A stretch of DNA of 64,000 nucleotides from an uncultured Prevotellaceae bacterium (GTDB lineage Bacteria > Bacteroidota > Bacteroidia > Bacteroidales > Bacteroidaceae): NCBI GenBank assembly GCA_900317305.1, contig ONGG01000008.1, positions 59,215 to 123,214 of the forward strand. Reading direction: 5' to 3'. Below the pieces are notes generated by a model. That model searched no databases. It saw nothing but the letters and a program-made list of their open reading frames with translations, and had not been told where the DNA came from. Positions within the stretch are counted from its first letter, which is position 1, and each line of letters begins with the position of its first letter. Position numbers and translations under genes: made by a program. Positions 1 to 64,000 of the stretch are shown piece after piece.

Positions 1-2051
1 ACGCGTTTTCCATTATTGTAGCCCACGGCCACCACCTTGCCTGGCTGATAGACGGCACGCCACTTCAGATGTCCGTTGCGTGGCATACGTTGCCGGCCCA
101 GTTTCCGGCCATTCACCGTGAGTTCCACCTCATCGCAGTTGCTGTAGGCCCAGAGTTCGATTTCCTCACCCTCATGGCCCTGCAAGTTCCAATGCGGGAA
201 AATATGCAGGGTGGGCTCATCCGTCCACCATGATTTCAGATACCATGCCTCATCTTTCCAGAATCCGCAGTAGTCGAGGATGCCAAACTCCGAGTCATGG
301 GCGGGGAAGGCCAGCGGATTGGGTTCACCACGATAGTCGAACCCTGTCCAATAGAAGATGCCAGCGGCCCAGTCGTGATCAGCATAGAAGCGCCATCCCC
401 GCTCGATCACGTTCTCCACATGATGGTTCAGCGTATCGAGGTTCATCGATCGCATGTGTCCTGGCACGGCAGGGTCGTTGAAATAGACGCCACGTGTGCC
501 GCAGCCCGTAGTTTCCTCCGTTCCCACGATTTTCCACTCTGGATGTTGGCGGCGACGGTTCTCCACATCGTTCTGCGCAATATAGTTATAGCCCACCACG
601 TCGAGTCCCTTGATCATCTCCGACCCACCGGCGTTGGCGATGGTCGAAGGCCGTGTGGGGTCGAGCAGTCGGGTGTACTCTCTCATGGCCGCAGCGATAC
701 GTGTACCCTGAATGGTGTTCTCCATGCCCCACTCCTCGTTGCCGTCGCTCCAAAGGATGACCGACGGATGATTGCGGTCGCGCTTGATCATATTCTCCAG
801 CAGTCGCACGTGCTCCTGGTTGATGCCCGTAAGACGGTTCTCATCGATGACGAGGATGCCCTCCCTGTCGCAGACATCGAGCATGGCCGGCGTTATGGGA
901 TTGTGGGACGAGCGATAGGCATTGCAGCCCAACTCTTTGAGGCGCTTGATGCGCCACTCCTGCAAAGCATCAGGGATGGCCGAACCCACACCGGCATGGT
1001 CTTGATGCAGGTTGACGCCCTGGAGTTTCAGCCGCTGCCCATTGAGCAGGAATCCCTTGTCGGCATCGAAGGCGATATCGCGGAAGCCCGTGGTGGTAGT
1101 ATACACATCCGTCACCTTTCCATCTACCGTCACCGTGGTCTCCATCCGGTACAGATAGGGGTCTGTGGTGCTCCACAAGTGAGGTTGCGACAATGTCATC
1201 TGCTGCTTGCAGACATTGGTATCCTTGGGCTTCAAGGTGATGGTCACGGGAGCAATACGTCCCACCTCGTTGCCTTGGGCGTCGAGCAGCCGCTGCCCTA
1301 CTTGACAAGTCTGCGGTGTGAGCGAGTGGTTGTTCACCTCGGTGCTGACATGGATGATGGCCGAAGTATAAGGTTGTTGCAGGTCGGCATAGACAAAGGT
1401 GCCGAAAGGCGCCACGGCAACAGCATCCGTCTTCACCAGCCAAGCATCACGGTAGATGCCAGCACCTTCGTAGAACCATCCCTCCTCGAGAGTAGCATCG
1501 GCACGCATACAGATGAGGTTGTCGCCACCATAGTTCACATACTCCGTCACATCGTAGACCTGTGTGGCATAGCCACTGGGTTCCACCCCCATGTAGAAGC
1601 CATTGAACCACACCTGTGCATGGCGGAAGATGCCATCAAACTTCAAGGCGAGATGCTTGCCTAAGTCGGCCTCAGGTATCGAGATGACCTTGCGATACCA
1701 TCCCACACTCGTCTCGGGATACTTGTAGCCCACCGTCTTGTAACCATGAGAATGGCTGGCCTCACGGGCATACGGCAACATGGTCACCCAGTCGTGTGGG
1801 ACAGACACCTCCTGCCAGGACGAGTCGTCGAACTTCATCACATAGGGACCTTCGTTGTGAATGGAGTTGGCTTTGGTAAGATAATTGAAATACTCTGTTC
1901 CACAGCCGAAGTCCTTCACGGGGTCGGCTGCGTTGCCCAATGCGAATTTCCAGCCTTCACTCAGGCGGATGTTCTCACGCACACTCTGCTGGGCATGCAG
2001 AAGGAATGTGTGCAGAAAGAATAGAACCAAATAAAAGAATTTTGTTTTCAT
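1..2051 (-). CDS. GH2 beta-galactosidase-like glycosidase (3' end outside window)
   Basis: Secreted or periplasmic glycoside hydrolase family 2 enzyme, likely releasing terminal beta-galactose (or a related sugar) from oligosaccharides. The start at 2051 gives a signal peptide (MKTKFFYLVLFFLHTFLLHAQ) followed by a GH2 sugar-binding domain (residues about 30-190, with SVGWYRK and FDGIFRHAQVWFNG), an Ig-like domain, and a TIM barrel. The acid/base Glu is visible in SDGNEEWG (about residue 439) and the nucleophile in VGTEETTG (about residue 511); WTGFDYRGEPNP is also typical. At least 683 codons are present and no stop is seen before the left edge. It lies downstream of two small minus-strand genes, and the exact substrate cannot be told from sequence. 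Confidence 0.9.
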   Translation of the reverse strand, partial: MKTKFFYLVLFFLHTFLLHAQQSVRENIRLSEGWKFALGNAADPVKDFGCGTEYFNYLTKANSIHNEGPYVMKFDDSSWQEVSVPHDWVTMLPYAREASHSHGYKTVGYKYPETSVGWYRKVISIPEADLGKHLALKFDGIFRHAQVWFNGFYMGVEPSGYATQVYDVTEYVNYGGDNLICMRADATLEEGWFYEGAGIYRDAWLVKTDAVAVAPFGTFVYADLQQPYTSAIIHVSTEVNNHSLTPQTCQVGQRLLDAQGNEVGRIAPVTITLKPKDTNVCKQQMTLSQPHLWSTTDPYLYRMETTVTVDGKVTDVYTTTTGFRDIAFDADKGFLLNGQRLKLQGVNLHQDHAGVGSAIPDALQEWRIKRLKELGCNAYRSSHNPITPAMLDVCDREGILVIDENRLTGINQEHVRLLENMIKRDRNHPSVILWSDGNEEWGMENTIQGTRIAAAMREYTRLLDPTRPSTIANAGGSEMIKGLDVVGYNYIAQNDVENRRRQHPEWKIVGTEETTGCGTRGVYFNDPAVPGHMRSMNLDTLNHHVENVIERGWRFYADHDWAAGIFYWTGFDYRGEPNPLAFPAHDSEFGILDYCGFWKDEAWYLKSWWTDEPTLHIFPHWNLQGHEGEEIELWAYSNCDEVELTVNGRKLGRQRMPRNGHLKWRAVYQPGKVVAVGYNNGKR

Positions 2052-2107
2052 ATATGGGTGAAATGATGAATTGACTACATGGCGCATTTGAATAGCAAAG
2101 TCGCTTC

Positions 2108-2539
2108 TCACTCCTCATCGAGCAAGCGAAGCAACTCCTCTTCCGTGCAAGCGATGGCCGTGAAGAGTTTGTACATGAGTTCCGGTTCCTGCCTGATGGG
2201 GATATAGGCCACTACCGTCTTTCCCTTTCCAGCGAACCATCCCGCCTCGGTGTGGGCGCTGCGCCCACAGGGCAAGACGATGACACAAGTGTCGCACGAC
2301 TCCATGGCCTCGATGTCGTTGGCGAACTGCCTCTCTGCCTTTGGGTCGTGCAGACGGTCGCGATACTCCTGTGGCGTCCATTCCATATAGCCGGCATCCA
2401 CATTGCTCCATTTGAATCCTGGGTCGCCCGAAGGAGGATTACGGAAATCATAGACCTGATGTCCTGCCTTGCGGAGTGTCTCCACCACCGAGGGATAGAA
2501 CTCGTTCCGCCAACTGCTTGCCACATAAATCTTTCTCAT
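2108..2539 (-). CDS. nucleoside 2-deoxyribosyltransferase-like protein
   Basis: 143-residue cytosolic protein resembling the nucleoside 2-deoxyribosyltransferase superfamily, which handles N-glycosidic bonds of (deoxy)nucleosides. The family-type opening MRKIYVASSWRNEFYP, followed by AGHQVYDFRNPP, a DxxxxExCDTCVIVLPCGRSAHTEAG segment, and the conserved Glu in HTEAGWF (candidate nucleophile) support this. I chose the start at 2539 because a longer start at 2572 adds 11 residues with no family match. It lies about 56 bases upstream of the GH2 gene on the same strand. Substrate unknown. Confidence 0.75.
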   Translation of the reverse strand: MRKIYVASSWRNEFYPSVVETLRKAGHQVYDFRNPPSGDPGFKWSNVDAGYMEWTPQEYRDRLHDPKAERQFANDIEAMESCDTCVIVLPCGRSAHTEAGWFAGKGKTVVAYIPIRQEPELMYKLFTAIACTEEELLRLLDEE

Positions 2540-2599
2540 GCAATATTTCTGTTTCTTCGAGCAAGGTCGCATTTTACCTTGCTCGAAGGGGGTGGTGTA

Positions 2600-3736
2600 T
2601 TATTTTATGAACTTCACTTTCGATGCGTCACGCGGCTTGGCATCGGGCTGTTCGTCAGGATAGCCAATGGCGATGATGTAGTTGAGTTTGTAATCGGCGG
2701 GGATGTCGAGGCTGTCGATGAAGAACTTGGCATCGGCATTCGAAAGGAGGAAGCGCACGGGCCCACCGAGGCAACAGGTGCCCAGCCCCATCGACTGTGC
2801 GGCCAGCATGATGTTCTCGCCCAGCAGGCCGGCATCGAGTTCACCACCACCATTGGCTGGGGTGCAGACGCAGATGAGCGTTGGAGCGTTGCGGAACATA
2901 TTCTTGAAACCAGGGTCACGGCTCACTTGGTCGGGATTGGCTTTCTTGTATACCTCGTTGACGTCGGCGATGAGTTTCTGGTTCTCCACGACACGAACCA
3001 CCCATGGCTGGCGGTTCATACCACTGGGGGCATTGATGCCACACTTCACGATGGCCTCCAGTTTCTCATGCTCCACAGGCGTGTCGAGATACTTGCGCAC
3101 GGAGCGGCGGGCCATGATCGAACTGGTGACGGGGTTGAGTTCCAGGCACACATCAGTTTCGATATCGGCCATCTTGTCGGTAGGCTCATAGCGTTTCAGC
3201 ACCTTGCCGTCGCGTGAAACGAGGAACTTGGTGAAATTCCACTTGATGCTCGACTTCGCAGCATAGTCGGCATCCTGCCTCTTGAGCATCCCGTCCATGC
3301 GTTTGCCCAAGTCATCGTTGAGGTCAAAACCGCCAAAAGGTCTCTTCGACTTCAGGCAAGTATAGAGCGGAGCCTCGTTCTCGCCATTGACATCGATTTT
3401 GTCGAACTGAGGGAACTTGATAGCGAAGTTGGCGATGCAGAACTGATGGATTTCGGCGATGGTGCCCGGTGCCTGCTGTCCGAACTGGTTGCAGGGGAAG
3501 TCAAGGATTTCGAAGCCCTGGTCACGGTATTTCTCGTAGAGCGCCTCCAGTTCCTTGTACTGTGGGGTGAAACCACAGCGGGTGGCGGTGTTGACAATGA
3601 GCAGCACCTTTCCCTTGAAGTCGGCTAACGACACGTCTTTTCCAAGGTCGTCCTTCACAGTGTAATTGTATATTTCCTGGGCTGATGCGGAAGCCAACAA
3701 GGTGGCCAGCATGCAAATGGCTAATAATCTTTTCAT
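2600..3736 (-). CDS. glutathione peroxidase-nitroreductase fusion, exported
   Basis: Two enzyme domains in one 378-residue chain. Residues 1-19 form a signal peptide (MKRLLAICMLATLLASASA). Residues about 20-190 are a glutathione-peroxidase/thiol-peroxidase domain with the peroxidatic Cys at about residue 54 (NTATRCGFTPQY), FPCNQFGQQ, and KWNFTKFLV; the family's selenocysteine is replaced by cysteine. From about residue 205 a nitroreductase-family FMN domain follows (MARRSVRKYLDTPVEHEK, INAPSGMNRQPW, LGENIMLAAQSMGLGTCCLGG). The reading frame runs through both without interruption. The start at 3736 is chosen for the signal peptide. A likely role is peroxide reduction and an oxidoreductase step outside the cytoplasm, but the electron donor is unknown. 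Confidence 0.85.
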   Translation of the reverse strand: MKRLLAICMLATLLASASAQEIYNYTVKDDLGKDVSLADFKGKVLLIVNTATRCGFTPQYKELEALYEKYRDQGFEILDFPCNQFGQQAPGTIAEIHQFCIANFAIKFPQFDKIDVNGENEAPLYTCLKSKRPFGGFDLNDDLGKRMDGMLKRQDADYAAKSSIKWNFTKFLVSRDGKVLKRYEPTDKMADIETDVCLELNPVTSSIMARRSVRKYLDTPVEHEKLEAIVKCGINAPSGMNRQPWVVRVVENQKLIADVNEVYKKANPDQVSRDPGFKNMFRNAPTLICVCTPANGGGELDAGLLGENIMLAAQSMGLGTCCLGGPVRFLLSNADAKFFIDSLDIPADYKLNYIIAIGYPDEQPDAKPRDASKVKFIK

Positions 3737-3779
3737 ATTGGATTGATTTAGGTGATTTCGCAATTCATACACGACGGAC

Positions 3780-5447
3780 TCATTCTGGCAGTCCGATTTC
3801 CTTGACACGCCGCTCAAACTGCTCTCGGTTACCGATGGCACCGTTCTTGATGCGGGCGCGGTAGTTGTAGATGGTATTGACAGAATAGTGGAGGAACTCT
3901 GCTATTTTCGAGGAGTCGTCGATGCCGAGACGGATAAGGGCGAAGATGCGGAGGTCGGTGGTGAGCCGTCCCTTATCCCTGGGATGGATCTGCACCTCGG
4001 GTTGCAAGAGCGCATTGAAATCGTCGACAAAATGAGGGAAGAGATGGAGAAACGCAGAGTCGAAACTCTGGTTGAGGTCCTCGATGTCGCGCTCTTTCTG
4101 CTCCGACGATTTGGAGAGTTGCAAGATATCCGCCAATTCGTTTTTCTTGATTTTCTTGGTCACCATCTTTCGGTAACTGTCGAGTTTATCGACATACTGG
4201 GCGCAGAGGGCGAGGAACCGTCCGATATACTCGTCTTTCACGTTATTGGCATCCTTGAGCTGTGCATTGACTACAGCCAACTGGCCGTTGGTGGAGGAAA
4301 GTTGACTGTTGGCCGACTTGAGTTCGTCGTTGAGGGCCGCCAACTGCGCGTTGGTGTCGTTGAGGGCATTCCGCGCCACTGCCAACTGCCGGTTGCGCCT
4401 ATTGAGGAAGAAGAGCACGCCCAGGAGCAGAACGATAAGTATGCTGATGGCCGCCAGCGTGACCCACAACTGGTTGGTGGTGCGCTCACTCTTTGCCTTA
4501 TAGCTCTTGGCTATCTCGTTGAGCAGAGGCGATATCTGCCATTGTCGCTGCCGTGAGCCGTAGCGTCCGGCACAGTCGCTGGTATAGCTGATATAACGAT
4601 AGGCGCGGTCGATGTCGTTCTGCAGCATGAGCTGATTGGCCAGTTCCCACATCGAGCCCTGGTCCATCACCCCATTTCGCACATCGGCGAGCACCGACTC
4701 GCAGAGCCAGCGCATCATCTCCACGGAGTCGTTCTGCGCCTTGAACTCAAGATAGCGGTAAAGGGTGACGAGGGCATAGGGATGGCTTCCCGGTTCCACG
4801 GTTTTCAGCCACTCATCGTTGAGTTGGAGTGCCGCTTTGAGGTCGCCTTTCGCATTGAGGGCCAGTTCGCGTCGGGCATAGCAGTCAGGATCATCGGGCG
4901 GCAGTGTCTCATACATCAGCGCCTCGTATTTTCCAGCCTGCTGGTAGTAGGCATCGCGCATGTTGTCGAGTCGCGAGTAGTATCCCAGTTCGTTGTAGAC
5001 ATTATTTCGAGCCCTATAGTATTCGCCCATGGCCTCACGGCTGACGCCAGTGAGATTGATGCTGTCGAGCGTCATCAGCGCCTCGTCGTACATACCGATG
5101 TTGGAACACCGAAGTGCCAACAGCGAACGACAGCGCACCCCTTCGGACCGGTCGCCCATCTCGTCGGCCAGGCGGATGCCCTCGCGAAGAAAAAACATGG
5201 CAGAGTCGCTGATAAAGGGCCTGTATAATTCGTACAAAGCAAGTGCAGACTCGTATTTTGCCGCTGTCTGCCGGGCAGTGGCAAAATTGTTCCGGGCCTC
5301 AGTGATCCTCGCCTCGCGTTTGGCCACATAGTCGGAAGAATGGGCTATGGCATTGTCGATTTCCTCGAGTTTCTGCTTGATGGTGGAATCCTGTGCATGG
5401 ATGCCCATCGACAGCACACAAGTGAGGAATAAGGTTAGCAATCGCAT
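3780..5447 (-). CDS. DUF6377 TPR-type membrane regulator
   Basis: 555-residue protein of the Bacteroidota DUF6377 family. It has a signal peptide (about 1-19), a periplasmic all-helical TPR-like region (about 20-310), one transmembrane helix (LWVTLAAISILIVLLLGVLF, about 320-345), a coiled coil rich in NAQLAALNDEL/NGQLAVVNAQL repeats (about 355-405) and a cytosolic C-terminal part ending in a helix-turn-helix-like segment (SSKIAEFLHYSVNTIYNYR, about 512-530). The layout implies signal sensing outside and DNA binding inside. It lies directly downstream of the beta-glucan PUL operon, separated by a terminator, and has its own -7 element at 5536-5543, so it may respond to or control the PUL. That link is inferred only from position. 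Confidence 0.75.
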   Translation of the reverse strand: MRLLTLFLTCVLSMGIHAQDSTIKQKLEEIDNAIAHSSDYVAKREARITEARNNFATARQTAAKYESALALYELYRPFISDSAMFFLREGIRLADEMGDRSEGVRCRSLLALRCSNIGMYDEALMTLDSINLTGVSREAMGEYYRARNNVYNELGYYSRLDNMRDAYYQQAGKYEALMYETLPPDDPDCYARRELALNAKGDLKAALQLNDEWLKTVEPGSHPYALVTLYRYLEFKAQNDSVEMMRWLCESVLADVRNGVMDQGSMWELANQLMLQNDIDRAYRYISYTSDCAGRYGSRQRQWQISPLLNEIAKSYKAKSERTTNQLWVTLAAISILIVLLLGVLFFLNRRNRQLAVARNALNDTNAQLAALNDELKSANSQLSSTNGQLAVVNAQLKDANNVKDEYIGRFLALCAQYVDKLDSYRKMVTKKIKKNELADILQLSKSSEQKERDIEDLNQSFDSAFLHLFPHFVDDFNALLQPEVQIHPRDKGRLTTDLRIFALIRLGIDDSSKIAEFLHYSVNTIYNYRARIKNGAIGNREQFERRVKEIGLPE

Positions 5448-5535
5448 ATGGTTTAGGTGGTTAGGCGTACAAAGTGAGGAGAACACAGCCTCGCTCGTTG
5501 ACATTTCCGAGCCGGTGCGGCTTCACCTCAAGGGA

Positions 5536-5543
5536 CAAAGTTA
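5536..5543 (-). promoter_or_regulatory. -7 element for the DUF6377 gene
   Basis: Reads TAACTTTG on the minus strand, matching the Bacteroidota TAnnTTTG element, 88 bases upstream of the DUF6377 start. The upstream half of this promoter would lie inside the PUL terminator hairpin. Confidence 0.45.
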
Positions 5544-5544
5544 C

Positions 5545-5585
5545 AAAAAAATCGAAGACAATCTAACATTGTCCCCGATTTTTTT
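5545..5585 (-). terminator. intrinsic terminator of the PUL operon
   Basis: A hairpin with arms AAAAAAATCG (5545-5554) and CGATTTTTTT (5576-5585) plus an inner GACAAT/ATTGTC stem (5557-5562 and 5568-5573) and a 5-base loop. Read on the minus strand it ends in a run of T, so it would stop transcription leaving the GH3 gene. Confidence 0.7.
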
Positions 5586-5708
5586 GTTTTTTCATAAGCA
5601 CTGCGCTCTGAGTGACTCGATTCTCTTCAATAACTATGAGAACCCAAGCACCTGGAAATCCAGGAATAGTTCAGAACGCCAATTGTTACCACTGAAAACT
5701 CAGAGAAT

Positions 5709-5736
5709 CCCCCTCCTCATGAACAGGAGGATGGGG
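5709..5736. repeat. REP-like C/G-rich inverted repeat
   Basis: CCCCCTCCT and AGGAG-GAT-GGGG face each other around a short spacer just downstream of the GH3 gene. A similar C-rich/G-rich hairpin occurs at 25412-25433, so this may be a dispersed intergenic element. Confidence 0.4.
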
Positions 5737-5752
5737 AATTGGTCCTAAAAAC

Positions 5753-7975
5753 CTATTTCAACCTAAACCTAACTGTTTTCTTAATGTCGTTGGCCGAGAA
5801 GCCGAGGAGAGCCTCGAAATCGCCCGGTTCTGCAGTCCACTGCTGAATGCGGTCGTCGAAGAACGAGAGGGCGCTACGGCCGATGGTGAGGCGCACATCG
5901 CGCTGCTCGCCAGGCTGCAGGAACACCTTCTTGAAGGCCTTCAATTCTTTCTCAGGTCGTGGCAATGAGCACTTCTTGTCGGCCACATAGAGTTGAATGG
6001 TGGTGGCACCCGCCACCTGTCCGGTGTTGGTGACGCTGACGGTGAAGGAAAGCGAGTCGTCGGCAGCAATCTCACGCTTGTCGGCTGTCGCCCCATCCAT
6101 GCGGAAGGTGGTGTAGGAGAGTCCGTGACCAAAGGCGAAGAGGGGCTTGATGCGGTTCTTGTCGGCCCATCGGTATCCCACATAGATATCCTCCTTATAC
6201 TCCTCGTCGATGACACGCTCATTGGTGCGCCATGTGCCAGGATAGGAACCTGTGGCATGTGCACCACAATCCTCCAGCCGCACAGGCCATGTGAACGGCA
6301 GGCTGCCGCTGGGATTCACCTCTCCGGTGAGGACATCGGCCAGAGCCAATCCAGCCTCCGAACCCAGGAACCATCCCTGCACCACGGCAGGCACACGACT
6401 GATCCAAGGCATGGCCACTGCATTTCCAGAGATGTTGACGAACACCACGTTCTTGTTGACCTTGACGAGCGCTTCTACCAACTCGTCCTGCGCGTAGGGC
6501 AGTCCATACTCCTTGCGGTCGTGCCCCTCACAGTCCTGGTGGTTGCTTTTGTTCAATCCGCCGAAAACGACCACATAGTCGGCATTGCGTGCCTTCTCCA
6601 CCGCCTCGGCGATGAGTTCGCTGGCACTGCGTTTGTCGGCCAGGTCCTGTCCGGTTGTCACGCCATTATAGGCGCCAGTAGTGTCGCCCACATAGCCACG
6701 GGCATAGTCGACCTTGTCGGCCAACCGCTCACGCAGTCCTTGCAGTGGCGATATCTCATGCTGTGCCTTGAGCGACGACGAGCCGCCGCCCACAGTCATC
6801 ATCTTGATGGCATTCTCGCCAACCACGAGCACACGGGCATTGGGGCGGAAAGGCAGTACCTGACGGTCGTTCTTGAGCAGCACGATACCCTCTTGGGCCA
6901 CCTTGCGGGCCACCTGGTAGTGGGCCTCGGAACACAGCGAGCCATAAGGCCGCTGGCGGTTCATATTGGTGCGCATCATCAGCCTCAGCACCCGTCGCAC
7001 TTTCTCATCAAGTTCGCTGGTAGTGAGTTTTCCCTCATTGATGAGTTGACGGTAGGGCTGTGCCATATAATAGTTGTCATAGGCATTGGTAGCGCCCATG
7101 GTGAGTCCGTCGGTCCAGGTGCCGAACTCCAGGTCGAGTCCGTTTTTCACCGCCTCAAGGGTGTTGTGCGTACCACCCCAGTCGCTGATCACCACGCCGT
7201 CGAAGCCCCACTCCTGTTTCAAGATGCGGTTGAGCAACACCTCGTTATGGCAGTTGTGCTGATTCTTATAGAGGTTGTAGGCCCCCATGATAGCCCAGGC
7301 GCCACCCTCGGTGACAGCGGCATGGAAAGCCGGCAGGTAGATTTCGCGAAGCGCGCGGTCGCTGACGATGACGTTGACCTGATGACGGTATTCCTCGTCG
7401 TTGTTGAGCGCGTAGTGCTTCACGCAGGCCGCCACCCCTTTCGACTGCAGTCCCTGCACATAGGGAACCACCATGCGCGAGGCCAGCCATGGATCCTCGC
7501 CCATATACTCGAAGTTGCGTCCGTTGAGCGGGGTGCGGTTGATGTTGATGCCCGGTCCGAGCATCACATTCTTGTTGCGGTAGAGCGCCTCCTCGCCCAG
7601 GCTTTCGCCATAGGCCCTGGAGAGGCACGGGTTCCACGTGGCGGCAAGGCATGTGAGTGCCGGGAAGGCCACGCACGAGTCGTTGGTCTGTCCGGCCTGC
7701 TCCCACTCGTCCCAAAGCACGTCGGGACGCACGCCATGCGGTCCGTCATCGGTCCAGAGGTCGGGGAAGCCGAGACGTTTCACACCTGCCGACGAGAATT
7801 TCGACTGAGCATGGATGATGGCGATTTTCTCGTCGAGCGTCATGCGTCGGAGCGCGTCCTCCACCCTCGTCTCGATGTCCTTCGACTCATCGAGGTAGAC
7901 GGGCTTGTCGAGGGTCTGCGCCTGCAGGCCCATGACAAGCGTCGTGAGGAAAAAAGTAACGATTGCTTTTCTCAT
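5753..7975 (-). CDS. GH3 beta-glucosidase
   Basis: 740-residue exported GH3 enzyme that would remove glucose from the ends of beta-gluco-oligosaccharides in the periplasm. Signal peptide 1-20 (MRKAIVTFFLTTLVMGLQAQ); N-terminal barrel with TDDGPHGVR, the substrate-binding KHY (about 186-188), and the nucleophile Asp265 in GFDGVVISDWGGTH; alpha/beta sandwich domain with VGENAIKMMTVGGGSSS; C-terminal fibronectin-like domain with FAFGHGLSYTTF. I chose the start at 7975 because it gives the signal peptide and overlaps the upstream GH16 stop by four bases, implying translational coupling. It is the last gene of the SusC-to-GH3 operon. Confidence 0.93.
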   Translation of the reverse strand: MRKAIVTFFLTTLVMGLQAQTLDKPVYLDESKDIETRVEDALRRMTLDEKIAIIHAQSKFSSAGVKRLGFPDLWTDDGPHGVRPDVLWDEWEQAGQTNDSCVAFPALTCLAATWNPCLSRAYGESLGEEALYRNKNVMLGPGININRTPLNGRNFEYMGEDPWLASRMVVPYVQGLQSKGVAACVKHYALNNDEEYRHQVNVIVSDRALREIYLPAFHAAVTEGGAWAIMGAYNLYKNQHNCHNEVLLNRILKQEWGFDGVVISDWGGTHNTLEAVKNGLDLEFGTWTDGLTMGATNAYDNYYMAQPYRQLINEGKLTTSELDEKVRRVLRLMMRTNMNRQRPYGSLCSEAHYQVARKVAQEGIVLLKNDRQVLPFRPNARVLVVGENAIKMMTVGGGSSSLKAQHEISPLQGLRERLADKVDYARGYVGDTTGAYNGVTTGQDLADKRSASELIAEAVEKARNADYVVVFGGLNKSNHQDCEGHDRKEYGLPYAQDELVEALVKVNKNVVFVNISGNAVAMPWISRVPAVVQGWFLGSEAGLALADVLTGEVNPSGSLPFTWPVRLEDCGAHATGSYPGTWRTNERVIDEEYKEDIYVGYRWADKNRIKPLFAFGHGLSYTTFRMDGATADKREIAADDSLSFTVSVTNTGQVAGATTIQLYVADKKCSLPRPEKELKAFKKVFLQPGEQRDVRLTIGRSALSFFDDRIQQWTAEPGDFEALLGFSANDIKKTVRFRLK

Positions 7976-9075
7976 TTTTTCTTGAAAACACGTACATAAT
8001 CTACTTCCATGGTCACAGGCAGGGCACTCTCGTCGATGCCCCCTGCGCCGCCCCATGTGCCACCCCAAGCAAGGTTGAGGATGACATAAAACTCTTTGGC
8101 GAAGGGCCATGTGTTCTTGTTTCCGGCACCATCGTTGTCGAAGTGGAGCAGCGGGTTGCCGTCGACGTAGGTCTGAATGTAGTTTTCGGTCCACTCCAAG
8201 GCGTAGACATGGAACTCGTCCTCGGCTCCAGGCGTGAGACGCTCGGCCGTTTTCTGCGTACCCTTGGTGTGGTTGTAACTATTGCAGTGGATAGACGACG
8301 AGGTGTAGTTGGGGTGGTTTCCCACCTCCTCCATGATGTCGATCTCGCCACAAGTGGGCCAACCGTCGCTCTCGTTGACAGGCATCATCCAGAAGGCCGG
8401 CCATGTGCCACTGCCCTTTGGCAGTTTGATGCGTGCCTCTACCCATCCGTACTTCCAGCCATTCTTCTTGTTGGCGTAGATACGGGCCGAATAGATTTTG
8501 CCATCCACCTTCTTGCAGTTGATCTTCAGCGTGCCGTTGCTTACCTCGGTCACGCCATTGCCATTGACGTAGTTCTGCTTCTCGCTGTTCACCCATCCGG
8601 CGTTCTTCACCTCGTAGGTCCAGTCGGGGCCGAGAGAGATGCCAGTGAACTCATCGTACCAGTCGATCACATACCCCTCGGGCACCTTCATGTCGGGGTC
8701 GACAGCCGGCTTGGGTATACCGGGCTGGCGCACATTGATGACCTGGCGGGTCTCTCCCGCCTTCACCGTCACAGTACCCTCACGGTCGTCGTAGGTACCA
8801 TTCTCGGCCACCTTCACGGTGAGTGTGGCCGTTTTCTCGGTAGAGTTCTTCGGCGAGACCGTGATCCAGTCGGCGCTGGCAAAGGCCATCCACTCCCTGT
8901 TGGCATTGACCATGACACTTTGCTCACCTCCATTGGCGATGAACGTGAGTTCGGTGGGCGAACACGACACCTGGCCAGCGGCATTGCCGCCGCCAGGTGA
9001 GTCGTCGTCGCCGCCACAGGCTGCGAAAGCCATCAGGCATGCGAATAAAGCACTGTATATCATCGATTTTCTCAT
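7972..9075 (-). CDS. GH16 endo-beta-glucanase lipoprotein with BACON-like domain
   Basis: 367-residue surface or outer-membrane lipoprotein that would cut beta-1,3 or mixed-linkage glucan inside the chain. A lipobox ends at Cys20 (LFACLMAFAACGGDDD). Residues about 36-117 form a BACON-like beta-sandwich (CSPTELTFIANGG, FASADWITVSP). The GH16 domain follows from about 133, with catalytic Glu244, Asp246 and Glu249 in GEIDIMEEVG and substrate-cleft residues in GTWPAFWMMP. It sits between the glycan-binding lipoprotein and the GH3 glucosidase, overlapping the latter by four bases, so products would pass to GH3. Family assignment is firm; laminarin versus mixed-linkage glucan is undecided. Confidence 0.92.
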   Translation of the reverse strand: MRKSMIYSALFACLMAFAACGGDDDSPGGGNAAGQVSCSPTELTFIANGGEQSVMVNANREWMAFASADWITVSPKNSTEKTATLTVKVAENGTYDDREGTVTVKAGETRQVINVRQPGIPKPAVDPDMKVPEGYVIDWYDEFTGISLGPDWTYEVKNAGWVNSEKQNYVNGNGVTEVSNGTLKINCKKVDGKIYSARIYANKKNGWKYGWVEARIKLPKGSGTWPAFWMMPVNESDGWPTCGEIDIMEEVGNHPNYTSSSIHCNSYNHTKGTQKTAERLTPGAEDEFHVYALEWTENYIQTYVDGNPLLHFDNDGAGNKNTWPFAKEFYVILNLAWGGTWGGAGGIDESALPVTMEVDYVRVFKKK

Positions 9076-9079
9076 TGCT

Positions 9080-11467
9080 TTATTTCTTTTCGAGATAAAT
9101 CTTGCTCATCACCACCTCGGTGTTGGCGGGGTTGCCGCCGAAGTCGAAGAACAGGCTGATCTTCGGCATATCGGCCGGACACTCCTTACCTTTGAACTTG
9201 ATGACATTGTCCTCATAAGCGGCCAGGTCGACGCGCTCTGCGAAGAAGTAGTTGTTGTCATCGCCCGTCTGGGTGAGTTTCACCGTGACGCCCTTGAGGT
9301 CGACATTGGGTGTCATCACACAGCAGAAGTCATAGGTCTCGCCTCCTTTGGCCGAGAGGTCGGTGCGGAAGGCCATCTGTGCCTGCCACTGGTCGGTAGT
9401 AGCCTCGGGCAACTGCAGCGTATAGGTATCGCCCTTGTGCGTGAGTGTCGGGTCGGGCAACTGGCTCCATCCCGGTGCGTAGTAGAAGAACATCTCGCAG
9501 TCGGTGGCATCGACACTCTTCCACAGGTTGTTGACCGAGTTGTAGTCCCAGTCCATGGTGTTGTCGCCGCCAGGACCAGCAGGTCCCTCGCCAGGCTGTC
9601 CGGCTCCGTCGTCGCAGCCATGCTCCTTGAACACGATGTCGCGCACGGTGATGTCGGTACCGGCCTGGTTGCCGCCGAAATCGAACACAATCTTCACGTT
9701 GGCCATATCCTTACCCTCGAAGTCGCTCTTGCAGAACACATAGTCCTCGTAGGCCTTGAGCTGGACGACCTCATCGAAATAGAGCAGTCCGTCGTCGGTC
9801 TCCTCACAAATCTTTACCGTGACATTGCCATGGTCCTTGGTAGCCGAAAGGATGCACGAGAAGTCGTAGTTGGTAGAGGAGTTGGTGGTCATGTCGGTGT
9901 GGAAGAAGTACTGGCACTGCCACTTATCGGTGGTTGCCTCGGGCAGGGCGAGCGTGAAGGCGCTGCCACTGACCGTCTGCACGGGATCGGCAATCTGGTT
10001 CCAGCCCGGAGCATACCAGTAGGTGTTGTTGAATTGTGCCGTGCGGAACATGTTGCAGGCATGGTCGTAGTTATAGCCCTTGAACTCTTTGGTAGGCAAC
10101 GAGGTGCCGTCGTCGCATCCATGCTCCTTGAGCACGATGTCGCGCACGGTGAGCTCGGTGCCGGCCTGGTTGCCACCGAAGTCGAACACGATCTTCACGC
10201 TGGCAAGGTCGATGCCTGGCATGTCGGACTTGTAGAACACATAGTCCTCATAGGCCTTGAGCTGGATGACCTCGTCGAAATAGAGTTTACCATCATCGGT
10301 CTCCTCGCAAATCTTCACGGTCACATTACCATGGTCTTTCGTAGAGTTGAACACACACGAGAAGTCGTAGTTGGTGGAGGAGTTGGTGGTCATGTCGGTG
10401 TGGAAGAAGTACTGGCACTGCCACTTGTCGGTGGTTGCCTCGGGCAGAGCGAGGGTGAAGGCGCTGCCGCTGACCGTCTGCACGGGGTCGGCAATCTGGT
10501 TCCATCCCGGAGCATACCAATATGTGTTGGTATAGTGGGCGGTGCGGAACATGTTGCAATCGCTGTCGTACTTGAAGCCCTTGAACTCCTCTTGGGCAGC
10601 GGCTTTCTCGGTGACGAGGATGAAATGCCATGCGATGGAACCGTTGTCGTAGATCAATTCCATGTGCTTGGGCTTGAGGTCTACGATCTTGAACTTCGGT
10701 GCGTTCCACTGGTCGTCGTTGGAGATATAGGGGAACTGGGTGTGGCTGGGCAGCACGAGGAACACATCGTTGCCCTCGACGGTGAAGTCATAGGATGACT
10801 GTTGCACACCCACGTTCACCATCACGTCCTCGGGAGCTGTTCCGCCATTGGTCTCAGCGAAAGCCTTGACCTCCTTGTTCACATACATGGTGCCACCCTC
10901 GCCTGGGTCGTAGGTGTAGGCGCCATTGGGCGTGAAGGTCAGCACATCGTCGTAGACGCCATTGCTGGCCTTGTCGTTGGGATTGGCCGACCACCACTCG
11001 AGTCCGTCGGTGCCCGAAGGTCCGCAGCCCATATGTCCGGCCTCGGCGCTGGCGATGAACCACTGCTTGCCCTCGGCCTCAGAACCTGCCAGACGGGAGA
11101 TGTATCCGGTGAAGTCGACGATAGAGTTGTTGAAATGGAAAGACTTCTCGCCCATGCCATCGCTGATGCCGTTGCGGTTGCCCACCCGATACTGAATGGT
11201 ATAGTCACCAGAGTTGGCATAAATCTTGGTCAGAGGGTTGCGTGTGGAATAGGACTTTCCGTCGACAATCCACACGGGGTATTGTGCCTTGTTGTTGAGG
11301 CGCAGGGTCACTTGGTTGATTTCCTGGTCTACTTCCATCGTGATGTCGGCATCGGCGGCATTGGGTATGCCGTTGGCATCGAGTCCGGCATAGTCGTCGG
11401 GCGAGCAAGCCACGAGGGTGAGCCCGGCCATCAGGAAACTTCCGATATATTTAGCGATATTTTTCAT
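9080..11467 (-). CDS. surface glycan-binding lipoprotein with three CBM-like repeats
   Basis: 795-residue PUL-encoded lipoprotein in the SusE/SusF position, expected to bind glucan at the cell surface. Lipobox Cys21 (MAGLTLVACSPDDY). The first part (about 30-290) contains WFIASAEAGHMGCGPSG, seen in SusF/E-like proteins. Three tandem domains of about 160 residues follow, each with a YAPGW(N/S)Q motif and a closing FDFGGN segment, resembling CBM4/9-type beta-sandwiches. The first two copies are almost identical at protein level and strongly alike at DNA level, with a period of about 501 bases; the third is diverged and is preceded by a Gly/Pro linker. An alternative start two codons upstream (11473) is possible. 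Confidence 0.8.
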   Translation of the reverse strand: MKNIAKYIGSFLMAGLTLVACSPDDYAGLDANGIPNAADADITMEVDQEINQVTLRLNNKAQYPVWIVDGKSYSTRNPLTKIYANSGDYTIQYRVGNRNGISDGMGEKSFHFNNSIVDFTGYISRLAGSEAEGKQWFIASAEAGHMGCGPSGTDGLEWWSANPNDKASNGVYDDVLTFTPNGAYTYDPGEGGTMYVNKEVKAFAETNGGTAPEDVMVNVGVQQSSYDFTVEGNDVFLVLPSHTQFPYISNDDQWNAPKFKIVDLKPKHMELIYDNGSIAWHFILVTEKAAAQEEFKGFKYDSDCNMFRTAHYTNTYWYAPGWNQIADPVQTVSGSAFTLALPEATTDKWQCQYFFHTDMTTNSSTNYDFSCVFNSTKDHGNVTVKICEETDDGKLYFDEVIQLKAYEDYVFYKSDMPGIDLASVKIVFDFGGNQAGTELTVRDIVLKEHGCDDGTSLPTKEFKGYNYDHACNMFRTAQFNNTYWYAPGWNQIADPVQTVSGSAFTLALPEATTDKWQCQYFFHTDMTTNSSTNYDFSCILSATKDHGNVTVKICEETDDGLLYFDEVVQLKAYEDYVFCKSDFEGKDMANVKIVFDFGGNQAGTDITVRDIVFKEHGCDDGAGQPGEGPAGPGGDNTMDWDYNSVNNLWKSVDATDCEMFFYYAPGWSQLPDPTLTHKGDTYTLQLPEATTDQWQAQMAFRTDLSAKGGETYDFCCVMTPNVDLKGVTVKLTQTGDDNNYFFAERVDLAAYEDNVIKFKGKECPADMPKISLFFDFGGNPANTEVVMSKIYLEKK
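9608..10590 (-). repeat. tandem duplication inside the glycan-binding gene
   Basis: Two in-frame copies (about 9608-10090 and 10109-10590) that read nearly the same, offset by about 501 bases (167 codons). They encode CBM-like domains 2 and 1. Confidence 0.85.
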
Positions 11468-11480
11468 AATCATCCTCGTT

Positions 11481-12995
11481 TTAATAGTTGTTTTGGATTA
11501 ATGTGCCCTGAGCGGCATCGATTTCGTTCTGCGGGATGGGCAGATACTTCTTGTTCTCGGTCCAACTGTTGGTGCGATAGCCGTAGCTGTCGGGAACGAG
11601 CACAGAGGCAGCCTTTCCGGTGCGCACGAGGTCCCAGTAGCGTTTTCCCTCGCCCACGAACTCATAGGCGCGCTCTTGCAAGATATTGTCAATGGTAGCC
11701 GTGAGGTTGTCGGTGAGTCCGGCACGGTGGTGCACACGGTTCAGGTAGTCGGCAGCCTTGGCTGCATCGCCATTGGTGCTAAGGAGCAGTTCGGCGGCAT
11801 TGAGCAACGTCTCGGAGAAGCGATAGATGCGCAGGTTGTTGTTCCAGTTGAGGTCGCCATCGGCAATCTGGTCCTTGTTGTCGCCGGTGTGGGCCACATA
11901 TTTCTCAAGGAAGAGGCCGGTGTCCTGATAGCGTGGTTTGTAGCTGCCCACGGCTGCGGCATTCCAGCAAGTGGCGTCGCGGCGGGTGTCACCGGCAGCA
12001 AACATGTCGTAGGTTTCCTGGCGTACGGGAGCAAATCCCCATCCGTTGTCGTGACCATCGGTACCATCGGCCCATCCGTTGGGACTGATGAGGCGTGGCA
12101 GCACGGTGCCACCGGCATTGAGCGGACTGCTCCATGAGCGGTAGGCGCCATCGTCCTTGTAGTTGATTTCCCAAATCGACTCGACGCTCCACTCACCACT
12201 CTCCTTGAAGATGCCTGTGTAGTCGTCGACCAGTGCGTAGTTGCCACTGTTGATGATCTCTTCCATATATTGCAGGGCCTTGGGATAGCGGCTCTGGTCT
12301 TTCTGATACATCACGATCTCGGCATAGAGCATATAGGCCATGGCCTTGGTCACGCGACCGTAGTTCTCCGACGAGGCCTTCATGGGCAGTGCGTTGAGTG
12401 CGATGGCACCCTCGAGGTCGGCAATGATGTTGTTGTAGACCTGGTCGGCCTGGATCTGCTCGGTGAGATAAGGCGACTCAAGATTAACCTCATAGTAAGG
12501 GATGTTGCCCCAGAACTTCCACAGCCAGTTGTAGTAGAACACGCGGAGCACACGGGCCTGTGCCTCGTATGAGACGGCCGACTCCTGGGGGATATTCTCT
12601 CCGGCCCATCCGATGTAGGTGAGCACGTCGTTGGAGCGCTTCACGCCACTGTAGGCAACACTCCACAGCCATGACATACAGTTGGTGGGGATGGCCTCGT
12701 AGTTCATCATGAAGTGCCAGAACTGGTTATCGGTCTTGTCGGCACCGCCCACCCAAATCTGGTCAGCCATGATATCGCTCATGATGTTGACGGGAGTATA
12801 CTGTCCTCCCCAGTCGGGCCACTCGAGCGGGTCGTAGGCGGCGACGAGCGCCTCCTGCACATGCTCATCGTTGGTGAAATAAGTATTGATGAAGTCCTGC
12901 GTAGGCGACTCAACCTCGAGGAAGCTGTCCTTGCAACCAGTGGTGAGCGTGACGACAGCGAGCAGGGCTATTGGAAAATATTTTATCTGTTTCAT
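11481..12995 (-). CDS. SusD-like starch/glucan-binding lipoprotein
   Basis: 504-residue outer-membrane lipoprotein that caps the neighbouring SusC-like transporter and binds oligosaccharide. Lipobox Cys21 in TLTTGCKDSFLEVESP, the usual SusD opening; TPR-like helices in the middle (VSYEAQARVLRVFYYNWLW); and the closing RagB/SusD signature (ILQERAYEFVGEGKRYWDLVRTG, then YLPIPQNEIDAAQGTLIQNN). The length is typical. It lies 18 bases downstream of the SusC-like gene, so the two form the standard import pair. Confidence 0.95.
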   Translation of the reverse strand: MKQIKYFPIALLAVVTLTTGCKDSFLEVESPTQDFINTYFTNDEHVQEALVAAYDPLEWPDWGGQYTPVNIMSDIMADQIWVGGADKTDNQFWHFMMNYEAIPTNCMSWLWSVAYSGVKRSNDVLTYIGWAGENIPQESAVSYEAQARVLRVFYYNWLWKFWGNIPYYEVNLESPYLTEQIQADQVYNNIIADLEGAIALNALPMKASSENYGRVTKAMAYMLYAEIVMYQKDQSRYPKALQYMEEIINSGNYALVDDYTGIFKESGEWSVESIWEINYKDDGAYRSWSSPLNAGGTVLPRLISPNGWADGTDGHDNGWGFAPVRQETYDMFAAGDTRRDATCWNAAAVGSYKPRYQDTGLFLEKYVAHTGDNKDQIADGDLNWNNNLRIYRFSETLLNAAELLLSTNGDAAKAADYLNRVHHRAGLTDNLTATIDNILQERAYEFVGEGKRYWDLVRTGKAASVLVPDSYGYRTNSWTENKKYLPIPQNEIDAAQGTLIQNNY

Positions 12996-13013
12996 AATGG
13001 TAGTCCTTTAAAA

Positions 13014-16000
13014 TTAGAATGCGAGATTGACACCAACAGTCCATGTGCGTGCCTGTGGGTAAACACCATAGTCTACGCCAAGCGATGTGGCGGAAGAGGA
13101 GATCTCGGGGTCGAATCCGTGATACTTGGTGAAGGTGAGCAGGTTCTCGGCTGCCACATATAACCTGAGTGAGGAGACGAAGAACTTCTTTGTGATGAAC
13201 TGCGGCAGGGTGTATCCCAACTGGATGTTCTTCAGTCGCATGTAGCTGCCATCATAGACGTAGAGGTCGCTCGACTGCCAGTTGCGGCTGTCGCCAAGTG
13301 CGAAGCGTGGTATCTTGTTGCTGGTGCCCTCGCCAGTCCAACGGTCGAGCATCCACGAAGGAAGGTTGACGGTGGAGATGTCGGTGCGGCGTGTGGCGTC
13401 GAAGACATCGTTTCCGATGGTGCCTTGGAGCATCATGCTGAAGTCGAAGCCCTTCCAGCTGGCATTGAGGTTGAGACCGAACGACCAGTCGGGCATGCCA
13501 TTACCGATATCGGTACGGTCGTCGTCGGTGATCATTCCATCGCCATTGATATCGACGAACCTGACATCACCTGCCACGGCATTGGGTTGGATGAGTGCGC
13601 CCTGTGCGTTGACATAGGCATTGATTTCTTCCTGATTCTGGAAAACACCCGCTGTCTTGTAGCCGTAGAAATAGGGGAAGGGCTTTCCGTTCTGGGCCCT
13701 TGTGATGGTACCGGCACCCTGGAAGGAGTCGTAGTTGGCCCAACCTGTATCGTTACCATACTCGATGAGTTTGTTCTTGAGATAGGTGAGGTTGCCTGCC
13801 AAGCGGAAGTTGAAGTCGCCGGCATGGAACTTGTACACGGCCTCCATCTCCACACCCGAGTTCTCCATCTTACCTACGTTTCCGATGGGTTTTGCCTCTC
13901 CCACATAGGATGGGATGTTCATCTCCATCAGCATGCCATTGGTGGTCTTCTTGTAGTAGTCGATGGTGAAGGTGAGGGCATTGCGGAAGAATCCGAAGTC
14001 GAGACCGAAGTCAAGCTGTTCGCTCTCCTCCCATTTCAGGTCGGGGTTGGGCAGTCCGCTGGCCTTCACACCCGGTGTGTTGGTGGTGCTGCCAAAGATA
14101 TAGTTATTGCCCTTTGAGGTCATCACGGTGTATCGGAAGTTACCGATGTTCTCGTTACCGTTCTTACCCCATGAGAAGCGGGCCTTGAGGTTGTTGAACC
14201 ACTGTGGACGGTTTCTCATGAAAGGCTCGTTGGTGACATTCCATCCCAGGGAGAACGAGGGGAAAGTGGCGTAGTGGTTGTTGGCTCCGAAACGGCTTGA
14301 ACCATCACGGCGCACCGTGGCCTGCAGCATGTATCGCTCATCGTAGTTGTAGCTCAGTCGTGCGAAGAGCGAAGAGATGGTGGCATAAGGATTCTTTCCA
14401 CCATAGATGCTGATGTTGGTGGTATAACCGTCTAATACATCCACGTTCTGCTCCTTGCCTTTCTCATCGACATAGATGAGTTCGTGGGTGTCGATGGTGA
14501 CCGGAGTGCCCACGCCATAGGTGTAGTCGATGTAGGGTTTCGAACCGTTGGGGTCCATCATGTTGGCAGCCGAGCCACCGAGATAGTATCCACGGCTCTG
14601 CTTGGCACTCTGTCCGAGGATGATGGAGAAGGCATGCTTGCCGATTTCCTTGTCGTAGCTGAGCACATTCTCCAACTGCCATACGGTGCCCCTGTCGCTG
14701 CTGCTGTTGACACTGGTACGGGTAGCCTTGTTGTTGCCAGAGAGGTAGAATTTCTTGGTGTAACCGTCATTGCCCCAGAACGAGAGGTCGGCACCGTAGG
14801 AGGTGCGGAAGCGCAGGTTGTCCCAAATTTGCAGTTCGGCCGAGAAGTTGGAGACGAACTTGTGGCTCCAACCCTTCGAAGGAGGCAAAGAGAGCGATGC
14901 GATGGGGTTCACCATCTCGTTGTAGTCGGTACCAGGCACCATGAAGAGGTTGCCGTTGGCATCATAGATAGGGGTATAGTCGATATTGTCCTTATAGCGC
15001 TCGCGCTGTGCGGCAGGGTCGGGCTCGAGGACAGTGAGGATGGGCGAGAGGGCCAAAGCCGATCCCAGCGGTGAGCCCCACTGCGAGTTGACGTCGATGC
15101 CCGTGCTCTTGATGCGGGCATACGAAATGTTGGCCGTGAGTTTGAGTTTATTGAGGAAGTTGCGGTCCTTGGAATCGTCGAAGATCGTGGCGCCGAAATT
15201 GCCTCGGAGGGTGAGACGCTCGTAGTTGGAGCGGCCATAGTTGCCACCGACGATACCGTCCTGTGTGTAGTATCCACCACTGAGCAGGTAGTTGAGGCGC
15301 TCGCTGGCACCACTGATGCTGACTTGGTGGCTCATGACGGGAGCATTGTCGTTGAACACCTCCGACTGCCAGTCGGTACCCTTTCCGTAGGAATAGGGAT
15401 CATTATAAATAGGTGCCATACCGGCATTCACACGACCCTCGTTCATCATCACGGCATATTCGCTGGCGTTGAGCACGTCGCGTTTCTTCCAAGCACTCTG
15501 CCATCCGTAAGAGAAGTCGTAGTTGACACGGGTCTTGCCCATCTGTCCGGTCTTGGTGGTGACAAGGATGACACCATTGGCAGCACGGGCACCATAGACG
15601 GCACCCGAAGCAGCATCCTTGAGCACTTCGATCGAGGCGATGTCGTTGGGGTTGAGGTAGTCGAGACCACCCTCAATAGGCATTCCATCGACGATATAGA
15701 GGGGTTCGCTGTTATTGATGGTACCCACACCACGCACGCGAACGCGGGCTGCGGCGCCCGGCTGTCCGGAAGACGAGGTGACGGTGACACCCGAAGCGAG
15801 ACCCTTGAGCGCATTGTCCATACGTACAGGAGCCGTACCCTCGAGGTCGTCGGCGGTCACCTTGGCGATGGAGGCCGTGACCACACTTTTCTTCTGCACA
15901 CCATAACCGATGACCACCACCTCGTCGAGCATCTCCTGGTCGGTTTTCAGTGTGATGCGCATTCCGTCGGCGGCTTTCACTTCCTGTGAGGCATATCCGA

Positions 16001-16226
16001 TGTAGGAAACAACCAAAGTGGCGCCCTCGTCCACAGAAACGGAGAAGTTTCCGTCGATGTCGGTGACACCACCATTCGAAGTGCCCTTTTGAATCACAGA
16101 GGCGCCGATGACGGGCTCATTCTGGTCGTCGACGACCTGTCCCGTATAGACCCGTTTCTGTGCCAGGGCCGTTGCCGATATCATAATGAATGACATCAGC
16201 AAGAATAAGAACTTGTTTAATTTCAT
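13014..16226 (-). CDS. SusC-like TonB-dependent outer-membrane transporter
   Basis: 1070-residue beta-barrel importer for oligosaccharides, powered by TonB. Signal peptide 1-22; carboxypeptidase-regulatory-like N-terminal extension (about 24-105, with GASVIQKGTSNGGVTDIDG and VSYIGYASQEV); TonB box and plug starting LDEVVVIGYGVQKKS and containing IRVRGVGTIN-like and YIVDGMPIEGG and IEVLKDAASGAVYGARAANG; then the 22-strand barrel ending RTWTVGVNLAF with a terminal aromatic residue. It is the first gene of the PUL operon (SusC, SusD, binding protein, GH16, GH3). Substrate is inferred as beta-glucan from the GH16/GH3 partners. Confidence 0.96.
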   Translation of the reverse strand: MKLNKFLFLLMSFIMISATALAQKRVYTGQVVDDQNEPVIGASVIQKGTSNGGVTDIDGNFSVSVDEGATLVVSYIGYASQEVKAADGMRITLKTDQEMLDEVVVIGYGVQKKSVVTASIAKVTADDLEGTAPVRMDNALKGLASGVTVTSSSGQPGAAARVRVRGVGTINNSEPLYIVDGMPIEGGLDYLNPNDIASIEVLKDAASGAVYGARAANGVILVTTKTGQMGKTRVNYDFSYGWQSAWKKRDVLNASEYAVMMNEGRVNAGMAPIYNDPYSYGKGTDWQSEVFNDNAPVMSHQVSISGASERLNYLLSGGYYTQDGIVGGNYGRSNYERLTLRGNFGATIFDDSKDRNFLNKLKLTANISYARIKSTGIDVNSQWGSPLGSALALSPILTVLEPDPAAQRERYKDNIDYTPIYDANGNLFMVPGTDYNEMVNPIASLSLPPSKGWSHKFVSNFSAELQIWDNLRFRTSYGADLSFWGNDGYTKKFYLSGNNKATRTSVNSSSDRGTVWQLENVLSYDKEIGKHAFSIILGQSAKQSRGYYLGGSAANMMDPNGSKPYIDYTYGVGTPVTIDTHELIYVDEKGKEQNVDVLDGYTTNISIYGGKNPYATISSLFARLSYNYDERYMLQATVRRDGSSRFGANNHYATFPSFSLGWNVTNEPFMRNRPQWFNNLKARFSWGKNGNENIGNFRYTVMTSKGNNYIFGSTTNTPGVKASGLPNPDLKWEESEQLDFGLDFGFFRNALTFTIDYYKKTTNGMLMEMNIPSYVGEAKPIGNVGKMENSGVEMEAVYKFHAGDFNFRLAGNLTYLKNKLIEYGNDTGWANYDSFQGAGTITRAQNGKPFPYFYGYKTAGVFQNQEEINAYVNAQGALIQPNAVAGDVRFVDINGDGMITDDDRTDIGNGMPDWSFGLNLNASWKGFDFSMMLQGTIGNDVFDATRRTDISTVNLPSWMLDRWTGEGTSNKIPRFALGDSRNWQSSDLYVYDGSYMRLKNIQLGYTLPQFITKKFFVSSLRLYVAAENLLTFTKYHGFDPEISSSATSLGVDYGVYPQARTWTVGVNLAF

Positions 16227-16288
16227 ACGTTATTGATTAAGTTAAGTTATTTTCGGTTTAGGATAGTAATGGATAGCGGAATCCGATG

Positions 16289-16296
16289 CAAAGATA
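16289..16296 (-). promoter_or_regulatory. -7 element for the PUL operon
   Basis: Reads TATCTTTG on the minus strand, 62 bases upstream of the SusC-like start. No good TTTG element is seen 19-21 bases further upstream, so the promoter may need an activator. Confidence 0.45.
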
Positions 16297-16530
16297 TTAA
16301 AAAAGAAAGCAGTTGGTTTGGCTGATAGGGCAAAAAGTGGACTCCCGCCTAGGTGTGATTTTTGTAAAACATTGATTTAAAATTAATTACAAGAATTTGA
16401 TTTTAAAAAAAAGTGGATAAAATATAGAGGTGTAAAAGCAACAATTATTCAAATATTTTCACAAAATCGGCTAAAATGACTATGGTTGAGGCAATGGGAA
16501 TAAGGGGAATAGGCTGATAGAAATAGATGA

Positions 16531-16647
16531 TATAGAGGCTATAGAAGCTATAGAGGCTATAGAGGCTATAGAGGCTATAGAGGCTATAGAAGCTATAGAA
16601 GCTATAGAAGCTATAGAAGCTATAGAGGCTATAGAAGCTATAGCCGC
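16531..16647. repeat. 9-bp tandem repeat array (TATAGARGC)
   Basis: Twelve uninterrupted copies of TATAGAGGC or TATAGAAGC and a thirteenth degenerate copy (TATAGCCGC), between the GH28 stop and the SusC promoter. The G/A variants occur in blocks. It has no start codon context suggesting translation. Confidence 0.95.
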
Positions 16648-16676
16648 CATAGAAAAAAATCCAGGGCGGCTATAGC
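16637..16676. repeat. 12-bp perfect inverted repeat at array end
   Basis: GCTATAGCCGCC (16637-16648) and GGCGGCTATAGC (16665-16676) around a 16-base A-rich spacer. It lies about 70 bases after the GH28 stop, so it could stabilise or end that transcript, but no T-run follows the stem. Confidence 0.7.
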
Positions 16677-16746
16677 ATCTTCAAAATGGGGTGAATAGGT
16701 ATGTGGGTGAATGGCTGAACGGCAGAATGGCTTAACGGTTGTTTGA

Positions 16747-18150
16747 TTAGAAAGTGCGGAAATCTACGTTTTGGATGGTTACCTCACACTCCTCACTGAT
16801 GTCGGTGGCCTTGTCGGTATAGAAGATCTTCGAGTCTTTGATTACGATGCCGTGCACCATACCTTTGGATCCTTTAGCCTTGATGCCCGTCTTGGTTCCA
16901 CGGCAGACTACATTGGAGATATGGATATCGGAGAAATCGGGCAGGAACTGGTTCTCCTTCGGTTGCTGCTGAGCAGAGGGGGCGGCCCCCACGTGATTGT
17001 CGAAATATGTGGTCTCAAACACCACGGCCTCGTCCTTGATGTCGTTCATGAAGATGTCCGAGATGTAGATGTTCTGCGTCTTTCCACCCCTACCCACCGA
17101 ACTCTTGAAACGCAGTCCGGTATCGGTGCCACTGAAGGTGTTGTGGCGCACCACAATGTTCTTCATTCCACCAGAGCAGTCGGAACCGATGACAAATCCG
17201 CCATGAGCATGATATACGGTATTGTCCTGAATGAGGATATCCTCGCAAGGGCCGTAGTCGAAAGCGGTCTGCCCCACCCCACCTTTCATACAGATGCCAT
17301 CGTCGCCTGCGTCCACCACATTATTAATAATGAGCACACGACGGCACTGTCCGATATCGATGGCATCGCCGTTCTGCGCATTCCAAGGGCACCTGACGGT
17401 GACCCCATCGATGATAACGTTGTTGCAACGCTGTGGCACAAGGTGGAAGTTGGGGGCGTTCTGCAGCGTAACCCCACTGACGAGCACGTTCTCACACTCG
17501 GTGAGCCGCACCATATGCATACGGAGTTTGATTTCCTCCTCAGCACTCTCGGTGAGGTTGGCAAACTTTTTCAGATTGAAAGGATACCAGAGGTCGCCTT
17601 TCTCACTGATGGTGCCACCCATGGCACGGTATTGGTTCCACTCCGTATCGCTCACCTTACTCCGTTTCACAGGTCTCCACCACTTGCCGTTTCCGTCGAT
17701 GGTTCCCTCGCCGGTGATGCTGATGTTCTTGGCTTTCGAGGCATTGATGAAAGGTCTGGCTCTCTCCTCACGTTTTCCTGTGGTCTTGTCCACCCTCATG
17801 TGCTTGTTCTTATCGGGTGTGGCCATGATGATGGCGTTACGCTCAAGGTGCAGGTCGATATTGTCGCGCAGGGTGATGGGACCGGTGAGATAGATGCCGG
17901 CAGGCACAGTGAGATGGCCGCCACCTTGTTTACGAAGATGGCTGATGGCCTTGGCGAAAGCCTCGGTATTGTCGGTGACGCCATCGGGACATGCGCCAAA
18001 ATCAGCGATGCTGACAGTGAGCGAGGGAATGACTGGAGCCGTAGGCATCTGGAGCTTGACAGGCAGGTTTTGGTAATAGCTGCTGTAGTCAACAGCAGAG
18101 CACAATGTCACTATCAACAGACAGAGGGCAAGAGAAAAGTAGCGTTTCAT
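16747..18150 (-). CDS. GH28 polygalacturonase-like pectinase
   Basis: 467-residue exported parallel beta-helix enzyme that would cut polygalacturonan or rhamnogalacturonan. Signal peptide 1-19 (MKRYFSLALCLLIVTLCSA), N-terminal ADFGACPDGVTDNTEAF, and the GH28 active site: Asn260 and Asp262 with Asp265 in NGDAIDIG, Asp283-Asp284 in DAGDDGICMK, His316 in AHGGFVIGSD and the substrate-binding RFK in TGLRFKSSVGRGG. The length fits bacterial GH28. It stands alone on the minus strand with its own promoter (18186-18217), and no other pectin enzymes are nearby. Confidence 0.92.
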   Translation of the reverse strand: MKRYFSLALCLLIVTLCSAVDYSSYYQNLPVKLQMPTAPVIPSLTVSIADFGACPDGVTDNTEAFAKAISHLRKQGGGHLTVPAGIYLTGPITLRDNIDLHLERNAIIMATPDKNKHMRVDKTTGKREERARPFINASKAKNISITGEGTIDGNGKWWRPVKRSKVSDTEWNQYRAMGGTISEKGDLWYPFNLKKFANLTESAEEEIKLRMHMVRLTECENVLVSGVTLQNAPNFHLVPQRCNNVIIDGVTVRCPWNAQNGDAIDIGQCRRVLIINNVVDAGDDGICMKGGVGQTAFDYGPCEDILIQDNTVYHAHGGFVIGSDCSGGMKNIVVRHNTFSGTDTGLRFKSSVGRGGKTQNIYISDIFMNDIKDEAVVFETTYFDNHVGAAPSAQQQPKENQFLPDFSDIHISNVVCRGTKTGIKAKGSKGMVHGIVIKDSKIFYTDKATDISEECEVTIQNVDFRTF

Positions 18151-18185
18151 ATTGATTCTTGAAAATGATTTGTTTTAATATGGGT

Positions 18186-18217
18186 CAAAATTAGGAAAAA
18201 AAGATGATAACAACAAA
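18186..18217 (-). promoter_or_regulatory. promoter of the GH28 gene
   Basis: Minus strand -7 TAATTTTG (18186-18193) and -33 TTTG (18214-18217) separated by 20 bases, ending 35 bases from the start codon. A strong match to the Bacteroidota consensus. Confidence 0.65.
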
Positions 18218-18238
18218 CAATACCTCTGATTTTTTTGA

Positions 18239-18360
18239 ACTACGGAATATGCTGACAATTCTGAATTGTAATAACTACGGAATATGCTGACAATTCTGAA
18301 TTGTAATAACTACGGAATATGCTGACAATTCTGAATTGTAATAACTACGGAATATGCTGA
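18239..18360. repeat. 35-bp tandem repeat with palindrome
   Basis: Three identical 35-base units and a partial fourth, starting with ACTACGGAATATGCTGA. Each full unit contains the palindrome CAATTCTGAATTG. The array begins about 21 bases upstream of the GH28 -33 element, a position suited to regulator binding. Confidence 0.9.
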
Positions 18361-18387
18361 TTAAGCTGATTTTTTGAATATGATGGA

Positions 18388-19149
18388 TTAGTTTTGACCG
18401 TTCTGAGGTTTTATCACGCTTTTCTGCATGACGACAGCGCAGGAGGCATCACCTGTGACCGACATGACTGTCCGTCCCATATCGATGATTCGGTCGATTC
18501 TGGCAGCTACGGCCACACATTCTACAGGGATACCGGCCGATGCAAACGCCATAGCCATCAGTGCAAGTGATCCGCCTGGGATGCCTGGTGTGCCTATTGA
18601 TGCCACAGTGGCGGCAAAGGCGATGGAAAGATACTGGTTGATGGTGAGGTCGATGCCACAGCATGTGGCCATAAAAACAGAAGTGGTGCCAAGATAGATG
18701 GCCACTCCGTCCATATTGATCGTGGCGCCAAGAGGCAGGACGAAGCTGCCGATACTTCTGTCTACGCCCAATTTTTCCGTACACTTCATAGAATAAGGAA
18801 GGGTGGCCACCGAGGAGTCGCTCGAGAATGCGAACAGCAAAGCAGGCTGCATCTCTTTAAGGAATCGTAACGGTGACAGGCCACCCAAGAAATAGACCAG
18901 CGGCGAATAGACACAGAGAATATGAATAAGGAAGCATGAATAGGCAAGCACCACAAGGACGACATACGACCCCAGCACGCTAGGACCATTTTCGACCACT
19001 ACTGGGGTCAACATACAGAACACGCCCACTGGTGCCACCGCCATGATATAGGAGAGCACTTTTCCTACTACCTCGTTGAGGCTGAGTACCAATTTACGTG
19101 CAGGCTCACCCCTTTCAGCCACATGCACCTGACTGATAATGGCTACTTG
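18388..19149 (-). pseudogene. truncated Na+/dicarboxylate (DAACS) symporter
   Basis: C-terminal part of a sodium:dicarboxylate/glutamate symporter. Recognisable are NEVVGKVLSYIMAVAPVGVF, the SSDSSVATLP hairpin, the NMDG motif in GATINMDGVAIYLG, and ASIGTPGIPGGS with a final MGRTVMSVTGDA helix. Only about 250 residues match; the family has about 400-430, so roughly the first four transmembrane helices are missing. The open frame runs upstream to 19257 but those residues are translated from a short repeat (TAGTGGATAGCGGATAGCGG-like, 19162-19190) and do not match. Probably inactive. Confidence 0.75.
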
Positions 19150-19280
19150 GTGAGGGTAGCGAGTAGTGGATAGCGGATAGCGGGTAGTGGTATCGGACAG
19201 ACCATCGAGGATGATTCGCCTCAATGTCTGAAATCGCGGGGATTGTCCGAACGACAAAAGAAGAAAAAGGGGAAAAACTA

Positions 19281-19310
19281 TTGCGGAAAGTCAAGAACCT
19301 ATTAATTTTG
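19281..19310 (+). promoter_or_regulatory. promoter of the DUF4468 gene
   Basis: TTG at 19281 and -7 TAATTTTG at 19303-19310 with 19 bases between, 83 bases upstream of the start codon. Confidence 0.5.
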
Positions 19311-19393
19311 CCATTGTAAAAACAAGCAAACGGCGGGTTGAGACATCTCACCCAAAAGAAATAGAAAAAGTCAAATTTAAAAAAAATACAACA

Positions 19394-20119
19394 ATGAAAA
19401 AGAATGTGATAACCCTTTTACTCGCAGTGATGGCTTGCCTCTCGATGCAGGCCCAAGTGATGAAAACAGCCGACTTGGAGAAGTATGCCAAGCAGCGCTA
19501 TGGTGAGAAATGGCTCGATGCCGCTTTCACCCTTGGTCGAACGATACAACTCGACAAGAACGAATCGATAACCTTCCAGGAAGTCATCAACGCCCCCGGG
19601 AAGAACAAGCAGCAACTCTACGTCACCCTGAACTACTGGGTCACGGCCACTTTCAAAGACAAGCAGGCCATCACCCTCAACGACAAGGACGCTGGTTGCA
19701 TCATTGTCTCGTCGACCCTTTCCAACATCGTGCAGCACACTGGTACGCTGAACTCCTACTCGGTGAGCATCACTCCCGTGATCCGCATCGACATCAAGGA
19801 CGAGCGGGTGCGTGTGACCTACACCGTGCAGAACTATGACATCCTGGCCGACGTCAGTGGAGGATGGCTGTCGCCCATCACATCCGACGAGCGCACCTAT
19901 GGCGACTCGAAACGTAAGAAAGACGACAAGACCAACAGCAACCTTTACGACGACCAGTGGGAGATTGCCCGTCACTATCCGTTCGTGCAGAGCGACCCGC
20001 AGAAGCGTACCTGCGCCAAGGCCTTGGTAATGACCTACGCCTACTCCAACGCCGTGTTGGACAAGATAGAGGAAGCCGTGAAGCACGGCATCGTGGGCAA
20101 CGAGGACGACGACTGGTGA
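19394..20119 (+). CDS. exported DUF4468-like protein
   Basis: 241-residue protein with a signal peptide (MKKNVITLLLAVMACLSMQAQ). The body resembles the DUF4468 fold of Bacteroidota: a hydrophobic strand run (QLYVTLNYWVTATF), then DKDAGCIIVSSTLSNI, then alternating strands (SVSITPVIRIDIKDERVRVTYT). No enzymatic motif is seen. The C-terminus is acidic (GNEDDDW). It is monocistronic with its own promoter. Function unknown; likely periplasmic. Confidence 0.7.
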   Translation: MKKNVITLLLAVMACLSMQAQVMKTADLEKYAKQRYGEKWLDAAFTLGRTIQLDKNESITFQEVINAPGKNKQQLYVTLNYWVTATFKDKQAITLNDKDAGCIIVSSTLSNIVQHTGTLNSYSVSITPVIRIDIKDERVRVTYTVQNYDILADVSGGWLSPITSDERTYGDSKRKKDDKTNSNLYDDQWEIARHYPFVQSDPQKRTCAKALVMTYAYSNAVLDKIEEAVKHGIVGNEDDDW

Positions 20120-20127
20120 TTGAAAAA

Positions 20128-20174
20128 AGTTCAGTAGTTGCAGGAGTTCAGGAGTACAGGAGTTCAGACATTAC
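20128..20174. repeat. AGGAGTTC-type intergenic repeat, copy 1
   Basis: Contains CAGGAGTTCAGGAGTACAGG followed by AGTTCAGACATTAC just after the DUF4468 stop. The same words recur at 22881-22954, and a partial inverted copy (GAACTTCTGGACTCCTGAA) follows at about 20225-20243. Confidence 0.7.
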
Positions 20175-20288
20175 TATAGTCAACACCATTGAACCCAACG
20201 AGGTGGAATCAGGGCTATAAAGAATGAACTTCTGGACTCCTGAAATCCATGATGTAGAGTGAATTCGAAATTTGAACAACCTAAATTG

Positions 20289-21254
20289 ATGAAAACAATA
20301 TTCCATTATATATCCGAATACATGGGCATTTTGGTGCTCATCGTAGCCATTCTTTCTCTTATATTCCCTGGAATCGCCGGCCAGATTCCCCCAAAGACCA
20401 TCAACTACCTCTTAGGCATTGTGATGTTCGGCATGGGCCTTACAATGAACCTGCACGACTTCAAGGTGATTTTCACCCGTCCGCGCGACGTGACCGTAGG
20501 CTTTTTTGCCCAGTTCCTTATCATGCCCACCCTTGCCATTCTGCTGTCATGGCTGTTTTCACTCGACAAAGCCCTGATGGTGGGTGTGGTGCTCGTGGGA
20601 TGCTGCCCAGGCGGAACAGCCTCGAACGTCATCACCTACCTGTCGAAGGGCGACCTTGCCCTCTCTGTAGGAATCACCAGCCTCACCACCATCTTCGCTC
20701 CCATCGTCACCCCCCTGCTTGTCTGGTTGCTGGCAGGCCAGAAGGTAGAGGTCGACGTGATGAGCATGTTCATGAGTATCCTGACGGTAATCATCATCCC
20801 CATAGTGCTGGGATTCATCATCAAGCGGTTCTTTCCACGTTTCTCCAAGCGTGCAGTTGGCTACCTGCCCGGAATCTCCACCCTGGCTATCGCCACTATC
20901 GTGGCCATCGTGGTCTCGGCCAACGCCGACAAGCTGCTGCATGGTAGCCTTGCCATCGTGGCCGTGGTGGTGCTCCACAACCTGCTCGGCCTGGTCATAG
21001 GCTACTGTCTTGGCCTTATGATGGGGCTACCCTGGTCGAAGCGCAAGGCCATCTCGATAGAGGTGGGCATGCAGAACTCCGGTTTGGCCAGCAGTCTGGC
21101 AGCGCTTCATTTTGCCGCCTACCCCATGGCCACCATTCCCGGTGCCCTCTTCAGTGTATGGCACAATATCTCGGGTGCCATTGTGGCGAAGATATACAGC
21201 TGTTTGGGCAAAGATGAACAGAAATTGAATTCCGGGGTATCAAAAAGTCAATAA
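20289..21254 (+). CDS. bile acid:sodium symporter (BASS) family transporter
   Basis: 321-residue inner-membrane protein with about nine to ten transmembrane helices, in the BASS family of sodium-coupled organic-anion carriers. Typical segments are LLGIVMFGMGLTMNLHDF, the GCCPGGTASNVITYLSKGD signature (with the sodium-site region) and IEVGMQNSGLASSLAALHF. The start at 20289 avoids ten extra upstream residues without family match. In gut bacteria these carriers may move bile acids, pantoate or other organic acids; the cargo cannot be told here. Flanked by the DUF4468 gene and the DUF1846 gene with spacers, so probably its own unit. Confidence 0.88.
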   Translation: MKTIFHYISEYMGILVLIVAILSLIFPGIAGQIPPKTINYLLGIVMFGMGLTMNLHDFKVIFTRPRDVTVGFFAQFLIMPTLAILLSWLFSLDKALMVGVVLVGCCPGGTASNVITYLSKGDLALSVGITSLTTIFAPIVTPLLVWLLAGQKVEVDVMSMFMSILTVIIIPIVLGFIIKRFFPRFSKRAVGYLPGISTLAIATIVAIVVSANADKLLHGSLAIVAVVVLHNLLGLVIGYCLGLMMGLPWSKRKAISIEVGMQNSGLASSLAALHFAAYPMATIPGALFSVWHNISGAIVAKIYSCLGKDEQKLNSGVSKSQ

Positions 21255-21282
21255 AAGTGCGTGCTTTTACAACTTTTTGTAT

Positions 21283-21290
21283 TACTTTTG
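21283..21290 (+). promoter_or_regulatory. -7 element for the DUF1846 gene
   Basis: TACTTTTG matches the Bacteroidota -7 motif 102 bases upstream of the start codon; the -33 match is weak. Confidence 0.4.
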
Positions 21291-21319
21291 CATCGACAAA
21301 AATCAAATCACAGTTTTCT

Positions 21320-21363
21320 GAGGGTGTGTCAAAATAAGCATAAATTGGTTTTGACACACCCTC
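21320..21363 (+). repeat. 15-bp hairpin in the leader of the DUF1846 gene
   Basis: GAGGGTGTGTCAAAA (21320-21334) pairs perfectly with TTTTGACACACCCTC (21349-21363) around a 14-base loop. It lies between the -7 element and the start codon at 21393, so it would be transcribed with the DUF1846 leader. Confidence 0.8.
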
Positions 21364-21392
21364 ACCAATTGGAACCATAAAAATCATCATCA

Positions 21393-22877
21393 ATGAAGGC
21401 TATCGGTTTTGACAATGACAAATATGTGAAGATCCAGTCGGAGCATATCAGGGAAAGGATTTCCCAGTTTGGTGGTAAACTTTATATGGAGATGGGTGGC
21501 AAGCTCTTCGACGACAACCACGCCTCCCGCGTGTTGCCCGGATTCAAGCCCGACAGCAAGTTGTCGATGCTGCAGCAACTCAGCGAAAGCATTGAGATTG
21601 TGATTGTGATCAGTGCCGAGGACATCGAGTCGAACAAGATTCGCGCCGACCTTGGCATCACCTATGAGGAGGATGCCCTGCGCCTTCGCAACGAATTCCT
21701 CAACCGCGGTTTCAAGGTGGGTTCGATGGTCATCACCCACTACACGGGCCAGCGTGCCGCCGACAATTTCAAGATGAGACTGGAGCGGATGGGCATCAAG
21801 ACCTTCATCCACTACCTGATAGAGGGCTATCCACATAATGTGGAACTGATAGCCTCTGACGAGGGATTCGGCAAAAACCAATTTGTGGAGACAGAGCGCC
21901 CATTGGTGGTAGTGACCGCCCCTGGTCCTGGAAGCGGCAAGATGGCCGTATGCTTAAGCCAACTTTATGGTGAGAACAAGCGAGGAGTGAGGGCCGGGTA
22001 CGCGAAGTTTGAGACCTTCCCAGTATGGAGTCTCCCCCTGAAGCACCCTGTGAACATCGCCTACGAGGCCGCCACTGCCGACCTGAACGACGTGAACATG
22101 ATCGACCCCTTCCATCTCGAGGCCTATGGCGAGGTGGCAGTGAACTATAACCGTGACATTGAAATCTTCCCCGTGCTGAACGCCCTCTTTGAAGGCATTT
22201 ATGGCACCAACCCCTACAAATCGCCCACCGACATGGGTGTGAACATGGTGGGTTTCTGCATCTGCGACGACGAAGTGTGCCGTAAGGCCTCCGAAGCCGA
22301 GATTATCCGCCGCTACTACACCGCAACGAACAAGTTTGCCGACGGTGCCTGCAACGACAAGGAGGTGAAGAAGATACAGATGCTCTTCAAACAGATGAAG
22401 ATTACCACCGCCAACCGTCGATGCACGGTGGCCGCCAACGAGCGCAAGACCAGCAGCGGCCACACCTCTGCCGCCATCGAACTCACCGACGGCACCATCA
22501 TCACGTCGCAGTCGGGTTCGCTGCTTGGCTGTTGTGCCGCCCTGCTGCTCAATGTCACCAAGTATCTTGCCGGCATCGACCATGAGGTGAAGCTCATCCC
22601 CCAAAGCATGATTGAGCCTATCCAGAAGACCAAAATAGAGTATCTTGGAGGCCGTAACCCCCGTCTGCACACCGACGAGGTGCTCGTGGCGCTCTCGGTG
22701 CTCTCGCCACACGATGAGAACTGCCGCCGTGCCCTGGAAAGTCTGCCCAAACTCCGTGGCAGTCAGATTCACTGCACGGTGATGCTGAGCGAGATAGACC
22801 GCAAGATACTCAAGAAACTGGGATGCGACCTTACATGCGACCCCGTGAAAAAGGGAGTCGGCCGTAGCAATGGCTGA
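21393..22877 (+). CDS. DUF1846 family protein
   Basis: 494-residue conserved cytosolic protein of the DUF1846 family, found across Firmicutes and Bacteroidota, with no settled function. Recognisable are MKAIGFDNDKYVKIQSEHI, GGKLFDDNHASRVLPGF, the nucleotide-binding-like VVVTAPGPGSGKMAVCLSQ, and PYKSPTDMGVNMVGFCI. Length matches the family. The P-loop-like GPGSGK (about residues 177-182) suggests nucleotide or phosphate binding. It is transcribed alone with a structured leader. Confidence 0.88.
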   Translation: MKAIGFDNDKYVKIQSEHIRERISQFGGKLYMEMGGKLFDDNHASRVLPGFKPDSKLSMLQQLSESIEIVIVISAEDIESNKIRADLGITYEEDALRLRNEFLNRGFKVGSMVITHYTGQRAADNFKMRLERMGIKTFIHYLIEGYPHNVELIASDEGFGKNQFVETERPLVVVTAPGPGSGKMAVCLSQLYGENKRGVRAGYAKFETFPVWSLPLKHPVNIAYEAATADLNDVNMIDPFHLEAYGEVAVNYNRDIEIFPVLNALFEGIYGTNPYKSPTDMGVNMVGFCICDDEVCRKASEAEIIRRYYTATNKFADGACNDKEVKKIQMLFKQMKITTANRRCTVAANERKTSSGHTSAAIELTDGTIITSQSGSLLGCCAALLLNVTKYLAGIDHEVKLIPQSMIEPIQKTKIEYLGGRNPRLHTDEVLVALSVLSPHDENCRRALESLPKLRGSQIHCTVMLSEIDRKILKKLGCDLTCDPVKKGVGRSNG

Positions 22878-22880
22878 GTA

Positions 22881-22954
22881 AGGAGTTCGGAAGTTCAGGA
22901 GTTCAGGAGTTCGGAAGTTCAGGAGTTCAGAAGTTCAGGAGTTCAGACATTACC
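22881..22954. repeat. 8-bp tandem repeat (AGGAGTTC), copy 2
   Basis: Eight consecutive 8-base units of AGGAGTTC with GGAAGTTC and AGAAGTTC variants, ending in AGACATTACC, immediately after the DUF1846 stop. Shares the words of the 20128-20174 repeat. Confidence 0.85.
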
Positions 22955-23006
22955 ACAACTTAAAACAATGGGCCCAATGGGCGAAGTCTGGGGTAATGTC
23001 TGAACT
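22940..23006. terminator. 15-bp inverted repeat, possible terminator between convergent genes
   Basis: AGTTCAGACATTACC (22940-22954) pairs with GGTAATGTCTGAACT (22992-23006), with a GC-rich inner GGGCCCAATGGGC segment in the loop. It sits between the convergent DUF1846 gene and the GH9 pseudogene. No T-run, so termination is uncertain. Confidence 0.45.
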
Positions 23007-23026
23007 CTTGAACTATAAGAAATTGA

Positions 23027-23816
23027 CTAATGCGAAATTTCTACACCTTTATTTTTTCCTGATTTTTCAAGTAGCTGCCGGGCTGCCAGCACAAGGAACA
23101 TATAGTGCGACGAGCCTCCGCCCAGCACATACTCCGTCTGCTGCCAGAGGAAAGGAAACTCCAGCAGTTCAGGGAAATCGGGCCTGATGAGTGCGGTACC
23201 TGATACCACCCCACCGGGTATAAACGACCAGTCGGCCCTGTTGAGACCATAGGCCACGGTGGCCGACTTGGCTCCCACCCCCGATGCGAAAGAGGCCGTA
23301 TTGCTACCAGGATGACATCCGAGGATGAAGTTGAGCGCATTATACACGGTGGCGGCCGGGAAGATATCCGGATAGGCATTTGTCAGGAAATAATACTCGA
23401 AGCCACGGACACCACGATACCCTGCCCTGGCTCTCCACCCTCACCTGATAAGAGAACTGGTAGTCGGGGTAGACCATGGGGTTGAATCCCGTGAGGTGAC
23501 GCGATGAATCGGGGTAACACAACGTCGTGACGATGCTGTTGCCCTCCACCTTCCGGACTATCTGCTTGGGTACAGGCTGCCACTGACCGGGAGTCGCCTC
23601 AAGTCGGATGTCGCCATTGGTGGCCACGCGCCTGCCGTTCATAATCACACAGACACCACCCTGATGGCCTTCCGGGTAGAAATCGCTGAAAGCCATGACA
23701 TCGACGCCATGACTGTTGAAATAGCCCTCGGGTAGGAGTTGGAAATCCTGTGCGGAAAGAGAGGGATACAAAGATAATAGACACAATAATGCAATAGTAG
23801 TGTAATTTCGCTTCAT
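23027..23816 (-). pseudogene. GH9 endoglucanase-like pseudogene with internal deletion
   Basis: Remains of a GH9 cellulase-type gene. The 5' part (from 23816, signal peptide MKRNYTTIALLCLLSLYPSLSA) encodes about 140 residues of the N-terminal Ig-like domain (YPEGHQGGVCVIMNGRR, DYQFSYQVRVESQG). The 3' part in another frame (about 23415-23027) encodes the GH9 C-terminus (FEYYFLTNAYPDIFPA, NFILGCHPGSNTASF, YGLNRADWSFIPGGVV, FLWQQTEYVLGGGSSHY). Most of the catalytic barrel, roughly 500 residues or more, is missing and the frames do not join, so it cannot be active. Its promoter survives at 23837-23868. Confidence 0.8.
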
Positions 23817-23836
23817 GGTAATAGTAATTGTTTTTA

Positions 23837-23868
23837 CAAAAATAGAAAATATGCTTGCATAATGCAAA
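23837..23868 (-). promoter_or_regulatory. surviving promoter of the GH9 pseudogene
   Basis: Minus strand -7 TATTTTTG (23837-23844) and -33 TTTG (23865-23868), 20 bases apart, 20 bases upstream of the pseudogene start codon. Confidence 0.55.
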
Positions 23869-24072
23869 GAAAAGCCACATTTTTCATTCAAGCATGTTAA
23901 GGAATCCTAATTTTTTTCATTTACATTAGACACTCATCCCATTTTTCCATCTAATTAACATCTATAGATAATACCTAAATACAACTTGCAGAATCATCAA
24001 AGAGATTCATTTGTGGGATTATTCCAGAACGATGAACATGTTTTACCCACTAGCAATACCAATCTATCAGAT

Positions 24073-25077
24073 ATGAAAAATGACGGAAAAATGCGTGTCG
24101 GCGTTGTTGGCACGGGATGGATAGCCGAGAAGGCAGCCATCACATTAAACGGACTTTTGACTTGTGAATGCTATGCCATCGCCTCGCGGACGATGGAGAA
24201 AGCCGAGGCCTTTGCCCAGAAATGGAATATCAGAAAAGCCTATGGCACCTATAGCGAGTTGTATGCCGACCCCGATGTAGACCTGGTGTATGTAGCCACT
24301 CCCCACTCCCACCATTTCGAGGTTACCCGCGATGCCCTGAAAGCCGGCAAGCCCTGCCTGGTGGAAAAGGCTTTCATGGCCAACCACGCCCAGTCATACG
24401 CCATCGTGCAATTGGCCCGTGAGCGCGGACTGTTTCTAGCCGAGGCCATCTGGACACGCTATCAACCTGCCGTGCGCATTGTGCGCGACCTGATTGACAG
24501 CGGACGCATCGGCACCCCACGGCTCGTGACCGCCACCTTGGGATACAGCATGGGCGAGAAGCCCCGCATCATGCGCCCCGACCTTTGTGGCGGTGCCCTC
24601 CTCGACCTTGGTGTCTATGCCCTCAATTTCGCCCGTATGTTCTTTCCTGCCGACATTGTGAGCATAGAGAGCCAGTGTGTGAAGAGCGCCACGGGCATGG
24701 ACCTCACCAACGCCATCAGTCTGGTGCTGGCCGACGGCATGCTCTGCAACCTGCAGTCGAGTGCCGCTTGCGTGGGCGACAACATCGGGGTGATTGCAGG
24801 CACCGACGGCAACCTGATTATCGACAACATCAACAACCCGCAGAAAATCACGGTGAACACCCACGACCGCGAGTTTGTGGAGGACATCCACGTGCCGCAG
24901 CAGATCACGGGTTACGAATACCAGTTCATCGCCTGCAGGAAGGCCCTCAAGGAAGGACTTCTCGAACCGCGGGAGATGCCCCATGACGAGACTCTCTACA
25001 TCATGCAGCTGATGGACGAACTGCGCGCGAAATGGGGAGTGCATTATCCGATGGACGACGAAGAGGTGAGGGCTTGA
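24073..25077 (+). CDS. Gfo/Idh/MocA family NAD(P)-dependent oxidoreductase
   Basis: 334-residue cytosolic dehydrogenase. N-terminal Rossmann fold with MRVGVVGTGWIAEKAA (GxGxxA-type), family segments PDVDLVYVATPHSHH and AGKPCLVEKAFMANHAQS (the catalytic-Lys EKP-type motif reads EKAF here), and RYQPAVRIVRDLIDSGRIG; C-terminal alpha/beta domain with GGALLDLGVYALNFARMFF. The start at 24073 is chosen because upstream codons do not match the family. It resembles trans-1,2-dihydrobenzene-1,2-diol/D-xylose dehydrogenase-like members; the sugar or cyclitol substrate is unknown. It lies between two GH9 relics, so it may be left from a cellulose-use locus. Confidence 0.88.
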   Translation: MKNDGKMRVGVVGTGWIAEKAAITLNGLLTCECYAIASRTMEKAEAFAQKWNIRKAYGTYSELYADPDVDLVYVATPHSHHFEVTRDALKAGKPCLVEKAFMANHAQSYAIVQLARERGLFLAEAIWTRYQPAVRIVRDLIDSGRIGTPRLVTATLGYSMGEKPRIMRPDLCGGALLDLGVYALNFARMFFPADIVSIESQCVKSATGMDLTNAISLVLADGMLCNLQSSAACVGDNIGVIAGTDGNLIIDNINNPQKITVNTHDREFVEDIHVPQQITGYEYQFIACRKALKEGLLEPREMPHDETLYIMQLMDELRAKWGVHYPMDDEEVRA

Positions 25078-25310
25078 TTTTCCAGGTGGGCGCCACCCGT
25101 CCTAAGGCCGTCTTCTACGGCAACAACCGCGCCGACTTCTCGTTCATCCCCGGCAACGTGGCGCCCGGACTGCTCTTCCGCCGTCCCGACCACTTCGAGA
25201 ATTTCGACGACTGGCCTTTCCTCTGGGGACAGAACGAGGGTACCATTGCCGGCAACACCCAGTATATCATCTTCTGCTCGGCGCTGAAGGATATCGTGAC
25301 AGGGAAGTGA
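25078..25310 (+). pseudogene. GH9 C-terminal relic
   Basis: About 78 codons without a proper start, directly after the oxidoreductase stop, encoding a GH9 C-terminus: VGATRPKAVFYGNNRADFSF, IPGNVAPGLLFRRPDH, FPFLWGQNEG-like DWPFLWGQNEGTIAGNTQYI. It aligns by eye with the C-terminus of the minus-strand GH9 pseudogene at 23027 but is clearly a different gene (diverged). The rest of the gene is absent. Confidence 0.7.
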
Positions 25311-25411
25311 GAATCGTCAGTAGATACCACTGAGAGTGAATGGAACCGGATTTCGGTTTTGTATATACTTCACAGTTCTCAGGCAAGGCCTCATTGGAAG
25401 AGTAACCAATT

Positions 25412-25433
25412 CCCCCTCTAAGATTAGAGGGGG
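25412..25433. repeat. 10-bp C/G-rich hairpin, REP-like
   Basis: CCCCCTCTAA and TTAGAGGGGG around a 2-base loop, followed by GGTGGCCCGAAGGGCTGGGG. Resembles the C-rich hairpin at 5709-5736. Confidence 0.6.
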
Positions 25434-25553
25434 TGGCCCGAAGGGCTGGGGGCGTTGATAAACTTTCAGGAGGTCCAGAGCATGCAAGCTTCATGCGGAT
25501 GGATATCTATCAAACAAGGAATTGACCATATTATTCAATAAACAAGAAAGAAG

Positions 25554-26579
25554 ATGAAGATATTACTTATCGGTGGCACTGGCACCATCAGCAGCGCCAT
25601 TACCAGGCAATTAGCAGAAAGCGAGCACGAACTGTGGTTGCTCAACCGTGGAACGAGAAAGGACGATGTGCCCTCGAACGTAAGGCAAGTGATTGCCGAC
25701 ATCAACAACGACGAGGAAGGCGTGCGGCAGTTGCTCGACGGCGAGCAGTTTGACGCCGTCTGCGAGTTCATCGGCTTCCTGCCCTCTCAGGTGGAGCGCG
25801 ACATCCGCCTCTTCAAAGGCCGCACCCGCCAGTATGTGTACATCAGTTCGGCCTCGGCCTACAACAAACCCGCGCGGAACCACGTCATCACCGAGGGCAC
25901 GACCCTCGCCAACCCCCACTGGCAATACTCACGCGACAAGATCGCCAGCGAGGAAGTGCTACTGAAGGCCTACCGCGAGGAAGGGTTCCCCGTCACCATC
26001 GTGCGCCCCAGCCACACCTACTGTGAGCGCGGCGTGCCAGTGAGCGTGCACGGCACAAAAGGCAGTTGGCAGGTGCTGAAGCGGATGCTCGATGGCAAAC
26101 CCGTGCTGGTGCATGGCGATGGCAGTTCGCTGTGGACGCTGACATGGAATGAGGATTTCGCCCGCGGCTTCATCGGTTTGCTGGGCAATCCGAAAGCCAT
26201 CGGCGAGGCCTTCCAGATCATGTCCGACGAGTCGATTACTTGGAACCAGGTGTATGAATGTGTGGCCCAAGCCCTTGGCACCACCTTCCGTCCCTACTAT
26301 GTGTCGTCGTCATTCCTCGCCGACACCTGTCCCGCAGCCTACGACCTTGAGGGCAACCTGTTGGGCGACAAGGCTGTGACCGTGGTGTTCGACTGTTCGA
26401 AGCTGAAGCGTGCCGTTCCCGGTTTCTGCGCCACCACCCGTTTCGACGAGGGCGTACGCCGCTGCGTGGCCTACCTGCTATCCCACCCCGAATTGCAAGA
26501 AGAGGATCCCGAGTTTGATGCCTGGTGCGACCGTGTGATTGCCGCTCAGGAAAATGCCAAGAAGGGGTTTAAGGTTTGA
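25554..26579 (+). CDS. NAD-dependent epimerase/dehydratase-like SDR
   Basis: 341-residue extended SDR. Rossmann motif at the very N-terminus (MKILLIGGTGTISSAITRQL), substrate-region motif YVYISSASAYNKP with the catalytic Ser/Tyr, then YSRDKIASEEVLL (Lys of YxxxK, here YSRDK), and VRPSHTYCERG. Typical of sugar-nucleotide epimerases and of plant CSP41/mRNA-binding-like SDRs. Probably acts on a nucleotide sugar, but the substrate is not evident. A strong terminator lies 155 bases downstream. Confidence 0.85.
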   Translation: MKILLIGGTGTISSAITRQLAESEHELWLLNRGTRKDDVPSNVRQVIADINNDEEGVRQLLDGEQFDAVCEFIGFLPSQVERDIRLFKGRTRQYVYISSASAYNKPARNHVITEGTTLANPHWQYSRDKIASEEVLLKAYREEGFPVTIVRPSHTYCERGVPVSVHGTKGSWQVLKRMLDGKPVLVHGDGSSLWTLTWNEDFARGFIGLLGNPKAIGEAFQIMSDESITWNQVYECVAQALGTTFRPYYVSSSFLADTCPAAYDLEGNLLGDKAVTVVFDCSKLKRAVPGFCATTRFDEGVRRCVAYLLSHPELQEEDPEFDAWCDRVIAAQENAKKGFKV

Positions 26580-26700
26580 GATTTGAGATTTGAGATTTGA
26601 GGTTTATCATGCTTCGCATGATGAACATCGGCGGCGCCTCGGCAATTAGAGCAAGCTCTATTGCTCTCGGCTTGCACGATGATTGAGATTTTGAGTTTTG
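26574..26700. repeat. TTTGAGA tandem repeat and small hairpins
   Basis: GAGATTT is repeated three times near 26579-26600, followed by the hairpin ATCATGCTTCGCATGAT (26606-26622) and GAGATTTTGAGTTTTGA at the end. No gene seen; looks like a dispersed intergenic element. Confidence 0.5.
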
Positions 26701-26734
26701 AAGACATCCGCCTGATCAACTGAATCGTCCGCAT

Positions 26735-26771
26735 AACAAAAGGGTTGCCCCATTGGAGCAACCCTTTTGTT
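26735..26771. terminator. bidirectional intrinsic terminator
   Basis: AACAAAAGGGTTGC (26735-26748) and GCAACCCTTTTGTT (26758-26771) form a 14-bp stem with a 9-base loop, between the convergent SDR and hydrolase genes. A/T flanks serve both strands. Confidence 0.8.
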
Positions 26772-26837
26772 GTATCTTTGCCAACCTCATGCCTCAAAGG
26801 AGACGAGGCTTTTAGGCGTTCTACAGAAAAGATCATA

Positions 26838-27524
26838 TCAGCTACGCAAGAATTCGAGTACCGCCCTATTGAAAGGCTCCGGACATTTGTTCGCCACGAA
26901 ATGGTCACCCTCAATCAGCACAAGTCGGCTGTCTGGAATAAGGCCAGCAATCAGTCGGGTGTGTTCTTCCTTGATCATGTCATTAGTCCCGGCTATGACC
27001 AGCGTCTTCGCCTTGATGTCGGCAAGCGCCTCTGGCGGCACATTCGGGTCATTCACCATCAGTCCCAACATCTCGGCATTCGACAGGGCCTTCTTGCTCA
27101 CCCTGGCAAACAAGCGTGCGATTCTATAGCCTATCTCTATGGGAATTTGCGTGGCCCGTTTCACTCCCCTCGCATCCAGATTGGCACCATTCAGGATGAG
27201 GCGGCGCACACACTCAGGATACTTCAGCGCAAAGACCATGGCGATATTCCCACCGTCGGAGAATCCAAGCAGATGAGCCGTCTCTATCTTGTGCCCGCTC
27301 ATGAACGAATGCAGGTCGTCGGCAAATTGCCTGATGGTAAAAGGCGCATTGCCTCTGGGTGTTTTCCCATGTCCCCGGGTATCCAACGCATATACATGGA
27401 AATAGCGGGCAAACTCGTCAATCTGCCCTTCGAAATAACCGCTGTCCTCCCCATTTCCATGGAGGAGAATCAGCGGCTCTCCCTGTCCTTTCTCTATGTA
27501 ATGGTGCTGAATGTCCAAAGGCAA
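26838..27524 (-). CDS. alpha/beta hydrolase
   Basis: 228-residue cytosolic alpha/beta-hydrolase-fold enzyme. Oxyanion motif LLHGNGEDSG near the N-terminus, nucleophile Ser in LLGFSDGGNIA, acid in VIAGTNDMI and His in LIEGDHFVAN complete the triad. Likely an esterase or lactonase; the substrate is unknown. It starts 5 bases after the stop of the LacX-like gene, so the two form an operon. Confidence 0.9.
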   Translation of the reverse strand: MPLDIQHHYIEKGQGEPLILLHGNGEDSGYFEGQIDEFARYFHVYALDTRGHGKTPRGNAPFTIRQFADDLHSFMSGHKIETAHLLGFSDGGNIAMVFALKYPECVRRLILNGANLDARGVKRATQIPIEIGYRIARLFARVSKKALSNAEMLGLMVNDPNVPPEALADIKAKTLVIAGTNDMIKEEHTRLIAGLIPDSRLVLIEGDHFVANKCPEPFNRAVLEFLRS

Positions 27525-27529
27525 AAGAA

Positions 27530-28402
27530 TTATTCACCGATGGTGATGATGTATTCGCTCATGAACGAGGCACCTGGCATCAGATGGTTGATGAAAGGCT
27601 TCTCCTTGAACTCACCATTGAAGCCTCGAGGATCGCCCACGCCATACCAGGGTTCGAGACAGACGAAGGGCGCGTTTTTCTGATACGGACTCCAGAAAGC
27701 GATAATCGGACATTTGTAGCTGAGTCGCACCGCCATGCTGCCATCAGGATTGAGCAGTTCCACACTGCTTGTCTGGCTATTGTGCAACTTCACCGAGTCG
27801 TTGGCGAAGAACTCGTCGTCGAAACAGATGAGGCCATCTTGCGAAGCGATGGTCACCTCCTCCATCTCCACCGAACCATCGATATGGCTTTTCAGCGCCA
27901 TCAACTGGTCGTTGTTGTCCACTCGGAGCACACCTTTCAGGGGCTGGCCCGCCTCACAGCCGGGAGCATAGAAAGCAGGATGCCCTCCAATCTGGAAATG
28001 CATCTCGCGCTTACCCGTATTCTCCACATGCCATACCACATGAATATTGTTGCCATCCAGACGGTAGCTCACGCCGAGGTTGAACGGGAAGGGATACACC
28101 TTCAGCGTCTCCTCGCTCTCGTGCAGTGCGAACACCACCTTGTTGTCCGACTCGGCCACGAGAGTAAACTCAGTGTCGCGGGCGAATCCATGCCGTGGCA
28201 GGTGATACTCCTTTCCATCCACGGTGTAGGTATCGTTTTCCACGCTGCACACTATGGGGAAGAGAATGGGCGAACGGCGTGGCCAGTACTTCGGGTCGGC
28301 CTGCCACAGATACTCACGCCCATCGCTGTCGACAATACTCTGGAGCTCAGCTCCCATCTCTGCCACCTTGATGGTGAGCTGATCATTTTTTAGTTCTATC
28401 AT
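27530..28402 (-). CDS. LacX-like aldose 1-epimerase family protein
   Basis: 290-residue beta-sandwich protein related to aldose 1-epimerase and glucose-6-phosphate 1-epimerase (LacX branch). Shows YLWQADPKYWPRRSPILFPIV near the start (substrate-loop RRSPILFP), HGFARDTEF with the catalytic-site His, IGGHPAFYAPG, and FVCLEPWYGVGD with the late Glu. It would interconvert alpha and beta anomers of a free or phosphorylated hexose. First gene of a two-gene unit with the alpha/beta hydrolase. Confidence 0.88.
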   Translation of the reverse strand: MIELKNDQLTIKVAEMGAELQSIVDSDGREYLWQADPKYWPRRSPILFPIVCSVENDTYTVDGKEYHLPRHGFARDTEFTLVAESDNKVVFALHESEETLKVYPFPFNLGVSYRLDGNNIHVVWHVENTGKREMHFQIGGHPAFYAPGCEAGQPLKGVLRVDNNDQLMALKSHIDGSVEMEEVTIASQDGLICFDDEFFANDSVKLHNSQTSSVELLNPDGSMAVRLSYKCPIIAFWSPYQKNAPFVCLEPWYGVGDPRGFNGEFKEKPFINHLMPGASFMSEYIITIGE

Positions 28403-28666
28403 AGGTCTATTGAATTTATGTAATCATTATTGTATGCGAAATAACGAGGAAGCTGACGCAAGTTCTTGAACTCAGACATTTGGGTTGAAAAGATGAATAT
28501 TGGAGGAATCACATTCTATTGGTCATCCTTCACTGTCAAATCCGCTGACAAAAAAATGACTATACTTTAGGGCCACCAAAAACAATTGTATACTACTATT
28601 TTGATTTTGTCTGCAAAGATGCATAAAAAAATCGAAACCGCAACTATTTCATTTGCTTTTAACATT

Positions 28667-28680
28667 TGCCAATGTTGGCA
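28667..28680. promoter_or_regulatory. 14-base palindrome in a divergent intergenic region
   Basis: TGCCAATGTTGGCA is a perfect palindrome within the 440-base gap between the LacX-like gene and the plus-strand small protein gene. Possible operator. The rest of the gap holds the promoter at 28768-28800 and nothing else recognised. Confidence 0.35.
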
Positions 28681-28767
28681 TTTTACGTAAGACAATTTAG
28701 AAACTTGCCGACAGACAAATGCTCAATACTAACAAAACAAAACCGGGGGCAAAAAAGGGAATGCCAT

Positions 28768-28800
28768 TTTGCTTAAATAAAAGAATTTTTAATATTTTTG
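28768..28800 (+). promoter_or_regulatory. promoter of the 28843 small protein gene
   Basis: TTTG (28768-28771) and TATTTTTG (28793-28800) separated by 21 bases, 42 bases before the start codon. Confidence 0.6.
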
Positions 28801-28842
28801 CAAACCATTATTATACAATAAAATTTATTAAATTAAGCTAGA

Positions 28843-29265
28843 ATGAAAAAAAGAATTTACAAGAAGCCATTAATGGCAACAGAGGTATTTGCTCCTAATT
28901 TCTGCACTTCACCCTGTGATGAAAATCGAGAAGTCATCTTTGATGAATCTTCTTTTATCAAAAAATTATTCTATGATGCCAACAATATTGGACAATATGA
29001 TACTGGAGAGCAAGTAGTAGACTACAGTAATACACCAATTCCTAATTCTATCATCATGAATCCAATCGAAAACGAATGGCCAGAAGGGTTTTACAACGTA
29101 CAAAATGCGGAATTTGTAAATCTCGCAACAAACAAGGACTATTACAAAAACAGTTCGTATAGCCAAAAGACCAGGCTCCACTTTGTTTTTGGTATTAAAA
29201 GTGTGGAAGGTAATTACTACTATTTCAATTCAATGCCGACAACACGTGCATTACCCCATTCATAG
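28843..29265 (+). CDS. hypothetical small protein with YxKPxM N-terminal motif
   Basis: 140-residue protein of unknown function. It begins MKKRIYKKPLMATEVFAPNF, followed by CTSPCDENREV with two Cys. It has no hydrophobic signal peptide. The pattern M-x-K-x-x-Y-x-K-P-x-M-x-x-E-x-F-x-P is shared with the partial gene at 63871, suggesting one family at both borders of the polysaccharide region. The remainder is polar and rich in Asn and Tyr with no known motif. It has its own promoter and no operon partner. Such openings are seen in many small Bacteroidota proteins without assigned role; I do not assign one. Confidence 0.65.
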   Translation: MKKRIYKKPLMATEVFAPNFCTSPCDENREVIFDESSFIKKLFYDANNIGQYDTGEQVVDYSNTPIPNSIIMNPIENEWPEGFYNVQNAEFVNLATNKDYYKNSSYSQKTRLHFVFGIKSVEGNYYYFNSMPTTRALPHS

Positions 29266-29571
29266 TACAGATCGAGGATAAAACTATACAAAGTGCTATG
29301 AATACCGAACATTATTTATTCTACATCCGGTATTTCACCTACCAAAAACAGGTGATATTGTATAGTAAGCACTCTCATCTCTATGAATTAGTTATAAATA
29401 AATTTTGGTTAATGGCAAGAAAGGCTAACAAAAACAGATAGACGTGTGGTCAGACTATAGCGTCACTACAAATAGCGTATGCATTCTGAATAAAATAAGA
29501 ATGTTGTTTTATAATCCGTAAAAATGCTTTTGCCAATAAATGCCACATCTCATAAAATCATTTTGCTAAAA
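29266..29571. other. AT-rich intergenic region, no gene seen
   Basis: Between the small protein gene and the promoter of the polysaccharide operon I see no coding frame, strong hairpin or repeat. Confidence 0.5.
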
Positions 29572-29603
29572 TTTGGATTAATGCAAGTAAATGTATATCT
29601 TTG
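29572..29603 (+). promoter_or_regulatory. promoter of the plus-strand acyl/polysaccharide operon
   Basis: TTTG (29572-29575) and TATCTTTG (29596-29603) with 20 bases between, a strong Bacteroidota match. It leaves a leader of about 185 bases before the first gene at 29794, long enough for regulation, although no clear hairpin is seen. Confidence 0.65.
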
Positions 29604-29793
29604 CACCGAAATTATTAATGCATAAGACATTTCGTATTTGATTTGCCCAATAGCAATAATTACTAGATGTAATCTAGCATAAATGCCATCTCTTTCAAAT
29701 GGGGTATTTTTCTACGTTTTGCCTTAATCTATGCGTTTACAAAAATTTTGAGCATCGACAATAATATCTTCACTTTTTGATTGATTTCATTAT

Positions 29794-30444
29794 ATGAAGG
29801 ACATAGCAGTATATGGAGCTGGCGGTTTTGGAAAAGAAGTTGTTTGTTTGATTCATGAAATCAACGAATATTTTCCAGCTAGTGAGTCGTGGAATTTTAT
29901 AGGTTATTTTGATGACAATAAGCCTAAAGGATATCAAGCTGAATACGGAACAGTATTGGGTAGTCTAGACGAACTGAACAGTTGGTCAAGTCCACTTGCC
30001 ATTGCCATTTCCATTGCTCAACCAGCTAATGTCAAGACCCTTTCAGAACGAATTGTTAATCCCCTCATCTCATACCCCAACTTGATAGCACCCGACGTTA
30101 TATTCTATGACAGGGATAGCGTGAAATTTGGAAAGGGAAATATTGTGTGTTCCAGTTGTTTGTTCAGCAGCGATGTGATTGTTGGTAACTTTAACATTTT
30201 CAACAATTTTATTTCTGTTGGGCATGATGACATCATTGGAAACTTCAATTCCATAATGCCTGCAGTCCGGCTTTCAGGAAATGTTACTATTGGTGATTGC
30301 AACTTTTTAGGTGTCTCGTCGATTATCTTACAATCTTTCAAGATTGGAAATTATACAACAGTTGGAGCTGGTAGTGTAATTATGCGAAAGACTAAAGATG
30401 GATGCACATATGTTGGAAATCCCGCAAAAAAAATAGAATATTAA
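29794..30444 (+). CDS. NeuD/PglD-like hexapeptide acyltransferase
   Basis: 216-residue sugar O- or N-acyltransferase of the NeuD/PglD type. An N-terminal Rossmann-like part (MKDIAVYGAGGFGKEVVCLI) is followed by a left-handed beta helix made of hexapeptide repeats (FGKGNIVCSSCLFSSDVIVG, ISVGHDDIIGNF with the likely catalytic His, GNVTIGDCNFLGV, GNYTTVGAGSVI) and the usual GNPAKKI end. In this family the donor is acyl-CoA or acyl-ACP and the acceptor an amino sugar nucleotide. It lies 16 bases before an ACP gene, which suggests an acyl-ACP donor here. First gene of the plus-strand operon. Confidence 0.88.
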   Translation: MKDIAVYGAGGFGKEVVCLIHEINEYFPASESWNFIGYFDDNKPKGYQAEYGTVLGSLDELNSWSSPLAIAISIAQPANVKTLSERIVNPLISYPNLIAPDVIFYDRDSVKFGKGNIVCSSCLFSSDVIVGNFNIFNNFISVGHDDIIGNFNSIMPAVRLSGNVTIGDCNFLGVSSIILQSFKIGNYTTVGAGSVIMRKTKDGCTYVGNPAKKIEY

Positions 30445-30460
30445 TAATCAACACAATAAT

Positions 30461-30691
30461 ATGGAAATCAAAGATTTTATTGAGAATTTTGCAGATATCT
30501 TCGACGACACTGATGTTTCTACCTTTAAACCAGAAACTGAATTTCGCGAGTTGGACGAATGGACCTCAATGCTTGCTTTGTCAACCATGGCTATGGTAAG
30601 TGAGGAGTATGATGTTGAACTCTCTGCCGACGAGATGCGCAAATCTCAAACTATAGAAGACTTATTTAATTTCACAAAATCTCATATGTAA
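30461..30691 (+). CDS. acyl carrier protein (module A)
   Basis: 76-residue acidic acyl carrier protein. The phosphopantetheine attachment Ser is about residue 36 in ELDEWTSMLAL, where the usual DSL is replaced by TSM. It is similar over its length to the ACP at 51456-51683 (FIENFADIFDDTDVS versus FIKNFAEQFDDTDAS). Its stop overlaps the SDR start by one base, implying coupled translation. Expected to carry a short acyl chain for the neighbouring ketosynthase and reductase. Confidence 0.85.
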   Translation: MEIKDFIENFADIFDDTDVSTFKPETEFRELDEWTSMLALSTMAMVSEEYDVELSADEMRKSQTIEDLFNFTKSHM

Positions 30692-31431
30692 TGGAGAATC
30701 TTTTGTCTCTCCAAGGCAAGCATATTCTGTTAACAGGGGCATCCTCTGGCATGGGAAAGGTGTTTGCCCAGATGATTGCCGCACAAGGAGCAAAATTGTC
30801 ATTGCTTGCCCGTAACGAGGAACGTCTCCACCAGACTTTAGAAACAATGGATGGCGATGGACATGAGATATTTGTTTGTGATCTCACAAATGAAGACATG
30901 CTCAAAGATGTTGTCTCCAAGATAGACAAGTTGGATGGCATCGTACTATGTGCAGGAATCAACGATTTTGTCCCCCTCAAGTTCATCAAGCAATCCAATA
31001 TCAGCAAAATGTTTCAAACCAACTTTTTTTCTCATCTGATATTGGTGCAGATGCTGGTGAAAAAGAAGCTTGTGAACAAAAATGCCTCTATAGTATTTAT
31101 CTCTTCTCTATCTTCCATGCTAGGTGTACAAGGGACACTTCTTTATGCTTCTTCCAAAGCCGCCATCAATTCCGCAGTACGAGTGATGGCTTCAGAATTA
31201 GCCAATTTGAAGATTCGTGTAAATGCCATTTGTCCAGGTATAGTGAAGACCGAGATGCTTTCCAATACGAATATCAACGAGGATACTTTTACCAAGCAAG
31301 AGTCACAATATCCTTTAGGCCTTGGAACGGCCAATGATGTGGGCAACGCCGTGTTGTTTCACCTGTCAGACCTCAGTCGTTGGCTTACCGGGCAATGCAT
31401 GATTCTAGATGGCGGTTTTACGTTAAATTAG
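30691..31431 (+). CDS. FabG-like SDR, ketoacyl-ACP reductase (module A)
   Basis: 246-residue short-chain dehydrogenase/reductase. NAD(P)-binding TGASSGMGKVFAQMI near residue 13, NAG-equivalent CAGINDF, catalytic Ser in IVFISSLSS and Tyr/Lys in LYASSKAAINSA, and the C-terminal WLTGQCMILDGGF typical of FabG. It most likely reduces a 3-ketoacyl group made by the next gene, KAS III, to a 3-hydroxyacyl group on the ACP. Coupled to the ACP by a one-base overlap and 6 bases from the ketosynthase. Confidence 0.88.
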   Translation: MENLLSLQGKHILLTGASSGMGKVFAQMIAAQGAKLSLLARNEERLHQTLETMDGDGHEIFVCDLTNEDMLKDVVSKIDKLDGIVLCAGINDFVPLKFIKQSNISKMFQTNFFSHLILVQMLVKKKLVNKNASIVFISSLSSMLGVQGTLLYASSKAAINSAVRVMASELANLKIRVNAICPGIVKTEMLSNTNINEDTFTKQESQYPLGLGTANDVGNAVLFHLSDLSRWLTGQCMILDGGFTLN

Positions 31432-31437
31432 TAATCG

Positions 31438-32487
31438 ATGGCAACTATAAAATATAATAATGTGGGTATACGAGCCATATCAGCTTGTGTTCCACGTCAG
31501 ATAGTATACAATAAAGACTTAGGCTATCTTATTCCTGAGGAAGAGATAGAAAAGACCATCAGCAACATTGGCGTCGTTGAGCGTAGAATAGCTGAAGATG
31601 GAGTGTGTGCATCGGATTTGTGTTTTAAGGCAGCACTCCAGCTCATGGAAGACAACGACATTGCTCCTGAGAGTATTGATGTTTTGCTCTTTATGAGTCA
31701 AACTTCCGACTATCGCATCCCAGCCACCGCACCCATTTTGCAACATCGTTTGGGATTGTCTATTGACACTCTCTGTCTAGATCTTACTTTAGGATGCTCT
31801 GGATATGTCTTTGCATTGTCAACTGCTTTTGCCTATGCCTCAATGGAAGGTATTAACAGGGTTTTGCTACTTGATGGTGAGACATTCTCAAAAATCGTGA
31901 ACAAGCGCGACAAGGTTGACTGGCCTCTATATGGCGACGGAGCCACTGCCACACTGATAGAAAAAGGAGACTTCGGAACGTCCACATTCATTCTCAGGTC
32001 AGATGGTTCAGGCAAAGATGCTGTTATCATACGCGATGGAATAAGAAATACCATTACCACAGAATCTTGTGTGGAGAAAGAAGAAGAAGACGGCAACATC
32101 CGCACAGGTCTTGAAGTGTTCATGGATGGTATGGCCGTATTTAATTTTGCGATGAAACGAGTACCTAAGAGTATTAAGGAGATTTTGGAAATCAATAGCC
32201 TCACCATGAATGATATTGATTGGCTTGTTTTTCACCAAGCCAACAAATTCATGACCGACTTTTTTATCAGGAAGTTGAAATTTGATGCCACAAAAGTGCC
32301 ATATTGTATTCAAAAATATGGGAATACAAGTTCTACATCGGTACCTCTGACCATTGTATCAGAGCTACACGACAAGCTTAAAGACGGCGACCGTCTAGTA
32401 ATGAGTGGGTTTGGTGCTGGGCTAAGCTGGGGAACAGCCCTGCTTTCATTCAATAATTGCAAAATATCTCCAGTGATAGAATATTGA
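31438..32487 (+). CDS. 3-oxoacyl-ACP synthase III (FabH-like), module A
   Basis: 349-residue thiolase-fold ketosynthase with the full KAS III triad: Cys120 (LTLGCSGYVFAL), His266 (VFHQANKFM) and Asn296 (KYGNTSSTSVP), and the C-terminal GFGAGLSWGTALLSF. It would condense a short acyl-CoA or acyl-ACP with malonyl-ACP, or join two carrier-bound units. It is a second FabH-type gene in the window, and its neighbours are not general fatty-acid genes, so a dedicated pathway is likely. Confidence 0.9.
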   Translation: MATIKYNNVGIRAISACVPRQIVYNKDLGYLIPEEEIEKTISNIGVVERRIAEDGVCASDLCFKAALQLMEDNDIAPESIDVLLFMSQTSDYRIPATAPILQHRLGLSIDTLCLDLTLGCSGYVFALSTAFAYASMEGINRVLLLDGETFSKIVNKRDKVDWPLYGDGATATLIEKGDFGTSTFILRSDGSGKDAVIIRDGIRNTITTESCVEKEEEDGNIRTGLEVFMDGMAVFNFAMKRVPKSIKEILEINSLTMNDIDWLVFHQANKFMTDFFIRKLKFDATKVPYCIQKYGNTSSTSVPLTIVSELHDKLKDGDRLVMSGFGAGLSWGTALLSFNNCKISPVIEY

Positions 32488-32513
32488 TTAAACCTCTCTG
32501 ATTAGAACATATT

Positions 32514-32927
32514 ATGCTTGAAGGCTTTCGGTTTCATCATATCGGAATAGCATGCTTCTCCATAGTGGAAAGCAAATTATTCTATGAACAGTTGGGGTAT
32601 TTGGCCACTGAAGTTCAAGATGATCCTATTCAGGACATACGTATTTGCTTTTTAGAAAAGCCAGGCATGCCAACTCTTGAATTGCTTGCCCCCATCGATG
32701 AGAAGAGCCCGGTGAACAGGATACTACAATCACAAGGAGTTACCCCATACCACATATGCTATGAGGTGGATGATTTTGATCAAATCCTCACTCAATTACG
32801 TAAAGAGGAGAAATTTGTTCGTGTAAGCAAGCCTGCCCCGGCATGTGCCATCGCCAATCGACGCGTGGCTTTTATGTTCAGAAAAGACGTGGGACTTGTT
32901 GAACTAGTTGAAAAGGAGGCAAAATGA
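32514..32927 (+). CDS. VOC (glyoxalase/methylmalonyl-CoA epimerase-like) protein
   Basis: 137-residue metalloprotein of the vicinal oxygen chelate superfamily, closest in look to methylmalonyl-CoA epimerase. Metal ligands are visible as His in FHHIGIACF, Glu in TLELLAP, His in TPYHICYEV and Glu in GLVELVE, so the site is intact. It overlaps the FkbH-like gene start by four bases. It could epimerise the alpha carbon of a hydroxyacyl or acyl thioester made by this operon; the substrate is not known. Confidence 0.85.
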   Translation: MLEGFRFHHIGIACFSIVESKLFYEQLGYLATEVQDDPIQDIRICFLEKPGMPTLELLAPIDEKSPVNRILQSQGVTPYHICYEVDDFDQILTQLRKEEKFVRVSKPAPACAIANRRVAFMFRKDVGLVELVEKEAK

Positions 32928-34498
32928 AATATTTTATTTTCAGGAACCAAACCATAGAACCATTTTTCGGTGAGAATGAGATAGGTTTTTCTGGGTATGA
33001 TGACATCAGCAACATACCTGCAGATGTCGAACGCTTTATATGGTTTTATCAAGTTCCATTCAATTTTAACAGCCAGCAATTGTCTCTTGAAGTGGGCACA
33101 TACATTGACAAGCTTCGTATGGTCGTCTCACAGATCGAAGGTCGTGAAATATGGGTTTTCACGCTTTCCAATCTATTTAGATGCCAGATGATTGGCAATG
33201 ACTATCAAGTAGCCGAGGCTATCAACTCCTTCAATAGCCAAGTGCTGGAGTTATCCAAAGAGAACTCCAACATTCGGATTATCGACTTTTCCGAGTTCAC
33301 CAGTTTGTACCCCTCAGAGCTATTGGTCAATTGGAAATTCTACTTCATTTCCCAGACCCAATTGAATACTAAGCTGGCAAAAGACTTTTCCATTTGGTTT
33401 TCAAAAAAAGAAGAAGAGTTGGCCCTTAAGCGCAAAAAATGCCTTGTGCTCGATCTCGATAACACGTTATGGGGTGGCATTCTTGGAGAGGATGGTGTCA
33501 CTGGAATCAAAATTGGGGGCGATTATCCAGGCAAGGCATTTCTATATTGGCAGCAAGCGCTTCTTGAATTAAGCAAGACAGGAGTTATTCTTACCATATG
33601 CAGTAAGAACAATGAACAAGACGTGCTGGAGGCTTGGGAGAAGAATCCCTTTATGGTGCTGCGCAAGGAGCATTTTAGTGCATGGCGCATCAACTGGCAA
33701 GATAAAGCCACAAACATTCAGGATTTAGCCCAAGAGCTCAATATAGGTCTCGACAGTATGGTGTTTGTTGATGACAATCCCACGGAAAGGGCTCTCATTG
33801 CCCAAATGCTTCCCATGGTAAGTGTTCCTGATTTTCCCTCAAAGCCATTCGAATTGATTGCTTTTTTCCGCCAGATGGTCGACCACTATTTCCGAATCTA
33901 CGCCATTACCAACGAAGACCGCAAAAAGACGGACCAATACAAAGCGAATGCACAACGTGCTGCTGAGCGCAGCAAATTCGTTGACATGGACTCATATCTT
34001 CGCAGTTTGGAAATTGAGCTGTCTATTTTACCTGCCGACGAGTTCAATATTAGTAGAATTGCCCAAATGACCCAGAAAACGAACCAATTTAACCTCACGA
34101 CCCATCGTATGACAGAGCAAGAGGTGAAAGACAAGTTGTCTGAGGGATGGCTAATTTATTGTCTAAGTGTAAGCGACCGTTTTGGTGATAATGGAATCAC
34201 CGGTGCCATTTTTATAACGCCTACCCATCACATTGACAATCTGCTATTGAGTTGTCGTATTTTGGGCAAAGGCATCGAGCAAGCATTCGTTTCCTTTATT
34301 CTTAATCGTCTTCATGCAGTTGGGGTTGAATCAGTGACCGCCACATATCTCCCGACAATAAAGAATGGCCAGACCGCAGATTTTTATGATCGTTTAGGGT
34401 TTAAGTCAACACGTCATGACTCAGCAGGCAAAGATTATCAAATCAAATTGACTGAAGACTTACCAATAAAAGACTATTATCAAATTAAAACAAAATAA
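32924..34498 (+). CDS. FkbH-like HAD-IIIC protein (glyceryl-ACP synthase type)
   Basis: 524-residue FkbH-type protein. An N-terminal SGNH-like part (1-165) is followed by a HAD domain with Asp177 and Asp179 in LVLDLDNTLWGGILGEDG, ITICSKNNEQDV-like ICSKNNEQD, and FVDDNPTERALIAQMLP, then a C-terminal GNAT-like domain (RIAQMTQKTNQFNLTTHRM). In polyketide pathways these enzymes take 1,3-bisphosphoglycerate, remove phosphate and load a glyceryl unit on an ACP. A dedicated ACP gene starts 3 bases downstream, which fits. Related HAD-IIIC genes also occur in O-antigen loci, where the product is often untested. Confidence 0.88.
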   Translation: MKYFIFRNQTIEPFFGENEIGFSGYDDISNIPADVERFIWFYQVPFNFNSQQLSLEVGTYIDKLRMVVSQIEGREIWVFTLSNLFRCQMIGNDYQVAEAINSFNSQVLELSKENSNIRIIDFSEFTSLYPSELLVNWKFYFISQTQLNTKLAKDFSIWFSKKEEELALKRKKCLVLDLDNTLWGGILGEDGVTGIKIGGDYPGKAFLYWQQALLELSKTGVILTICSKNNEQDVLEAWEKNPFMVLRKEHFSAWRINWQDKATNIQDLAQELNIGLDSMVFVDDNPTERALIAQMLPMVSVPDFPSKPFELIAFFRQMVDHYFRIYAITNEDRKKTDQYKANAQRAAERSKFVDMDSYLRSLEIELSILPADEFNISRIAQMTQKTNQFNLTTHRMTEQEVKDKLSEGWLIYCLSVSDRFGDNGITGAIFITPTHHIDNLLLSCRILGKGIEQAFVSFILNRLHAVGVESVTATYLPTIKNGQTADFYDRLGFKSTRHDSAGKDYQIKLTEDLPIKDYYQIKTK

Positions 34499-34501
34499 AC
34501 A

Positions 34502-34723
34502 ATGGAAGAGCAAATTATTAAAATAATGGAAGATGTACTTGATGAACAAGGTATCAACTTGGAAAGTACACAAGATTCTTTAGAAAACTGGAATTCCCTT
34601 CGTCAACTTAATCTTGTGAGTGAACTTGAAGACGCATTTGATGTTGAGTTCGACCCCGAGGAAATTGCCGAAATGAAGAGTGTAAAGGCTATAATTGATT
34701 TTGTCAGAATGAAGCAAGAGTAA
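34502..34723 (+). CDS. acyl carrier protein paired with FkbH-like protein
   Basis: 73-residue acidic ACP with the attachment Ser about residue 32 in LENWNSLRQLNL. It is not a close match to the other two ACPs in the window. Starts 3 bases after the FkbH-like stop, so it is the likely acceptor of the glyceryl (or similar) unit. A gap of about 296 bases with no recognised element follows before the glycosyltransferase genes. Confidence 0.87.
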   Translation: MEEQIIKIMEDVLDEQGINLESTQDSLENWNSLRQLNLVSELEDAFDVEFDPEEIAEMKSVKAIIDFVRMKQE

Positions 34724-35019
34724 TAGTATTATCATACAACACTCCACATCACGACATTCCATACAACTACCTGAAAATCAGTTGCTAATCAATGGAATTA
34801 CTGTAGATTTTATGATAAGAAGGATTTATAATTACTTTAATTTTTGAATTTGAAATGATTTTTTATAATAGAACATTGTATCGAAAATCTCTTATAACAA
34901 TGAGATTTAATCGTACTAAGTTGTTTTTTTCTTATACTTATTTAAAATTTTCAGAGCTACAACCTTGATGCTCCACCAATGTATCGCAAAATTCCAATTT
35001 TCGACTTATCAATTGTTTT

Positions 35020-36177
35020 ATGAAGGTACTTTATTCTACACAAAGTATTGTTGAATACGATGGCCATCACTACTACAGCAATCCCGTCCAAGCCACCTAC
35101 AAGCGATACCTGACACTAGGAGATGAAATAACGGTATTCTGTTATCAGAAGAATGTTAGTGAGCCCAAAAGTGATATGGTGGACAAGGGAGCGGTGAGAT
35201 TTGTCGCCGCTAAGAAAGTAAACTCACTTGGAGCTCTCATTAAGCGTGTCAGCCGCCATAACGATCGGTTGGCTGAACAGTTGGTAAAAGAGACAGATGT
35301 ATGTGTGGCGCATGTCCCTTGCGGACACAGCAGCCAGGTGGTCAAGTATGCGCGGAAATATGGCAAGCCCTATTTGTTAGTTGTTTGCGGGTGTCCATGG
35401 GATGCCTTGTGGAACTACAATTGGAAAGGCAAACTTATGGCCCCACTAGCCTATCTGTCATTACGCCGTTTAATGAAAGATGCTTCATATTCCATTTATG
35501 TCACTAAAGAGTTTCTGCAGCGGCGCTACCCTACGAAAGGACGATTCATTGGTTGCAGTAATGTAAACATTAAGACAGGCATCAGCGAGGTTTTAGAAAG
35601 GCGACTTCAGATCATTCACCAACTAGAGGATGAGAAGCGCACATTACGTATTGGCACTGCGGCTGCAATCGACGTACCTTATAAGGGACAGGAATATGTT
35701 ATTCGTGCTCTTGCCAGACTTCACTCTAAAGGCATTGACTATGAATATCACCTCATCGGACTCGGCTCTGATGAACGGCTGCGCGACATTGCCCAAAAAG
35801 AGGGTGTCGGCGACAGGGTGTTCTTCCATGGTTCTCTACCACATAATGAGGTGCTTGCATTCATGGATGATATAGACATCTACGTTCAGCCCAGCAAGCA
35901 GGAGGGGCTGCCACGAGCCGCCATTGAAGCCATGAGCCGTGGATGTATGTGTCTTGGATCTAGGGTAGCAGGCATACCTGAGCTACTTGAAAATGACTAT
36001 CTGTTTGCCAAGGGTGATGTTGAACGTATTGCAGAAATACTTGGCAGCGTGACATCAGATAGACTTGAACAGCAGGCACGGCGGAACTTTGTTACCTCAA
36101 TGGATTATGACCGCGATGTGCTGAACAAGAGAAGGACAGAATTCATAGAAGAATTCAAGAGAAGCTATTCAAAATAA
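35020..36177 (+). CDS. GT4 glycosyltransferase
   Basis: 385-residue GT-B fold glycosyltransferase family 4 enzyme. The C-terminal donor domain is clear: RIGTAAAIDVPYKGQEYVIR, FHGSLPHNEVLAFMDDIDIY and the EX7E motif in QPSKQEGLPRAAIEAMSRG. It would transfer a sugar from a nucleotide sugar to the lipid-linked repeat unit on the cytoplasmic face. Followed after 16 bases by a CDP-glycerol-type transferase. Donor and acceptor unknown. Confidence 0.88.
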   Translation: MKVLYSTQSIVEYDGHHYYSNPVQATYKRYLTLGDEITVFCYQKNVSEPKSDMVDKGAVRFVAAKKVNSLGALIKRVSRHNDRLAEQLVKETDVCVAHVPCGHSSQVVKYARKYGKPYLLVVCGCPWDALWNYNWKGKLMAPLAYLSLRRLMKDASYSIYVTKEFLQRRYPTKGRFIGCSNVNIKTGISEVLERRLQIIHQLEDEKRTLRIGTAAAIDVPYKGQEYVIRALARLHSKGIDYEYHLIGLGSDERLRDIAQKEGVGDRVFFHGSLPHNEVLAFMDDIDIYVQPSKQEGLPRAAIEAMSRGCMCLGSRVAGIPELLENDYLFAKGDVERIAEILGSVTSDRLEQQARRNFVTSMDYDRDVLNKRRTEFIEEFKRSYSK

Positions 36178-36193
36178 TCTTAATAATGATAAT

Positions 36194-37381
36194 ATGGCAT
36201 CTGCATCGCTCATCAACAAAGTCAAGTATTCGCCTTTGCTCTACGCTGTATATTACTATGCAGGTAGTCTTGCTATCAAACTGCTAAAACTAATGTTGCG
36301 GCCTGATGAGAGGTTGATACTCTTTTCGAGCTATAGCGGGAAGCGGTATGACGATTCACCCAAGGATATCTACGAAGCTATGCTACACGATCACCGTTTT
36401 GATGGTTATAAACTTGTTTGGGCATTCTCCGAACCCGAAAGATATAATATAGGCAGGGCACATAAGGTAAAAGTAGACACGCTATCCTACTACAAGGCTG
36501 CGCTAAAAGCTAGGGTGTGGATTACCAATGTCAGCATGACACGTGGTCTGAGTTTCAAGGGTATCAACACCTTTTCACTGAATACGTGGCATGGTGTACC
36601 CATAAAGTTTATAGGTAGTGATGTACGCAACAGCGATGGTGGTACGTTCCGGATAAAGGGTAAAGTCAAAACCATCGACATACAATTAGCTCAAGGGAGT
36701 TACGAAAAGTCTATCTACCCAAGGGCCTTTGGATTAGACGAGAAACAAGTCCTGGTAACAGGATTGCCACGCAACGACTCGCTTGTGTATGACAATTATC
36801 CCGAAAAGATAGCCATTCTGAGAAAAGAATTAGGCATTCCAGAAGGTAAAAAAGTGATACTATATGCCCCTACATACCGCGAATATGAGAAAGACAAATG
36901 GAGAAATTGTATAATGAAACCACCCTTTAACCTGAAGCGATGGAAAGCGCAACTGAGTGAAGACTATGTTCTGATGATTAGAGCTCATCAGGAAGTGGTC
37001 AAGGTGTTGAATTTGGAGGAGGACGAATTTGTCAGAGATGCTTCTTCATTTCCGGTACTGAACGACCTTCTATTAATTACCGACATACTCATTTCAGACT
37101 ATTCGAGTATCATTTTCGACTTCTCGATACTTAGTAGACCCATCATCTGTTATACCTACGATTTTGAGAGGTATAAACAAGCAAGGGGTATGTACTTTGA
37201 TATCCGCAAAGAACTACCAAGTGCTGACACCGAAGAAAGACTAATTTCAATAATTAAATCTAATAACCAAAACAAAATGAGGGAGGTTGTAATAAGGTTC
37301 AGAGACAAATACATTCAGGAATATGGCAATTCCTCGCAGAGAGTGCTTGATGTGGTTTTCAATGCCCTAAACAAGCATTAA
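36194..37381 (+). CDS. CDP-glycerol glycerophosphotransferase family protein
   Basis: 395-residue TagB/TagF-like enzyme, a GT-B fold transferase that moves glycerol- or ribitol-phosphate (or a sugar) to a growing polymer. Family motifs NTWHGVPIKFIGSDV, LVTGLPRNDSLVY, KKVILYAPTYREYE, MIRAHQEV and DILISDYSSIIFDFSIL (the HGTP-like His and the final YSS/FD) are intact. N-terminal amphipathic segment suggests membrane association. Last gene of the plus-strand set; a related enzyme is encoded convergently at 39117-40310. Confidence 0.88.
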   Translation: MASASLINKVKYSPLLYAVYYYAGSLAIKLLKLMLRPDERLILFSSYSGKRYDDSPKDIYEAMLHDHRFDGYKLVWAFSEPERYNIGRAHKVKVDTLSYYKAALKARVWITNVSMTRGLSFKGINTFSLNTWHGVPIKFIGSDVRNSDGGTFRIKGKVKTIDIQLAQGSYEKSIYPRAFGLDEKQVLVTGLPRNDSLVYDNYPEKIAILRKELGIPEGKKVILYAPTYREYEKDKWRNCIMKPPFNLKRWKAQLSEDYVLMIRAHQEVVKVLNLEEDEFVRDASSFPVLNDLLLITDILISDYSSIIFDFSILSRPIICYTYDFERYKQARGMYFDIRKELPSADTEERLISIIKSNNQNKMREVVIRFRDKYIQEYGNSSQRVLDVVFNALNKH

Positions 37382-37773
37382 TAAATTCGACCTGTATGGT
37401 TGAAAAAAAATATCAAGAGACTATTTTTGCTACAGTTTCGCAAGTAGCGAAGGACCTGCATAATTTAACATAAAACAGGAATAAAAATAGTTTCGAAATA
37501 TGCTCAACTCATTGAAAATAAGTTACTTTACAATCGTCAAACCGTAAAGTTCAAACTTAGAAGCCGTGAGCAAAGTAAGCATCCAAATAATACACATTGT
37601 TTCAGTTGTATTTTGGTTGTACTTTTGCCAAGCAATATTGCACCCAACTACAACTGTTTTGATTATGGCACATGACGAGTTTGTCGATTTGCAGTGTAAG
37701 CGTCTCCGCGATTACGCATTGGCTTTCATTGTAAGCATTCGACGAAGTACAGGTATTAATACCTATATGTAAC

Positions 37774-37818
37774 AACGACAGCAGCTACATCCACATAATG
37801 GTTGTAGCTGCTGTCGTT
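37774..37818. terminator. 16-bp hairpin next to the IS66 remnant
   Basis: AACGACAGCAGCTACA (37774-37789) and TGTAGCTGCTGTCGTT (37803-37818) around a 13-base loop, just past the stop of the IS66 transposase remnant. It could end transcription from either side or be part of the element's end. The 37382-37773 stretch before it holds no gene I can support. Confidence 0.5.
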
Positions 37819-37834
37819 ATAATGTTGAACCTTT

Positions 37835-38320
37835 CTATTGTTCTTCTTTGGTGATGATGGCCTCTGGGTGTTTGAGCTTCCACTTGTGTGGGAGCATTTC
37901 CAACAACTCACTCTCCGTGGTCTTGGCCTTGTATGGCATGTCGGTGATGATGCTGTTGAGGTACATGCGAGGGTACACATCATGAGCCTTGCATGTTGCC
38001 AGCAGCGAGCAGATGACGGCCATATTCTGTGCTGTCTCGTGATTGCCGCAGAACAGATAATTCTATCTTCTCAAAGTGATAGGCCTGATCTCATTCTCCG
38101 CGAGGTTGTTGTCCAAAAAAATTCTTCCGTCCTCCAGGTAATGCATCATGTTGCCCCATCGTGTGTAGGCATAGGTGATTGCCTTTCCAATCTGCGAGCT
38201 CTCGCTGTACTTGATGCCCTCGGTCTCCATCCAAGCCTTCATGGCCTCCATGATGGGCCTGGACAGCTGCTGGCGCTTCTCCTTTCTCTCGTCAAACGCG
38301 CGCGGCTTTTCCACATAGAG
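37835..38320 (-). pseudogene. IS66 transposase (TnpC) C-terminal fragment with nonsense codon
   Basis: About 160 codons of the IS66-family transposase C-terminus: SRPIMEAMKAWMETEGIKYS, SSQIGKAITYAYTRW, LDNNLAENEIRPITL, then NYLFCGNHETAQNMAVICSL and a tail LLEMLPHKWKLKHPEA. After ENEIRPITLRR an in-frame TAG (38063-38065) stands where the family has Lys, splitting the frame. The N-terminal three quarters are missing, so the gene is dead. The left neighbour is an IS21 fragment on the opposite strand. Confidence 0.85.
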
Positions 38321-38625
38321 AACCTGAGGCTGGTGAGGCTGGAAGGACGTGAGGCCAACTTCTTTCGGAAACTCTCAGACCACGACCTGGTCATCATAGA
38401 CGACTTCGGGAGGGGCAGGCTAGAGGGGCAGACCAGCATGACTTCGAGCAAACCTTAGATGACAGGTACAACAGGAAAGCAATCATCCTGACAAGCCAAC
38501 TGCCTGTCGCTGAATGGTATGGAGTCTTCCAAAGCAAACTTATTGCGGAGGCTTGCCCAAATCGCATTGCACATAAATCGAAGAGATTTTTACTATCTGG
38601 TGAAAGTCTTAGAAAAAAAAATATT
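38315..38625 (+). pseudogene. IS21-family IstB helper fragment, frameshifted
   Basis: Encodes part of the IstB ATPase: FFRKLSDHDLVIIDDFG (Walker B-like DDF), then after a one-base shift near 38425 QHDFEQTLDDRYNRKAIILT and SQLPVAEWYGVFQ, ending in ACPNRIAHKSKRF and LSGESLRKK. The first half of istB and all of istA are gone. Confidence 0.8.
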
Positions 38626-38659
38626 AACTTTGCCGACGATATAGAAAATCACCAACCGA

Positions 38660-38706
38660 GTGAACGGATATCATCGGAATTGGTGAACGGCTATCGCCGG
38701 AATACG
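38660..38706 (+). repeat. IS21-type right-end repeats
   Basis: Two near copies, GTGAACGGATATCATCGGAAT and GTGAACGGCTATCGCCGGAAT-like (each 20 bases or so), just after the istB fragment. Repeated terminal motifs are usual for IS21 ends. Confidence 0.6.
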
Positions 38707-38708
38707 CA

Positions 38709-38868
38709 GTGAGTGAGTTATCTTCCAAGTATGAGCTGTCACAGGCTCAGATCAGCCGTTGGAAGGCTGATTTTTGGAGAATGCGGCAACTGCCTTTGGC
38801 GGCAGCACGGAGCGCACCGAGAAAGACATCCAGGCTGAACGCGACCGCCATTTGCACAAGATCACCAG
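38709..38868 (+). pseudogene. IS3-type OrfA fragment
   Basis: Encodes SELSSKYELSQAQISRWKAD, the helix-turn-helix of IS3-family OrfA, followed after a shift by ENAATAFGGSTERTEKDIQA. No OrfB follows; the sequence runs into an IS66 tnpB fragment. Confidence 0.7.
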
Positions 38869-39040
38869 GCCACCATAATCGGCAAGAAGGATCTTCAAGC
38901 TCGTCAGCGACCAGTTCACGAAGATGAACGTCCCGCCGCATCTCGTTCTTCACGATGCCGCTCAGGGTGTAGAAGCTCTTGCGCATGTTCGTGGGGTATG
39001 GATACAGGTAAAACGTATCCGACTCGCTCAGGCAGCACAT
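38865..39040 (-). pseudogene. IS66 TnpB N-terminal fragment
   Basis: Starts MCCLSESDTFYLYPYPTNMR then KSFYTLSGIVKNEMRRDV, the IS66 Orf2/TnpB opening, then a shift into FIFVNWSLTSLKILLADYGG. It and the tnpC fragment on the same strand may be the two ends of one IS66 copy broken by IS21 and IS3 pieces. Confidence 0.75.
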
Positions 39041-39116
39041 GGGCGTCAGCGTAAGAGGGTTACCAACTGGCGGAACTGGTCAAGCGTCATGTCGCACCCT
39101 CCTTCTTGGTAATCTT

Positions 39117-40310
39117 TTACAAATTAAATTTTTGAGAAATCAACTCGCAACTATTTCCGTTAGGAGCATTATGAAGTTTTTTCACAAGAAGATGTCTTTT
39201 CTCTTTTGAGTCATCTTTTCCTTTTAAAACATCGGATATAAACTCATACAAATCATCCTCAGTGTATATATAATTACCGGCCATCACATCCAACGGATTA
39301 TCAGAAGTAAATCCCCGGTCTTTCTTGTAATAATCCATATCATTCAATATATACCCTATTGGCTTATCCAATAATAAATAATCAACAGATACTGAAGAAT
39401 AATCTGTCAATAGCGCATCGGAAAAACCAATGATTTCATAAAGTTGTCGATGAATCGCATCTATATCCTTATCCGTAATAATAACAATATTTGAATATTT
39501 CTTGTTGAAAATTGTTTTTTTCATTTGTAAACGATGTATTTTCAAAAGAATCACGCAATCACATTGTGATAACATTGAATTCAACCGAACAACTTTATCT
39601 TCTGTATCAAATAAAGGCAACCCTGTGTCTGTCGAACATAAACTTTCCGAAAGATTGTTTACTGTAGAGTCTCTAAAAGTAGGCATCCAAAGGATAAGTT
39701 TTTTAAAAGATAAATCCTTTACTATAGGATTGTCTTTCCCAACTCCATTATTCTTTATTAAAAGATCATTCCTTGGAAGTCCTAACGGCAATAATTCATG
39801 AGGTTCGCACCCTACAAACAAAGCCTGTGTAGATATGGCTCCATCACCCGTTGCTAAACCGAAATCAAAATTATTATAAATATTTCTGCCATTGCCTTTC
39901 CCCGCTTTAATGGCATAACCGTGGCCGAAGAAAATCTTCTTTTGCCCCAAACGTTTGTATTTCGTAGCACTTGTTGTGTGAGTATAGAACGAATAGCCCG
40001 CCTTAGCATAATAATATTCAGCAACAATATTATTAGGGAAACAATACCGATTGAAAAACAAAGTATCTTCATTCGTAGGCATATCTTCCGGCCGTTTCAC
40101 CATCCAAATGAACCGATATTTCCTCTTTTCTCTCAAATAGTGATAAAACACCCAACTACTTTCATCAAAACGCCCCATTGTCCCTTCAAAAATAATAAGA
40201 TTATTATCAACTTTGGTAAACGTCTTAAATAATAAATAAATCAATTTATTCATAAAAACAAATAAGCGAACTGCTAAAAGTTTAAATGAATTGGATATTT
40301 TGAATTTCAT
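39117..40310 (-). CDS. CDP-glycerol glycerophosphotransferase family protein
   Basis: 397-residue TagB/TagF-like polyol-phosphate transferase, related in family to the plus-strand gene at 36194. Motifs: KKIFFGHGYAIKAGKG (the active-site His in GHG), LLPLGLPRNDLLI, KKLILWMPTFRDS, LLKIHRLQMK and DALLTDYSSVSVDYLLLDKP. An N-terminal hydrophobic stretch (LYLLFKTF-like) suggests membrane contact. It is the last gene of the long minus-strand polysaccharide set and ends next to IS debris. Confidence 0.88.
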   Translation of the reverse strand: MKFKISNSFKLLAVRLFVFMNKLIYLLFKTFTKVDNNLIIFEGTMGRFDESSWVFYHYLREKRKYRFIWMVKRPEDMPTNEDTLFFNRYCFPNNIVAEYYYAKAGYSFYTHTTSATKYKRLGQKKIFFGHGYAIKAGKGNGRNIYNNFDFGLATGDGAISTQALFVGCEPHELLPLGLPRNDLLIKNNGVGKDNPIVKDLSFKKLILWMPTFRDSTVNNLSESLCSTDTGLPLFDTEDKVVRLNSMLSQCDCVILLKIHRLQMKKTIFNKKYSNIVIITDKDIDAIHRQLYEIIGFSDALLTDYSSVSVDYLLLDKPIGYILNDMDYYKKDRGFTSDNPLDVMAGNYIYTEDDLYEFISDVLKGKDDSKEKRHLLVKKLHNAPNGNSCELISQKFNL

Positions 40311-40391
40311 TATAAAAAATTTGACTAATAAGTCTTTGAATTAATTTTCATTATAATTATCCAAGTATGCAATAAAAAGAAGTCTTCTTTA

Positions 40392-41417
40392 TTACTTTTC
40401 AAAAGATGATTTTTGCGGAAATTTTTTACGAAATGCATTTTGTATCTCTTTCTTGAAATTCAAGAACTCCTCGTCTGTACATACAGGAGTGTCGTTGATG
40501 CAAAGAGACTTTATTTTTGGGTTCTGAATAGCAGCAAGTATCAAGGGTATTTGCTCCTTTACCGTCCTGTATTTCCGTATTTGATTGAGTTTTACGGGAT
40601 GAAAGCGATTAGTAGCAAACTGCCAATATCTAAAAAAATAGGGATTTAGAATCACCTCTTCTCTAAATCTCGTGCAGCTTTTGTTGAGCATTTCCATTTC
40701 CTCAGCCCACGCTTCATCAAATACGGATTTCAGATATGCTTGTTCCACATGCTTCCAGTTAAAACCAACAAAAAGAGGATTATCAAAGCAACGTAGGACA
40801 AAAGCAATAAAAAGACCTTTTGCACCTAAATGAGTTCCAAACCATCTTCTAAGAGATTCCCTCCACACATTACGACGATTGAAATGCCTATTGATAACAC
40901 CTATGTTTGCAAGCATAGAGTGGTATATGAAAAAACCACCAACTGGATCATATTTGGGAACATTGAAAAATGTCTCAGTGTTATTATCACAGGGTAAACC
41001 ATTTTTAAAATAATAGTCGGGATCTATAGGACCATTAATATAAAAGTCATCGTTGAAATACACAAAATGCTCCGAAAGACCTTTAATCTTATTCATATGT
41101 AACTCAATAGTACAAGAATTAAATGTAGGCAGAAATCTTTCTGGTATATAATCAGAATGCTTGACCAAAACTAACTTTGAGTAGTTAGGATTTATCCATT
41201 TGGGAAATGTCCCATTTGTTATCAGGAACACTTTATTCACCCATGGGGCATATTTCTCTACTGCCCTAAACCAATACTTGAACAAGTCCCAATCACGAAA
41301 ACGAGCCGAAGATTGGTCGCCCTCCAGGGTAATATTCTTATACTTAATATAATCCTTCTGCCATTCCGGGTCGGAAGAATCAAGCCATGTCACAACAAAA
41401 TCAATCTTCTCAACCAT
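40392..41417 (-). CDS. Stealth-family sugar-phosphate transferase
   Basis: 341-residue Stealth protein, a family that transfers hexose-1-phosphate (or similar) to make phosphodiester-linked capsules. Conserved regions: CR1 IDFVVTWLDSSDPEWQ; CR2 RFRDWDLFKYWFRAVEKYAP, VFLITNGTFPKW and HFVYFNDDFYINGPID; CR3-like region around NWKHVEQAYLKSVFDEAW. The start overlaps the GT2 stop by eight bases, so they are co-translated. With two TagF-like genes this argues for phosphodiester bonds in the polymer. Confidence 0.88.
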   Translation of the reverse strand: MVEKIDFVVTWLDSSDPEWQKDYIKYKNITLEGDQSSARFRDWDLFKYWFRAVEKYAPWVNKVFLITNGTFPKWINPNYSKLVLVKHSDYIPERFLPTFNSCTIELHMNKIKGLSEHFVYFNDDFYINGPIDPDYYFKNGLPCDNNTETFFNVPKYDPVGGFFIYHSMLANIGVINRHFNRRNVWRESLRRWFGTHLGAKGLFIAFVLRCFDNPLFVGFNWKHVEQAYLKSVFDEAWAEEMEMLNKSCTRFREEVILNPYFFRYWQFATNRFHPVKLNQIRKYRTVKEQIPLILAAIQNPKIKSLCINDTPVCTDEEFLNFKKEIQNAFRKKFPQKSSFEK

Positions 41418-42423
41418 TTCTTCTCAATGCTCTTCTATAAAAAATAATAAAAAAAACATAGTAAAATCTAAATTTCAGTAACCAAAACATTACGTCATTT
41501 TTAGAGCCCAAATAGGTGGTAGTCTTACTGAAAATATCACGCCATGATAGATGTGTGTCTATCTTCTTCAATTCATCATGAAAAGCACTATAACTTCGTA
41601 TTGTTTGTGGCATTAGTTTCATTATGCAGGCCTTAACCACAAAAAGCCACCACCTGATATGAAGTTGCTTATCTAAGAAATGATTGGTGTCCAATTCTTT
41701 ATATCTTCGATATGCCTCAAACTGATGGAACCAAAAATCCACACTATAGCTTTTTGTCGTTTGTCCTTCATGCATTACATAGTAATATAAAATCTTATCA
41801 GAAACATAGAGCGACTTTATACGGTTCAACATGTAAAATAATCCAATCTGATCTTCGCTCCATTTCAACCCTTCACCCACTTTTAAGGCATTGAGTACAT
41901 ATTCTCTCTTGACAAGTTTTGCCCACAATGTGATAGGAACACCTGCACATCTAGTTTCATAGTCATACAGGAATTGTGACTGCAACATTTTGTCTATACT
42001 CTTCCTTTCATAATAGCCTTGCACACTCCGTCTATTCGAACGACAATTGTCATTCTGAAAAAAAGTATAATACTGACAAATTGCCATATCAACATGATAC
42101 TTCTCAATGTCATTTAACATGGACTGTATGTAAGTCACCTCAACAAAATCATCTGCATCAACAAAGGTTATCAAATCTCCTTGGCTATGTTCAAAGGCTG
42201 TAATTCGTGCTTTTGCCACTCCTTCGTTAGTTTTATGAATAACGACAAAACGACGATCTTTAACTCCATACACATCACATATCATCCCACTTTTGTCGTT
42301 GCTTCCATCATCAACAAGAATACATTCCCAATCTGTGAAAGATTGTGCCAGAATACTATCAAGACAGGCTGGAAGATACTGCTCAACATTAAATACTGGA
42401 ACTATTACGGATACTTTAGGCAT
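41410..42423 (-). CDS. GT2 glycosyltransferase
   Basis: 337-residue family 2 (GT-A) glycosyltransferase. N-terminal VSVIVPVFNVEQYLPACLDS, the nucleotide-binding ECILVDDGSNDKSG, and the metal-binding DADD in LITFVDADDFVE are intact. C-terminal about 100 residues are variable and hydrophobic. It adds a sugar to the repeat unit in the cytoplasm. Upstream, 296 bases with no recognised gene separate it from the pyruvyltransferase. Confidence 0.9.
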   Translation of the reverse strand: MPKVSVIVPVFNVEQYLPACLDSILAQSFTDWECILVDDGSNDKSGMICDVYGVKDRRFVVIHKTNEGVAKARITAFEHSQGDLITFVDADDFVEVTYIQSMLNDIEKYHVDMAICQYYTFFQNDNCRSNRRSVQGYYERKSIDKMLQSQFLYDYETRCAGVPITLWAKLVKREYVLNALKVGEGLKWSEDQIGLFYMLNRIKSLYVSDKILYYYVMHEGQTTKSYSVDFWFHQFEAYRRYKELDTNHFLDKQLHIRWWLFVVKACIMKLMPQTIRSYSAFHDELKKIDTHLSWRDIFSKTTTYLGSKNDVMFWLLKFRFYYVFFIIFYRRALRRNG

Positions 42424-42719
42424 AATAATGAGAATTTAGATAATGTTCACTACTCTCCATAGGAAAAACTCTCGCTTAGCTTAAAAAAACGAAATAAGTT
42501 ACAGGAAAATATTATCCAGAATCACTACTGTCCTGTAAAAAATCGGGACACTAATGATTATACATTTTACTCGTTCAAAATAATAAGTGGACACTTGTAA
42601 TCTGAAGATACTTATTGGTGGTAGAAAGACAGACATCCAACATACCCCACAAATTATTGCAAAATGACGCTCTCTCTTGTTTACTTCAAGAATTATAGTT
42701 TGATGAAAATACAAAAATA

Positions 42720-43850
42720 TCATTCGCAAATAGCCAAAAAATCCAGTGATTCTTTCCTCCATTTCTCTATAATAGCTCCAACATCAGAGCTTACGCCATA
42801 AGTTAACAATGGATTATAGTCAGAGGAAGATACTATTAAATTGGCTTTCATTGAAAACATCGAAAGAAGTGAATCAATTCGAGCTACACCACGTTTTTTG
42901 TTGCCAACGACAATAAACGGTTTACCAAAAATTATACTGAAGATACATGCATGGAAACTATCAGTTACCACAAATTCGGCATCCATAAAACCACGAAGCC
43001 ACTCTTCTAATGGTGGTTGTTTTCGCTCAGACTGTGGTGAGGAAAGGTCTGTTATCTTAGAGTTAGAATAAAATGGAGTTAAATCTCGTTCTTTAGCAAT
43101 TCTGTCAATAAGTTTCTGTATTTCGTCCGTTTGATCTAAAACATAGCACATAAGGTTTCCTGGACTGTTAGGCACTTTAGAATTATCCACTAACTGTATA
43201 TAGTCTTGCTTTGATAGAAGCAAAGTTGGGTCAAGAGTTAGAATTACGTCTGAACGACCTAATTTGCTTTTACATATCTGTACAGCAGAGGCTTCTCTTA
43301 CACTTACAACATCGAAAGTATTTAAAAGACGAGAGCACTCATTTGTTTCTTCTTCTGTATATTCCCATTCATCTGTACCGAAGGATGCAGCATAAGCAAT
43401 TCGTCGGATATTTCTATTCTCTGCGAATTTCAAAAAAGCGTTTTCAATTTCTGATTTCCATTGCTTCTTGAAATATCGAGGACGCCAGACCTGGTCACTA
43501 CCAACAACAATGGCATCAACATCCATCAAAGTATCTCTGGTTATACCTTTGACTTTTCGTGTGTGAATATATCTGTTTATGAATGCTCTCGTGAACTGTT
43601 CTCTTTCATTTTTTGCCCGATTAATCTCTTTATCTGTTACAAATGTTGCTTTTTGTCTGAGAATTTTAGTTTTAATAAAGAATCTGCTGAAAGATAATAT
43701 TATTCGAACAAGGCTTCTATGAAAAATGTTGTCTTTATCCAACACTACTACTTCATGCCCCATTCGCTCAAGTATAGTCTGTAAGGCATAAGCCTGGAGT
43801 ATACCTCCATAGTTTGTATTAAAAACAAGCGAAAGAATTCCGATTTTCAT
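42720..43850 (-). CDS. polysaccharide pyruvyl transferase family protein
   Basis: 376-residue protein of the family that moves pyruvate from PEP to sugars as a ketal, or related transfers. The opening MKIGILSLVFNTNYGGILQA, YALQTILERMGHEV, AIVVGSDQVWRPRY and the late VTDSFHACIFSIIFGKPFI (His of SFHA) are family hallmarks. It lies just downstream of an IS remnant that cut short the preceding acyltransferase gene. In Bacteroidota capsule loci it often sits with FrhB-like genes, one of which is at 51709 here. Confidence 0.9.
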   Translation of the reverse strand: MKIGILSLVFNTNYGGILQAYALQTILERMGHEVVVLDKDNIFHRSLVRIILSFSRFFIKTKILRQKATFVTDKEINRAKNEREQFTRAFINRYIHTRKVKGITRDTLMDVDAIVVGSDQVWRPRYFKKQWKSEIENAFLKFAENRNIRRIAYAASFGTDEWEYTEEETNECSRLLNTFDVVSVREASAVQICKSKLGRSDVILTLDPTLLLSKQDYIQLVDNSKVPNSPGNLMCYVLDQTDEIQKLIDRIAKERDLTPFYSNSKITDLSSPQSERKQPPLEEWLRGFMDAEFVVTDSFHACIFSIIFGKPFIVVGNKKRGVARIDSLLSMFSMKANLIVSSSDYNPLLTYGVSSDVGAIIEKWRKESLDFLAICE

Positions 43851-43853
43851 ATA

Positions 43854-44255
43854 TTATTCTTTTATTCTAAAGTTGTTTACTCTAAAAATCCGACATATAG
43901 GAGCTAGTTTATCCGATAGGCAAACAACCACTTCCAGCACCTTCTCGTAGATAAATCCGAATAGGTTGGCGACGGTAATGAACGTCTCCACGAAAAACTT
44001 CCCCATATTCTCAGCAATGGTGAATTCAAGGGAATCCATCAACATCTCCTAGAACAGTCCACCAATGGCCTCATTGACGTTGAACCTCTTGACAAGGGAA
44101 AGAATGATATCCAGCAAGGCGACTATAGAAGTATGGGCGAAGTGTTCCGCTAAGTCCTTGGCTTGGCACTTTCCCATTCCGAACGATACTTTGTACTTTT
44201 GTGCTTGGGCATAGAAGTAAAGTTTCTTTTTGTAGAACACCTCAATGTTACACAT
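43854..44255 (-). pseudogene. DDE transposase C-terminal remnant with nonsense codon
   Basis: About 134 codons in one frame split by an in-frame TAG at 44049-44051. It reads CNIEVFYKKKLYFY, FGMGKCQAKDLAEHFAHTSI, then ILSLVKRFNVNEAIGGLF and, after the stop, ANLFGFIYEKVLEVVV. The NIEVF...GKCQAKD pattern is that of IS4-type DDE transposases near their C-terminus. It starts inside the frame of the acyltransferase gene, marking an old insertion point. Confidence 0.65.
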
Positions 44256-45766
44256 TGGATTGGTTCTTCCTTGGGTATATCGCGGTGATGCACATCTTGC
44301 GCACCAGCCCGCGGTATGTAATCAGCTTGTTTTATCCTTTCTGTGTACTTCTCATCATTGTTGTATATATATGACAGATTTATTTTGTCTGACATTTCTG
44401 ATTCAAGCAGTATGTTTCCCCAATCACGGGCGAAACTGTTACCGATGACAAGCACGTTTATCTTCCCGTTGTCTGCTGTTGGAAAATCCTTGTCGTAAGT
44501 AAATATACGGTCAACATATTCTGCATGCATGTTTCTATGCACATTGTTCATTTGGACGTAAAGTTCTGGTACATCTCGAACAACTCCAGCATGTATGTAA
44601 AGTGCAAAAGCTGCTCCATTTATCAAAACAAATGCCAAGAGCATCATAATTCTAGTACGCATTTCAACCTTTATTTTCTTTTCAACAAATCGGTAGGTGA
44701 TGTATGACAATGCCAAAACCACGACAAAGAAAAGCAACACGAAGGTGAGTGAGAATTTGCTTGTAATGAAGTAGCGATAGAAGGCCAATAAGGGTTGATG
44801 CCAGATGAAAATGCTGTAGCTCATCATTCCAATCAAACACAATGCTTTGATGTTAACAAGTACGGAAACGAAACGACTCTTCATATTGTCAAATACAATG
44901 AAGACGATGGTGAGAATTACCGTCAAGAGCAGAAGTATGTTCTGTGGGATATAGCTTTCCCTTGTTCCTCCTGCACCGCTTACGAGATTATATGCAGTCT
45001 TTTGATCTCCGATATAGAAAATTCCAACAAACATAATGAGTGACAATATGACAATATTTGCTCCACTCAGCATAGCATTGTTATAGAGTTGTCCTTTTCG
45101 ATGATTTGTAATCCAAAAACCAGCCAATCCTCCAAATGCCAACTCAAAGAATCTGTAATGAAGTAAATAAAATCTATCACCTGGACTGACAGAAGGATTA
45201 AGGTAGAGAAATACCGAAATAATAGATAAAGAGATAATAACTATGACAACATATTTACTATAATTGAATCGCAGTTTCCTTGACAGCCATTTTGTCAGCA
45301 TTACTATGAGCGGAAATATCAGATAGAACTCAAATAGGATACCGATGTACCATGTATGCATCAGAGTCTTGTAGTCGTTTCTAACATCCCAATAATTTTT
45401 TGTCGTAATTGAAGCTAAAATGTTGTTTGAAAAGAAATTAGTAGATATAACCGACTCTCCTACATTCTCGTAATCGTCGGGCAACATTCCCCAATAGCCA
45501 ACAAGCAGAACGAATAAAGATGCGAGAAGCATGAGTGGAAGCAAACGGATTATTCTTTTCTCCAAGAATGAGAAGTAACTGAATTTTCCATTGTTGACAT
45601 CACTCACTACTTTCGGCACGATTAGAAAACCATTAATAACGAAAAAAGCATCAACGCCAAGATAGCCACTACGGGAGATTCCCATATGATAAAGCACGAC
45701 AGCAAGGATGGCAAGACCTTTCAACAAATCAATATCGTTTCTGTAAACTTTTCCAATCGGATTCAT
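44150..45766 (-). CDS. OafA-like membrane acyltransferase, C-terminus cut by IS remnant
   Basis: 538-residue open frame: an AT3 acyltransferase with about ten to eleven transmembrane helices (LLKGLAILAVVLYHMGISRS with the catalytic His region, FFVINGFLIVPKV, HTWYIGILFEFYLIFP) and the beginning of a periplasmic SGNH domain (INVLVIGNSFARDWGNILLE with the Ser). Complete members run to about 620-660 residues; here homology stops near residue 488 after KQADYIPRA, and the last 50 residues are translated from transposase DNA in the wrong frame. It would O-acetylate the polymer; activity without the SGNH catalytic Asp/His end is doubtful. Confidence 0.8.
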   Translation of the reverse strand: MNPIGKVYRNDIDLLKGLAILAVVLYHMGISRSGYLGVDAFFVINGFLIVPKVVSDVNNGKFSYFSFLEKRIIRLLPLMLLASLFVLLVGYWGMLPDDYENVGESVISTNFFSNNILASITTKNYWDVRNDYKTLMHTWYIGILFEFYLIFPLIVMLTKWLSRKLRFNYSKYVVIVIISLSIISVFLYLNPSVSPGDRFYLLHYRFFELAFGGLAGFWITNHRKGQLYNNAMLSGANIVILSLIMFVGIFYIGDQKTAYNLVSGAGGTRESYIPQNILLLLTVILTIVFIVFDNMKSRFVSVLVNIKALCLIGMMSYSIFIWHQPLLAFYRYFITSKFSLTFVLLFFVVVLALSYITYRFVEKKIKVEMRTRIMMLLAFVLINGAAFALYIHAGVVRDVPELYVQMNNVHRNMHAEYVDRIFTYDKDFPTADNGKINVLVIGNSFARDWGNILLESEMSDKINLSYIYNNDEKYTERIKQADYIPRAGAQDVHHRDIPKEEPIQCVTLRCSTKRNFTSMPKHKSTKYRSEWESAKPRT

Positions 45767-46106
45767 TATATTTCTGTTTTAAAGTCCGCTATACTCCCTG
45801 AACAGACTGATTAATATCTATCGCAATTGACTACAAAAGAAAAACGGGGTGTCTACCTGTTGCCATGTTTTAACAACCAATTCGAATTAGGTAGTTTCGA
45901 ATAGTAAAAACAAAGCATCAACAACGCATTTCAAAAAGTAGCGCTCCCTTATATTATCACCTTAACCTTAATACAATATGGCCTCGGTATAGGTTAGTAA
46001 ATACAAAGGTTTCAATATCCTCTTTCATACACAAGATGTCAAAATTGACTGCTTACCACAGTTTGCACAGATTTCTCTTCGGAAAGAGTGGAATGCCAAG
46101 AGGTGT
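45767..46106. other. intergenic region, no gene seen
   Basis: 340 AT-rich bases between the flippase stop and the truncated acyltransferase start. No coding frame, strong hairpin or convincing promoter is recognised. Confidence 0.5.
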
Positions 46107-47663
46107 TTACTTCATTTTATTTTTTATCAGTTTCTTCCTCACCATTTCAACAACTTTTTGGCGCATTGGTTTGTCCATTCCAAGAAACCAACTAGAACAG
46201 ATGACGGATATGATGCTGACTATAGTGATAGCACAGAAGGAGAACACTATGCTGTCATGATTCTTGAGCCAAAAATAGAAAAGAAGTGGTAATGGCAAAG
46301 ATGCCAGTGTCACTTTCAGACATGGAAGGAATACAGAAAAGATGTCACGCCATGTGTAATCTACTATCTTGATAACGAGAATGGGCTTAATAATAAGACC
46401 TAACAACATATATGTAACCAAACTCGCCCAAGAGAGGGCTACAGGACTGCATCCCATCTTGAATAATAAATATACAATAGGGAATTGGATAAATCCCAAT
46501 GTGGGAGATATTAATGCGTTCTCACGTATTTGTCCTTTAGCATACAATGCTCTATAGAATGAGGTGTCAAAGACTTGAAAGAGACTCTGGATGATGATGA
46601 TTTGCAAGAATATCACTGCGTATTCTGGAACAATTCCTAACCAAAGTTGTAACAACTGCTGTGCAACCAAACATATCGGCAGTGCCAGGAGGTACATCAT
46701 ATAATAGCTGAACCGTGTGGTCTGTAACAGCAGTCGCTTCGATCCCTCATAGTCTTTCACGGCATAGAGCTTCACTATCTGCGGATTAACCGCTGTCTGA
46801 AAATTGGTCACAAAATGTTGGGCAGCCATATTCACTTGAATTGATATGGCACGTGCCGCGACTACAGTTGGCGCAAAGAAAATGTTCAACAATATTAAAA
46901 TGCCCTGACTGTTTAATGCAATTGAACCATTGGCAAAGAGTGACCAACCTGAGAAACCTGCTATCTCGCGGAAGATTTTCTTGTCGATAGAGAATCGTAA
47001 ATGCGTCTCTTCGAAATGGTGTATGCAATAGATGCGGTAGAAGATGATGATGCCAACCTGTAGCAGACAGAGCAGTGTGGCATAAAGCTTCAACTTGTCG
47101 ATGTTGCCAATCAATAAAAGATATACTATTAGAAGTTTTGCAACAGCATCAAAAATACTTACATATGCATAAACACCCATCTTTTCATGTGCTATGATAC
47201 TAGCATTATATGGAACCTGTGTAAGTGTGACGAAAGCGGTAATGATTGAAAGGTGGAATGTGAATACTGCAGCTTCAAGCCTGTCGGCTGGAATTATCAA
47301 TTTATGGTAGAGGAACCATAATCCTACTGTTTCTGCAATGATTGCAATGATGGTGGCCAACAAAACATGAGCAGTCAGTGTAGTTGAGAAAACACGCTTC
47401 AACTTCTCCATGTTACCTTCTCCGAGACAATATGTCAGAAACCGTGAGGAACCTGTCCCCAAAGCATTGTTGACAAAAGCAAGAAAACCCACAATTCCTC
47501 CAACAGATTTGTATATGCCATAATCGTCTACACCTAATATTTGCAATATCACACGCGAGGTGTACAATGAGATTACCATTGTCACCATCATGCGGAAGTA
47601 CAAAAACATAGTGTTCTTCGCTATCGTCTTGTTGTTGGTTTTTCCAGCCATATTATCGTTCAC
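46107..47663 (-). CDS. wzx: Wzx-type polysaccharide flippase
   Basis: 518-residue inner-membrane protein with about 14 predicted helices, of the MOP/Wzx group that flips lipid-linked repeat units to the periplasm. Opening KTIAKNTMFLYFRMMVTMVI, then LGVDDYGIYKSVGGIVGFLA and ALGTGSSRFLTYCLGEGN are typical of Bacteroidota capsule flippases. Starts 11 bases before the stop of the upstream acyltransferase. An internal start at codon 5 (MAGKTNNK) is also possible. Confidence 0.87.
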   Translation of the reverse strand: MNDNMAGKTNNKTIAKNTMFLYFRMMVTMVISLYTSRVILQILGVDDYGIYKSVGGIVGFLAFVNNALGTGSSRFLTYCLGEGNMEKLKRVFSTTLTAHVLLATIIAIIAETVGLWFLYHKLIIPADRLEAAVFTFHLSIITAFVTLTQVPYNASIIAHEKMGVYAYVSIFDAVAKLLIVYLLLIGNIDKLKLYATLLCLLQVGIIIFYRIYCIHHFEETHLRFSIDKKIFREIAGFSGWSLFANGSIALNSQGILILLNIFFAPTVVAARAISIQVNMAAQHFVTNFQTAVNPQIVKLYAVKDYEGSKRLLLQTTRFSYYMMYLLALPICLVAQQLLQLWLGIVPEYAVIFLQIIIIQSLFQVFDTSFYRALYAKGQIRENALISPTLGFIQFPIVYLLFKMGCSPVALSWASLVTYMLLGLIIKPILVIKIVDYTWRDIFSVFLPCLKVTLASLPLPLLFYFWLKNHDSIVFSFCAITIVSIISVICSSWFLGMDKPMRQKVVEMVRKKLIKNKMK

Positions 47664-48777
47664 CTGTCAATATTCCACATAGTGACGGTGTAAATCTTCT
47701 TAGAAAATAATAGAGGGTAATACATATTATGACCGCCATCACAGGAGCTGCTATGTATGAGATAGTCATTTGCAATGCGGTAGACTGTCCGAATATCACA
47801 CTTGACACTTTTTTGCAAGTAGGTAATATCAGAATGGTGTGAGAAAGATAGATGAAGAATGAACTCCGCGAGAGTAAGGGGCTTGACATTATCTGTAATT
47901 TGTTATTTCTAACAAGGTAAATAGCAATATTCATAAGTGTAATGACTCCAAATATCACATATACAGGGTAAATGAGGTTGCCCAATTCGGTCTCATGACC
48001 ATTCAACATTGTACATGCCATCCAAGTAACCAGTGCGATAGCTAAGAATGGGTAACACCATCTTTGAGTATATTCCAATGGATTGATATTGTTCATCTTC
48101 ATATAGGCTCCCGTTCCAAAGAACAGAAAAGCCATTGTCGATAATTCAGGTATCGGTATAAACACGCCTGATATATAACAAAGCAAGAACATGACAATTC
48201 CCCATATCCTTAGTTTCTTGAATACATAGTATAACACTGGTGCACAAATAACTACAACCATTAAATCACGCAAAAACCAGAGAGGAATTAGATAGGGGCT
48301 TGATGCAGGAATTGCCCACCCCACCCAGTTTACCCTGTCGAGGTTCCACATCTGACAGTCCCAATATAAATGGACACAACCATTATCCTCGAAGAAAGCC
48401 AAGACATCGCTCCATTCGCCATGAAACAGTTTCCCTTTGAGAGTGTTCAGAATACTGATTGTGTTCCATATCAGGAAGGGAACAAGCAGCGTTTTTACCC
48501 GCCTTTTTAGTTTCTGCATAAACTTCTCCACATTCCATGTTTCAAGACCTTTGAAAAACAAGTATCCTGAAATGAAGTAGAATGTCGGTACACATACATG
48601 AGTCAGGACTTTTGAGATGCTAACCCTAAAGATGTTATAGCAATCCATCCCTGACAAATGATGGATATTCAAAGCCCCATAGTCGAAGGGGGTGCCAAAA
48701 CTATGTATGAACACAACCCCGACTATTAATGGGAATCGAAGCCAATCAAAGACCTTAAATATTTGTTGGGTTTGCAT
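47653..48777 (-). CDS. AT3-family membrane acyltransferase
   Basis: 374-residue integral membrane acyltransferase (acetyl or similar group to sugar). Motifs: FDWLRFPLIVGVVFIHSFGT with the active His, VPTFYFISGYLFFKG and LWFLRDLMVVVICAP. About ten transmembrane helices. I chose the start at 48777 because the longer frame from 48807 would overlap the aldo/keto reductase by more and adds no match. Its end overlaps the flippase start. Confidence 0.87.
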   Translation of the reverse strand: MQTQQIFKVFDWLRFPLIVGVVFIHSFGTPFDYGALNIHHLSGMDCYNIFRVSISKVLTHVCVPTFYFISGYLFFKGLETWNVEKFMQKLKRRVKTLLVPFLIWNTISILNTLKGKLFHGEWSDVLAFFEDNGCVHLYWDCQMWNLDRVNWVGWAIPASSPYLIPLWFLRDLMVVVICAPVLYYVFKKLRIWGIVMFLLCYISGVFIPIPELSTMAFLFFGTGAYMKMNNINPLEYTQRWCYPFLAIALVTWMACTMLNGHETELGNLIYPVYVIFGVITLMNIAIYLVRNNKLQIMSSPLLSRSSFFIYLSHTILILPTCKKVSSVIFGQSTALQMTISYIAAPVMAVIICITLYYFLRRFTPSLCGILTGER

Positions 48778-48785
48778 AAATGTGA

Positions 48786-49700
48786 TTACAATATGCTGAA
48801 ATCGCAATTGTCGGGGTCATAACGCAGGCGGCTGTTAATATTGATACCGTCGATGGCCTTCATGTCATCTGCATCCAACTCGAAGTCGAAGATATCAAGA
48901 TTTTCCTGCTGGTGCTTGGGAGTCAGTGAACGCACTAAAGGGATGACACCATTCTGAACATGCCAGCGCAGGATAATCTGAACGAAAGTCTTATTGTACT
49001 TTTTCTCCAAACGCTTCAACAGGGGCAAACGAACCAATCGGTCATCATAGCGGGCTATAGGGGTGTAAGCCTCCACTATGATGCCCTGTTCCTTATAATA
49101 CTGTAAGAGAGGTTTCTGCGTGAAGAGCGGATGAATCTCGAATTGTCCAACTTCGGGACGATGTTTGCAAATCTCAAATATCTCCTCCAGATGGTGCTGG
49201 TGGCAGTTGGCCACACCAAGATGCTTCACCAGTCCCTCGTCCTTCAGTTTCTCCATCTCGCGCCATGTGTCGAGAAAAAGGTCTGTAACAGGCCAGTGGA
49301 ACTGAAGCAGGTCAACATAATCAACGCCCATGTTATGGATGAACGTTATAAACTGCTCACGCACCTTATGATCACGCTGTGCTCCATTGCTGACGCGAGT
49401 AGTAATGAACAAATCTTCGCGCGGCACGCCACTCTTGCGTATGGCTTTGCCTAACAGCTTTCCATTGCCGTATGCCGCGGAATAGTCTATCAGGCGATAG
49501 CCCATCTTAAGGGCTTTGGAGATAGAACTCACATAGGAAATGCTCATAATCTTATTACGATAGAGTTTATTCTCCACCTTAAAAATAAAAAAGGAGAGAC
49601 CAGTTCTCCTTTTTTTCATCTTAGGGGAATAGCCCATTCCACCAGGGCCAAAGCCTATCTGAGGGATTGCACCTCCTCTCAACATCTCACTTAGTTCCAT
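48786..49700 (-). CDS. aldo/keto reductase with Arg at the catalytic Lys position
   Basis: 304-residue TIM-barrel NADPH-dependent reductase. Asp and Tyr of the tetrad lie in RLIDYSAAYGNGKLLGKAI and His in LLQFHWPVTD; but the usual TK motif reads FITTRVSNG, with Arg (codon CGC) in place of Lys. An unusual N-terminal stretch with many Lys (PKMKKRRTGLSFFIFKVENK) is present. KxRS-type cofactor region is IPLVRSLTPKHQQENL. It is 3 bases after the KAS III stop, so it belongs to the acyl module; it might reduce the acyl-thioester product or a sugar. Activity may be altered. Confidence 0.85.
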   Translation of the reverse strand: MELSEMLRGGAIPQIGFGPGGMGYSPKMKKRRTGLSFFIFKVENKLYRNKIMSISYVSSISKALKMGYRLIDYSAAYGNGKLLGKAIRKSGVPREDLFITTRVSNGAQRDHKVREQFITFIHNMGVDYVDLLQFHWPVTDLFLDTWREMEKLKDEGLVKHLGVANCHQHHLEEIFEICKHRPEVGQFEIHPLFTQKPLLQYYKEQGIIVEAYTPIARYDDRLVRLPLLKRLEKKYNKTFVQIILRWHVQNGVIPLVRSLTPKHQQENLDIFDFELDADDMKAIDGININSRLRYDPDNCDFSIL

Positions 49701-49703
49701 TGC

Positions 49704-50702
49704 CTAAAACTTTAAAATTGTTCCACCCCAACTGAGACCAACGCCAAAGCCACTAATCATCACCTTGTCACCAGCCTTTATTGTTTGTTTATCTATACAA
49801 TCCTTCAATCCAATAAGGACTGTTGAAGAGACTGTATTGCCTGTAATGGCCAGATTTACATAGAACTTATCCTTTGGAAGGACACAAACCTTGCGGATGG
49901 TATTGAGCATAAACTTATTGGCCTGATGGAACACATAATAGTCAATCTGGTCTTTCTTGATATGGTTTTTCTCTAAGATTTGAGTCATCATGGCAGGTAC
50001 AGCATCGAGGGTGAAGTTGAAGATAGCGCCTCCGTTCATATAGAGATAGTCGTCATACCAGATATGACCTTCATCATCTTCCACAAACTTCCCTGTAGCA
50101 GTCTTTTGTCTTGCCGCGCCACTCTTCACAATCAGATTGTTGGCTCCGCTGCCATCTGTGCCCAGAGAGAACTCACCAATTTCTGCAAAGCCATCAGTAG
50201 AGATGAGACAGGCTGCAGCTCCATCGCCGAAGATAGATCGGTTGCTTTTGTCTGATGGGTGCAGATACTTATTATAAGTCTCTGCTGTCAGTAGTAGCAC
50301 GTTCCTAGCAATGCCTGCTGCAATCAAGCCTTTGGCCATAGCCATGCCATAGATACAGCCGGAGCATCCAAGATTATAGTCGAATGCGCCTGCCGAAGTG
50401 GGTATGCCTAATCTATCTTGGAGCACACATGCTGTTGATGGAAGGAAATAGTCTGGACTTTGCGTGCAGAGCATGAGGAAATCTATAGTATTTGGATCTA
50501 TCTGATATTCCTCAAAAAGCATTCGTGCAGCTTTTTCAGCCATGTCGCCAGCCGTTTCATCTGCTGCTGCAAGATGTCGAGCATCCACGCCCACCTTCTG
50601 GGCAACCTTTTCCACGCTCCACTCCGGGAAATCGCAGACAAGTTCCTCATTTGTTACCACCTTTTCAGGCAGATAATATGATACCGCTTTGATAAATGCC
50701 AT
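49704..50702 (-). CDS. 3-oxoacyl-ACP synthase III (FabH-like), module B
   Basis: 332-residue KAS III with Cys113 (YNLGCSGCIYGM), His259 (YVFHQANKFM) and Asn289 (AITGNTVSSTVL), plus GFGVGLSWGGTILKF at the C-terminus. Same family and same gene order as the plus-strand gene at 31438 but clearly diverged. It starts 4 bases after the SDR stop. It would start or extend a short chain on the ACP at 51456-51683. Confidence 0.9.
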   Translation of the reverse strand: MAFIKAVSYYLPEKVVTNEELVCDFPEWSVEKVAQKVGVDARHLAAADETAGDMAEKAARMLFEEYQIDPNTIDFLMLCTQSPDYFLPSTACVLQDRLGIPTSAGAFDYNLGCSGCIYGMAMAKGLIAAGIARNVLLLTAETYNKYLHPSDKSNRSIFGDGAAACLISTDGFAEIGEFSLGTDGSGANNLIVKSGAARQKTATGKFVEDDEGHIWYDDYLYMNGGAIFNFTLDAVPAMMTQILEKNHIKKDQIDYYVFHQANKFMLNTIRKVCVLPKDKFYVNLAITGNTVSSTVLIGLKDCIDKQTIKAGDKVMISGFGVGLSWGGTILKF

Positions 50703-50706
50703 AGAA

Positions 50707-51456
50707 TTATCCCAAATTACCCCCCCCAGATATCTTCACGTTACTGCTTGTCATCCAGGCTGATGCATCAGAAAGCATATAAACAGCAAGGTAAGCAATG
50801 TCGTTTGGTGTGCCATAACGCTTCAAAGGGTATTTCTGCTCGTCTTCCTTCAGTTTTTCTTCGTCTGTACCATCTGCCAATATGAGGTCTGTCCAGACCA
50901 TGGAAGGACTGATACAATTCACACGTATCTTCCTTGGTGCGAGCTCTAATGCCAAGCAATTGGCGTATGAGATAATGGCACCTTTGGAGGCGCTGTAAAT
51001 GGAATTACCCACACTACCCGACCATGAGGCTATGGACGCAATGAAAACGATGGAAGCACTCTTATTAATCTTCTTTTGACGCAACAACTCTGCTTGCAAC
51101 ATGACAGGTGCTTTGAAATTAACATCCATCAACTGATTGACATTGGAGTCCGTTAGATCCTTGCATGGTATACGCTGACCCAAACCTGCACAATGCACCA
51201 CACCATCAAGTTTGGGCAGAGCCCCTACTAATGATGTCAATGCAATGGCATCTGTCAAATCGCCAGGCATGATGATGCAACTTTCAGGTTCCATCTGCAA
51301 GGACGTTTCCTGAAGTTTTGCTGTATTACGCCCATTAGCAATAACCTTTGCGCCCATCTTGGAACACGTGATGGCTATGCCTCTTCCAATGCCGGAAGAT
51401 GCTCCTGTCACCAAGATTGTCTTGCCCTCTAGAGAGAAGGGGTTGAATGTTACCAT
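50707..51456 (-). CDS. FabG-like SDR, ketoacyl-ACP reductase (module B)
   Basis: 249-residue SDR. TGASSGIGRGIAITC cofactor motif, HCAGLGQRI, catalytic Ser in IVFIASIASWSG and Tyr/Lys in SIYSASKGAIIS. The C-terminus WMTSSNVKISGGGNLG is FabG-like. Start codon overlaps the ACP stop by one base, as in module A. Likely reduces the 3-ketoacyl-ACP made by the downstream KAS III. Confidence 0.88.
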   Translation of the reverse strand: MVTFNPFSLEGKTILVTGASSGIGRGIAITCSKMGAKVIANGRNTAKLQETSLQMEPESCIIMPGDLTDAIALTSLVGALPKLDGVVHCAGLGQRIPCKDLTDSNVNQLMDVNFKAPVMLQAELLRQKKINKSASIVFIASIASWSGSVGNSIYSASKGAIISYANCLALELAPRKIRVNCISPSMVWTDLILADGTDEEKLKEDEQKYPLKRYGTPNDIAYLAVYMLSDASAWMTSSNVKISGGGNLG

Positions 51457-51683
51457 TATTTTGATGAAATGAGGTTAAAGAGGTCTTCCACAGTCTCACA
51501 CTGACGGATTTCTTTACCGGTAATGGTCTTGCCATATTGAGTCTTTGCCAATGCTATAACACTCATGCCAATGAGTGAAGACCACTCTTCCAGTTCATGA
51601 AATTCTGTGGATGCGATTATTTCAGAAGCATCGGTATCATCAAATTGTTCTGCAAAATTCTTAATAAATTCGTTCAATTCCAT
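51456..51683 (-). CDS. acyl carrier protein (module B)
   Basis: 75-residue acidic ACP, attachment Ser about residue 36 in ELEEWSSLIGM. It aligns along its length with the module A ACP (30461). The start at 51683 is chosen because longer in-frame starts run into the upstream gene. It lies 25 bases downstream of the FrhB-acyltransferase fusion. Confidence 0.87.
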   Translation of the reverse strand: MELNEFIKNFAEQFDDTDASEIIASTEFHELEEWSSLIGMSVIALAKTQYGKTITGKEIRQCETVEDLFNLISSK

Positions 51684-51708
51684 AATTGTATGATTTTGAT
51701 GTTGTAAA

Positions 51709-53502
51709 TTAATATTTCCATAGAATATCCTCGTCGACAACCTCGGCTGGATGTCCCGAGGCAAGTGAGTAAGCTGGCACATTACGAATGACCAGCGACA
51801 GGGCACTTATGATAGCACCATCGCCTATCTTCACACCTGGCATTACAGTACACTGTTCTGTGAGCCATACCTTATCACCGATAATTACAGGGCGCGTGTT
51901 CTTATAGCCCTGACGGTTCATGTAGTGAGAACCATTGTTGTCTCTAATGGTAATATGACGACCTAACATGGTATTTTTACCAATTTCTATCCTTTCTCCA
52001 CAAATAATAGTAGCACCTATGTTAGTAGTGCCACCGCCACCAAACGAAAGAGTCGCATTGGGAAACACTTCAATATCAGAACCGTAGCCTATTATTGTTT
52101 TTCCATAATAACGAAGAGTCGCATTTTTATCTACCAGCAATCTGGTTTCTAGCTTTGATTTCATGAATTTTTTGTTTCCAAGAATCAGGATTCCTTTTTT
52201 GATAATCTTGGCATCTTTTTTAATTTCGATAGTACAATGAGGTGTAGGCAATATAAAATTACCATGCACTATTTCACCTAGAGTGTTATATTTGAAAAGT
52301 TGGTAGAGAGCAGTAGGGTTAAGCTGTGTCTTATTCACAATAAACCTGATTCCCTTCAGTATTTTCTTTATTCTTGCTCCCTTACCTACCTTTCTGGATA
52401 TGATATACTTCTCTGCAATCTGTATGAAACTCATTGTGTCAAGATCAGCAAAGAATTCTTCTCGATTTACTTTGGGTGGGTCAACAGAAAGGTTTAAAGA
52501 CCTGTTGCCTGCTTCTATACTATTAAAAGGAACAGGTACGTAATTGATTCGCTTCTTAATTTGTTCAAAGTAAGCTTCTCCCTTCTTCGAGTTGATCATA
52601 ACTAATGAAGTTCCTAGGTCTTTCTCCAGCGCTTGATCAACATTTTCGATTCCCCAGAAATCAGCAAGAGTAATGTCTGCTATACGTGGATATCCTTTGA
52701 ATTTGCAATCATAACAAGAAGGGCGACAATAAACACCAGTACGAAGATAGCCTTTAGTAAAATTACTTTGGTCTTTTGTCTCGTAATATGCTTTACCATT
52801 TTCTAAGATAACTTTCTGAGTCAGATTACGCCAACCATATTCCTTAGACTTCGCTTTGCAATAAACGACCTTTGAACCATAACGTTCTTCGTATGAATCA
52901 AGATATTTACGCCATACTTTAGGAGAGTTAATGCCTCTACAAATATAATCTACGATTACAAGGTTATCATAATCTTTTCTCAAAAACGCTCTTAAAGCAG
53001 CCATCTGACATGGCGAACCACAAACGAGAACCTTTTCCCCTGCTTTCAACAAGTCTCTTACATTCTTAAAAAATCCGTCTAGATGGCTTTGAAGATATTT
53101 GCTACTGCGAAGTTTGGGGAGGTCTTTTTTATCATGAGAAATATAATGACGAACCGAAAAGTCATCATTGAAAATGGCGCCACCGACATATCCATCACTT
53201 TTATACATGGCTTCTGCAAGTGCGGAGAACAGGCCACCTGAAGTTGAATCAAAAACTACCTCAAGATTCTTATGCTCCGCTGCATAGCAAACAGACTGTG
53301 GCAGATCGTTCTTTTTTAGCTCATTCACATTGATAATAGGGCAAACTTTCTCACAAAGCCCACAGTCAACGCATTTCGACCCATCAACTTCTGGGTACCA
53401 AAAGCCCTCATTATCAGTTATGAAAGAAATGGCATTCTTGCTACAAACGTCACCGCATGCGTTACAACCACAGCAATCAACTTTATTCTTTATCTGAATC
53501 AT
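51709..53502 (-). CDS. FrhB-like iron-sulfur protein fused to hexapeptide acyltransferase
   Basis: 597 residues with two parts. Residues 1-60 hold two 4Fe-4S ferredoxin motifs (CCGCNACGDVC and CVDCGLCEKVC); up to about 370 is the coenzyme F420 hydrogenase/dehydrogenase beta-subunit-like domain (VCGSPCQMAALRAFLRKDY, IADITLADFWGIENV), a common but unexplained partner in Bacteroidota capsule loci. From about residue 420 a left-handed beta helix acyltransferase follows (GNTMLGRHITIRDNNGSH-like with His, GDKVWLTEQCTVMPGVKIGDG, SLASGHPAEVV). The frame is continuous. In position it replaces the NeuD-like gene of module A, upstream of ACP-SDR-KAS III. F420 itself is not expected in this group, so flavin or ferredoxin chemistry is more likely. 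Confidence 0.85.
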   Translation of the reverse strand: MIQIKNKVDCCGCNACGDVCSKNAISFITDNEGFWYPEVDGSKCVDCGLCEKVCPIINVNELKKNDLPQSVCYAAEHKNLEVVFDSTSGGLFSALAEAMYKSDGYVGGAIFNDDFSVRHYISHDKKDLPKLRSSKYLQSHLDGFFKNVRDLLKAGEKVLVCGSPCQMAALRAFLRKDYDNLVIVDYICRGINSPKVWRKYLDSYEERYGSKVVYCKAKSKEYGWRNLTQKVILENGKAYYETKDQSNFTKGYLRTGVYCRPSCYDCKFKGYPRIADITLADFWGIENVDQALEKDLGTSLVMINSKKGEAYFEQIKKRINYVPVPFNSIEAGNRSLNLSVDPPKVNREEFFADLDTMSFIQIAEKYIISRKVGKGARIKKILKGIRFIVNKTQLNPTALYQLFKYNTLGEIVHGNFILPTPHCTIEIKKDAKIIKKGILILGNKKFMKSKLETRLLVDKNATLRYYGKTIIGYGSDIEVFPNATLSFGGGGTTNIGATIICGERIEIGKNTMLGRHITIRDNNGSHYMNRQGYKNTRPVIIGDKVWLTEQCTVMPGVKIGDGAIISALSLVIRNVPAYSLASGHPAEVVDEDILWKY

Positions 53503-53678
53503 TTCTTATTTTTGAAAGATTTTAATAATATGAAATAGTACTCCCCATAAAAAGACAGGTTATACATTAGTTATGTGAGTGCAACAGACATAAGGACTTG
53601 CCTAAGCGTTCTCTTGTCTAGGTTCTGCAAAGATATGAAATAGAATTCACACATGCAAGCCTTGGGCACACTATTTCA

Positions 53679-53805
53679 TTACACTTTGATTCCATACCTC
53701 ATGCTGGGCAGAAGTTCGTCGATGGTTTGGTGCGGACGCTTGTAGTTGTTGAACTTGATGAAGCAGTCTATCCCACAGAGAAGTCCATCCACAATGTCGG
53801 CAGGA
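53679..53805 (-). pseudogene. integrase-core transposase C-terminal fragment
   Basis: Encodes DIVDGLLCGIDCFIKFNNYK then RPHQTIDELLPSMRYGIKV and a stop, the NxxRPHQ end typical of IS3-type OrfB transposases. No start or catalytic core remains. The rest of the 53503-54064 gap has no gene I can support. Confidence 0.65.
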
Positions 53806-54064
53806 TCAGGGTAGATTCATTCCTGATTGATGGTTCTCCATCATATGTTGTCCTTTCAGAGGCCCTTTCCGTCCATGCTCACCTCGATACTATGGATCTG
53901 CTAGCAGTTACTCCCACATTTTCGTTGTGTATTACCTTGGTGAGTATTGATAATCTCAGGTGCCCCTCAGCCTCGCTCAATCCTCGACCAATTAATGACT
54001 GTTGTTGGCCGAGAGTGTGTCGCGGCTGTAGACATTGCATTTGACATGATAGTTTCAAGTAATT

Positions 54065-55162
54065 TTAGTGATTAGCACTTATCTTTACATACAAATTCCT
54101 AATTGACTTTCCATCCAACTCTACCGGATTATTCTTCAGCCTTATGGGATTAACCGAACTGGAAAGGATTTCCAGTTCTTTCTCCCTTTCTCTTGATGTA
54201 GGCTGGGAGATTCCCATCTCATCAAGCATGCTCCGGAAGAGCGAAATGGCTTCGGAAACAGTATCACAGCCAAGGGCATGAGCGATATCAAGGAATGTGC
54301 CCTTGAGATACTCCTCTCCCCTATCATCAATGCATTTCTCTGGATGAGCATTCATATACTCCCAGATATGATGCAGACACACAGCCACGGCATGACCATG
54401 AGGCAATCCATAGAGCGAGGTGACCTTGTAACTGAAGGCATGGGCAGCGGTGGTCTGTGTGATGCAGATGGCCTGACCGGCCAGGTTGGCGGCGGCCATA
54501 ATCTGGGCGGCAGCCTTCTCGTCGTTGTCGAAAATATAAGCCCTCCAGTTGGCCATGATCAGTTCGACGGCCTTCTTGGAGATAGGCTTGCTCTCGTCGG
54601 TGGAGTTGACCGACCACCATGACTCGATACCCTGACAGAGGGCGTCGAGCATTGTGCATTTTTTCTGATAGAGCGGCAGGGTCTTCAGCACAGAAGGCTC
54701 AAGGATAGCCACATCGGGGATAATACTGGTGTGAGTGACGCTCTGCTTCTTGCCCTCGTAGTAGATGACAGCATAGCGGGTAGACTCGCTGCCAGTGCCT
54801 GCTGTGGTGGGGATGGCCACCAGCCTGACACCCGTGTCCTCATAAGGTTGGTCGAGGAACAGCTGATCGGTAGACATCTTGCAATAGAGTTTGATGCACT
54901 TGGCCACATCGATGGCACTGCCACCACCCACAGCGACGATGGTGTCGCACTGGTTGGCGTTGAACAGCTCAACGCCTTTGCACACCTGCTCGTAGAGGGG
55001 GTTGGAGGCGAAATCGTTGAAGACAATGGCATCGTGAAGGATGTCGTCGACTTGGGGCTTGATGCTCAAGAATGGGTAGGAGGCATCGCAGACCAGCATT
55101 ACCTTTTGGCTGCCTGCGATGGCCTTTCCTAAGTTTGATATACCGTTATAGATGGTTTGCAT
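54065..55162 (-). CDS. phosphonoacetaldehyde reductase-like iron alcohol dehydrogenase
   Basis: 365-residue group III (Fe-type) alcohol dehydrogenase. NAD-binding AVGGGSAIDVAK, PTTAGTGSESTRYAV, and metal ligands in MLDALCQGIESWW (Asp) and the two His segments TQTTAAHAFSYK and YGLPHGHAVAV. In phosphonate pathways such enzymes (PhpC/FomC type) reduce phosphonoacetaldehyde to 2-hydroxyethylphosphonate. It starts 5 bases after the phosphonopyruvate decarboxylase stop and ends the three-gene cassette. Function is inferred largely from this context. Its DNA is GC-rich compared with the flanking genes. Confidence 0.83.
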   Translation of the reverse strand: MQTIYNGISNLGKAIAGSQKVMLVCDASYPFLSIKPQVDDILHDAIVFNDFASNPLYEQVCKGVELFNANQCDTIVAVGGGSAIDVAKCIKLYCKMSTDQLFLDQPYEDTGVRLVAIPTTAGTGSESTRYAVIYYEGKKQSVTHTSIIPDVAILEPSVLKTLPLYQKKCTMLDALCQGIESWWSVNSTDESKPISKKAVELIMANWRAYIFDNDEKAAAQIMAAANLAGQAICITQTTAAHAFSYKVTSLYGLPHGHAVAVCLHHIWEYMNAHPEKCIDDRGEEYLKGTFLDIAHALGCDTVSEAISLFRSMLDEMGISQPTSREREKELEILSSSVNPIRLKNNPVELDGKSIRNLYVKISANH

Positions 55163-55167
55163 GGTTG

Positions 55168-56295
55168 CTATTTTTGGAGAAAACGCATGAGGGCGGTCTT
55201 GTTCTGGATGGGCGTAGTGGTGGGGCGGCCCAAGTCCTTGCGGTTGCCTTTCCTCACCTGCACCTCGATGAGCACCGGACCTTCCTTGATTGCGGGATTA
55301 CCCAAGAGGGTTTTCAATGCCTCAGCTGTATTTACAGAGAAGGCGTTCTTGTATCCCACTGCCTTGGCGATGGCAGGAATGTCGATATTCAGTCCGACAG
55401 TGGGCTGACCGCCCACGGAGTCGTGGGCTCCATTGTTGAAGAGCACATGCACGAAGTTACTAGGAGCCTTCGAGGCCGTGATGGCCATCGAGCCCATATG
55501 CATAATGACGGCACCATCGCCATCGAAACACCACACGTGGAGGTCGGGCTTCTCCAAGGCGATACCCAGGGCAATCTGCGAGGCATGCCCCATGGACCCC
55601 ACGGTGAGGAAGTCGCGCTCATGCGACTGGCCCATGGCCGTGCGATACTCAAACAGCTCGCGGCTGATCATTCCGGTGGTAGACACGATGCAGTCGTTGG
55701 AACCGAGGGTGGCAGCGGTGATTTGGATGGCCTCCTCGCGCGACAGGGTGAGGTCGTTCTCCACCTTGTTCTGCAAAGTGTAGGCATCAAACGTGTTCTT
55801 CTCCACGACCAGGGCGAAGACCTCGTTGGTGGTCTTCATATAATCTACGGCGTCACGGATTTGTCTCAGCGCCTCGTCCTCCTCCTGGCTGAGCACCTGA
55901 TAGCGGATGCCCATCGTATCGAGCAAGGGAAGGGTGACCTTGCCCTGCTTCACATGCTGCGGCTCATCGTGCACTCCTGGACGGCCACGCCAACCAATGA
56001 CCAACAGCACGGGAATGTTGTACACCTCCTTGTCGGTGAGCGAAGCCAGCGGATTGATGATATTGCCCTCGCCCGAGTTCTGCATATACACCACGGGGAT
56101 TTTTCCGGTGGCCAGATGATAACCAGCGGCCACACCCACTGCCCCACCCTCGTTGGCCGCGATGATGTTGTGGCGGCTGTCGAGATGGTCGGAGATATAG
56201 GCACAAATGTTCTTCAATAGACTGTCGGGGACTCCGGCAAAGAAATCGATGCCGAAATGTCGAAGCGTGTCGACGAAAAATGCTGGACGTATCAT
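55168..56295 (-). CDS. aepY: phosphonopyruvate decarboxylase
   Basis: 375-residue ThDP-dependent enzyme that turns phosphonopyruvate into phosphonoacetaldehyde plus CO2, pulling the unfavourable PEP mutase step. Shows FFAGVPDSLLKNICAYI, the ThDP Glu in IIAANEGGAVGVAAGYHLA, VIGWRGRPGVHDEPQH and the Mg-ThDP motif FDGDGAVIMHMG with VLFNNGAHDSVGGQ. Length is typical of Ppd. Start overlaps the PEP mutase stop by one base. Confidence 0.92.
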   Translation of the reverse strand: MIRPAFFVDTLRHFGIDFFAGVPDSLLKNICAYISDHLDSRHNIIAANEGGAVGVAAGYHLATGKIPVVYMQNSGEGNIINPLASLTDKEVYNIPVLLVIGWRGRPGVHDEPQHVKQGKVTLPLLDTMGIRYQVLSQEEDEALRQIRDAVDYMKTTNEVFALVVEKNTFDAYTLQNKVENDLTLSREEAIQITAATLGSNDCIVSTTGMISRELFEYRTAMGQSHERDFLTVGSMGHASQIALGIALEKPDLHVWCFDGDGAVIMHMGSMAITASKAPSNFVHVLFNNGAHDSVGGQPTVGLNIDIPAIAKAVGYKNAFSVNTAEALKTLLGNPAIKEGPVLIEVQVRKGNRKDLGRPTTTPIQNKTALMRFLQK

Positions 56296-58304
56296 TACAA
56301 ATCGCTGGGTATGAGGGTGATGATTTCCTTAATCGACATGCAAGTATCGTCGCACTCCTTGGCGCGATGATTCGTGAGAATGGTCTTGGCGGCCTGCTGC
56401 ATGGCGGGGAAGCCAGTGCGGGTGAGCTGATTGGCGTAGATCACCACATTGACCCCACGACGCTTGAACTCGTCCTCGGTGACCGTGTTGAACGACGTGG
56501 GCACCACGACGATAGGCGTATTGGAATTCTTCTCGCGGAACTTCTCCACGAATTCGAAGATTTCGGCAGGGTCTTTCTTGCGGGAGTGAATCATGATGGC
56601 ATCGGCACCTGCACCAGCGAAAGCGAAAGCACGCTCCAGCGCATCGTCCATACCCCGTTCCAGAATCAAGCTCTCGATACGTGCGCAGATCATGAAGTCG
56701 GTAGTTTTCTGGGCTTTCTTACCTGCGCGAATCTTCTCACAGAAATGCTCGATGCTGTCCTGTGTCTGCTTCACCTCTGTGCCGAAAAGCGAGTTTTTCT
56801 TCAGGCCGGTCTTGTCCTCGATGATGACCATCGACACGCCCATGCGCTCCAATGTGCGTACGGTGTAGACGAAATGCTCTGTCAGACCACCAGTATCACC
56901 ATCGAAGATAATAGGCTTAGTGGTGACCTCCATGATATCGTCGATGGTGCGGAAACGTGAGGTCATGTCCACCAGTTCGATATCGGGCTTGCCCTTGGCT
57001 GTGGAGTCGCAGAGGCTTGATATCCACATGGCATCAAACTGGTAGGTCTTGCCATCCTGCAGCACGGTGGTCTTCTCGCAGATAAGGCCCGTGATACCGC
57101 TATGAGCCTCCAGCGCCGTCACCAGTCCCTTCATATTGATGAGTTTCTTCAGGCGTCCGCGGCGGATGTCGGGCATAGCCAGCTGAGCACGCGTCATCTT
57201 GTCGAGTTCCTCGTATTTGGCGTCGTGGCTGTAGGGGAACTCCACCAGTTTGCCACCATAGCCAGCCAATATCTCCATCACCTCCTGGCGGATAGGCTTC
57301 TGCAGTCCCTCGCGCCAGTCGTCGCCATGCACCACATAGTCGGGCTTCAACAGTCTGAGGTTGTCGGCATAGCTCAAGGTTTTCTGTTCCACCACCTGAT
57401 AGACACCCGAGATGTTGCTGATGAGCGACTTGCGCTCGGTGAATGGTATGAGCGGGAAGCGACGGAAGCTGGCCACCGCCTCATCAGAAAGCACACCGAT
57501 GATAAGCTTGCCCAAACGGCTCGCCTTCTTGATGATGGCGATATGCCCCGAATGGATATACTCGGTGGAGAAGCACATATACACCTTGCGATTCTCAATC
57601 TCGCGCAGGCGGGCGGACACCACGGCCAGGTCGTCGGGCGTGTCGATCTCGGCACAGAGCGTATCCTCCACGTCGAGCGGACGGAGCATCATGCTGCCCG
57701 ACACCTCGTTGAAGGCGTTCTCTGCATAGCACTTGCGGTTGCCACTCTCGCAGAATGCGGCGATGCGGTCGAGCCACACCAGCCAGTCGGCATGCTTGAT
57801 TTTGTAGAGCGGTTGGGCTGCCATGGCATCGGTGAAGAACTCGATGCCTACCTTCCTAATCTGGCCTTCTTCGATGACGGCCTTGAAGTCCTTCTCGGGC
57901 AATTCGAGGGTGGAACTCACGGCCATGCAACTCTCGTCGCTGGCAAGCAGACGGTCGAAAACGGTGTTCTCGAACACCAGGTCGCCATGCATCAGGATGA
58001 TGTCATCGTCGAGCAGGTGCTTCGCACAGTAGATGCTGTAGATATAATTGGTCTTGTCGTATTCGGGGTTTTTCACGAACTCGATGTTCAACGGCAAGTC
58101 GAGATGGCGACAATACTTCACCAGCACGTCGTCGTAATAGCCAGTGGTAATCACGACATCCTTAATACCTGTATCGGCAACTAACTCTAGTTGGCGAGAT
58201 AGGATGGTTTCGTTGTGCGAGATTTCCGTCATGCACTTAGGATGCTCGCTGGTGAGAACACCCATGCGGTGACCGAGACCGGAATTAAGGATAAGAACTT
58301 TCAT
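56295..58304 (-). CDS. aepX: nucleotidyltransferase-cytidylyltransferase-PEP mutase fusion
   Basis: 669 residues with three enzyme parts. (1) 1-235: NTP-transferase fold (LNSGLGHRMGVLTSEHPKCM, MHGDLVFENTVFD, SGSMMLRPLD, EIDTPDDL), like CTP:phosphonate/phosphocholine cytidylyltransferases. (2) 238-370: cytidylyltransferase-like domain with an HSGH motif (251-254) and late PLIPFTERKSLI. (3) 385-669: PEP mutase with FDGDTGG and the signature EDKTGLKKNS (496-505), which separates mutases from lyases. It makes phosphonopyruvate from PEP, the entry to phosphonates, and may also activate the finished phosphonate as a CMP derivative. Two-domain forms of (2)+(3) are known in Bacteroides; the extra domain (1) is less usual. 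Confidence 0.92.
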   Translation of the reverse strand: MKVLILNSGLGHRMGVLTSEHPKCMTEISHNETILSRQLELVADTGIKDVVITTGYYDDVLVKYCRHLDLPLNIEFVKNPEYDKTNYIYSIYCAKHLLDDDIILMHGDLVFENTVFDRLLASDESCMAVSSTLELPEKDFKAVIEEGQIRKVGIEFFTDAMAAQPLYKIKHADWLVWLDRIAAFCESGNRKCYAENAFNEVSGSMMLRPLDVEDTLCAEIDTPDDLAVVSARLREIENRKVYMCFSTEYIHSGHIAIIKKASRLGKLIIGVLSDEAVASFRRFPLIPFTERKSLISNISGVYQVVEQKTLSYADNLRLLKPDYVVHGDDWREGLQKPIRQEVMEILAGYGGKLVEFPYSHDAKYEELDKMTRAQLAMPDIRRGRLKKLINMKGLVTALEAHSGITGLICEKTTVLQDGKTYQFDAMWISSLCDSTAKGKPDIELVDMTSRFRTIDDIMEVTTKPIIFDGDTGGLTEHFVYTVRTLERMGVSMVIIEDKTGLKKNSLFGTEVKQTQDSIEHFCEKIRAGKKAQKTTDFMICARIESLILERGMDDALERAFAFAGAGADAIMIHSRKKDPAEIFEFVEKFREKNSNTPIVVVPTSFNTVTEDEFKRRGVNVVIYANQLTRTGFPAMQQAAKTILTNHRAKECDDTCMSIKEIITLIPSDL

Positions 58305-58311
58305 GATGTGT

Positions 58312-59409
58312 TTATCTATGTATGAAATAATGCACCTGATTTTTTACTTTTCTAGGCAACTCTGAAAAGAGCAGAGTAAAATTTTCCATAGGTGATAACC
58401 GAAAAAAAAGAACTTGATTATATATCCTAAAATAGGTTTTTCCAATAAAATATGTGAAATTTTTATCGCTCTTATTGTACGACCGTTCATATTCCCCCCA
58501 GTTGCCGTGTTTCCATATAAGACGGAGAACCCTTATGCCCATTCTTTTGTCTTTAGATGTTATCTGTAAGGGGAAATCAGCGGAAGGTAATCCCAATTGA
58601 TCAACCATGATACTTCCAATCGCCTTGAAAGCGCGGGTATAGCCAAATTGTTTTAACAATTTCAGAAGAAGTTCATCATCAATCCGTTCTCTCTGTTCAT
58701 GTAAAAGTACAGTCAAATCACACAGTTGACGTAAAGCAACACCTAATTCAATGAAATGGCCGTAGAGATGCACGAAAGTATAAAAAACACTTAAAGTAGG
58801 ATTCAGTGTCTGTATCTTCGTTCCGCTCACCGACAATTCATCAAAAGGATACCGGTCGATAATGTCGTTAAAGCGCTTCAGTCTTTTTTTGTTTGGGAAA
58901 TATTTCAAGTATCTGTGCATCTCAAAATTATTTCCATTATATTTGAAAGCCAGATGCATTTTTTTTCTACTTCCGTCCAAATTCACATCCCACTTCTCAT
59001 TCAAGGCATCAACTGCATTCTGAAAGAATTTTGGCGGTACATAGAAATCGATGTCGCCAGGTGCCCTCATGTGGGGTTTGGGATACAACGACCCTACTAC
59101 CTGACCCTTCACGACAATATAGTCAATGCCTTTATCACTGAGTATGTGATGGAGCGCAATGACATTATCGTCCAACCTCTTGTTCTCCAACTCCAAGGAA
59201 TTATGAACCTTCATCATGTGAATGACACATTTTTTCTGAAGCCCCATATTGTTCATCCTCAGACAATCGATAACAAGGCCAGCAACACATTGTTTCTCGG
59301 CCTCAACCATGACAGCCTTATATTCAAAAGGAGTCATGTCGAAATGGTCGATTTTCTGCTGCCAAAGTCCCGACCTTATTAGCGTGAAGATGAACTCTTG
59401 TTTTGTCAT
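58312..59409 (-). CDS. nucleotidyltransferase-fold (NTP_transf_5-like) protein
   Basis: 365-residue protein resembling uncharacterised bacterial nucleotidyltransferases that occur in capsule loci. The motif YIVVKGQVVGSLYPKPHMRA followed by PGDIDFYVP gives the GS...DxD active site; GVALRQLCDLTVLLH is also typical. It lies 7 bases downstream of the phosphonate fusion... on the same strand it is the gene just before it (58304 start), so it may take part in activation or transfer of the phosphonate. That is inference from position. Confidence 0.78.
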   Translation of the reverse strand: MTKQEFIFTLIRSGLWQQKIDHFDMTPFEYKAVMVEAEKQCVAGLVIDCLRMNNMGLQKKCVIHMMKVHNSLELENKRLDDNVIALHHILSDKGIDYIVVKGQVVGSLYPKPHMRAPGDIDFYVPPKFFQNAVDALNEKWDVNLDGSRKKMHLAFKYNGNNFEMHRYLKYFPNKKRLKRFNDIIDRYPFDELSVSGTKIQTLNPTLSVFYTFVHLYGHFIELGVALRQLCDLTVLLHEQRERIDDELLLKLLKQFGYTRAFKAIGSIMVDQLGLPSADFPLQITSKDKRMGIRVLRLIWKHGNWGEYERSYNKSDKNFTYFIGKTYFRIYNQVLFFRLSPMENFTLLFSELPRKVKNQVHYFIHR

Positions 59410-59458
59410 TTATCAAACAGAAAATATAAAAGGGAAGCGATAATCAGGCAGATTGGGT

Positions 59459-60613
59459 CTATTTAAATATTTCCTTATAGAAATCTGTAAGACATTGACG
59501 AACGAATGATTGTTCAAAGCGGTCGGCTATCATTTTTCTTGCCTTAGAGGCCATCAACGAAGTATCTTCATGACAGACAATCATCTTCTCCATGGCCAGG
59601 CACAATGCGACAGCATCTTTTGAAGGCACAATCAATCCATTCTCTGCATTACGGATAATCTCATTACTGCCATTTATATCCGTCACGACACATGGAATGC
59701 CCAATGCTCCTGCCTCCATCACCGTATTGGGGAAGCCCTCCCGATAACTCGGCAGAACGAAGCAATCGGAAGCAGCATAATAAGCAAGCAATTCATCGCC
59801 CGTTTTCACACCAACAGCTGAAATAGCGGGATGGTTATCAATAGTTGACCTCGAAGTCTGTGAGACAGGGTCTATACCATCCTCGTATGCTCCCACCAAT
59901 ATTAGCCTGGCATTAGGATAACGGCTGTGTAGCTCTATGAAAGCCGATACCAACTCATCTATTCCTTTGTCGCGAACGATGCGGCCGACGAATAGGAAAG
60001 TAAACCTGTTTTTATCGCGCAACGTATCGGCAATCTGCATCACCTCTGGTCTACGACTATAATAAGCCATATCTACGCCACGTACATTTCCATACCCCAA
60101 GACACGGATTGGCTTGCGGGTAATACGGTTCTCAAGCAAATCGCGCTTCACGCCCTCGCCTTCGGGAATAATATGGGTGGCGCAAGAACAGGTTATCCGG
60201 TCGGTAATCTTCAGCACCATTCTTTTTATACCGGTTGAAGTAGGGAAAACCAACCCTGTAAAGGTATGAACCCTCACAGGAACCCGGGTAAGCCACGCGG
60301 CCATCATGCATAAAAGCCCAGCCTTTGGGGTCATAGAATGTACCATATAAGGACGTTCTCTTCGAAACACCTTAACCAGATTCCACAAAGAGACCAGATC
60401 TTTCCTTAAAGAAATGCGCCGCTCCATTGGCACTTCAATAGTTTTGACCCCTTCTCTTTCGGCTATTTTGGTCATCGCCTTGCCTGGAGAAGACAGAGCG
60501 ATAACTTCAAAATTTTTCGAAAGAAATCTTAGGAAGCCATTCCAAAAAGTATCCAATGACTGTGGAACAGTAGCAGCAAAAATTATTTTATTCTTATTGT
60601 CAGCGTTTTCCAT
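59459..60613 (-). CDS. GT4 glycosyltransferase
   Basis: 384-residue GT-B glycosyltransferase. N-terminal acceptor domain (HSMTPKAGLLCMMAAWLTRV, RVHTFTGLVFPTSTG) and C-terminal donor domain with FLFVGRIVRDKGIDELVSAF and the EX7E motif in LPSYREGFPNTVMEAGALG. The HSMTPKAG and HTFTGLVF words are common in capsule transferases that add the second sugar. Acts in the cytoplasm on the lipid-linked unit. Confidence 0.9.
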   Translation of the reverse strand: MENADNKNKIIFAATVPQSLDTFWNGFLRFLSKNFEVIALSSPGKAMTKIAEREGVKTIEVPMERRISLRKDLVSLWNLVKVFRRERPYMVHSMTPKAGLLCMMAAWLTRVPVRVHTFTGLVFPTSTGIKRMVLKITDRITCSCATHIIPEGEGVKRDLLENRITRKPIRVLGYGNVRGVDMAYYSRRPEVMQIADTLRDKNRFTFLFVGRIVRDKGIDELVSAFIELHSRYPNARLILVGAYEDGIDPVSQTSRSTIDNHPAISAVGVKTGDELLAYYAASDCFVLPSYREGFPNTVMEAGALGIPCVVTDINGSNEIIRNAENGLIVPSKDAVALCLAMEKMIVCHEDTSLMASKARKMIADRFEQSFVRQCLTDFYKEIFK

Positions 60614-60719
60614 ATATCAGTAATAATTCGTTTGAACTTTTCAATATACTCTAGACAGCTTGATTCTATAAGACACCATCAAACTCTTTGGCTTTAAAAG
60701 AATCGATTCTCTACATGGC

Positions 60720-62066
60720 CTAAATTATAGCCAATAGCAATTGCACACATATAACACCTGTCGCCATAAAGACAGAAGCATCACCTAAGTGTTTGTCGTA
60801 TTTCTCTTTACCATAAGCAGCCAAGATACAAAGAAAGGGGAACAATACAGTTTTGTGACGTGATTGGAGAGATATGGTTCCTAACAACAATGCAAACAAT
60901 ACAATAATAAACAAAATTTGTTTGGCCGTATCTTGTTGTTTATCTGTAATGGCCTGCAAGGATGCATTGAAGATATAATTCCAAAGAAAGAACATAAACA
61001 ACGGAGTGAAAAATCCTTGGAAAACACCACCTACGAGATAGTGACCGAAATGCTCATCCGGAATATTGAGAAGGGGAATGAACAGGAAAAAAACTGTAGA
61101 AAGAATAACATTCACAGGAAAAGGCAAATGCATGATTGCACCAATAGTTGATTCATCATAACGAGCACTATCTATATTACGAATAACACTGTCCTCTAAT
61201 TTTTCTTCAGAAAAGCCCTGCAAAAATGAGAATGAGAAATAAAAAGCAACAATAATCAAAACAAAGACTAAAACAAAATACAAATCAGTGTGTGTTTTAC
61301 GCTTTAGTTTGAATCTAATTAGCATAATAATTCCACATATAAGAAAAGCAAGAGTTCCGAAACGAATCCATACCAAAAAAAAGACACAAACGGCAAGTGG
61401 GATATATTTTTTTTGGAGGTAATAACACAAACCGGCAATTACCATTACGGCAGTAAAAGACTCTCGAAGAATAATACAACCAAAATATAAAGTGAAAGGA
61501 CATAACAAAGTAAACCAATAAGCTGTATTACCGATATTATTATTCCTTGTCAATAAAACAGCAAATCTCTTTACATAAATAGGAAGATAGGCCGCAAATA
61601 TGAGATTAACAACTACTATGTTTAGCGGTGTAAAGACCTCAAAGGGATAAATGAATTTCAAAAATATACTGTATGAATATATATCTGTCGTTGATACCAT
61701 TATCGTATAAAAGACACCTTTACCGCCTACAATCTGTGCATAGTACCTACAATCATCGGTGCCAATTCCACCCTCGGCACCCGTCATTCCTAAATATTCA
61801 GGAAATTGACTTTTGAAAATAAGATAAAAAGATATGGCAAAGAATAAATAAAAATGATAAGCGAAGAACAAAAGCTTGGCATCATCTCGACAAAGCAAAA
61901 AACAACTAACAGTCAAAAGCAATAATGAATAACCAAAGGAAAAAATACTTGTTTGGTCAGCAACGTCCAAATAAAGAATACCAAGAACCGACATCAAGAC
62001 AATTGGTGCCCAACTCTTCTCTATTCCTTTCACCAACTTGGGTCTTTTATTATATACTACTTCCAT
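60720..62066 (-). CDS. Wzy-like polysaccharide polymerase
   Basis: 448-residue inner-membrane protein with about 10-12 transmembrane helices and one large periplasmic loop (about residues 95-130, GMTGAEGGIGTDDCRYY). Polymerases have little sequence conservation, so this is by topology and place: between two GT4 genes in a locus with a Wzx flippase and no other polymerase. AT-rich. It would join repeat units at the outer face of the inner membrane. Confidence 0.7.
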   Translation of the reverse strand: MEVVYNKRPKLVKGIEKSWAPIVLMSVLGILYLDVADQTSIFSFGYSLLLLTVSCFLLCRDDAKLLFFAYHFYLFFAISFYLIFKSQFPEYLGMTGAEGGIGTDDCRYYAQIVGGKGVFYTIMVSTTDIYSYSIFLKFIYPFEVFTPLNIVVVNLIFAAYLPIYVKRFAVLLTRNNNIGNTAYWFTLLCPFTLYFGCIILRESFTAVMVIAGLCYYLQKKYIPLAVCVFFLVWIRFGTLAFLICGIIMLIRFKLKRKTHTDLYFVLVFVLIIVAFYFSFSFLQGFSEEKLEDSVIRNIDSARYDESTIGAIMHLPFPVNVILSTVFFLFIPLLNIPDEHFGHYLVGGVFQGFFTPLFMFFLWNYIFNASLQAITDKQQDTAKQILFIIVLFALLLGTISLQSRHKTVLFPFLCILAAYGKEKYDKHLGDASVFMATGVICVQLLLAII

Positions 62067-62090
62067 TGACTCCCAGACTAAATAACTAAT

Positions 62091-63245
62091 CTATACTTGG
62101 CCAGTAAAAATTATGCGAAGTTCACTTTCCATTTCTTTCGCTTGTCTTTCTTGTAATTCTCCAACCCTTTTAAGTCCTCTATCTGCAAGCTGTATACGAT
62201 ATGCTTCATCAATTGTGATTCGAAGAATGCGAGCTGCTAAATCATCTTCATTGGTAGGTGAAAAATAGCAGGCCGCATTATCACATACTTCTGGAATGCT
62301 TGTAGCAGAGGAAGCTATAACAGGAGTGCCATACGACATCGCCTTCAATGGAGGATAGCCAAAACCTTCGTTTAATGACGGATAGACAAAACAAAAGGCC
62401 TTTTCATAAAGACGTTCTAATTCTTCTGTAGAAACATAGGGCAATAATTCAAAACGATCTTTGTTTTTAAGTTGCTTCCAAAAAGATTGGTTTCCACAAC
62501 CTGTTATGACAACCTTCTTTTCTTGCAATCTGTTTTCAGAAAACAATTTATCGAACACTTTTACTGCCCTATATACATTCTTTTCAAATCGATTGCCACT
62601 AACCATCAGAAAATAATTGCTTTTGGGCAATGACATTTCTATTTTCTCTACAGAAAACGGAGAATAAAAAACCGAAATATTATCTGCTTGTAATTCAGGA
62701 TAAAAATTCAACATGGAATTTTTCGTATGAAAAGAAGCGGTAACAAACTGAGCGTTCTTAACTTTCAACAATTGATGGCTAAGGCTTGTATGTTTTCTCT
62801 TCAAGTAATTCTGAATTAACGAACAATGTGAAATCATCCACCCCCTCAATTTTGGATACAATTGTTTCTCGTACTTGTACCTATAGAAGTCCCAAGGCAG
62901 TTCCACAGCCCTAAGCCCATGAACTACTCCAATCAATTTGGCAACTCCAGAATAATCAATATAAGCTGCAGGTAAAGCACTATAAAAAACATCATATTGC
63001 TCCTCATCAATAAGACGGTAAATATCATGCTTGTTCTCAACACGAAAGACCCTGATCTCTCCATGTTCTTCAAGCATACGTTCTATTGCATTGTCTGAGA
63101 ACATTTTGTTGCTTAACACAACATCAAAAACGTACCCAGAATCCAATGCTGCTCGGAGCATATACTTGGCATATTCCCCACCCCCATGAAAAGCAACTCT
63201 AGAATTACTTTGGGTTGCGGTTCCGTCAAAAAGTATTTTTTTCAT
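62091..63245 (-). CDS. GT4 glycosyltransferase
   Basis: 384-residue GT-B glycosyltransferase, first gene of the minus-strand polysaccharide operon. The donor-domain motifs YFLMVSGNRFEKNVYRAV, VVITGCGNQSFW, LLPYVSTEELERLYEKAFCF and the EX7E motif YPSLNEGFGYPPLKAMSYG are clear. The N-terminal HGGGEYAKYMLRAALDSG is typical of such enzymes. Donor and acceptor are unknown. A leader of about 215 bases with a small hairpin precedes it. Confidence 0.9.
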   Translation of the reverse strand: MKKILFDGTATQSNSRVAFHGGGEYAKYMLRAALDSGYVFDVVLSNKMFSDNAIERMLEEHGEIRVFRVENKHDIYRLIDEEQYDVFYSALPAAYIDYSGVAKLIGVVHGLRAVELPWDFYRYKYEKQLYPKLRGWMISHCSLIQNYLKRKHTSLSHQLLKVKNAQFVTASFHTKNSMLNFYPELQADNISVFYSPFSVEKIEMSLPKSNYFLMVSGNRFEKNVYRAVKVFDKLFSENRLQEKKVVITGCGNQSFWKQLKNKDRFELLPYVSTEELERLYEKAFCFVYPSLNEGFGYPPLKAMSYGTPVIASSATSIPEVCDNAACYFSPTNEDDLAARILRITIDEAYRIQLADRGLKRVGELQERQAKEMESELRIIFTGQV

Positions 63246-63295
63246 CTATCAAGTTTTACGATTGGATGCACTTGGAAAAAAGCATAATTTTACTC

Positions 63296-63314
63296 CCCGT
63301 GCTGAAAACACGGG
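63296..63314 (-). promoter_or_regulatory. small leader hairpin of the minus-strand operon
   Basis: CCCGTG and CACGGG around a 7-base loop; on the minus strand it is followed by an A/T-rich run ending in TTTTTT about 20 bases later. Could be an attenuator within the 5' leader. Confidence 0.35.
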
Positions 63315-63460
63315 TAATAAAAGAAGAAAAAGTGAAAAGCCGCTTAAGGGAGAATTATTAAGGACTGTTCCTAGAAAGAAGTTCAGTTATTCTAAATCCC
63401 GCAGTACACTATTTTCCTCTGTAAAGAGCCTTCTTTTGTCATATAGGCTAAATGCGGTGG

Positions 63461-63494
63461 CAAAGATACACATTTTTTCACAAAGTAGCGCAAA
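63461..63494 (-). promoter_or_regulatory. promoter of the minus-strand polysaccharide operon
   Basis: Minus strand -7 TATCTTTG (63461-63468) and TTTG (63491-63494) with 22 bases between, slightly longer than usual. It points at the GT4 gene 215 bases away. Confidence 0.5.
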
Positions 63495-63669
63495 ATAACA
63501 CTAAATTTTCTATGTGTGACGGTAGTGAGTGTTACCATAATAGCATACATTTCATATCTGAAACCTGGGATGATCGGCAATCACGTCTCAGAATAAAATT
63601 AAGGATTATCGGGTTCATTCAATCATTGTCGCCACCAACGATTAAGAGAACGCATCGCTACTTTTCGAA

Positions 63670-63707
63670 GTAACCACTCGACATCTCATGGTATTGTGAG
63701 TGGTTAC
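63670..63707. repeat. 10-bp inverted repeat
   Basis: GTAACCACTC (63670-63679) and GAGTGGTTAC (63698-63707) around 18 bases, between the two divergent promoters. Possible operator or terminator-like structure. A second palindrome, CACAATTGTG, lies at 63800-63809. Nothing else recognised in 63500-63870. Confidence 0.5.
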
Positions 63708-63787
63708 GAGAACATCCCTTATCGTTAAAATAACAAAAAAATACCCATTTCGTTGACATTATATGGTCAAAAGATGGGGAATTTGTC

Positions 63788-63795
63788 TATTTTTG
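63788..63795 (+). promoter_or_regulatory. -7 element for the 63871 gene
   Basis: TATTTTTG, 75 bases before the start codon, flanked by a TGTCTA/TAGACA dyad. The -33 match is weak. Confidence 0.4.
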
Positions 63796-63870
63796 TAGAC
63801 ACAATTGTGCACATTTGTGGTACACTCATGTTCCAAAAACCAACATTAAGATATTAAACTAGATTTATTT

Positions 63871-64000
63871 ATGGAAAAGCAAAGCTATTTGAAACCATTC
63901 ATGGTGATGGAGAAATTCAAACCGCAAGAGTTTGTGGCGGGATGCACTATACCTGGTAAATATTGTTTCCCATCTCTTAGTGCATCCAATAGGGTTTATT
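63871..64000 (+). CDS. hypothetical small protein with YxKPxM motif (3' end outside window)
   Basis: The first 43 codons of a gene cut by the right edge. It begins MEKQSYLKPFMVMEKFKPQE and continues FVAGCTIPGKYCFP. The N-terminus matches the pattern of the gene at 28843 (Y-x-K-P-x-M-x-x-E-x-F-x-P then Cys residues). It has no signal peptide. Function unknown. Confidence 0.6.
   Translation, partial: MEKQSYLKPFMVMEKFKPQEFVAGCTIPGKYCFPSLSASNRVY

Follow-up and report, generated by a model that had tools for sequence, protein, structure and literature searches.

Two acyl carrier protein modules in a Bacteroidales surface-polysaccharide locus, one of them with an FkbH-type enzyme and a second carrier protein

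The window analyzed here, a 64,000-nucleotide stretch of contig ONGG01000008.1 from an uncultured Prevotellaceae bacterium (GCA_900317305.1), holds two sets of acyl-building genes on opposite strands together with genes for a surface polysaccharide. The features of the locus, in window coordinates, are as follows.

29794..30444, plus strand: module 1 NeuD/VioB/PglD-type hexapeptide N-acyltransferase, 216 aa (PglD_N and Hexapep above cut-offs)
30461..30691, plus strand: module 1 extender acyl carrier protein, ACP1 (PF00550; conserved Ser)
30691..31431, plus strand: module 1 FabG-like SDR ketoreductase (PF13561/PF00106; YxxxK in the translation)
31438..32487, plus strand: module 1 FabH-like KAS III of the FkbH-associated clade (PF08541/PF08545; Cys-His-Asn kept)
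32514..32927, plus strand: module 1 VOC-fold enzyme, methylmalonyl-CoA epimerase / glyoxalase I-like (PF13669; TIGR03081 below cut-off; PDB 2qh0/3hdp)
32924..34498, plus strand: module 1 FkbH-type, presumed glyceryl-ACP-forming enzyme, HAD-IIIC (TIGR01686)
34502..34723, plus strand: module 1 second (loader) acyl carrier protein, ACP2 (PF00550; directly 3' of FkbH)
35020..37381, plus strand: GT4 glycosyltransferase and CDP-glycerol glycerophosphotransferase-like gene, 3' of module 1
39117..48807, minus strand: surface-polysaccharide genes, on the strand of module 2
48786..49700, minus strand: module 2 aldo/keto reductase (PF00248; beside KAS in L038 and L039 too)
49704..50702, minus strand: module 2 FabH-like KAS III of a different clade from module 1 (nearest relative L050, 88%)
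50707..51456, minus strand: module 2 FabG-like SDR ketoreductase (PF13561/PF00106)
51456..51683, minus strand: module 2 extender acyl carrier protein (45% identity to ACP1)
51709..53502, minus strand: module 2 fusion of FrhB/FdhB-like iron-sulfur domains with a WcaF/WbbJ-like hexapeptide acyltransferase domain

As described in an earlier note on this DNA, the ACP, SDR, and KAS III genes follow one another in this order in both modules (30461-32487 on the plus strand and 51683-49704 on the minus strand), and a one-base overlap joins ACP and SDR in each. The start codon of the module 2 ACP lies at 51683, not at 51806, where the listed ORF begins. Three module 1 genes had been missed by that note, namely the VOC (32514), the FkbH (32924), and the second ACP (34502). 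The minus-strand genes at 39117..48807 encode a glycerophosphotransferase-like protein, a Stealth protein, a GT2 glycosyltransferase, a pyruvyl transferase, two acyltransferase-3 proteins, and a MatE-type flippase. A third ACP-SDR-KAS set, which carries its own FabD-like acyltransferase, lies on another contig of the same genome. Searches of the window with Rfam and ARAGORN returned 0 matches and 0 tRNA genes, respectively.

The two modules had been proposed to be duplicates of a single four-gene unit. In single comparisons, the extender ACPs are alike as claimed (45% identity over 74 aa, E 7e-26), the SDRs share 39% identity (E 1e-56), and the KAS III share 37% (E 5e-68), such that, judged by sequence, all three pairs are clearly homologous. 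The hexapeptide acyltransferases are different in kind and share the generic repeat only (E 0.005, also a single comparison), which leaves the ACP, SDR, and KAS III trio, and not all four genes, common to both modules. The closest KAS relatives of each module occur in other genomes at 87-88% identity, and the distance between the modules is mid-range among 35 simple modules, where the fraction of pairs closer than module 1 and module 2 is 0.51 for the ACP, 0.65 for the SDR, and 0.61 for the KAS. Together, the kin elsewhere and the mid-range distances rule out the local duplication of one module. Random pairing of the genes elsewhere, against which the earlier note had staked its reading, was looked for; the ACP, SDR, and KAS distances correlate (r 0.65, 0.46, and 0.50; 0/5000 permutations each, uncorrected for the shared descent of the genomes), and it is the acyltransferase that swaps. 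L042, L111, and L112 are copies of L134, L147, and L163 and were excluded from the trees and the distance correlation.

The module 1 acyltransferase scored 154.9 bits against TIGR03570, missing the cut-off of 160.8 by 6 bits, and 61 bits against the VioB structure in the PDB (7txp), and His144 is invariant in all 25 aligned module NeuDs (lower-scoring NeuDs left out). An enzyme of this NeuD/VioB/PglD type is absent from module 2, which has the WcaF-like fusion in its place, a 597 aa protein with the hexapeptide domain at about residues 440-597; a fusion of the same type (598 aa) is also present in L038 and L039. The idea that a hexapeptide enzyme acylates the polysaccharide requires some revision, as the module 1 NeuD-type enzyme points to the N-acylation of a nucleotide amino sugar and not of the finished polysaccharide, and the module 2 acyltransferase is part of a fusion.

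An ACP search had hits in 43 of 201 genomes, from which 33 regions were fetched for comparison and weaker hits left out; one of the 33 duplicates a stretch of contig C21 of the window genome itself. Neighboring genes were named after the reference protein, from the window or another locus, that each matched best, and for unmatched genes absence means 'not recognised'. The module 1 FkbH exceeds the TIGR01686 cut-off (287.3 versus 146.65 bits), and the expected residues are preserved throughout the sampled proteins, with the DLDN motif in 34/34 FkbH, His/Glu/His/Glu in 23/23 VOCs, and the Ser in 59/59 extender ACPs. An ACP lies directly downstream of FkbH in 33 of the 34 FkbH loci (the window and 33 others), the sole exception being L159, which is cut by a contig end, while a VOC lies directly upstream in 22 and a KAS no more than three genes upstream in 25. 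Five of the 34 loci consist of NeuD-(VOC)-FkbH-ACP without a KAS, as would be expected if glyceryl-ACP is the starting unit. Acyl-AMP ligase with a second ACP is another starter loader in the role of FkbH; among the 13 modules with such a ligase, the second ACP is directly beside it in nine and one gene away in a tenth. A FabD-like gene adjoins the extender ACP in four modules (L006, L061, L139, and L165; family checked for L006), which fits malonyl loading. A methoxymalonyl-type extender supply was considered and rejected, as the dehydrogenases and methyltransferase listed for it in the available part of PMC7489565 are not among the module 1 genes.

FkbH, an ACP dedicated to it, and a FabH-like enzyme make up three of the five genes of the glycerate-utilization operon of tetronate pathways, as given in the available part of PMC7489565, and the same KAS-FkbH-ACP order occurs beside polyketide synthases in Methylosinus and Streptomyces plasmid clusters. 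Were module 1 such an operon, its KAS III, FkbH, and ACP would close a tetronate ring, but this is very improbable. In the KAS of those clusters, which are taken as tetronate-type, Pro replaces the catalytic His (4/4), and these four proteins form a separate clade at 22-23% identity, whereas Cys-His-Asn is kept in the KAS III of both modules and in every one of the 68 KAS tabulated in four groups. Module 1 further includes a sugar N-acyltransferase and a ketoreductase, and a Pfam scan of 30 window proteins found no polyketide synthase. Module 1 shares with the tetronate operon an FkbH accompanied by its own ACP; the operon itself, as described in the part of PMC7489565 available, releases a polyketide as a tetronate and accompanies a polyketide synthase rather than sugar genes.

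In a KAS tree of 73 rows, the 25 FkbH-adjacent KAS make up exactly one clade (support 99/96), and FkbH adjacency changes once on the tree compared to a shuffled mean of 20.9 (0/500 as low); L165_7816 was counted as not FkbH-adjacent, being separated from FkbH by a further KAS. When 393 genomes of the order were searched with the KAS as query, 65 matches at E 1e-70 or better were listed in addition to the window's own, of which the 29 with a locus given were examined. FkbH adjoins only the two most similar of these (65% and 54%), both within the FkbH clade, and was not found within about 1.5 kb of the other 27 (49% or less). After this sampling, a quick tree placed 27 FkbH-adjacent KAS in one set of 27, with L174 the sole new KAS in the clade and L175 (minus strand, FkbH-adjacent) identical in sequence to L156. 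Adjacency and co-clading establish linkage between FkbH and KAS, with glyceryl a putative primer. CoA primers are the norm for FabH-type enzymes, and in the genome's housekeeping FabH the residues at E. coli positions 32/36/151, presumably the CoA contacts, are still W/R/R. The FkbH-clade KAS carry K or R at position 32 (25/25) and S or N at position 36 (23/25), which would suit an ACP-bound primer. As the CoA-contact residues are also lost in the KAS of module 2, a module without FkbH, this loss does not single out a glyceryl-ACP primer.

An aminotransferase or initiating transferase was not found in the window locus, nor was any DegT-family match found in the window, such that a different contig would have to supply the donor sugar. 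Contig C26 of this genome (G000) has a UDP-GlcNAc 4,6-dehydratase-like gene beside a LegC/PglE-like aminotransferase gene, whose PDB matches (1o61/4ztc) are presumably PglE. It is improbable that module 1 is a chance neighbor of the polysaccharide genes and makes a small molecule or a tag for another glycan or lipid. Such a role would accord with its strand, opposite to the main polysaccharide operon, and with L134, where the seven module genes are flanked by comEC/ABC-transporter genes and glycoside hydrolases and are not part of a polysaccharide locus. However, module 1 is followed in the window by the glycosyltransferase and glycerophosphotransferase-like genes, PglC or a LegC/PglE-like aminotransferase is present in 12 of the 34 FkbH loci, and sugar-related genes recur next to the FkbH set elsewhere (flippase and glycosyltransferase matches in L146 and L151, a glycosyltransferase in L153, and an IspD-like/dehydrogenase/epimerase group in L143).

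What is observed comprises the genes and the fact that they recur as units, the intact triad of the KAS, the correspondence of one KAS clade with FkbH adjacency, and, in the same genome, dehydratase and PglE-like aminotransferase genes. The best explanation, at about even confidence, is that each module is a small dissociated (type II) set that builds a hydroxyacyl group and passes it on a dedicated ACP to a sugar acyltransferase, with module 1 primed by glycerate. Module 2 would be the plain form, in which KAS III condenses malonyl-ACP with an acetyl-type primer, reduction by the SDR follows, and the fused hexapeptide domain transfers the 3-hydroxyacyl group. Module 1 would be a two-carrier form, in which FkbH loads glyceryl onto ACP2, KAS III condenses it with malonyl carried by ACP1, the SDR reduces the ketone to an expected 3,4,5-trihydroxypentanoyl-ACP1, and the acyl group ends up, through the NeuD-type enzyme, as an amide on the 4-amine of a nucleotide sugar of the bacillosamine type, whose synthesis would be encoded elsewhere in the genome. 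Every substrate and product of both modules is deduced. More tentatively, module 1 may build a polyketide-like chain from 1,3-bisphosphoglycerate without a modular polyketide synthase and release it as a polyhydroxyacyl amide on surface sugars, for example as 3,4,5-trihydroxypentanoyl-Qui2NAc4N. The short 3-hydroxyacyl product first proposed for module 1 (e.g., 3-hydroxybutyryl) gives way here to a glyceryl-started chain, to which FkbH, VOC, and ACP2 point, and it is plausible that the two modules give two different acyl groups.

A less probable, though serious, alternative is that module 1 makes two separate acyl groups, 3-hydroxybutyryl on ACP1 through KAS and SDR and glyceryl on ACP2 through FkbH, either for different sugars or with a NeuD that takes either. 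Each half does occur alone, as the KAS-less NeuD-FkbH-ACP set (5/34) and as extender ACP, KAS, and SDR without FkbH (31 of 39 ACPs), a plain cassette is known for the 3-hydroxybutyryl amide (available part of PMC3927599), and the changed CoA-contact residues are common to the FkbH-less module 2 KAS. Conversely, unlinked pathways would not require the KAS beside FkbH to be a clade of their own, with none of the clade's examined members lacking FkbH. Further, among the 25 KAS+FkbH loci, inspection of as many as seven upstream genes recognized a hexapeptide acyltransferase in 16, usually a single one (14/16). None was recognized upstream in the other nine, four of which reach a contig end, and these nine speak against the glycerate-primed reading.

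Both modules, read as acyl-building sets for sugars, have relatives in other bacteria. According to the available part of PMC3927599, KAS III, the VioB acyltransferase, 3-oxoacyl-ACP reductase, and ACP occur together in the Pseudomonas syringae viosamine island (vioS-vioB-vioR-acp) and P. aeruginosa PAK orfB-E, and a P. syringae vioR mutant loses the modified viosamine bearing a 3-hydroxybutyryl amide. Both window modules likewise combine KAS III, ACP, and SDR ketoreductase, module 1 beside a candidate acyltransferase of the VioB type, but FkbH, VOC, and a second ACP are not among the seven genes listed for the island in that part of the paper, where the aminotransferase lies inside the island and the target is flagellin. 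A Bacteroidota counterpart is the wfpC-wfpG set for the Flavobacterium psychrophilum O-polysaccharide (two KAS, ACP, ketoreductase, and PglD-like acyltransferase), predicted to acylate Qui2NAc4N with a group of known structure, 3,5-dihydroxyhexanoyl; it differs in its two KAS genes and its product, and no FkbH is described in the available part of the source (PMC6519341). These systems document the carrier-protein hydroxyacylation of surface sugars proposed in the earlier note, which fits the parts found here, though not as duplicated modules (PMC3927599 and PMC6519341, as available); the short hydroxyacyl sets are thus already known, and the FkbH-primed two-carrier form would be a variant. 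Neisseria makes GATDH (glyceramido-acetamido-trideoxyhexose) with PglB2, and its glyceryl amide on a bacillosamine-type sugar is what the short NeuD-FkbH-ACP loci would be expected to make; PglB2, however, is an ATP-grasp/phosphoglycosyltransferase protein for which FkbH, ACP, and chain extension are not described in the available part of PMC11130364. No ATP-grasp domain was detected in the module proteins scanned with Pfam. To the authors' knowledge, the PglB2 enzyme of Neisseria is the sole route to glyceryl-amide sugars known so far.

Short acyl substituents of surface sugars can determine serotype and influence recognition by hosts and phages. Should the proposed reading hold, glycerate-loading chemistry of the antibiotic type would have been reused with a Cys-His-Asn KAS III for the decoration of Bacteroidales glycans, adding an ACP-based route to glyceryl-amide sugars, and the loader type, KAS number, and acyltransferase could be read as an acyl-group code across the Bacteroidales.

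A sorting of the NeuD acyltransferases by acyl type was rejected, as its signal in the NeuD tree is weak, with 9 changes for the KAS+FkbH group (shuffled mean 11.3, 60/500 as low) and 11 for all groups together (shuffled 15.2, 1/200 as low). L136, L146, and L151, three of the five KAS-less FkbH loci, fall in one NeuD clade.

The source assembly spans 3.68 Mb, of which the window is positions 59215-123214 of contig C22. Its surface-polysaccharide region is low in GC, at 0.34-0.45 between 28 and 54 kb versus 0.48-0.59 upstream (2-kb steps), and two acyl modules lie there:

29794-34723, plus strand: module 1, a run of seven genes for a NeuD-type hexapeptide acyltransferase, ACP, SDR, KAS III, VOC enzyme, FkbH and second ACP
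53502-48786, minus strand: module 2, with an FrhB-like/hexapeptide fusion, ACP, SDR, KAS III and aldo/keto reductase

Module 2 is followed downstream by acyltransferases, a flippase and a glycosyltransferase. The earlier note took the modules as duplicates sharing four genes. Pairwise comparisons bear out the ACP, SDR and KAS III trio, with homology well above chance, and the two hexapeptide proteins proved not equivalent. Nor does duplication hold, as the window's modules are no nearer each other than typical pairs in a set of 35 modules that each have a single KAS and a single SDR. The closest KAS relatives are in other genomes, at 87% (L133) for one module and 88% (L050) for the other. The whole of module 1 occurs again in another locus (L134, the same as L042), with identities of 85% for KAS, 81% for SDR, 80% for VOC, 78% for ACP, 70% for FkbH, 68% for the second ACP and 59% for NeuD, and module 2 recurs, fusion and reductase included, in L038 and L039. 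Contig C21 of the window's genome bears a third acyl set, which includes a FabD-like acyltransferase and an AMP-binding ligase:

L006:7155-13944: FabD-like gene, ACP, two SDRs, KAS III, second ACP, AMP-binding ligase, SDR and metallo-beta-lactamase-fold protein

Proteins of the latter fold, weakly similar to this one, recur in other modules. A separate KAS III on contig C64 is taken as the housekeeping FabH, judged by its neighbor genes.

The trio behaves as a unit. Of 201 genomes of the family searched with a profile of the two window ACPs, 43 contain relatives. Among 59 extender ACPs (fetched loci after removal of copies, including loci found through FkbH), the next four annotated genes contained a KAS in 52, an SDR in 54 and both in 50. 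Within a set of 39 ACPs, all found via the ACP except L111, KAS and SDR both occurred within six genes in 34, three of which also had FkbH. These genes do not pair at random elsewhere, as the ACP, SDR and KAS distances correlate (r 0.65, 0.46 and 0.50; 0 of 5000 permutations each, in a test that ignores shared genome descent). A recognized hexapeptide acyltransferase was directly upstream of the ACP in 23 of the 39 (14 NeuD-type, four of the L070:12002-12640 type, three FrhB fusions and two LpxD-like), and because this type varies, the acyltransferase is swapped while the core is retained. In modules with an acyl-AMP ligase, a second ACP was directly beside the ligase in nine of 13 loci and one gene away in a tenth; the AMP-binding domain was confirmed for two of the ligase loci. 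Since this parallels FkbH and its adjoining ACP, it suggests a general plan of a starter loader with a loader ACP, an extender ACP with KAS and SDR, and an exchangeable acyltransferase. Near one FkbH module, a LuxE acyl-protein synthetase (L153:10036-11118, minus strand) adjoins an AMP-ligase match, one more acyl-activating gene.

A search with an FkbH alignment returned 33 loci, all labeled as Bacteroidota bar one Fibrobacter and many from rumen samples. With the window counted, FkbH adjoins the second ACP in 33 of 34 loci, is immediately preceded by VOC in 22 and has a KAS at most three genes upstream in 25. Locus labels are best matches to reference proteins, such that absence means not recognized: in five loci NeuD lies at most two genes from FkbH and no KAS is recognized, and four have neither beside it, of which L159 and L163 end at a contig edge. 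In a tree of 73 sequences, the FkbH-adjacent KAS make up exactly one clade, even in loci where a further KAS falls outside the clade (L135, L137, L138, L158, L164 and L165). When 393 genomes of the order were searched by KAS and 29 further loci examined of 65 matches listed, FkbH adjoined only the two most similar KAS, both inside the clade and one identical to a sequence already there. Because both samplings place FkbH-adjacent KAS in one clade, we read this as substrate coupling, with the clade tuned to the predicted FkbH product. In L135, L137, L138, L158 and L164 the second KAS stands within the FkbH module, from which a longer acyl chain would be expected.

Extension of a glyceryl starter by one malonate with one ketoreduction would give 3,4,5-trihydroxypentanoyl. 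Decarboxylative condensation by FabH enzymes needs Cys-His-Asn, and this triad is intact in the module 1 KAS. Pro replaces His in four KAS beside FkbH and polyketide synthases (Methylosinus, Streptomyces), in a clade apart from it. Positions that bind CoA in E. coli FabH are changed in the FkbH-clade KAS and retained in the genome's housekeeping FabH. The changes would fit an ACP-bound primer and fall short of proof, as the module 2 KAS shares them. The VOC enzymes all have His/Glu/His/Glu (23 of 23), and the PDB entries nearest to that of module 1 are named glyoxalase or lactoylglutathione lyase, with weaker matches to methylmalonyl-CoA epimerases; epimerization of the glyceryl thioester is our guess.

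NeuD-family enzymes act as N-acyltransferases on nucleotide amino sugars, as VioB does (PMC3927599) and the PglD homologue WfpG is predicted to do (PMC6519341). The window yielded no DegT-family aminotransferase; the whole genome has 11 matches, the five high-scoring ones in four places outside it. On contig C26 of this genome, a LegC/PglE-like aminotransferase adjoins a long UDP-GlcNAc 4,6-dehydratase-like gene, both under NCBIfam cut-offs, and the pair would make UDP-Qui2NAc4N. Near FkbH, PglC occurs in 10 and the C26-type aminotransferase in nine of 34 loci. Module 2 probably acts via the hexapeptide half of its fusion, because relatives in its KAS clade have a hexapeptide protein at the same place: LpxD-like (L041), NeuD-type (L043) or another (L050). 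In L052 this place is taken by a nucleotidyltransferase-like gene. The fusion itself (51709-53502, minus strand) joins an FrhB/FdhB-type iron-sulfur protein to a putative WcaF-like acyltransferase, and FrhB-like genes near pyruvyl transferase genes are also seen in L065, L117 and L118.

A short-hydroxyacyl cassette is already known. Pseudomonas syringae has vioS, vioB, vioR and acp, to which a 3-hydroxybutyryl-viosamine is attributed, and its vioR mutant is described as without that sugar (PMC3927599). In Flavobacterium psychrophilum, NMR showed a 3,5-dihydroxyhexanoyl amide, predicted to be the product of two KAS, an ACP, a reductase and a PglD homologue (PMC6519341). Neisseria places a glyceryl amide on a bacillosamine-type sugar via PglB2 (PMC11130364). 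In the literature searched, which includes few subscription journals, FkbH appears among the papers listed in work on secondary metabolites and other unrelated topics, and none of them was found to report it in glycan loci. The combination of FkbH and the cassette in such loci, with its predicted chemistry, is thus new as far as our searches show.

Two CDP-glycerol glycerophosphotransferase-like genes and a Stealth gene (36194-37381 and 39117-41417) suggest phosphate-linked units in the polymer. Further, a set at 54065-58304 (minus strand; iron alcohol dehydrogenase, TPP-dependent decarboxylase, and a PEP mutase that carries fused nucleotidyl- and cytidylyltransferase domains) is a phosphonate set and suggests a hydroxyethylphosphonate-type decoration. 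Its GC is host-like (0.54-0.56) within the low-GC region, and a strong PEP mutase match is limited, within the 34 FkbH loci, to the window and L157. Small proteins of 130-141 aa are present at both ends of the polysaccharide region (28843-29265, plus strand, in the window; 2086-2478 and 2894-3319, plus strand, in the fetched locus L005), and by eye they start alike, with M[KE]K..Y.KP.M..E.F.P.
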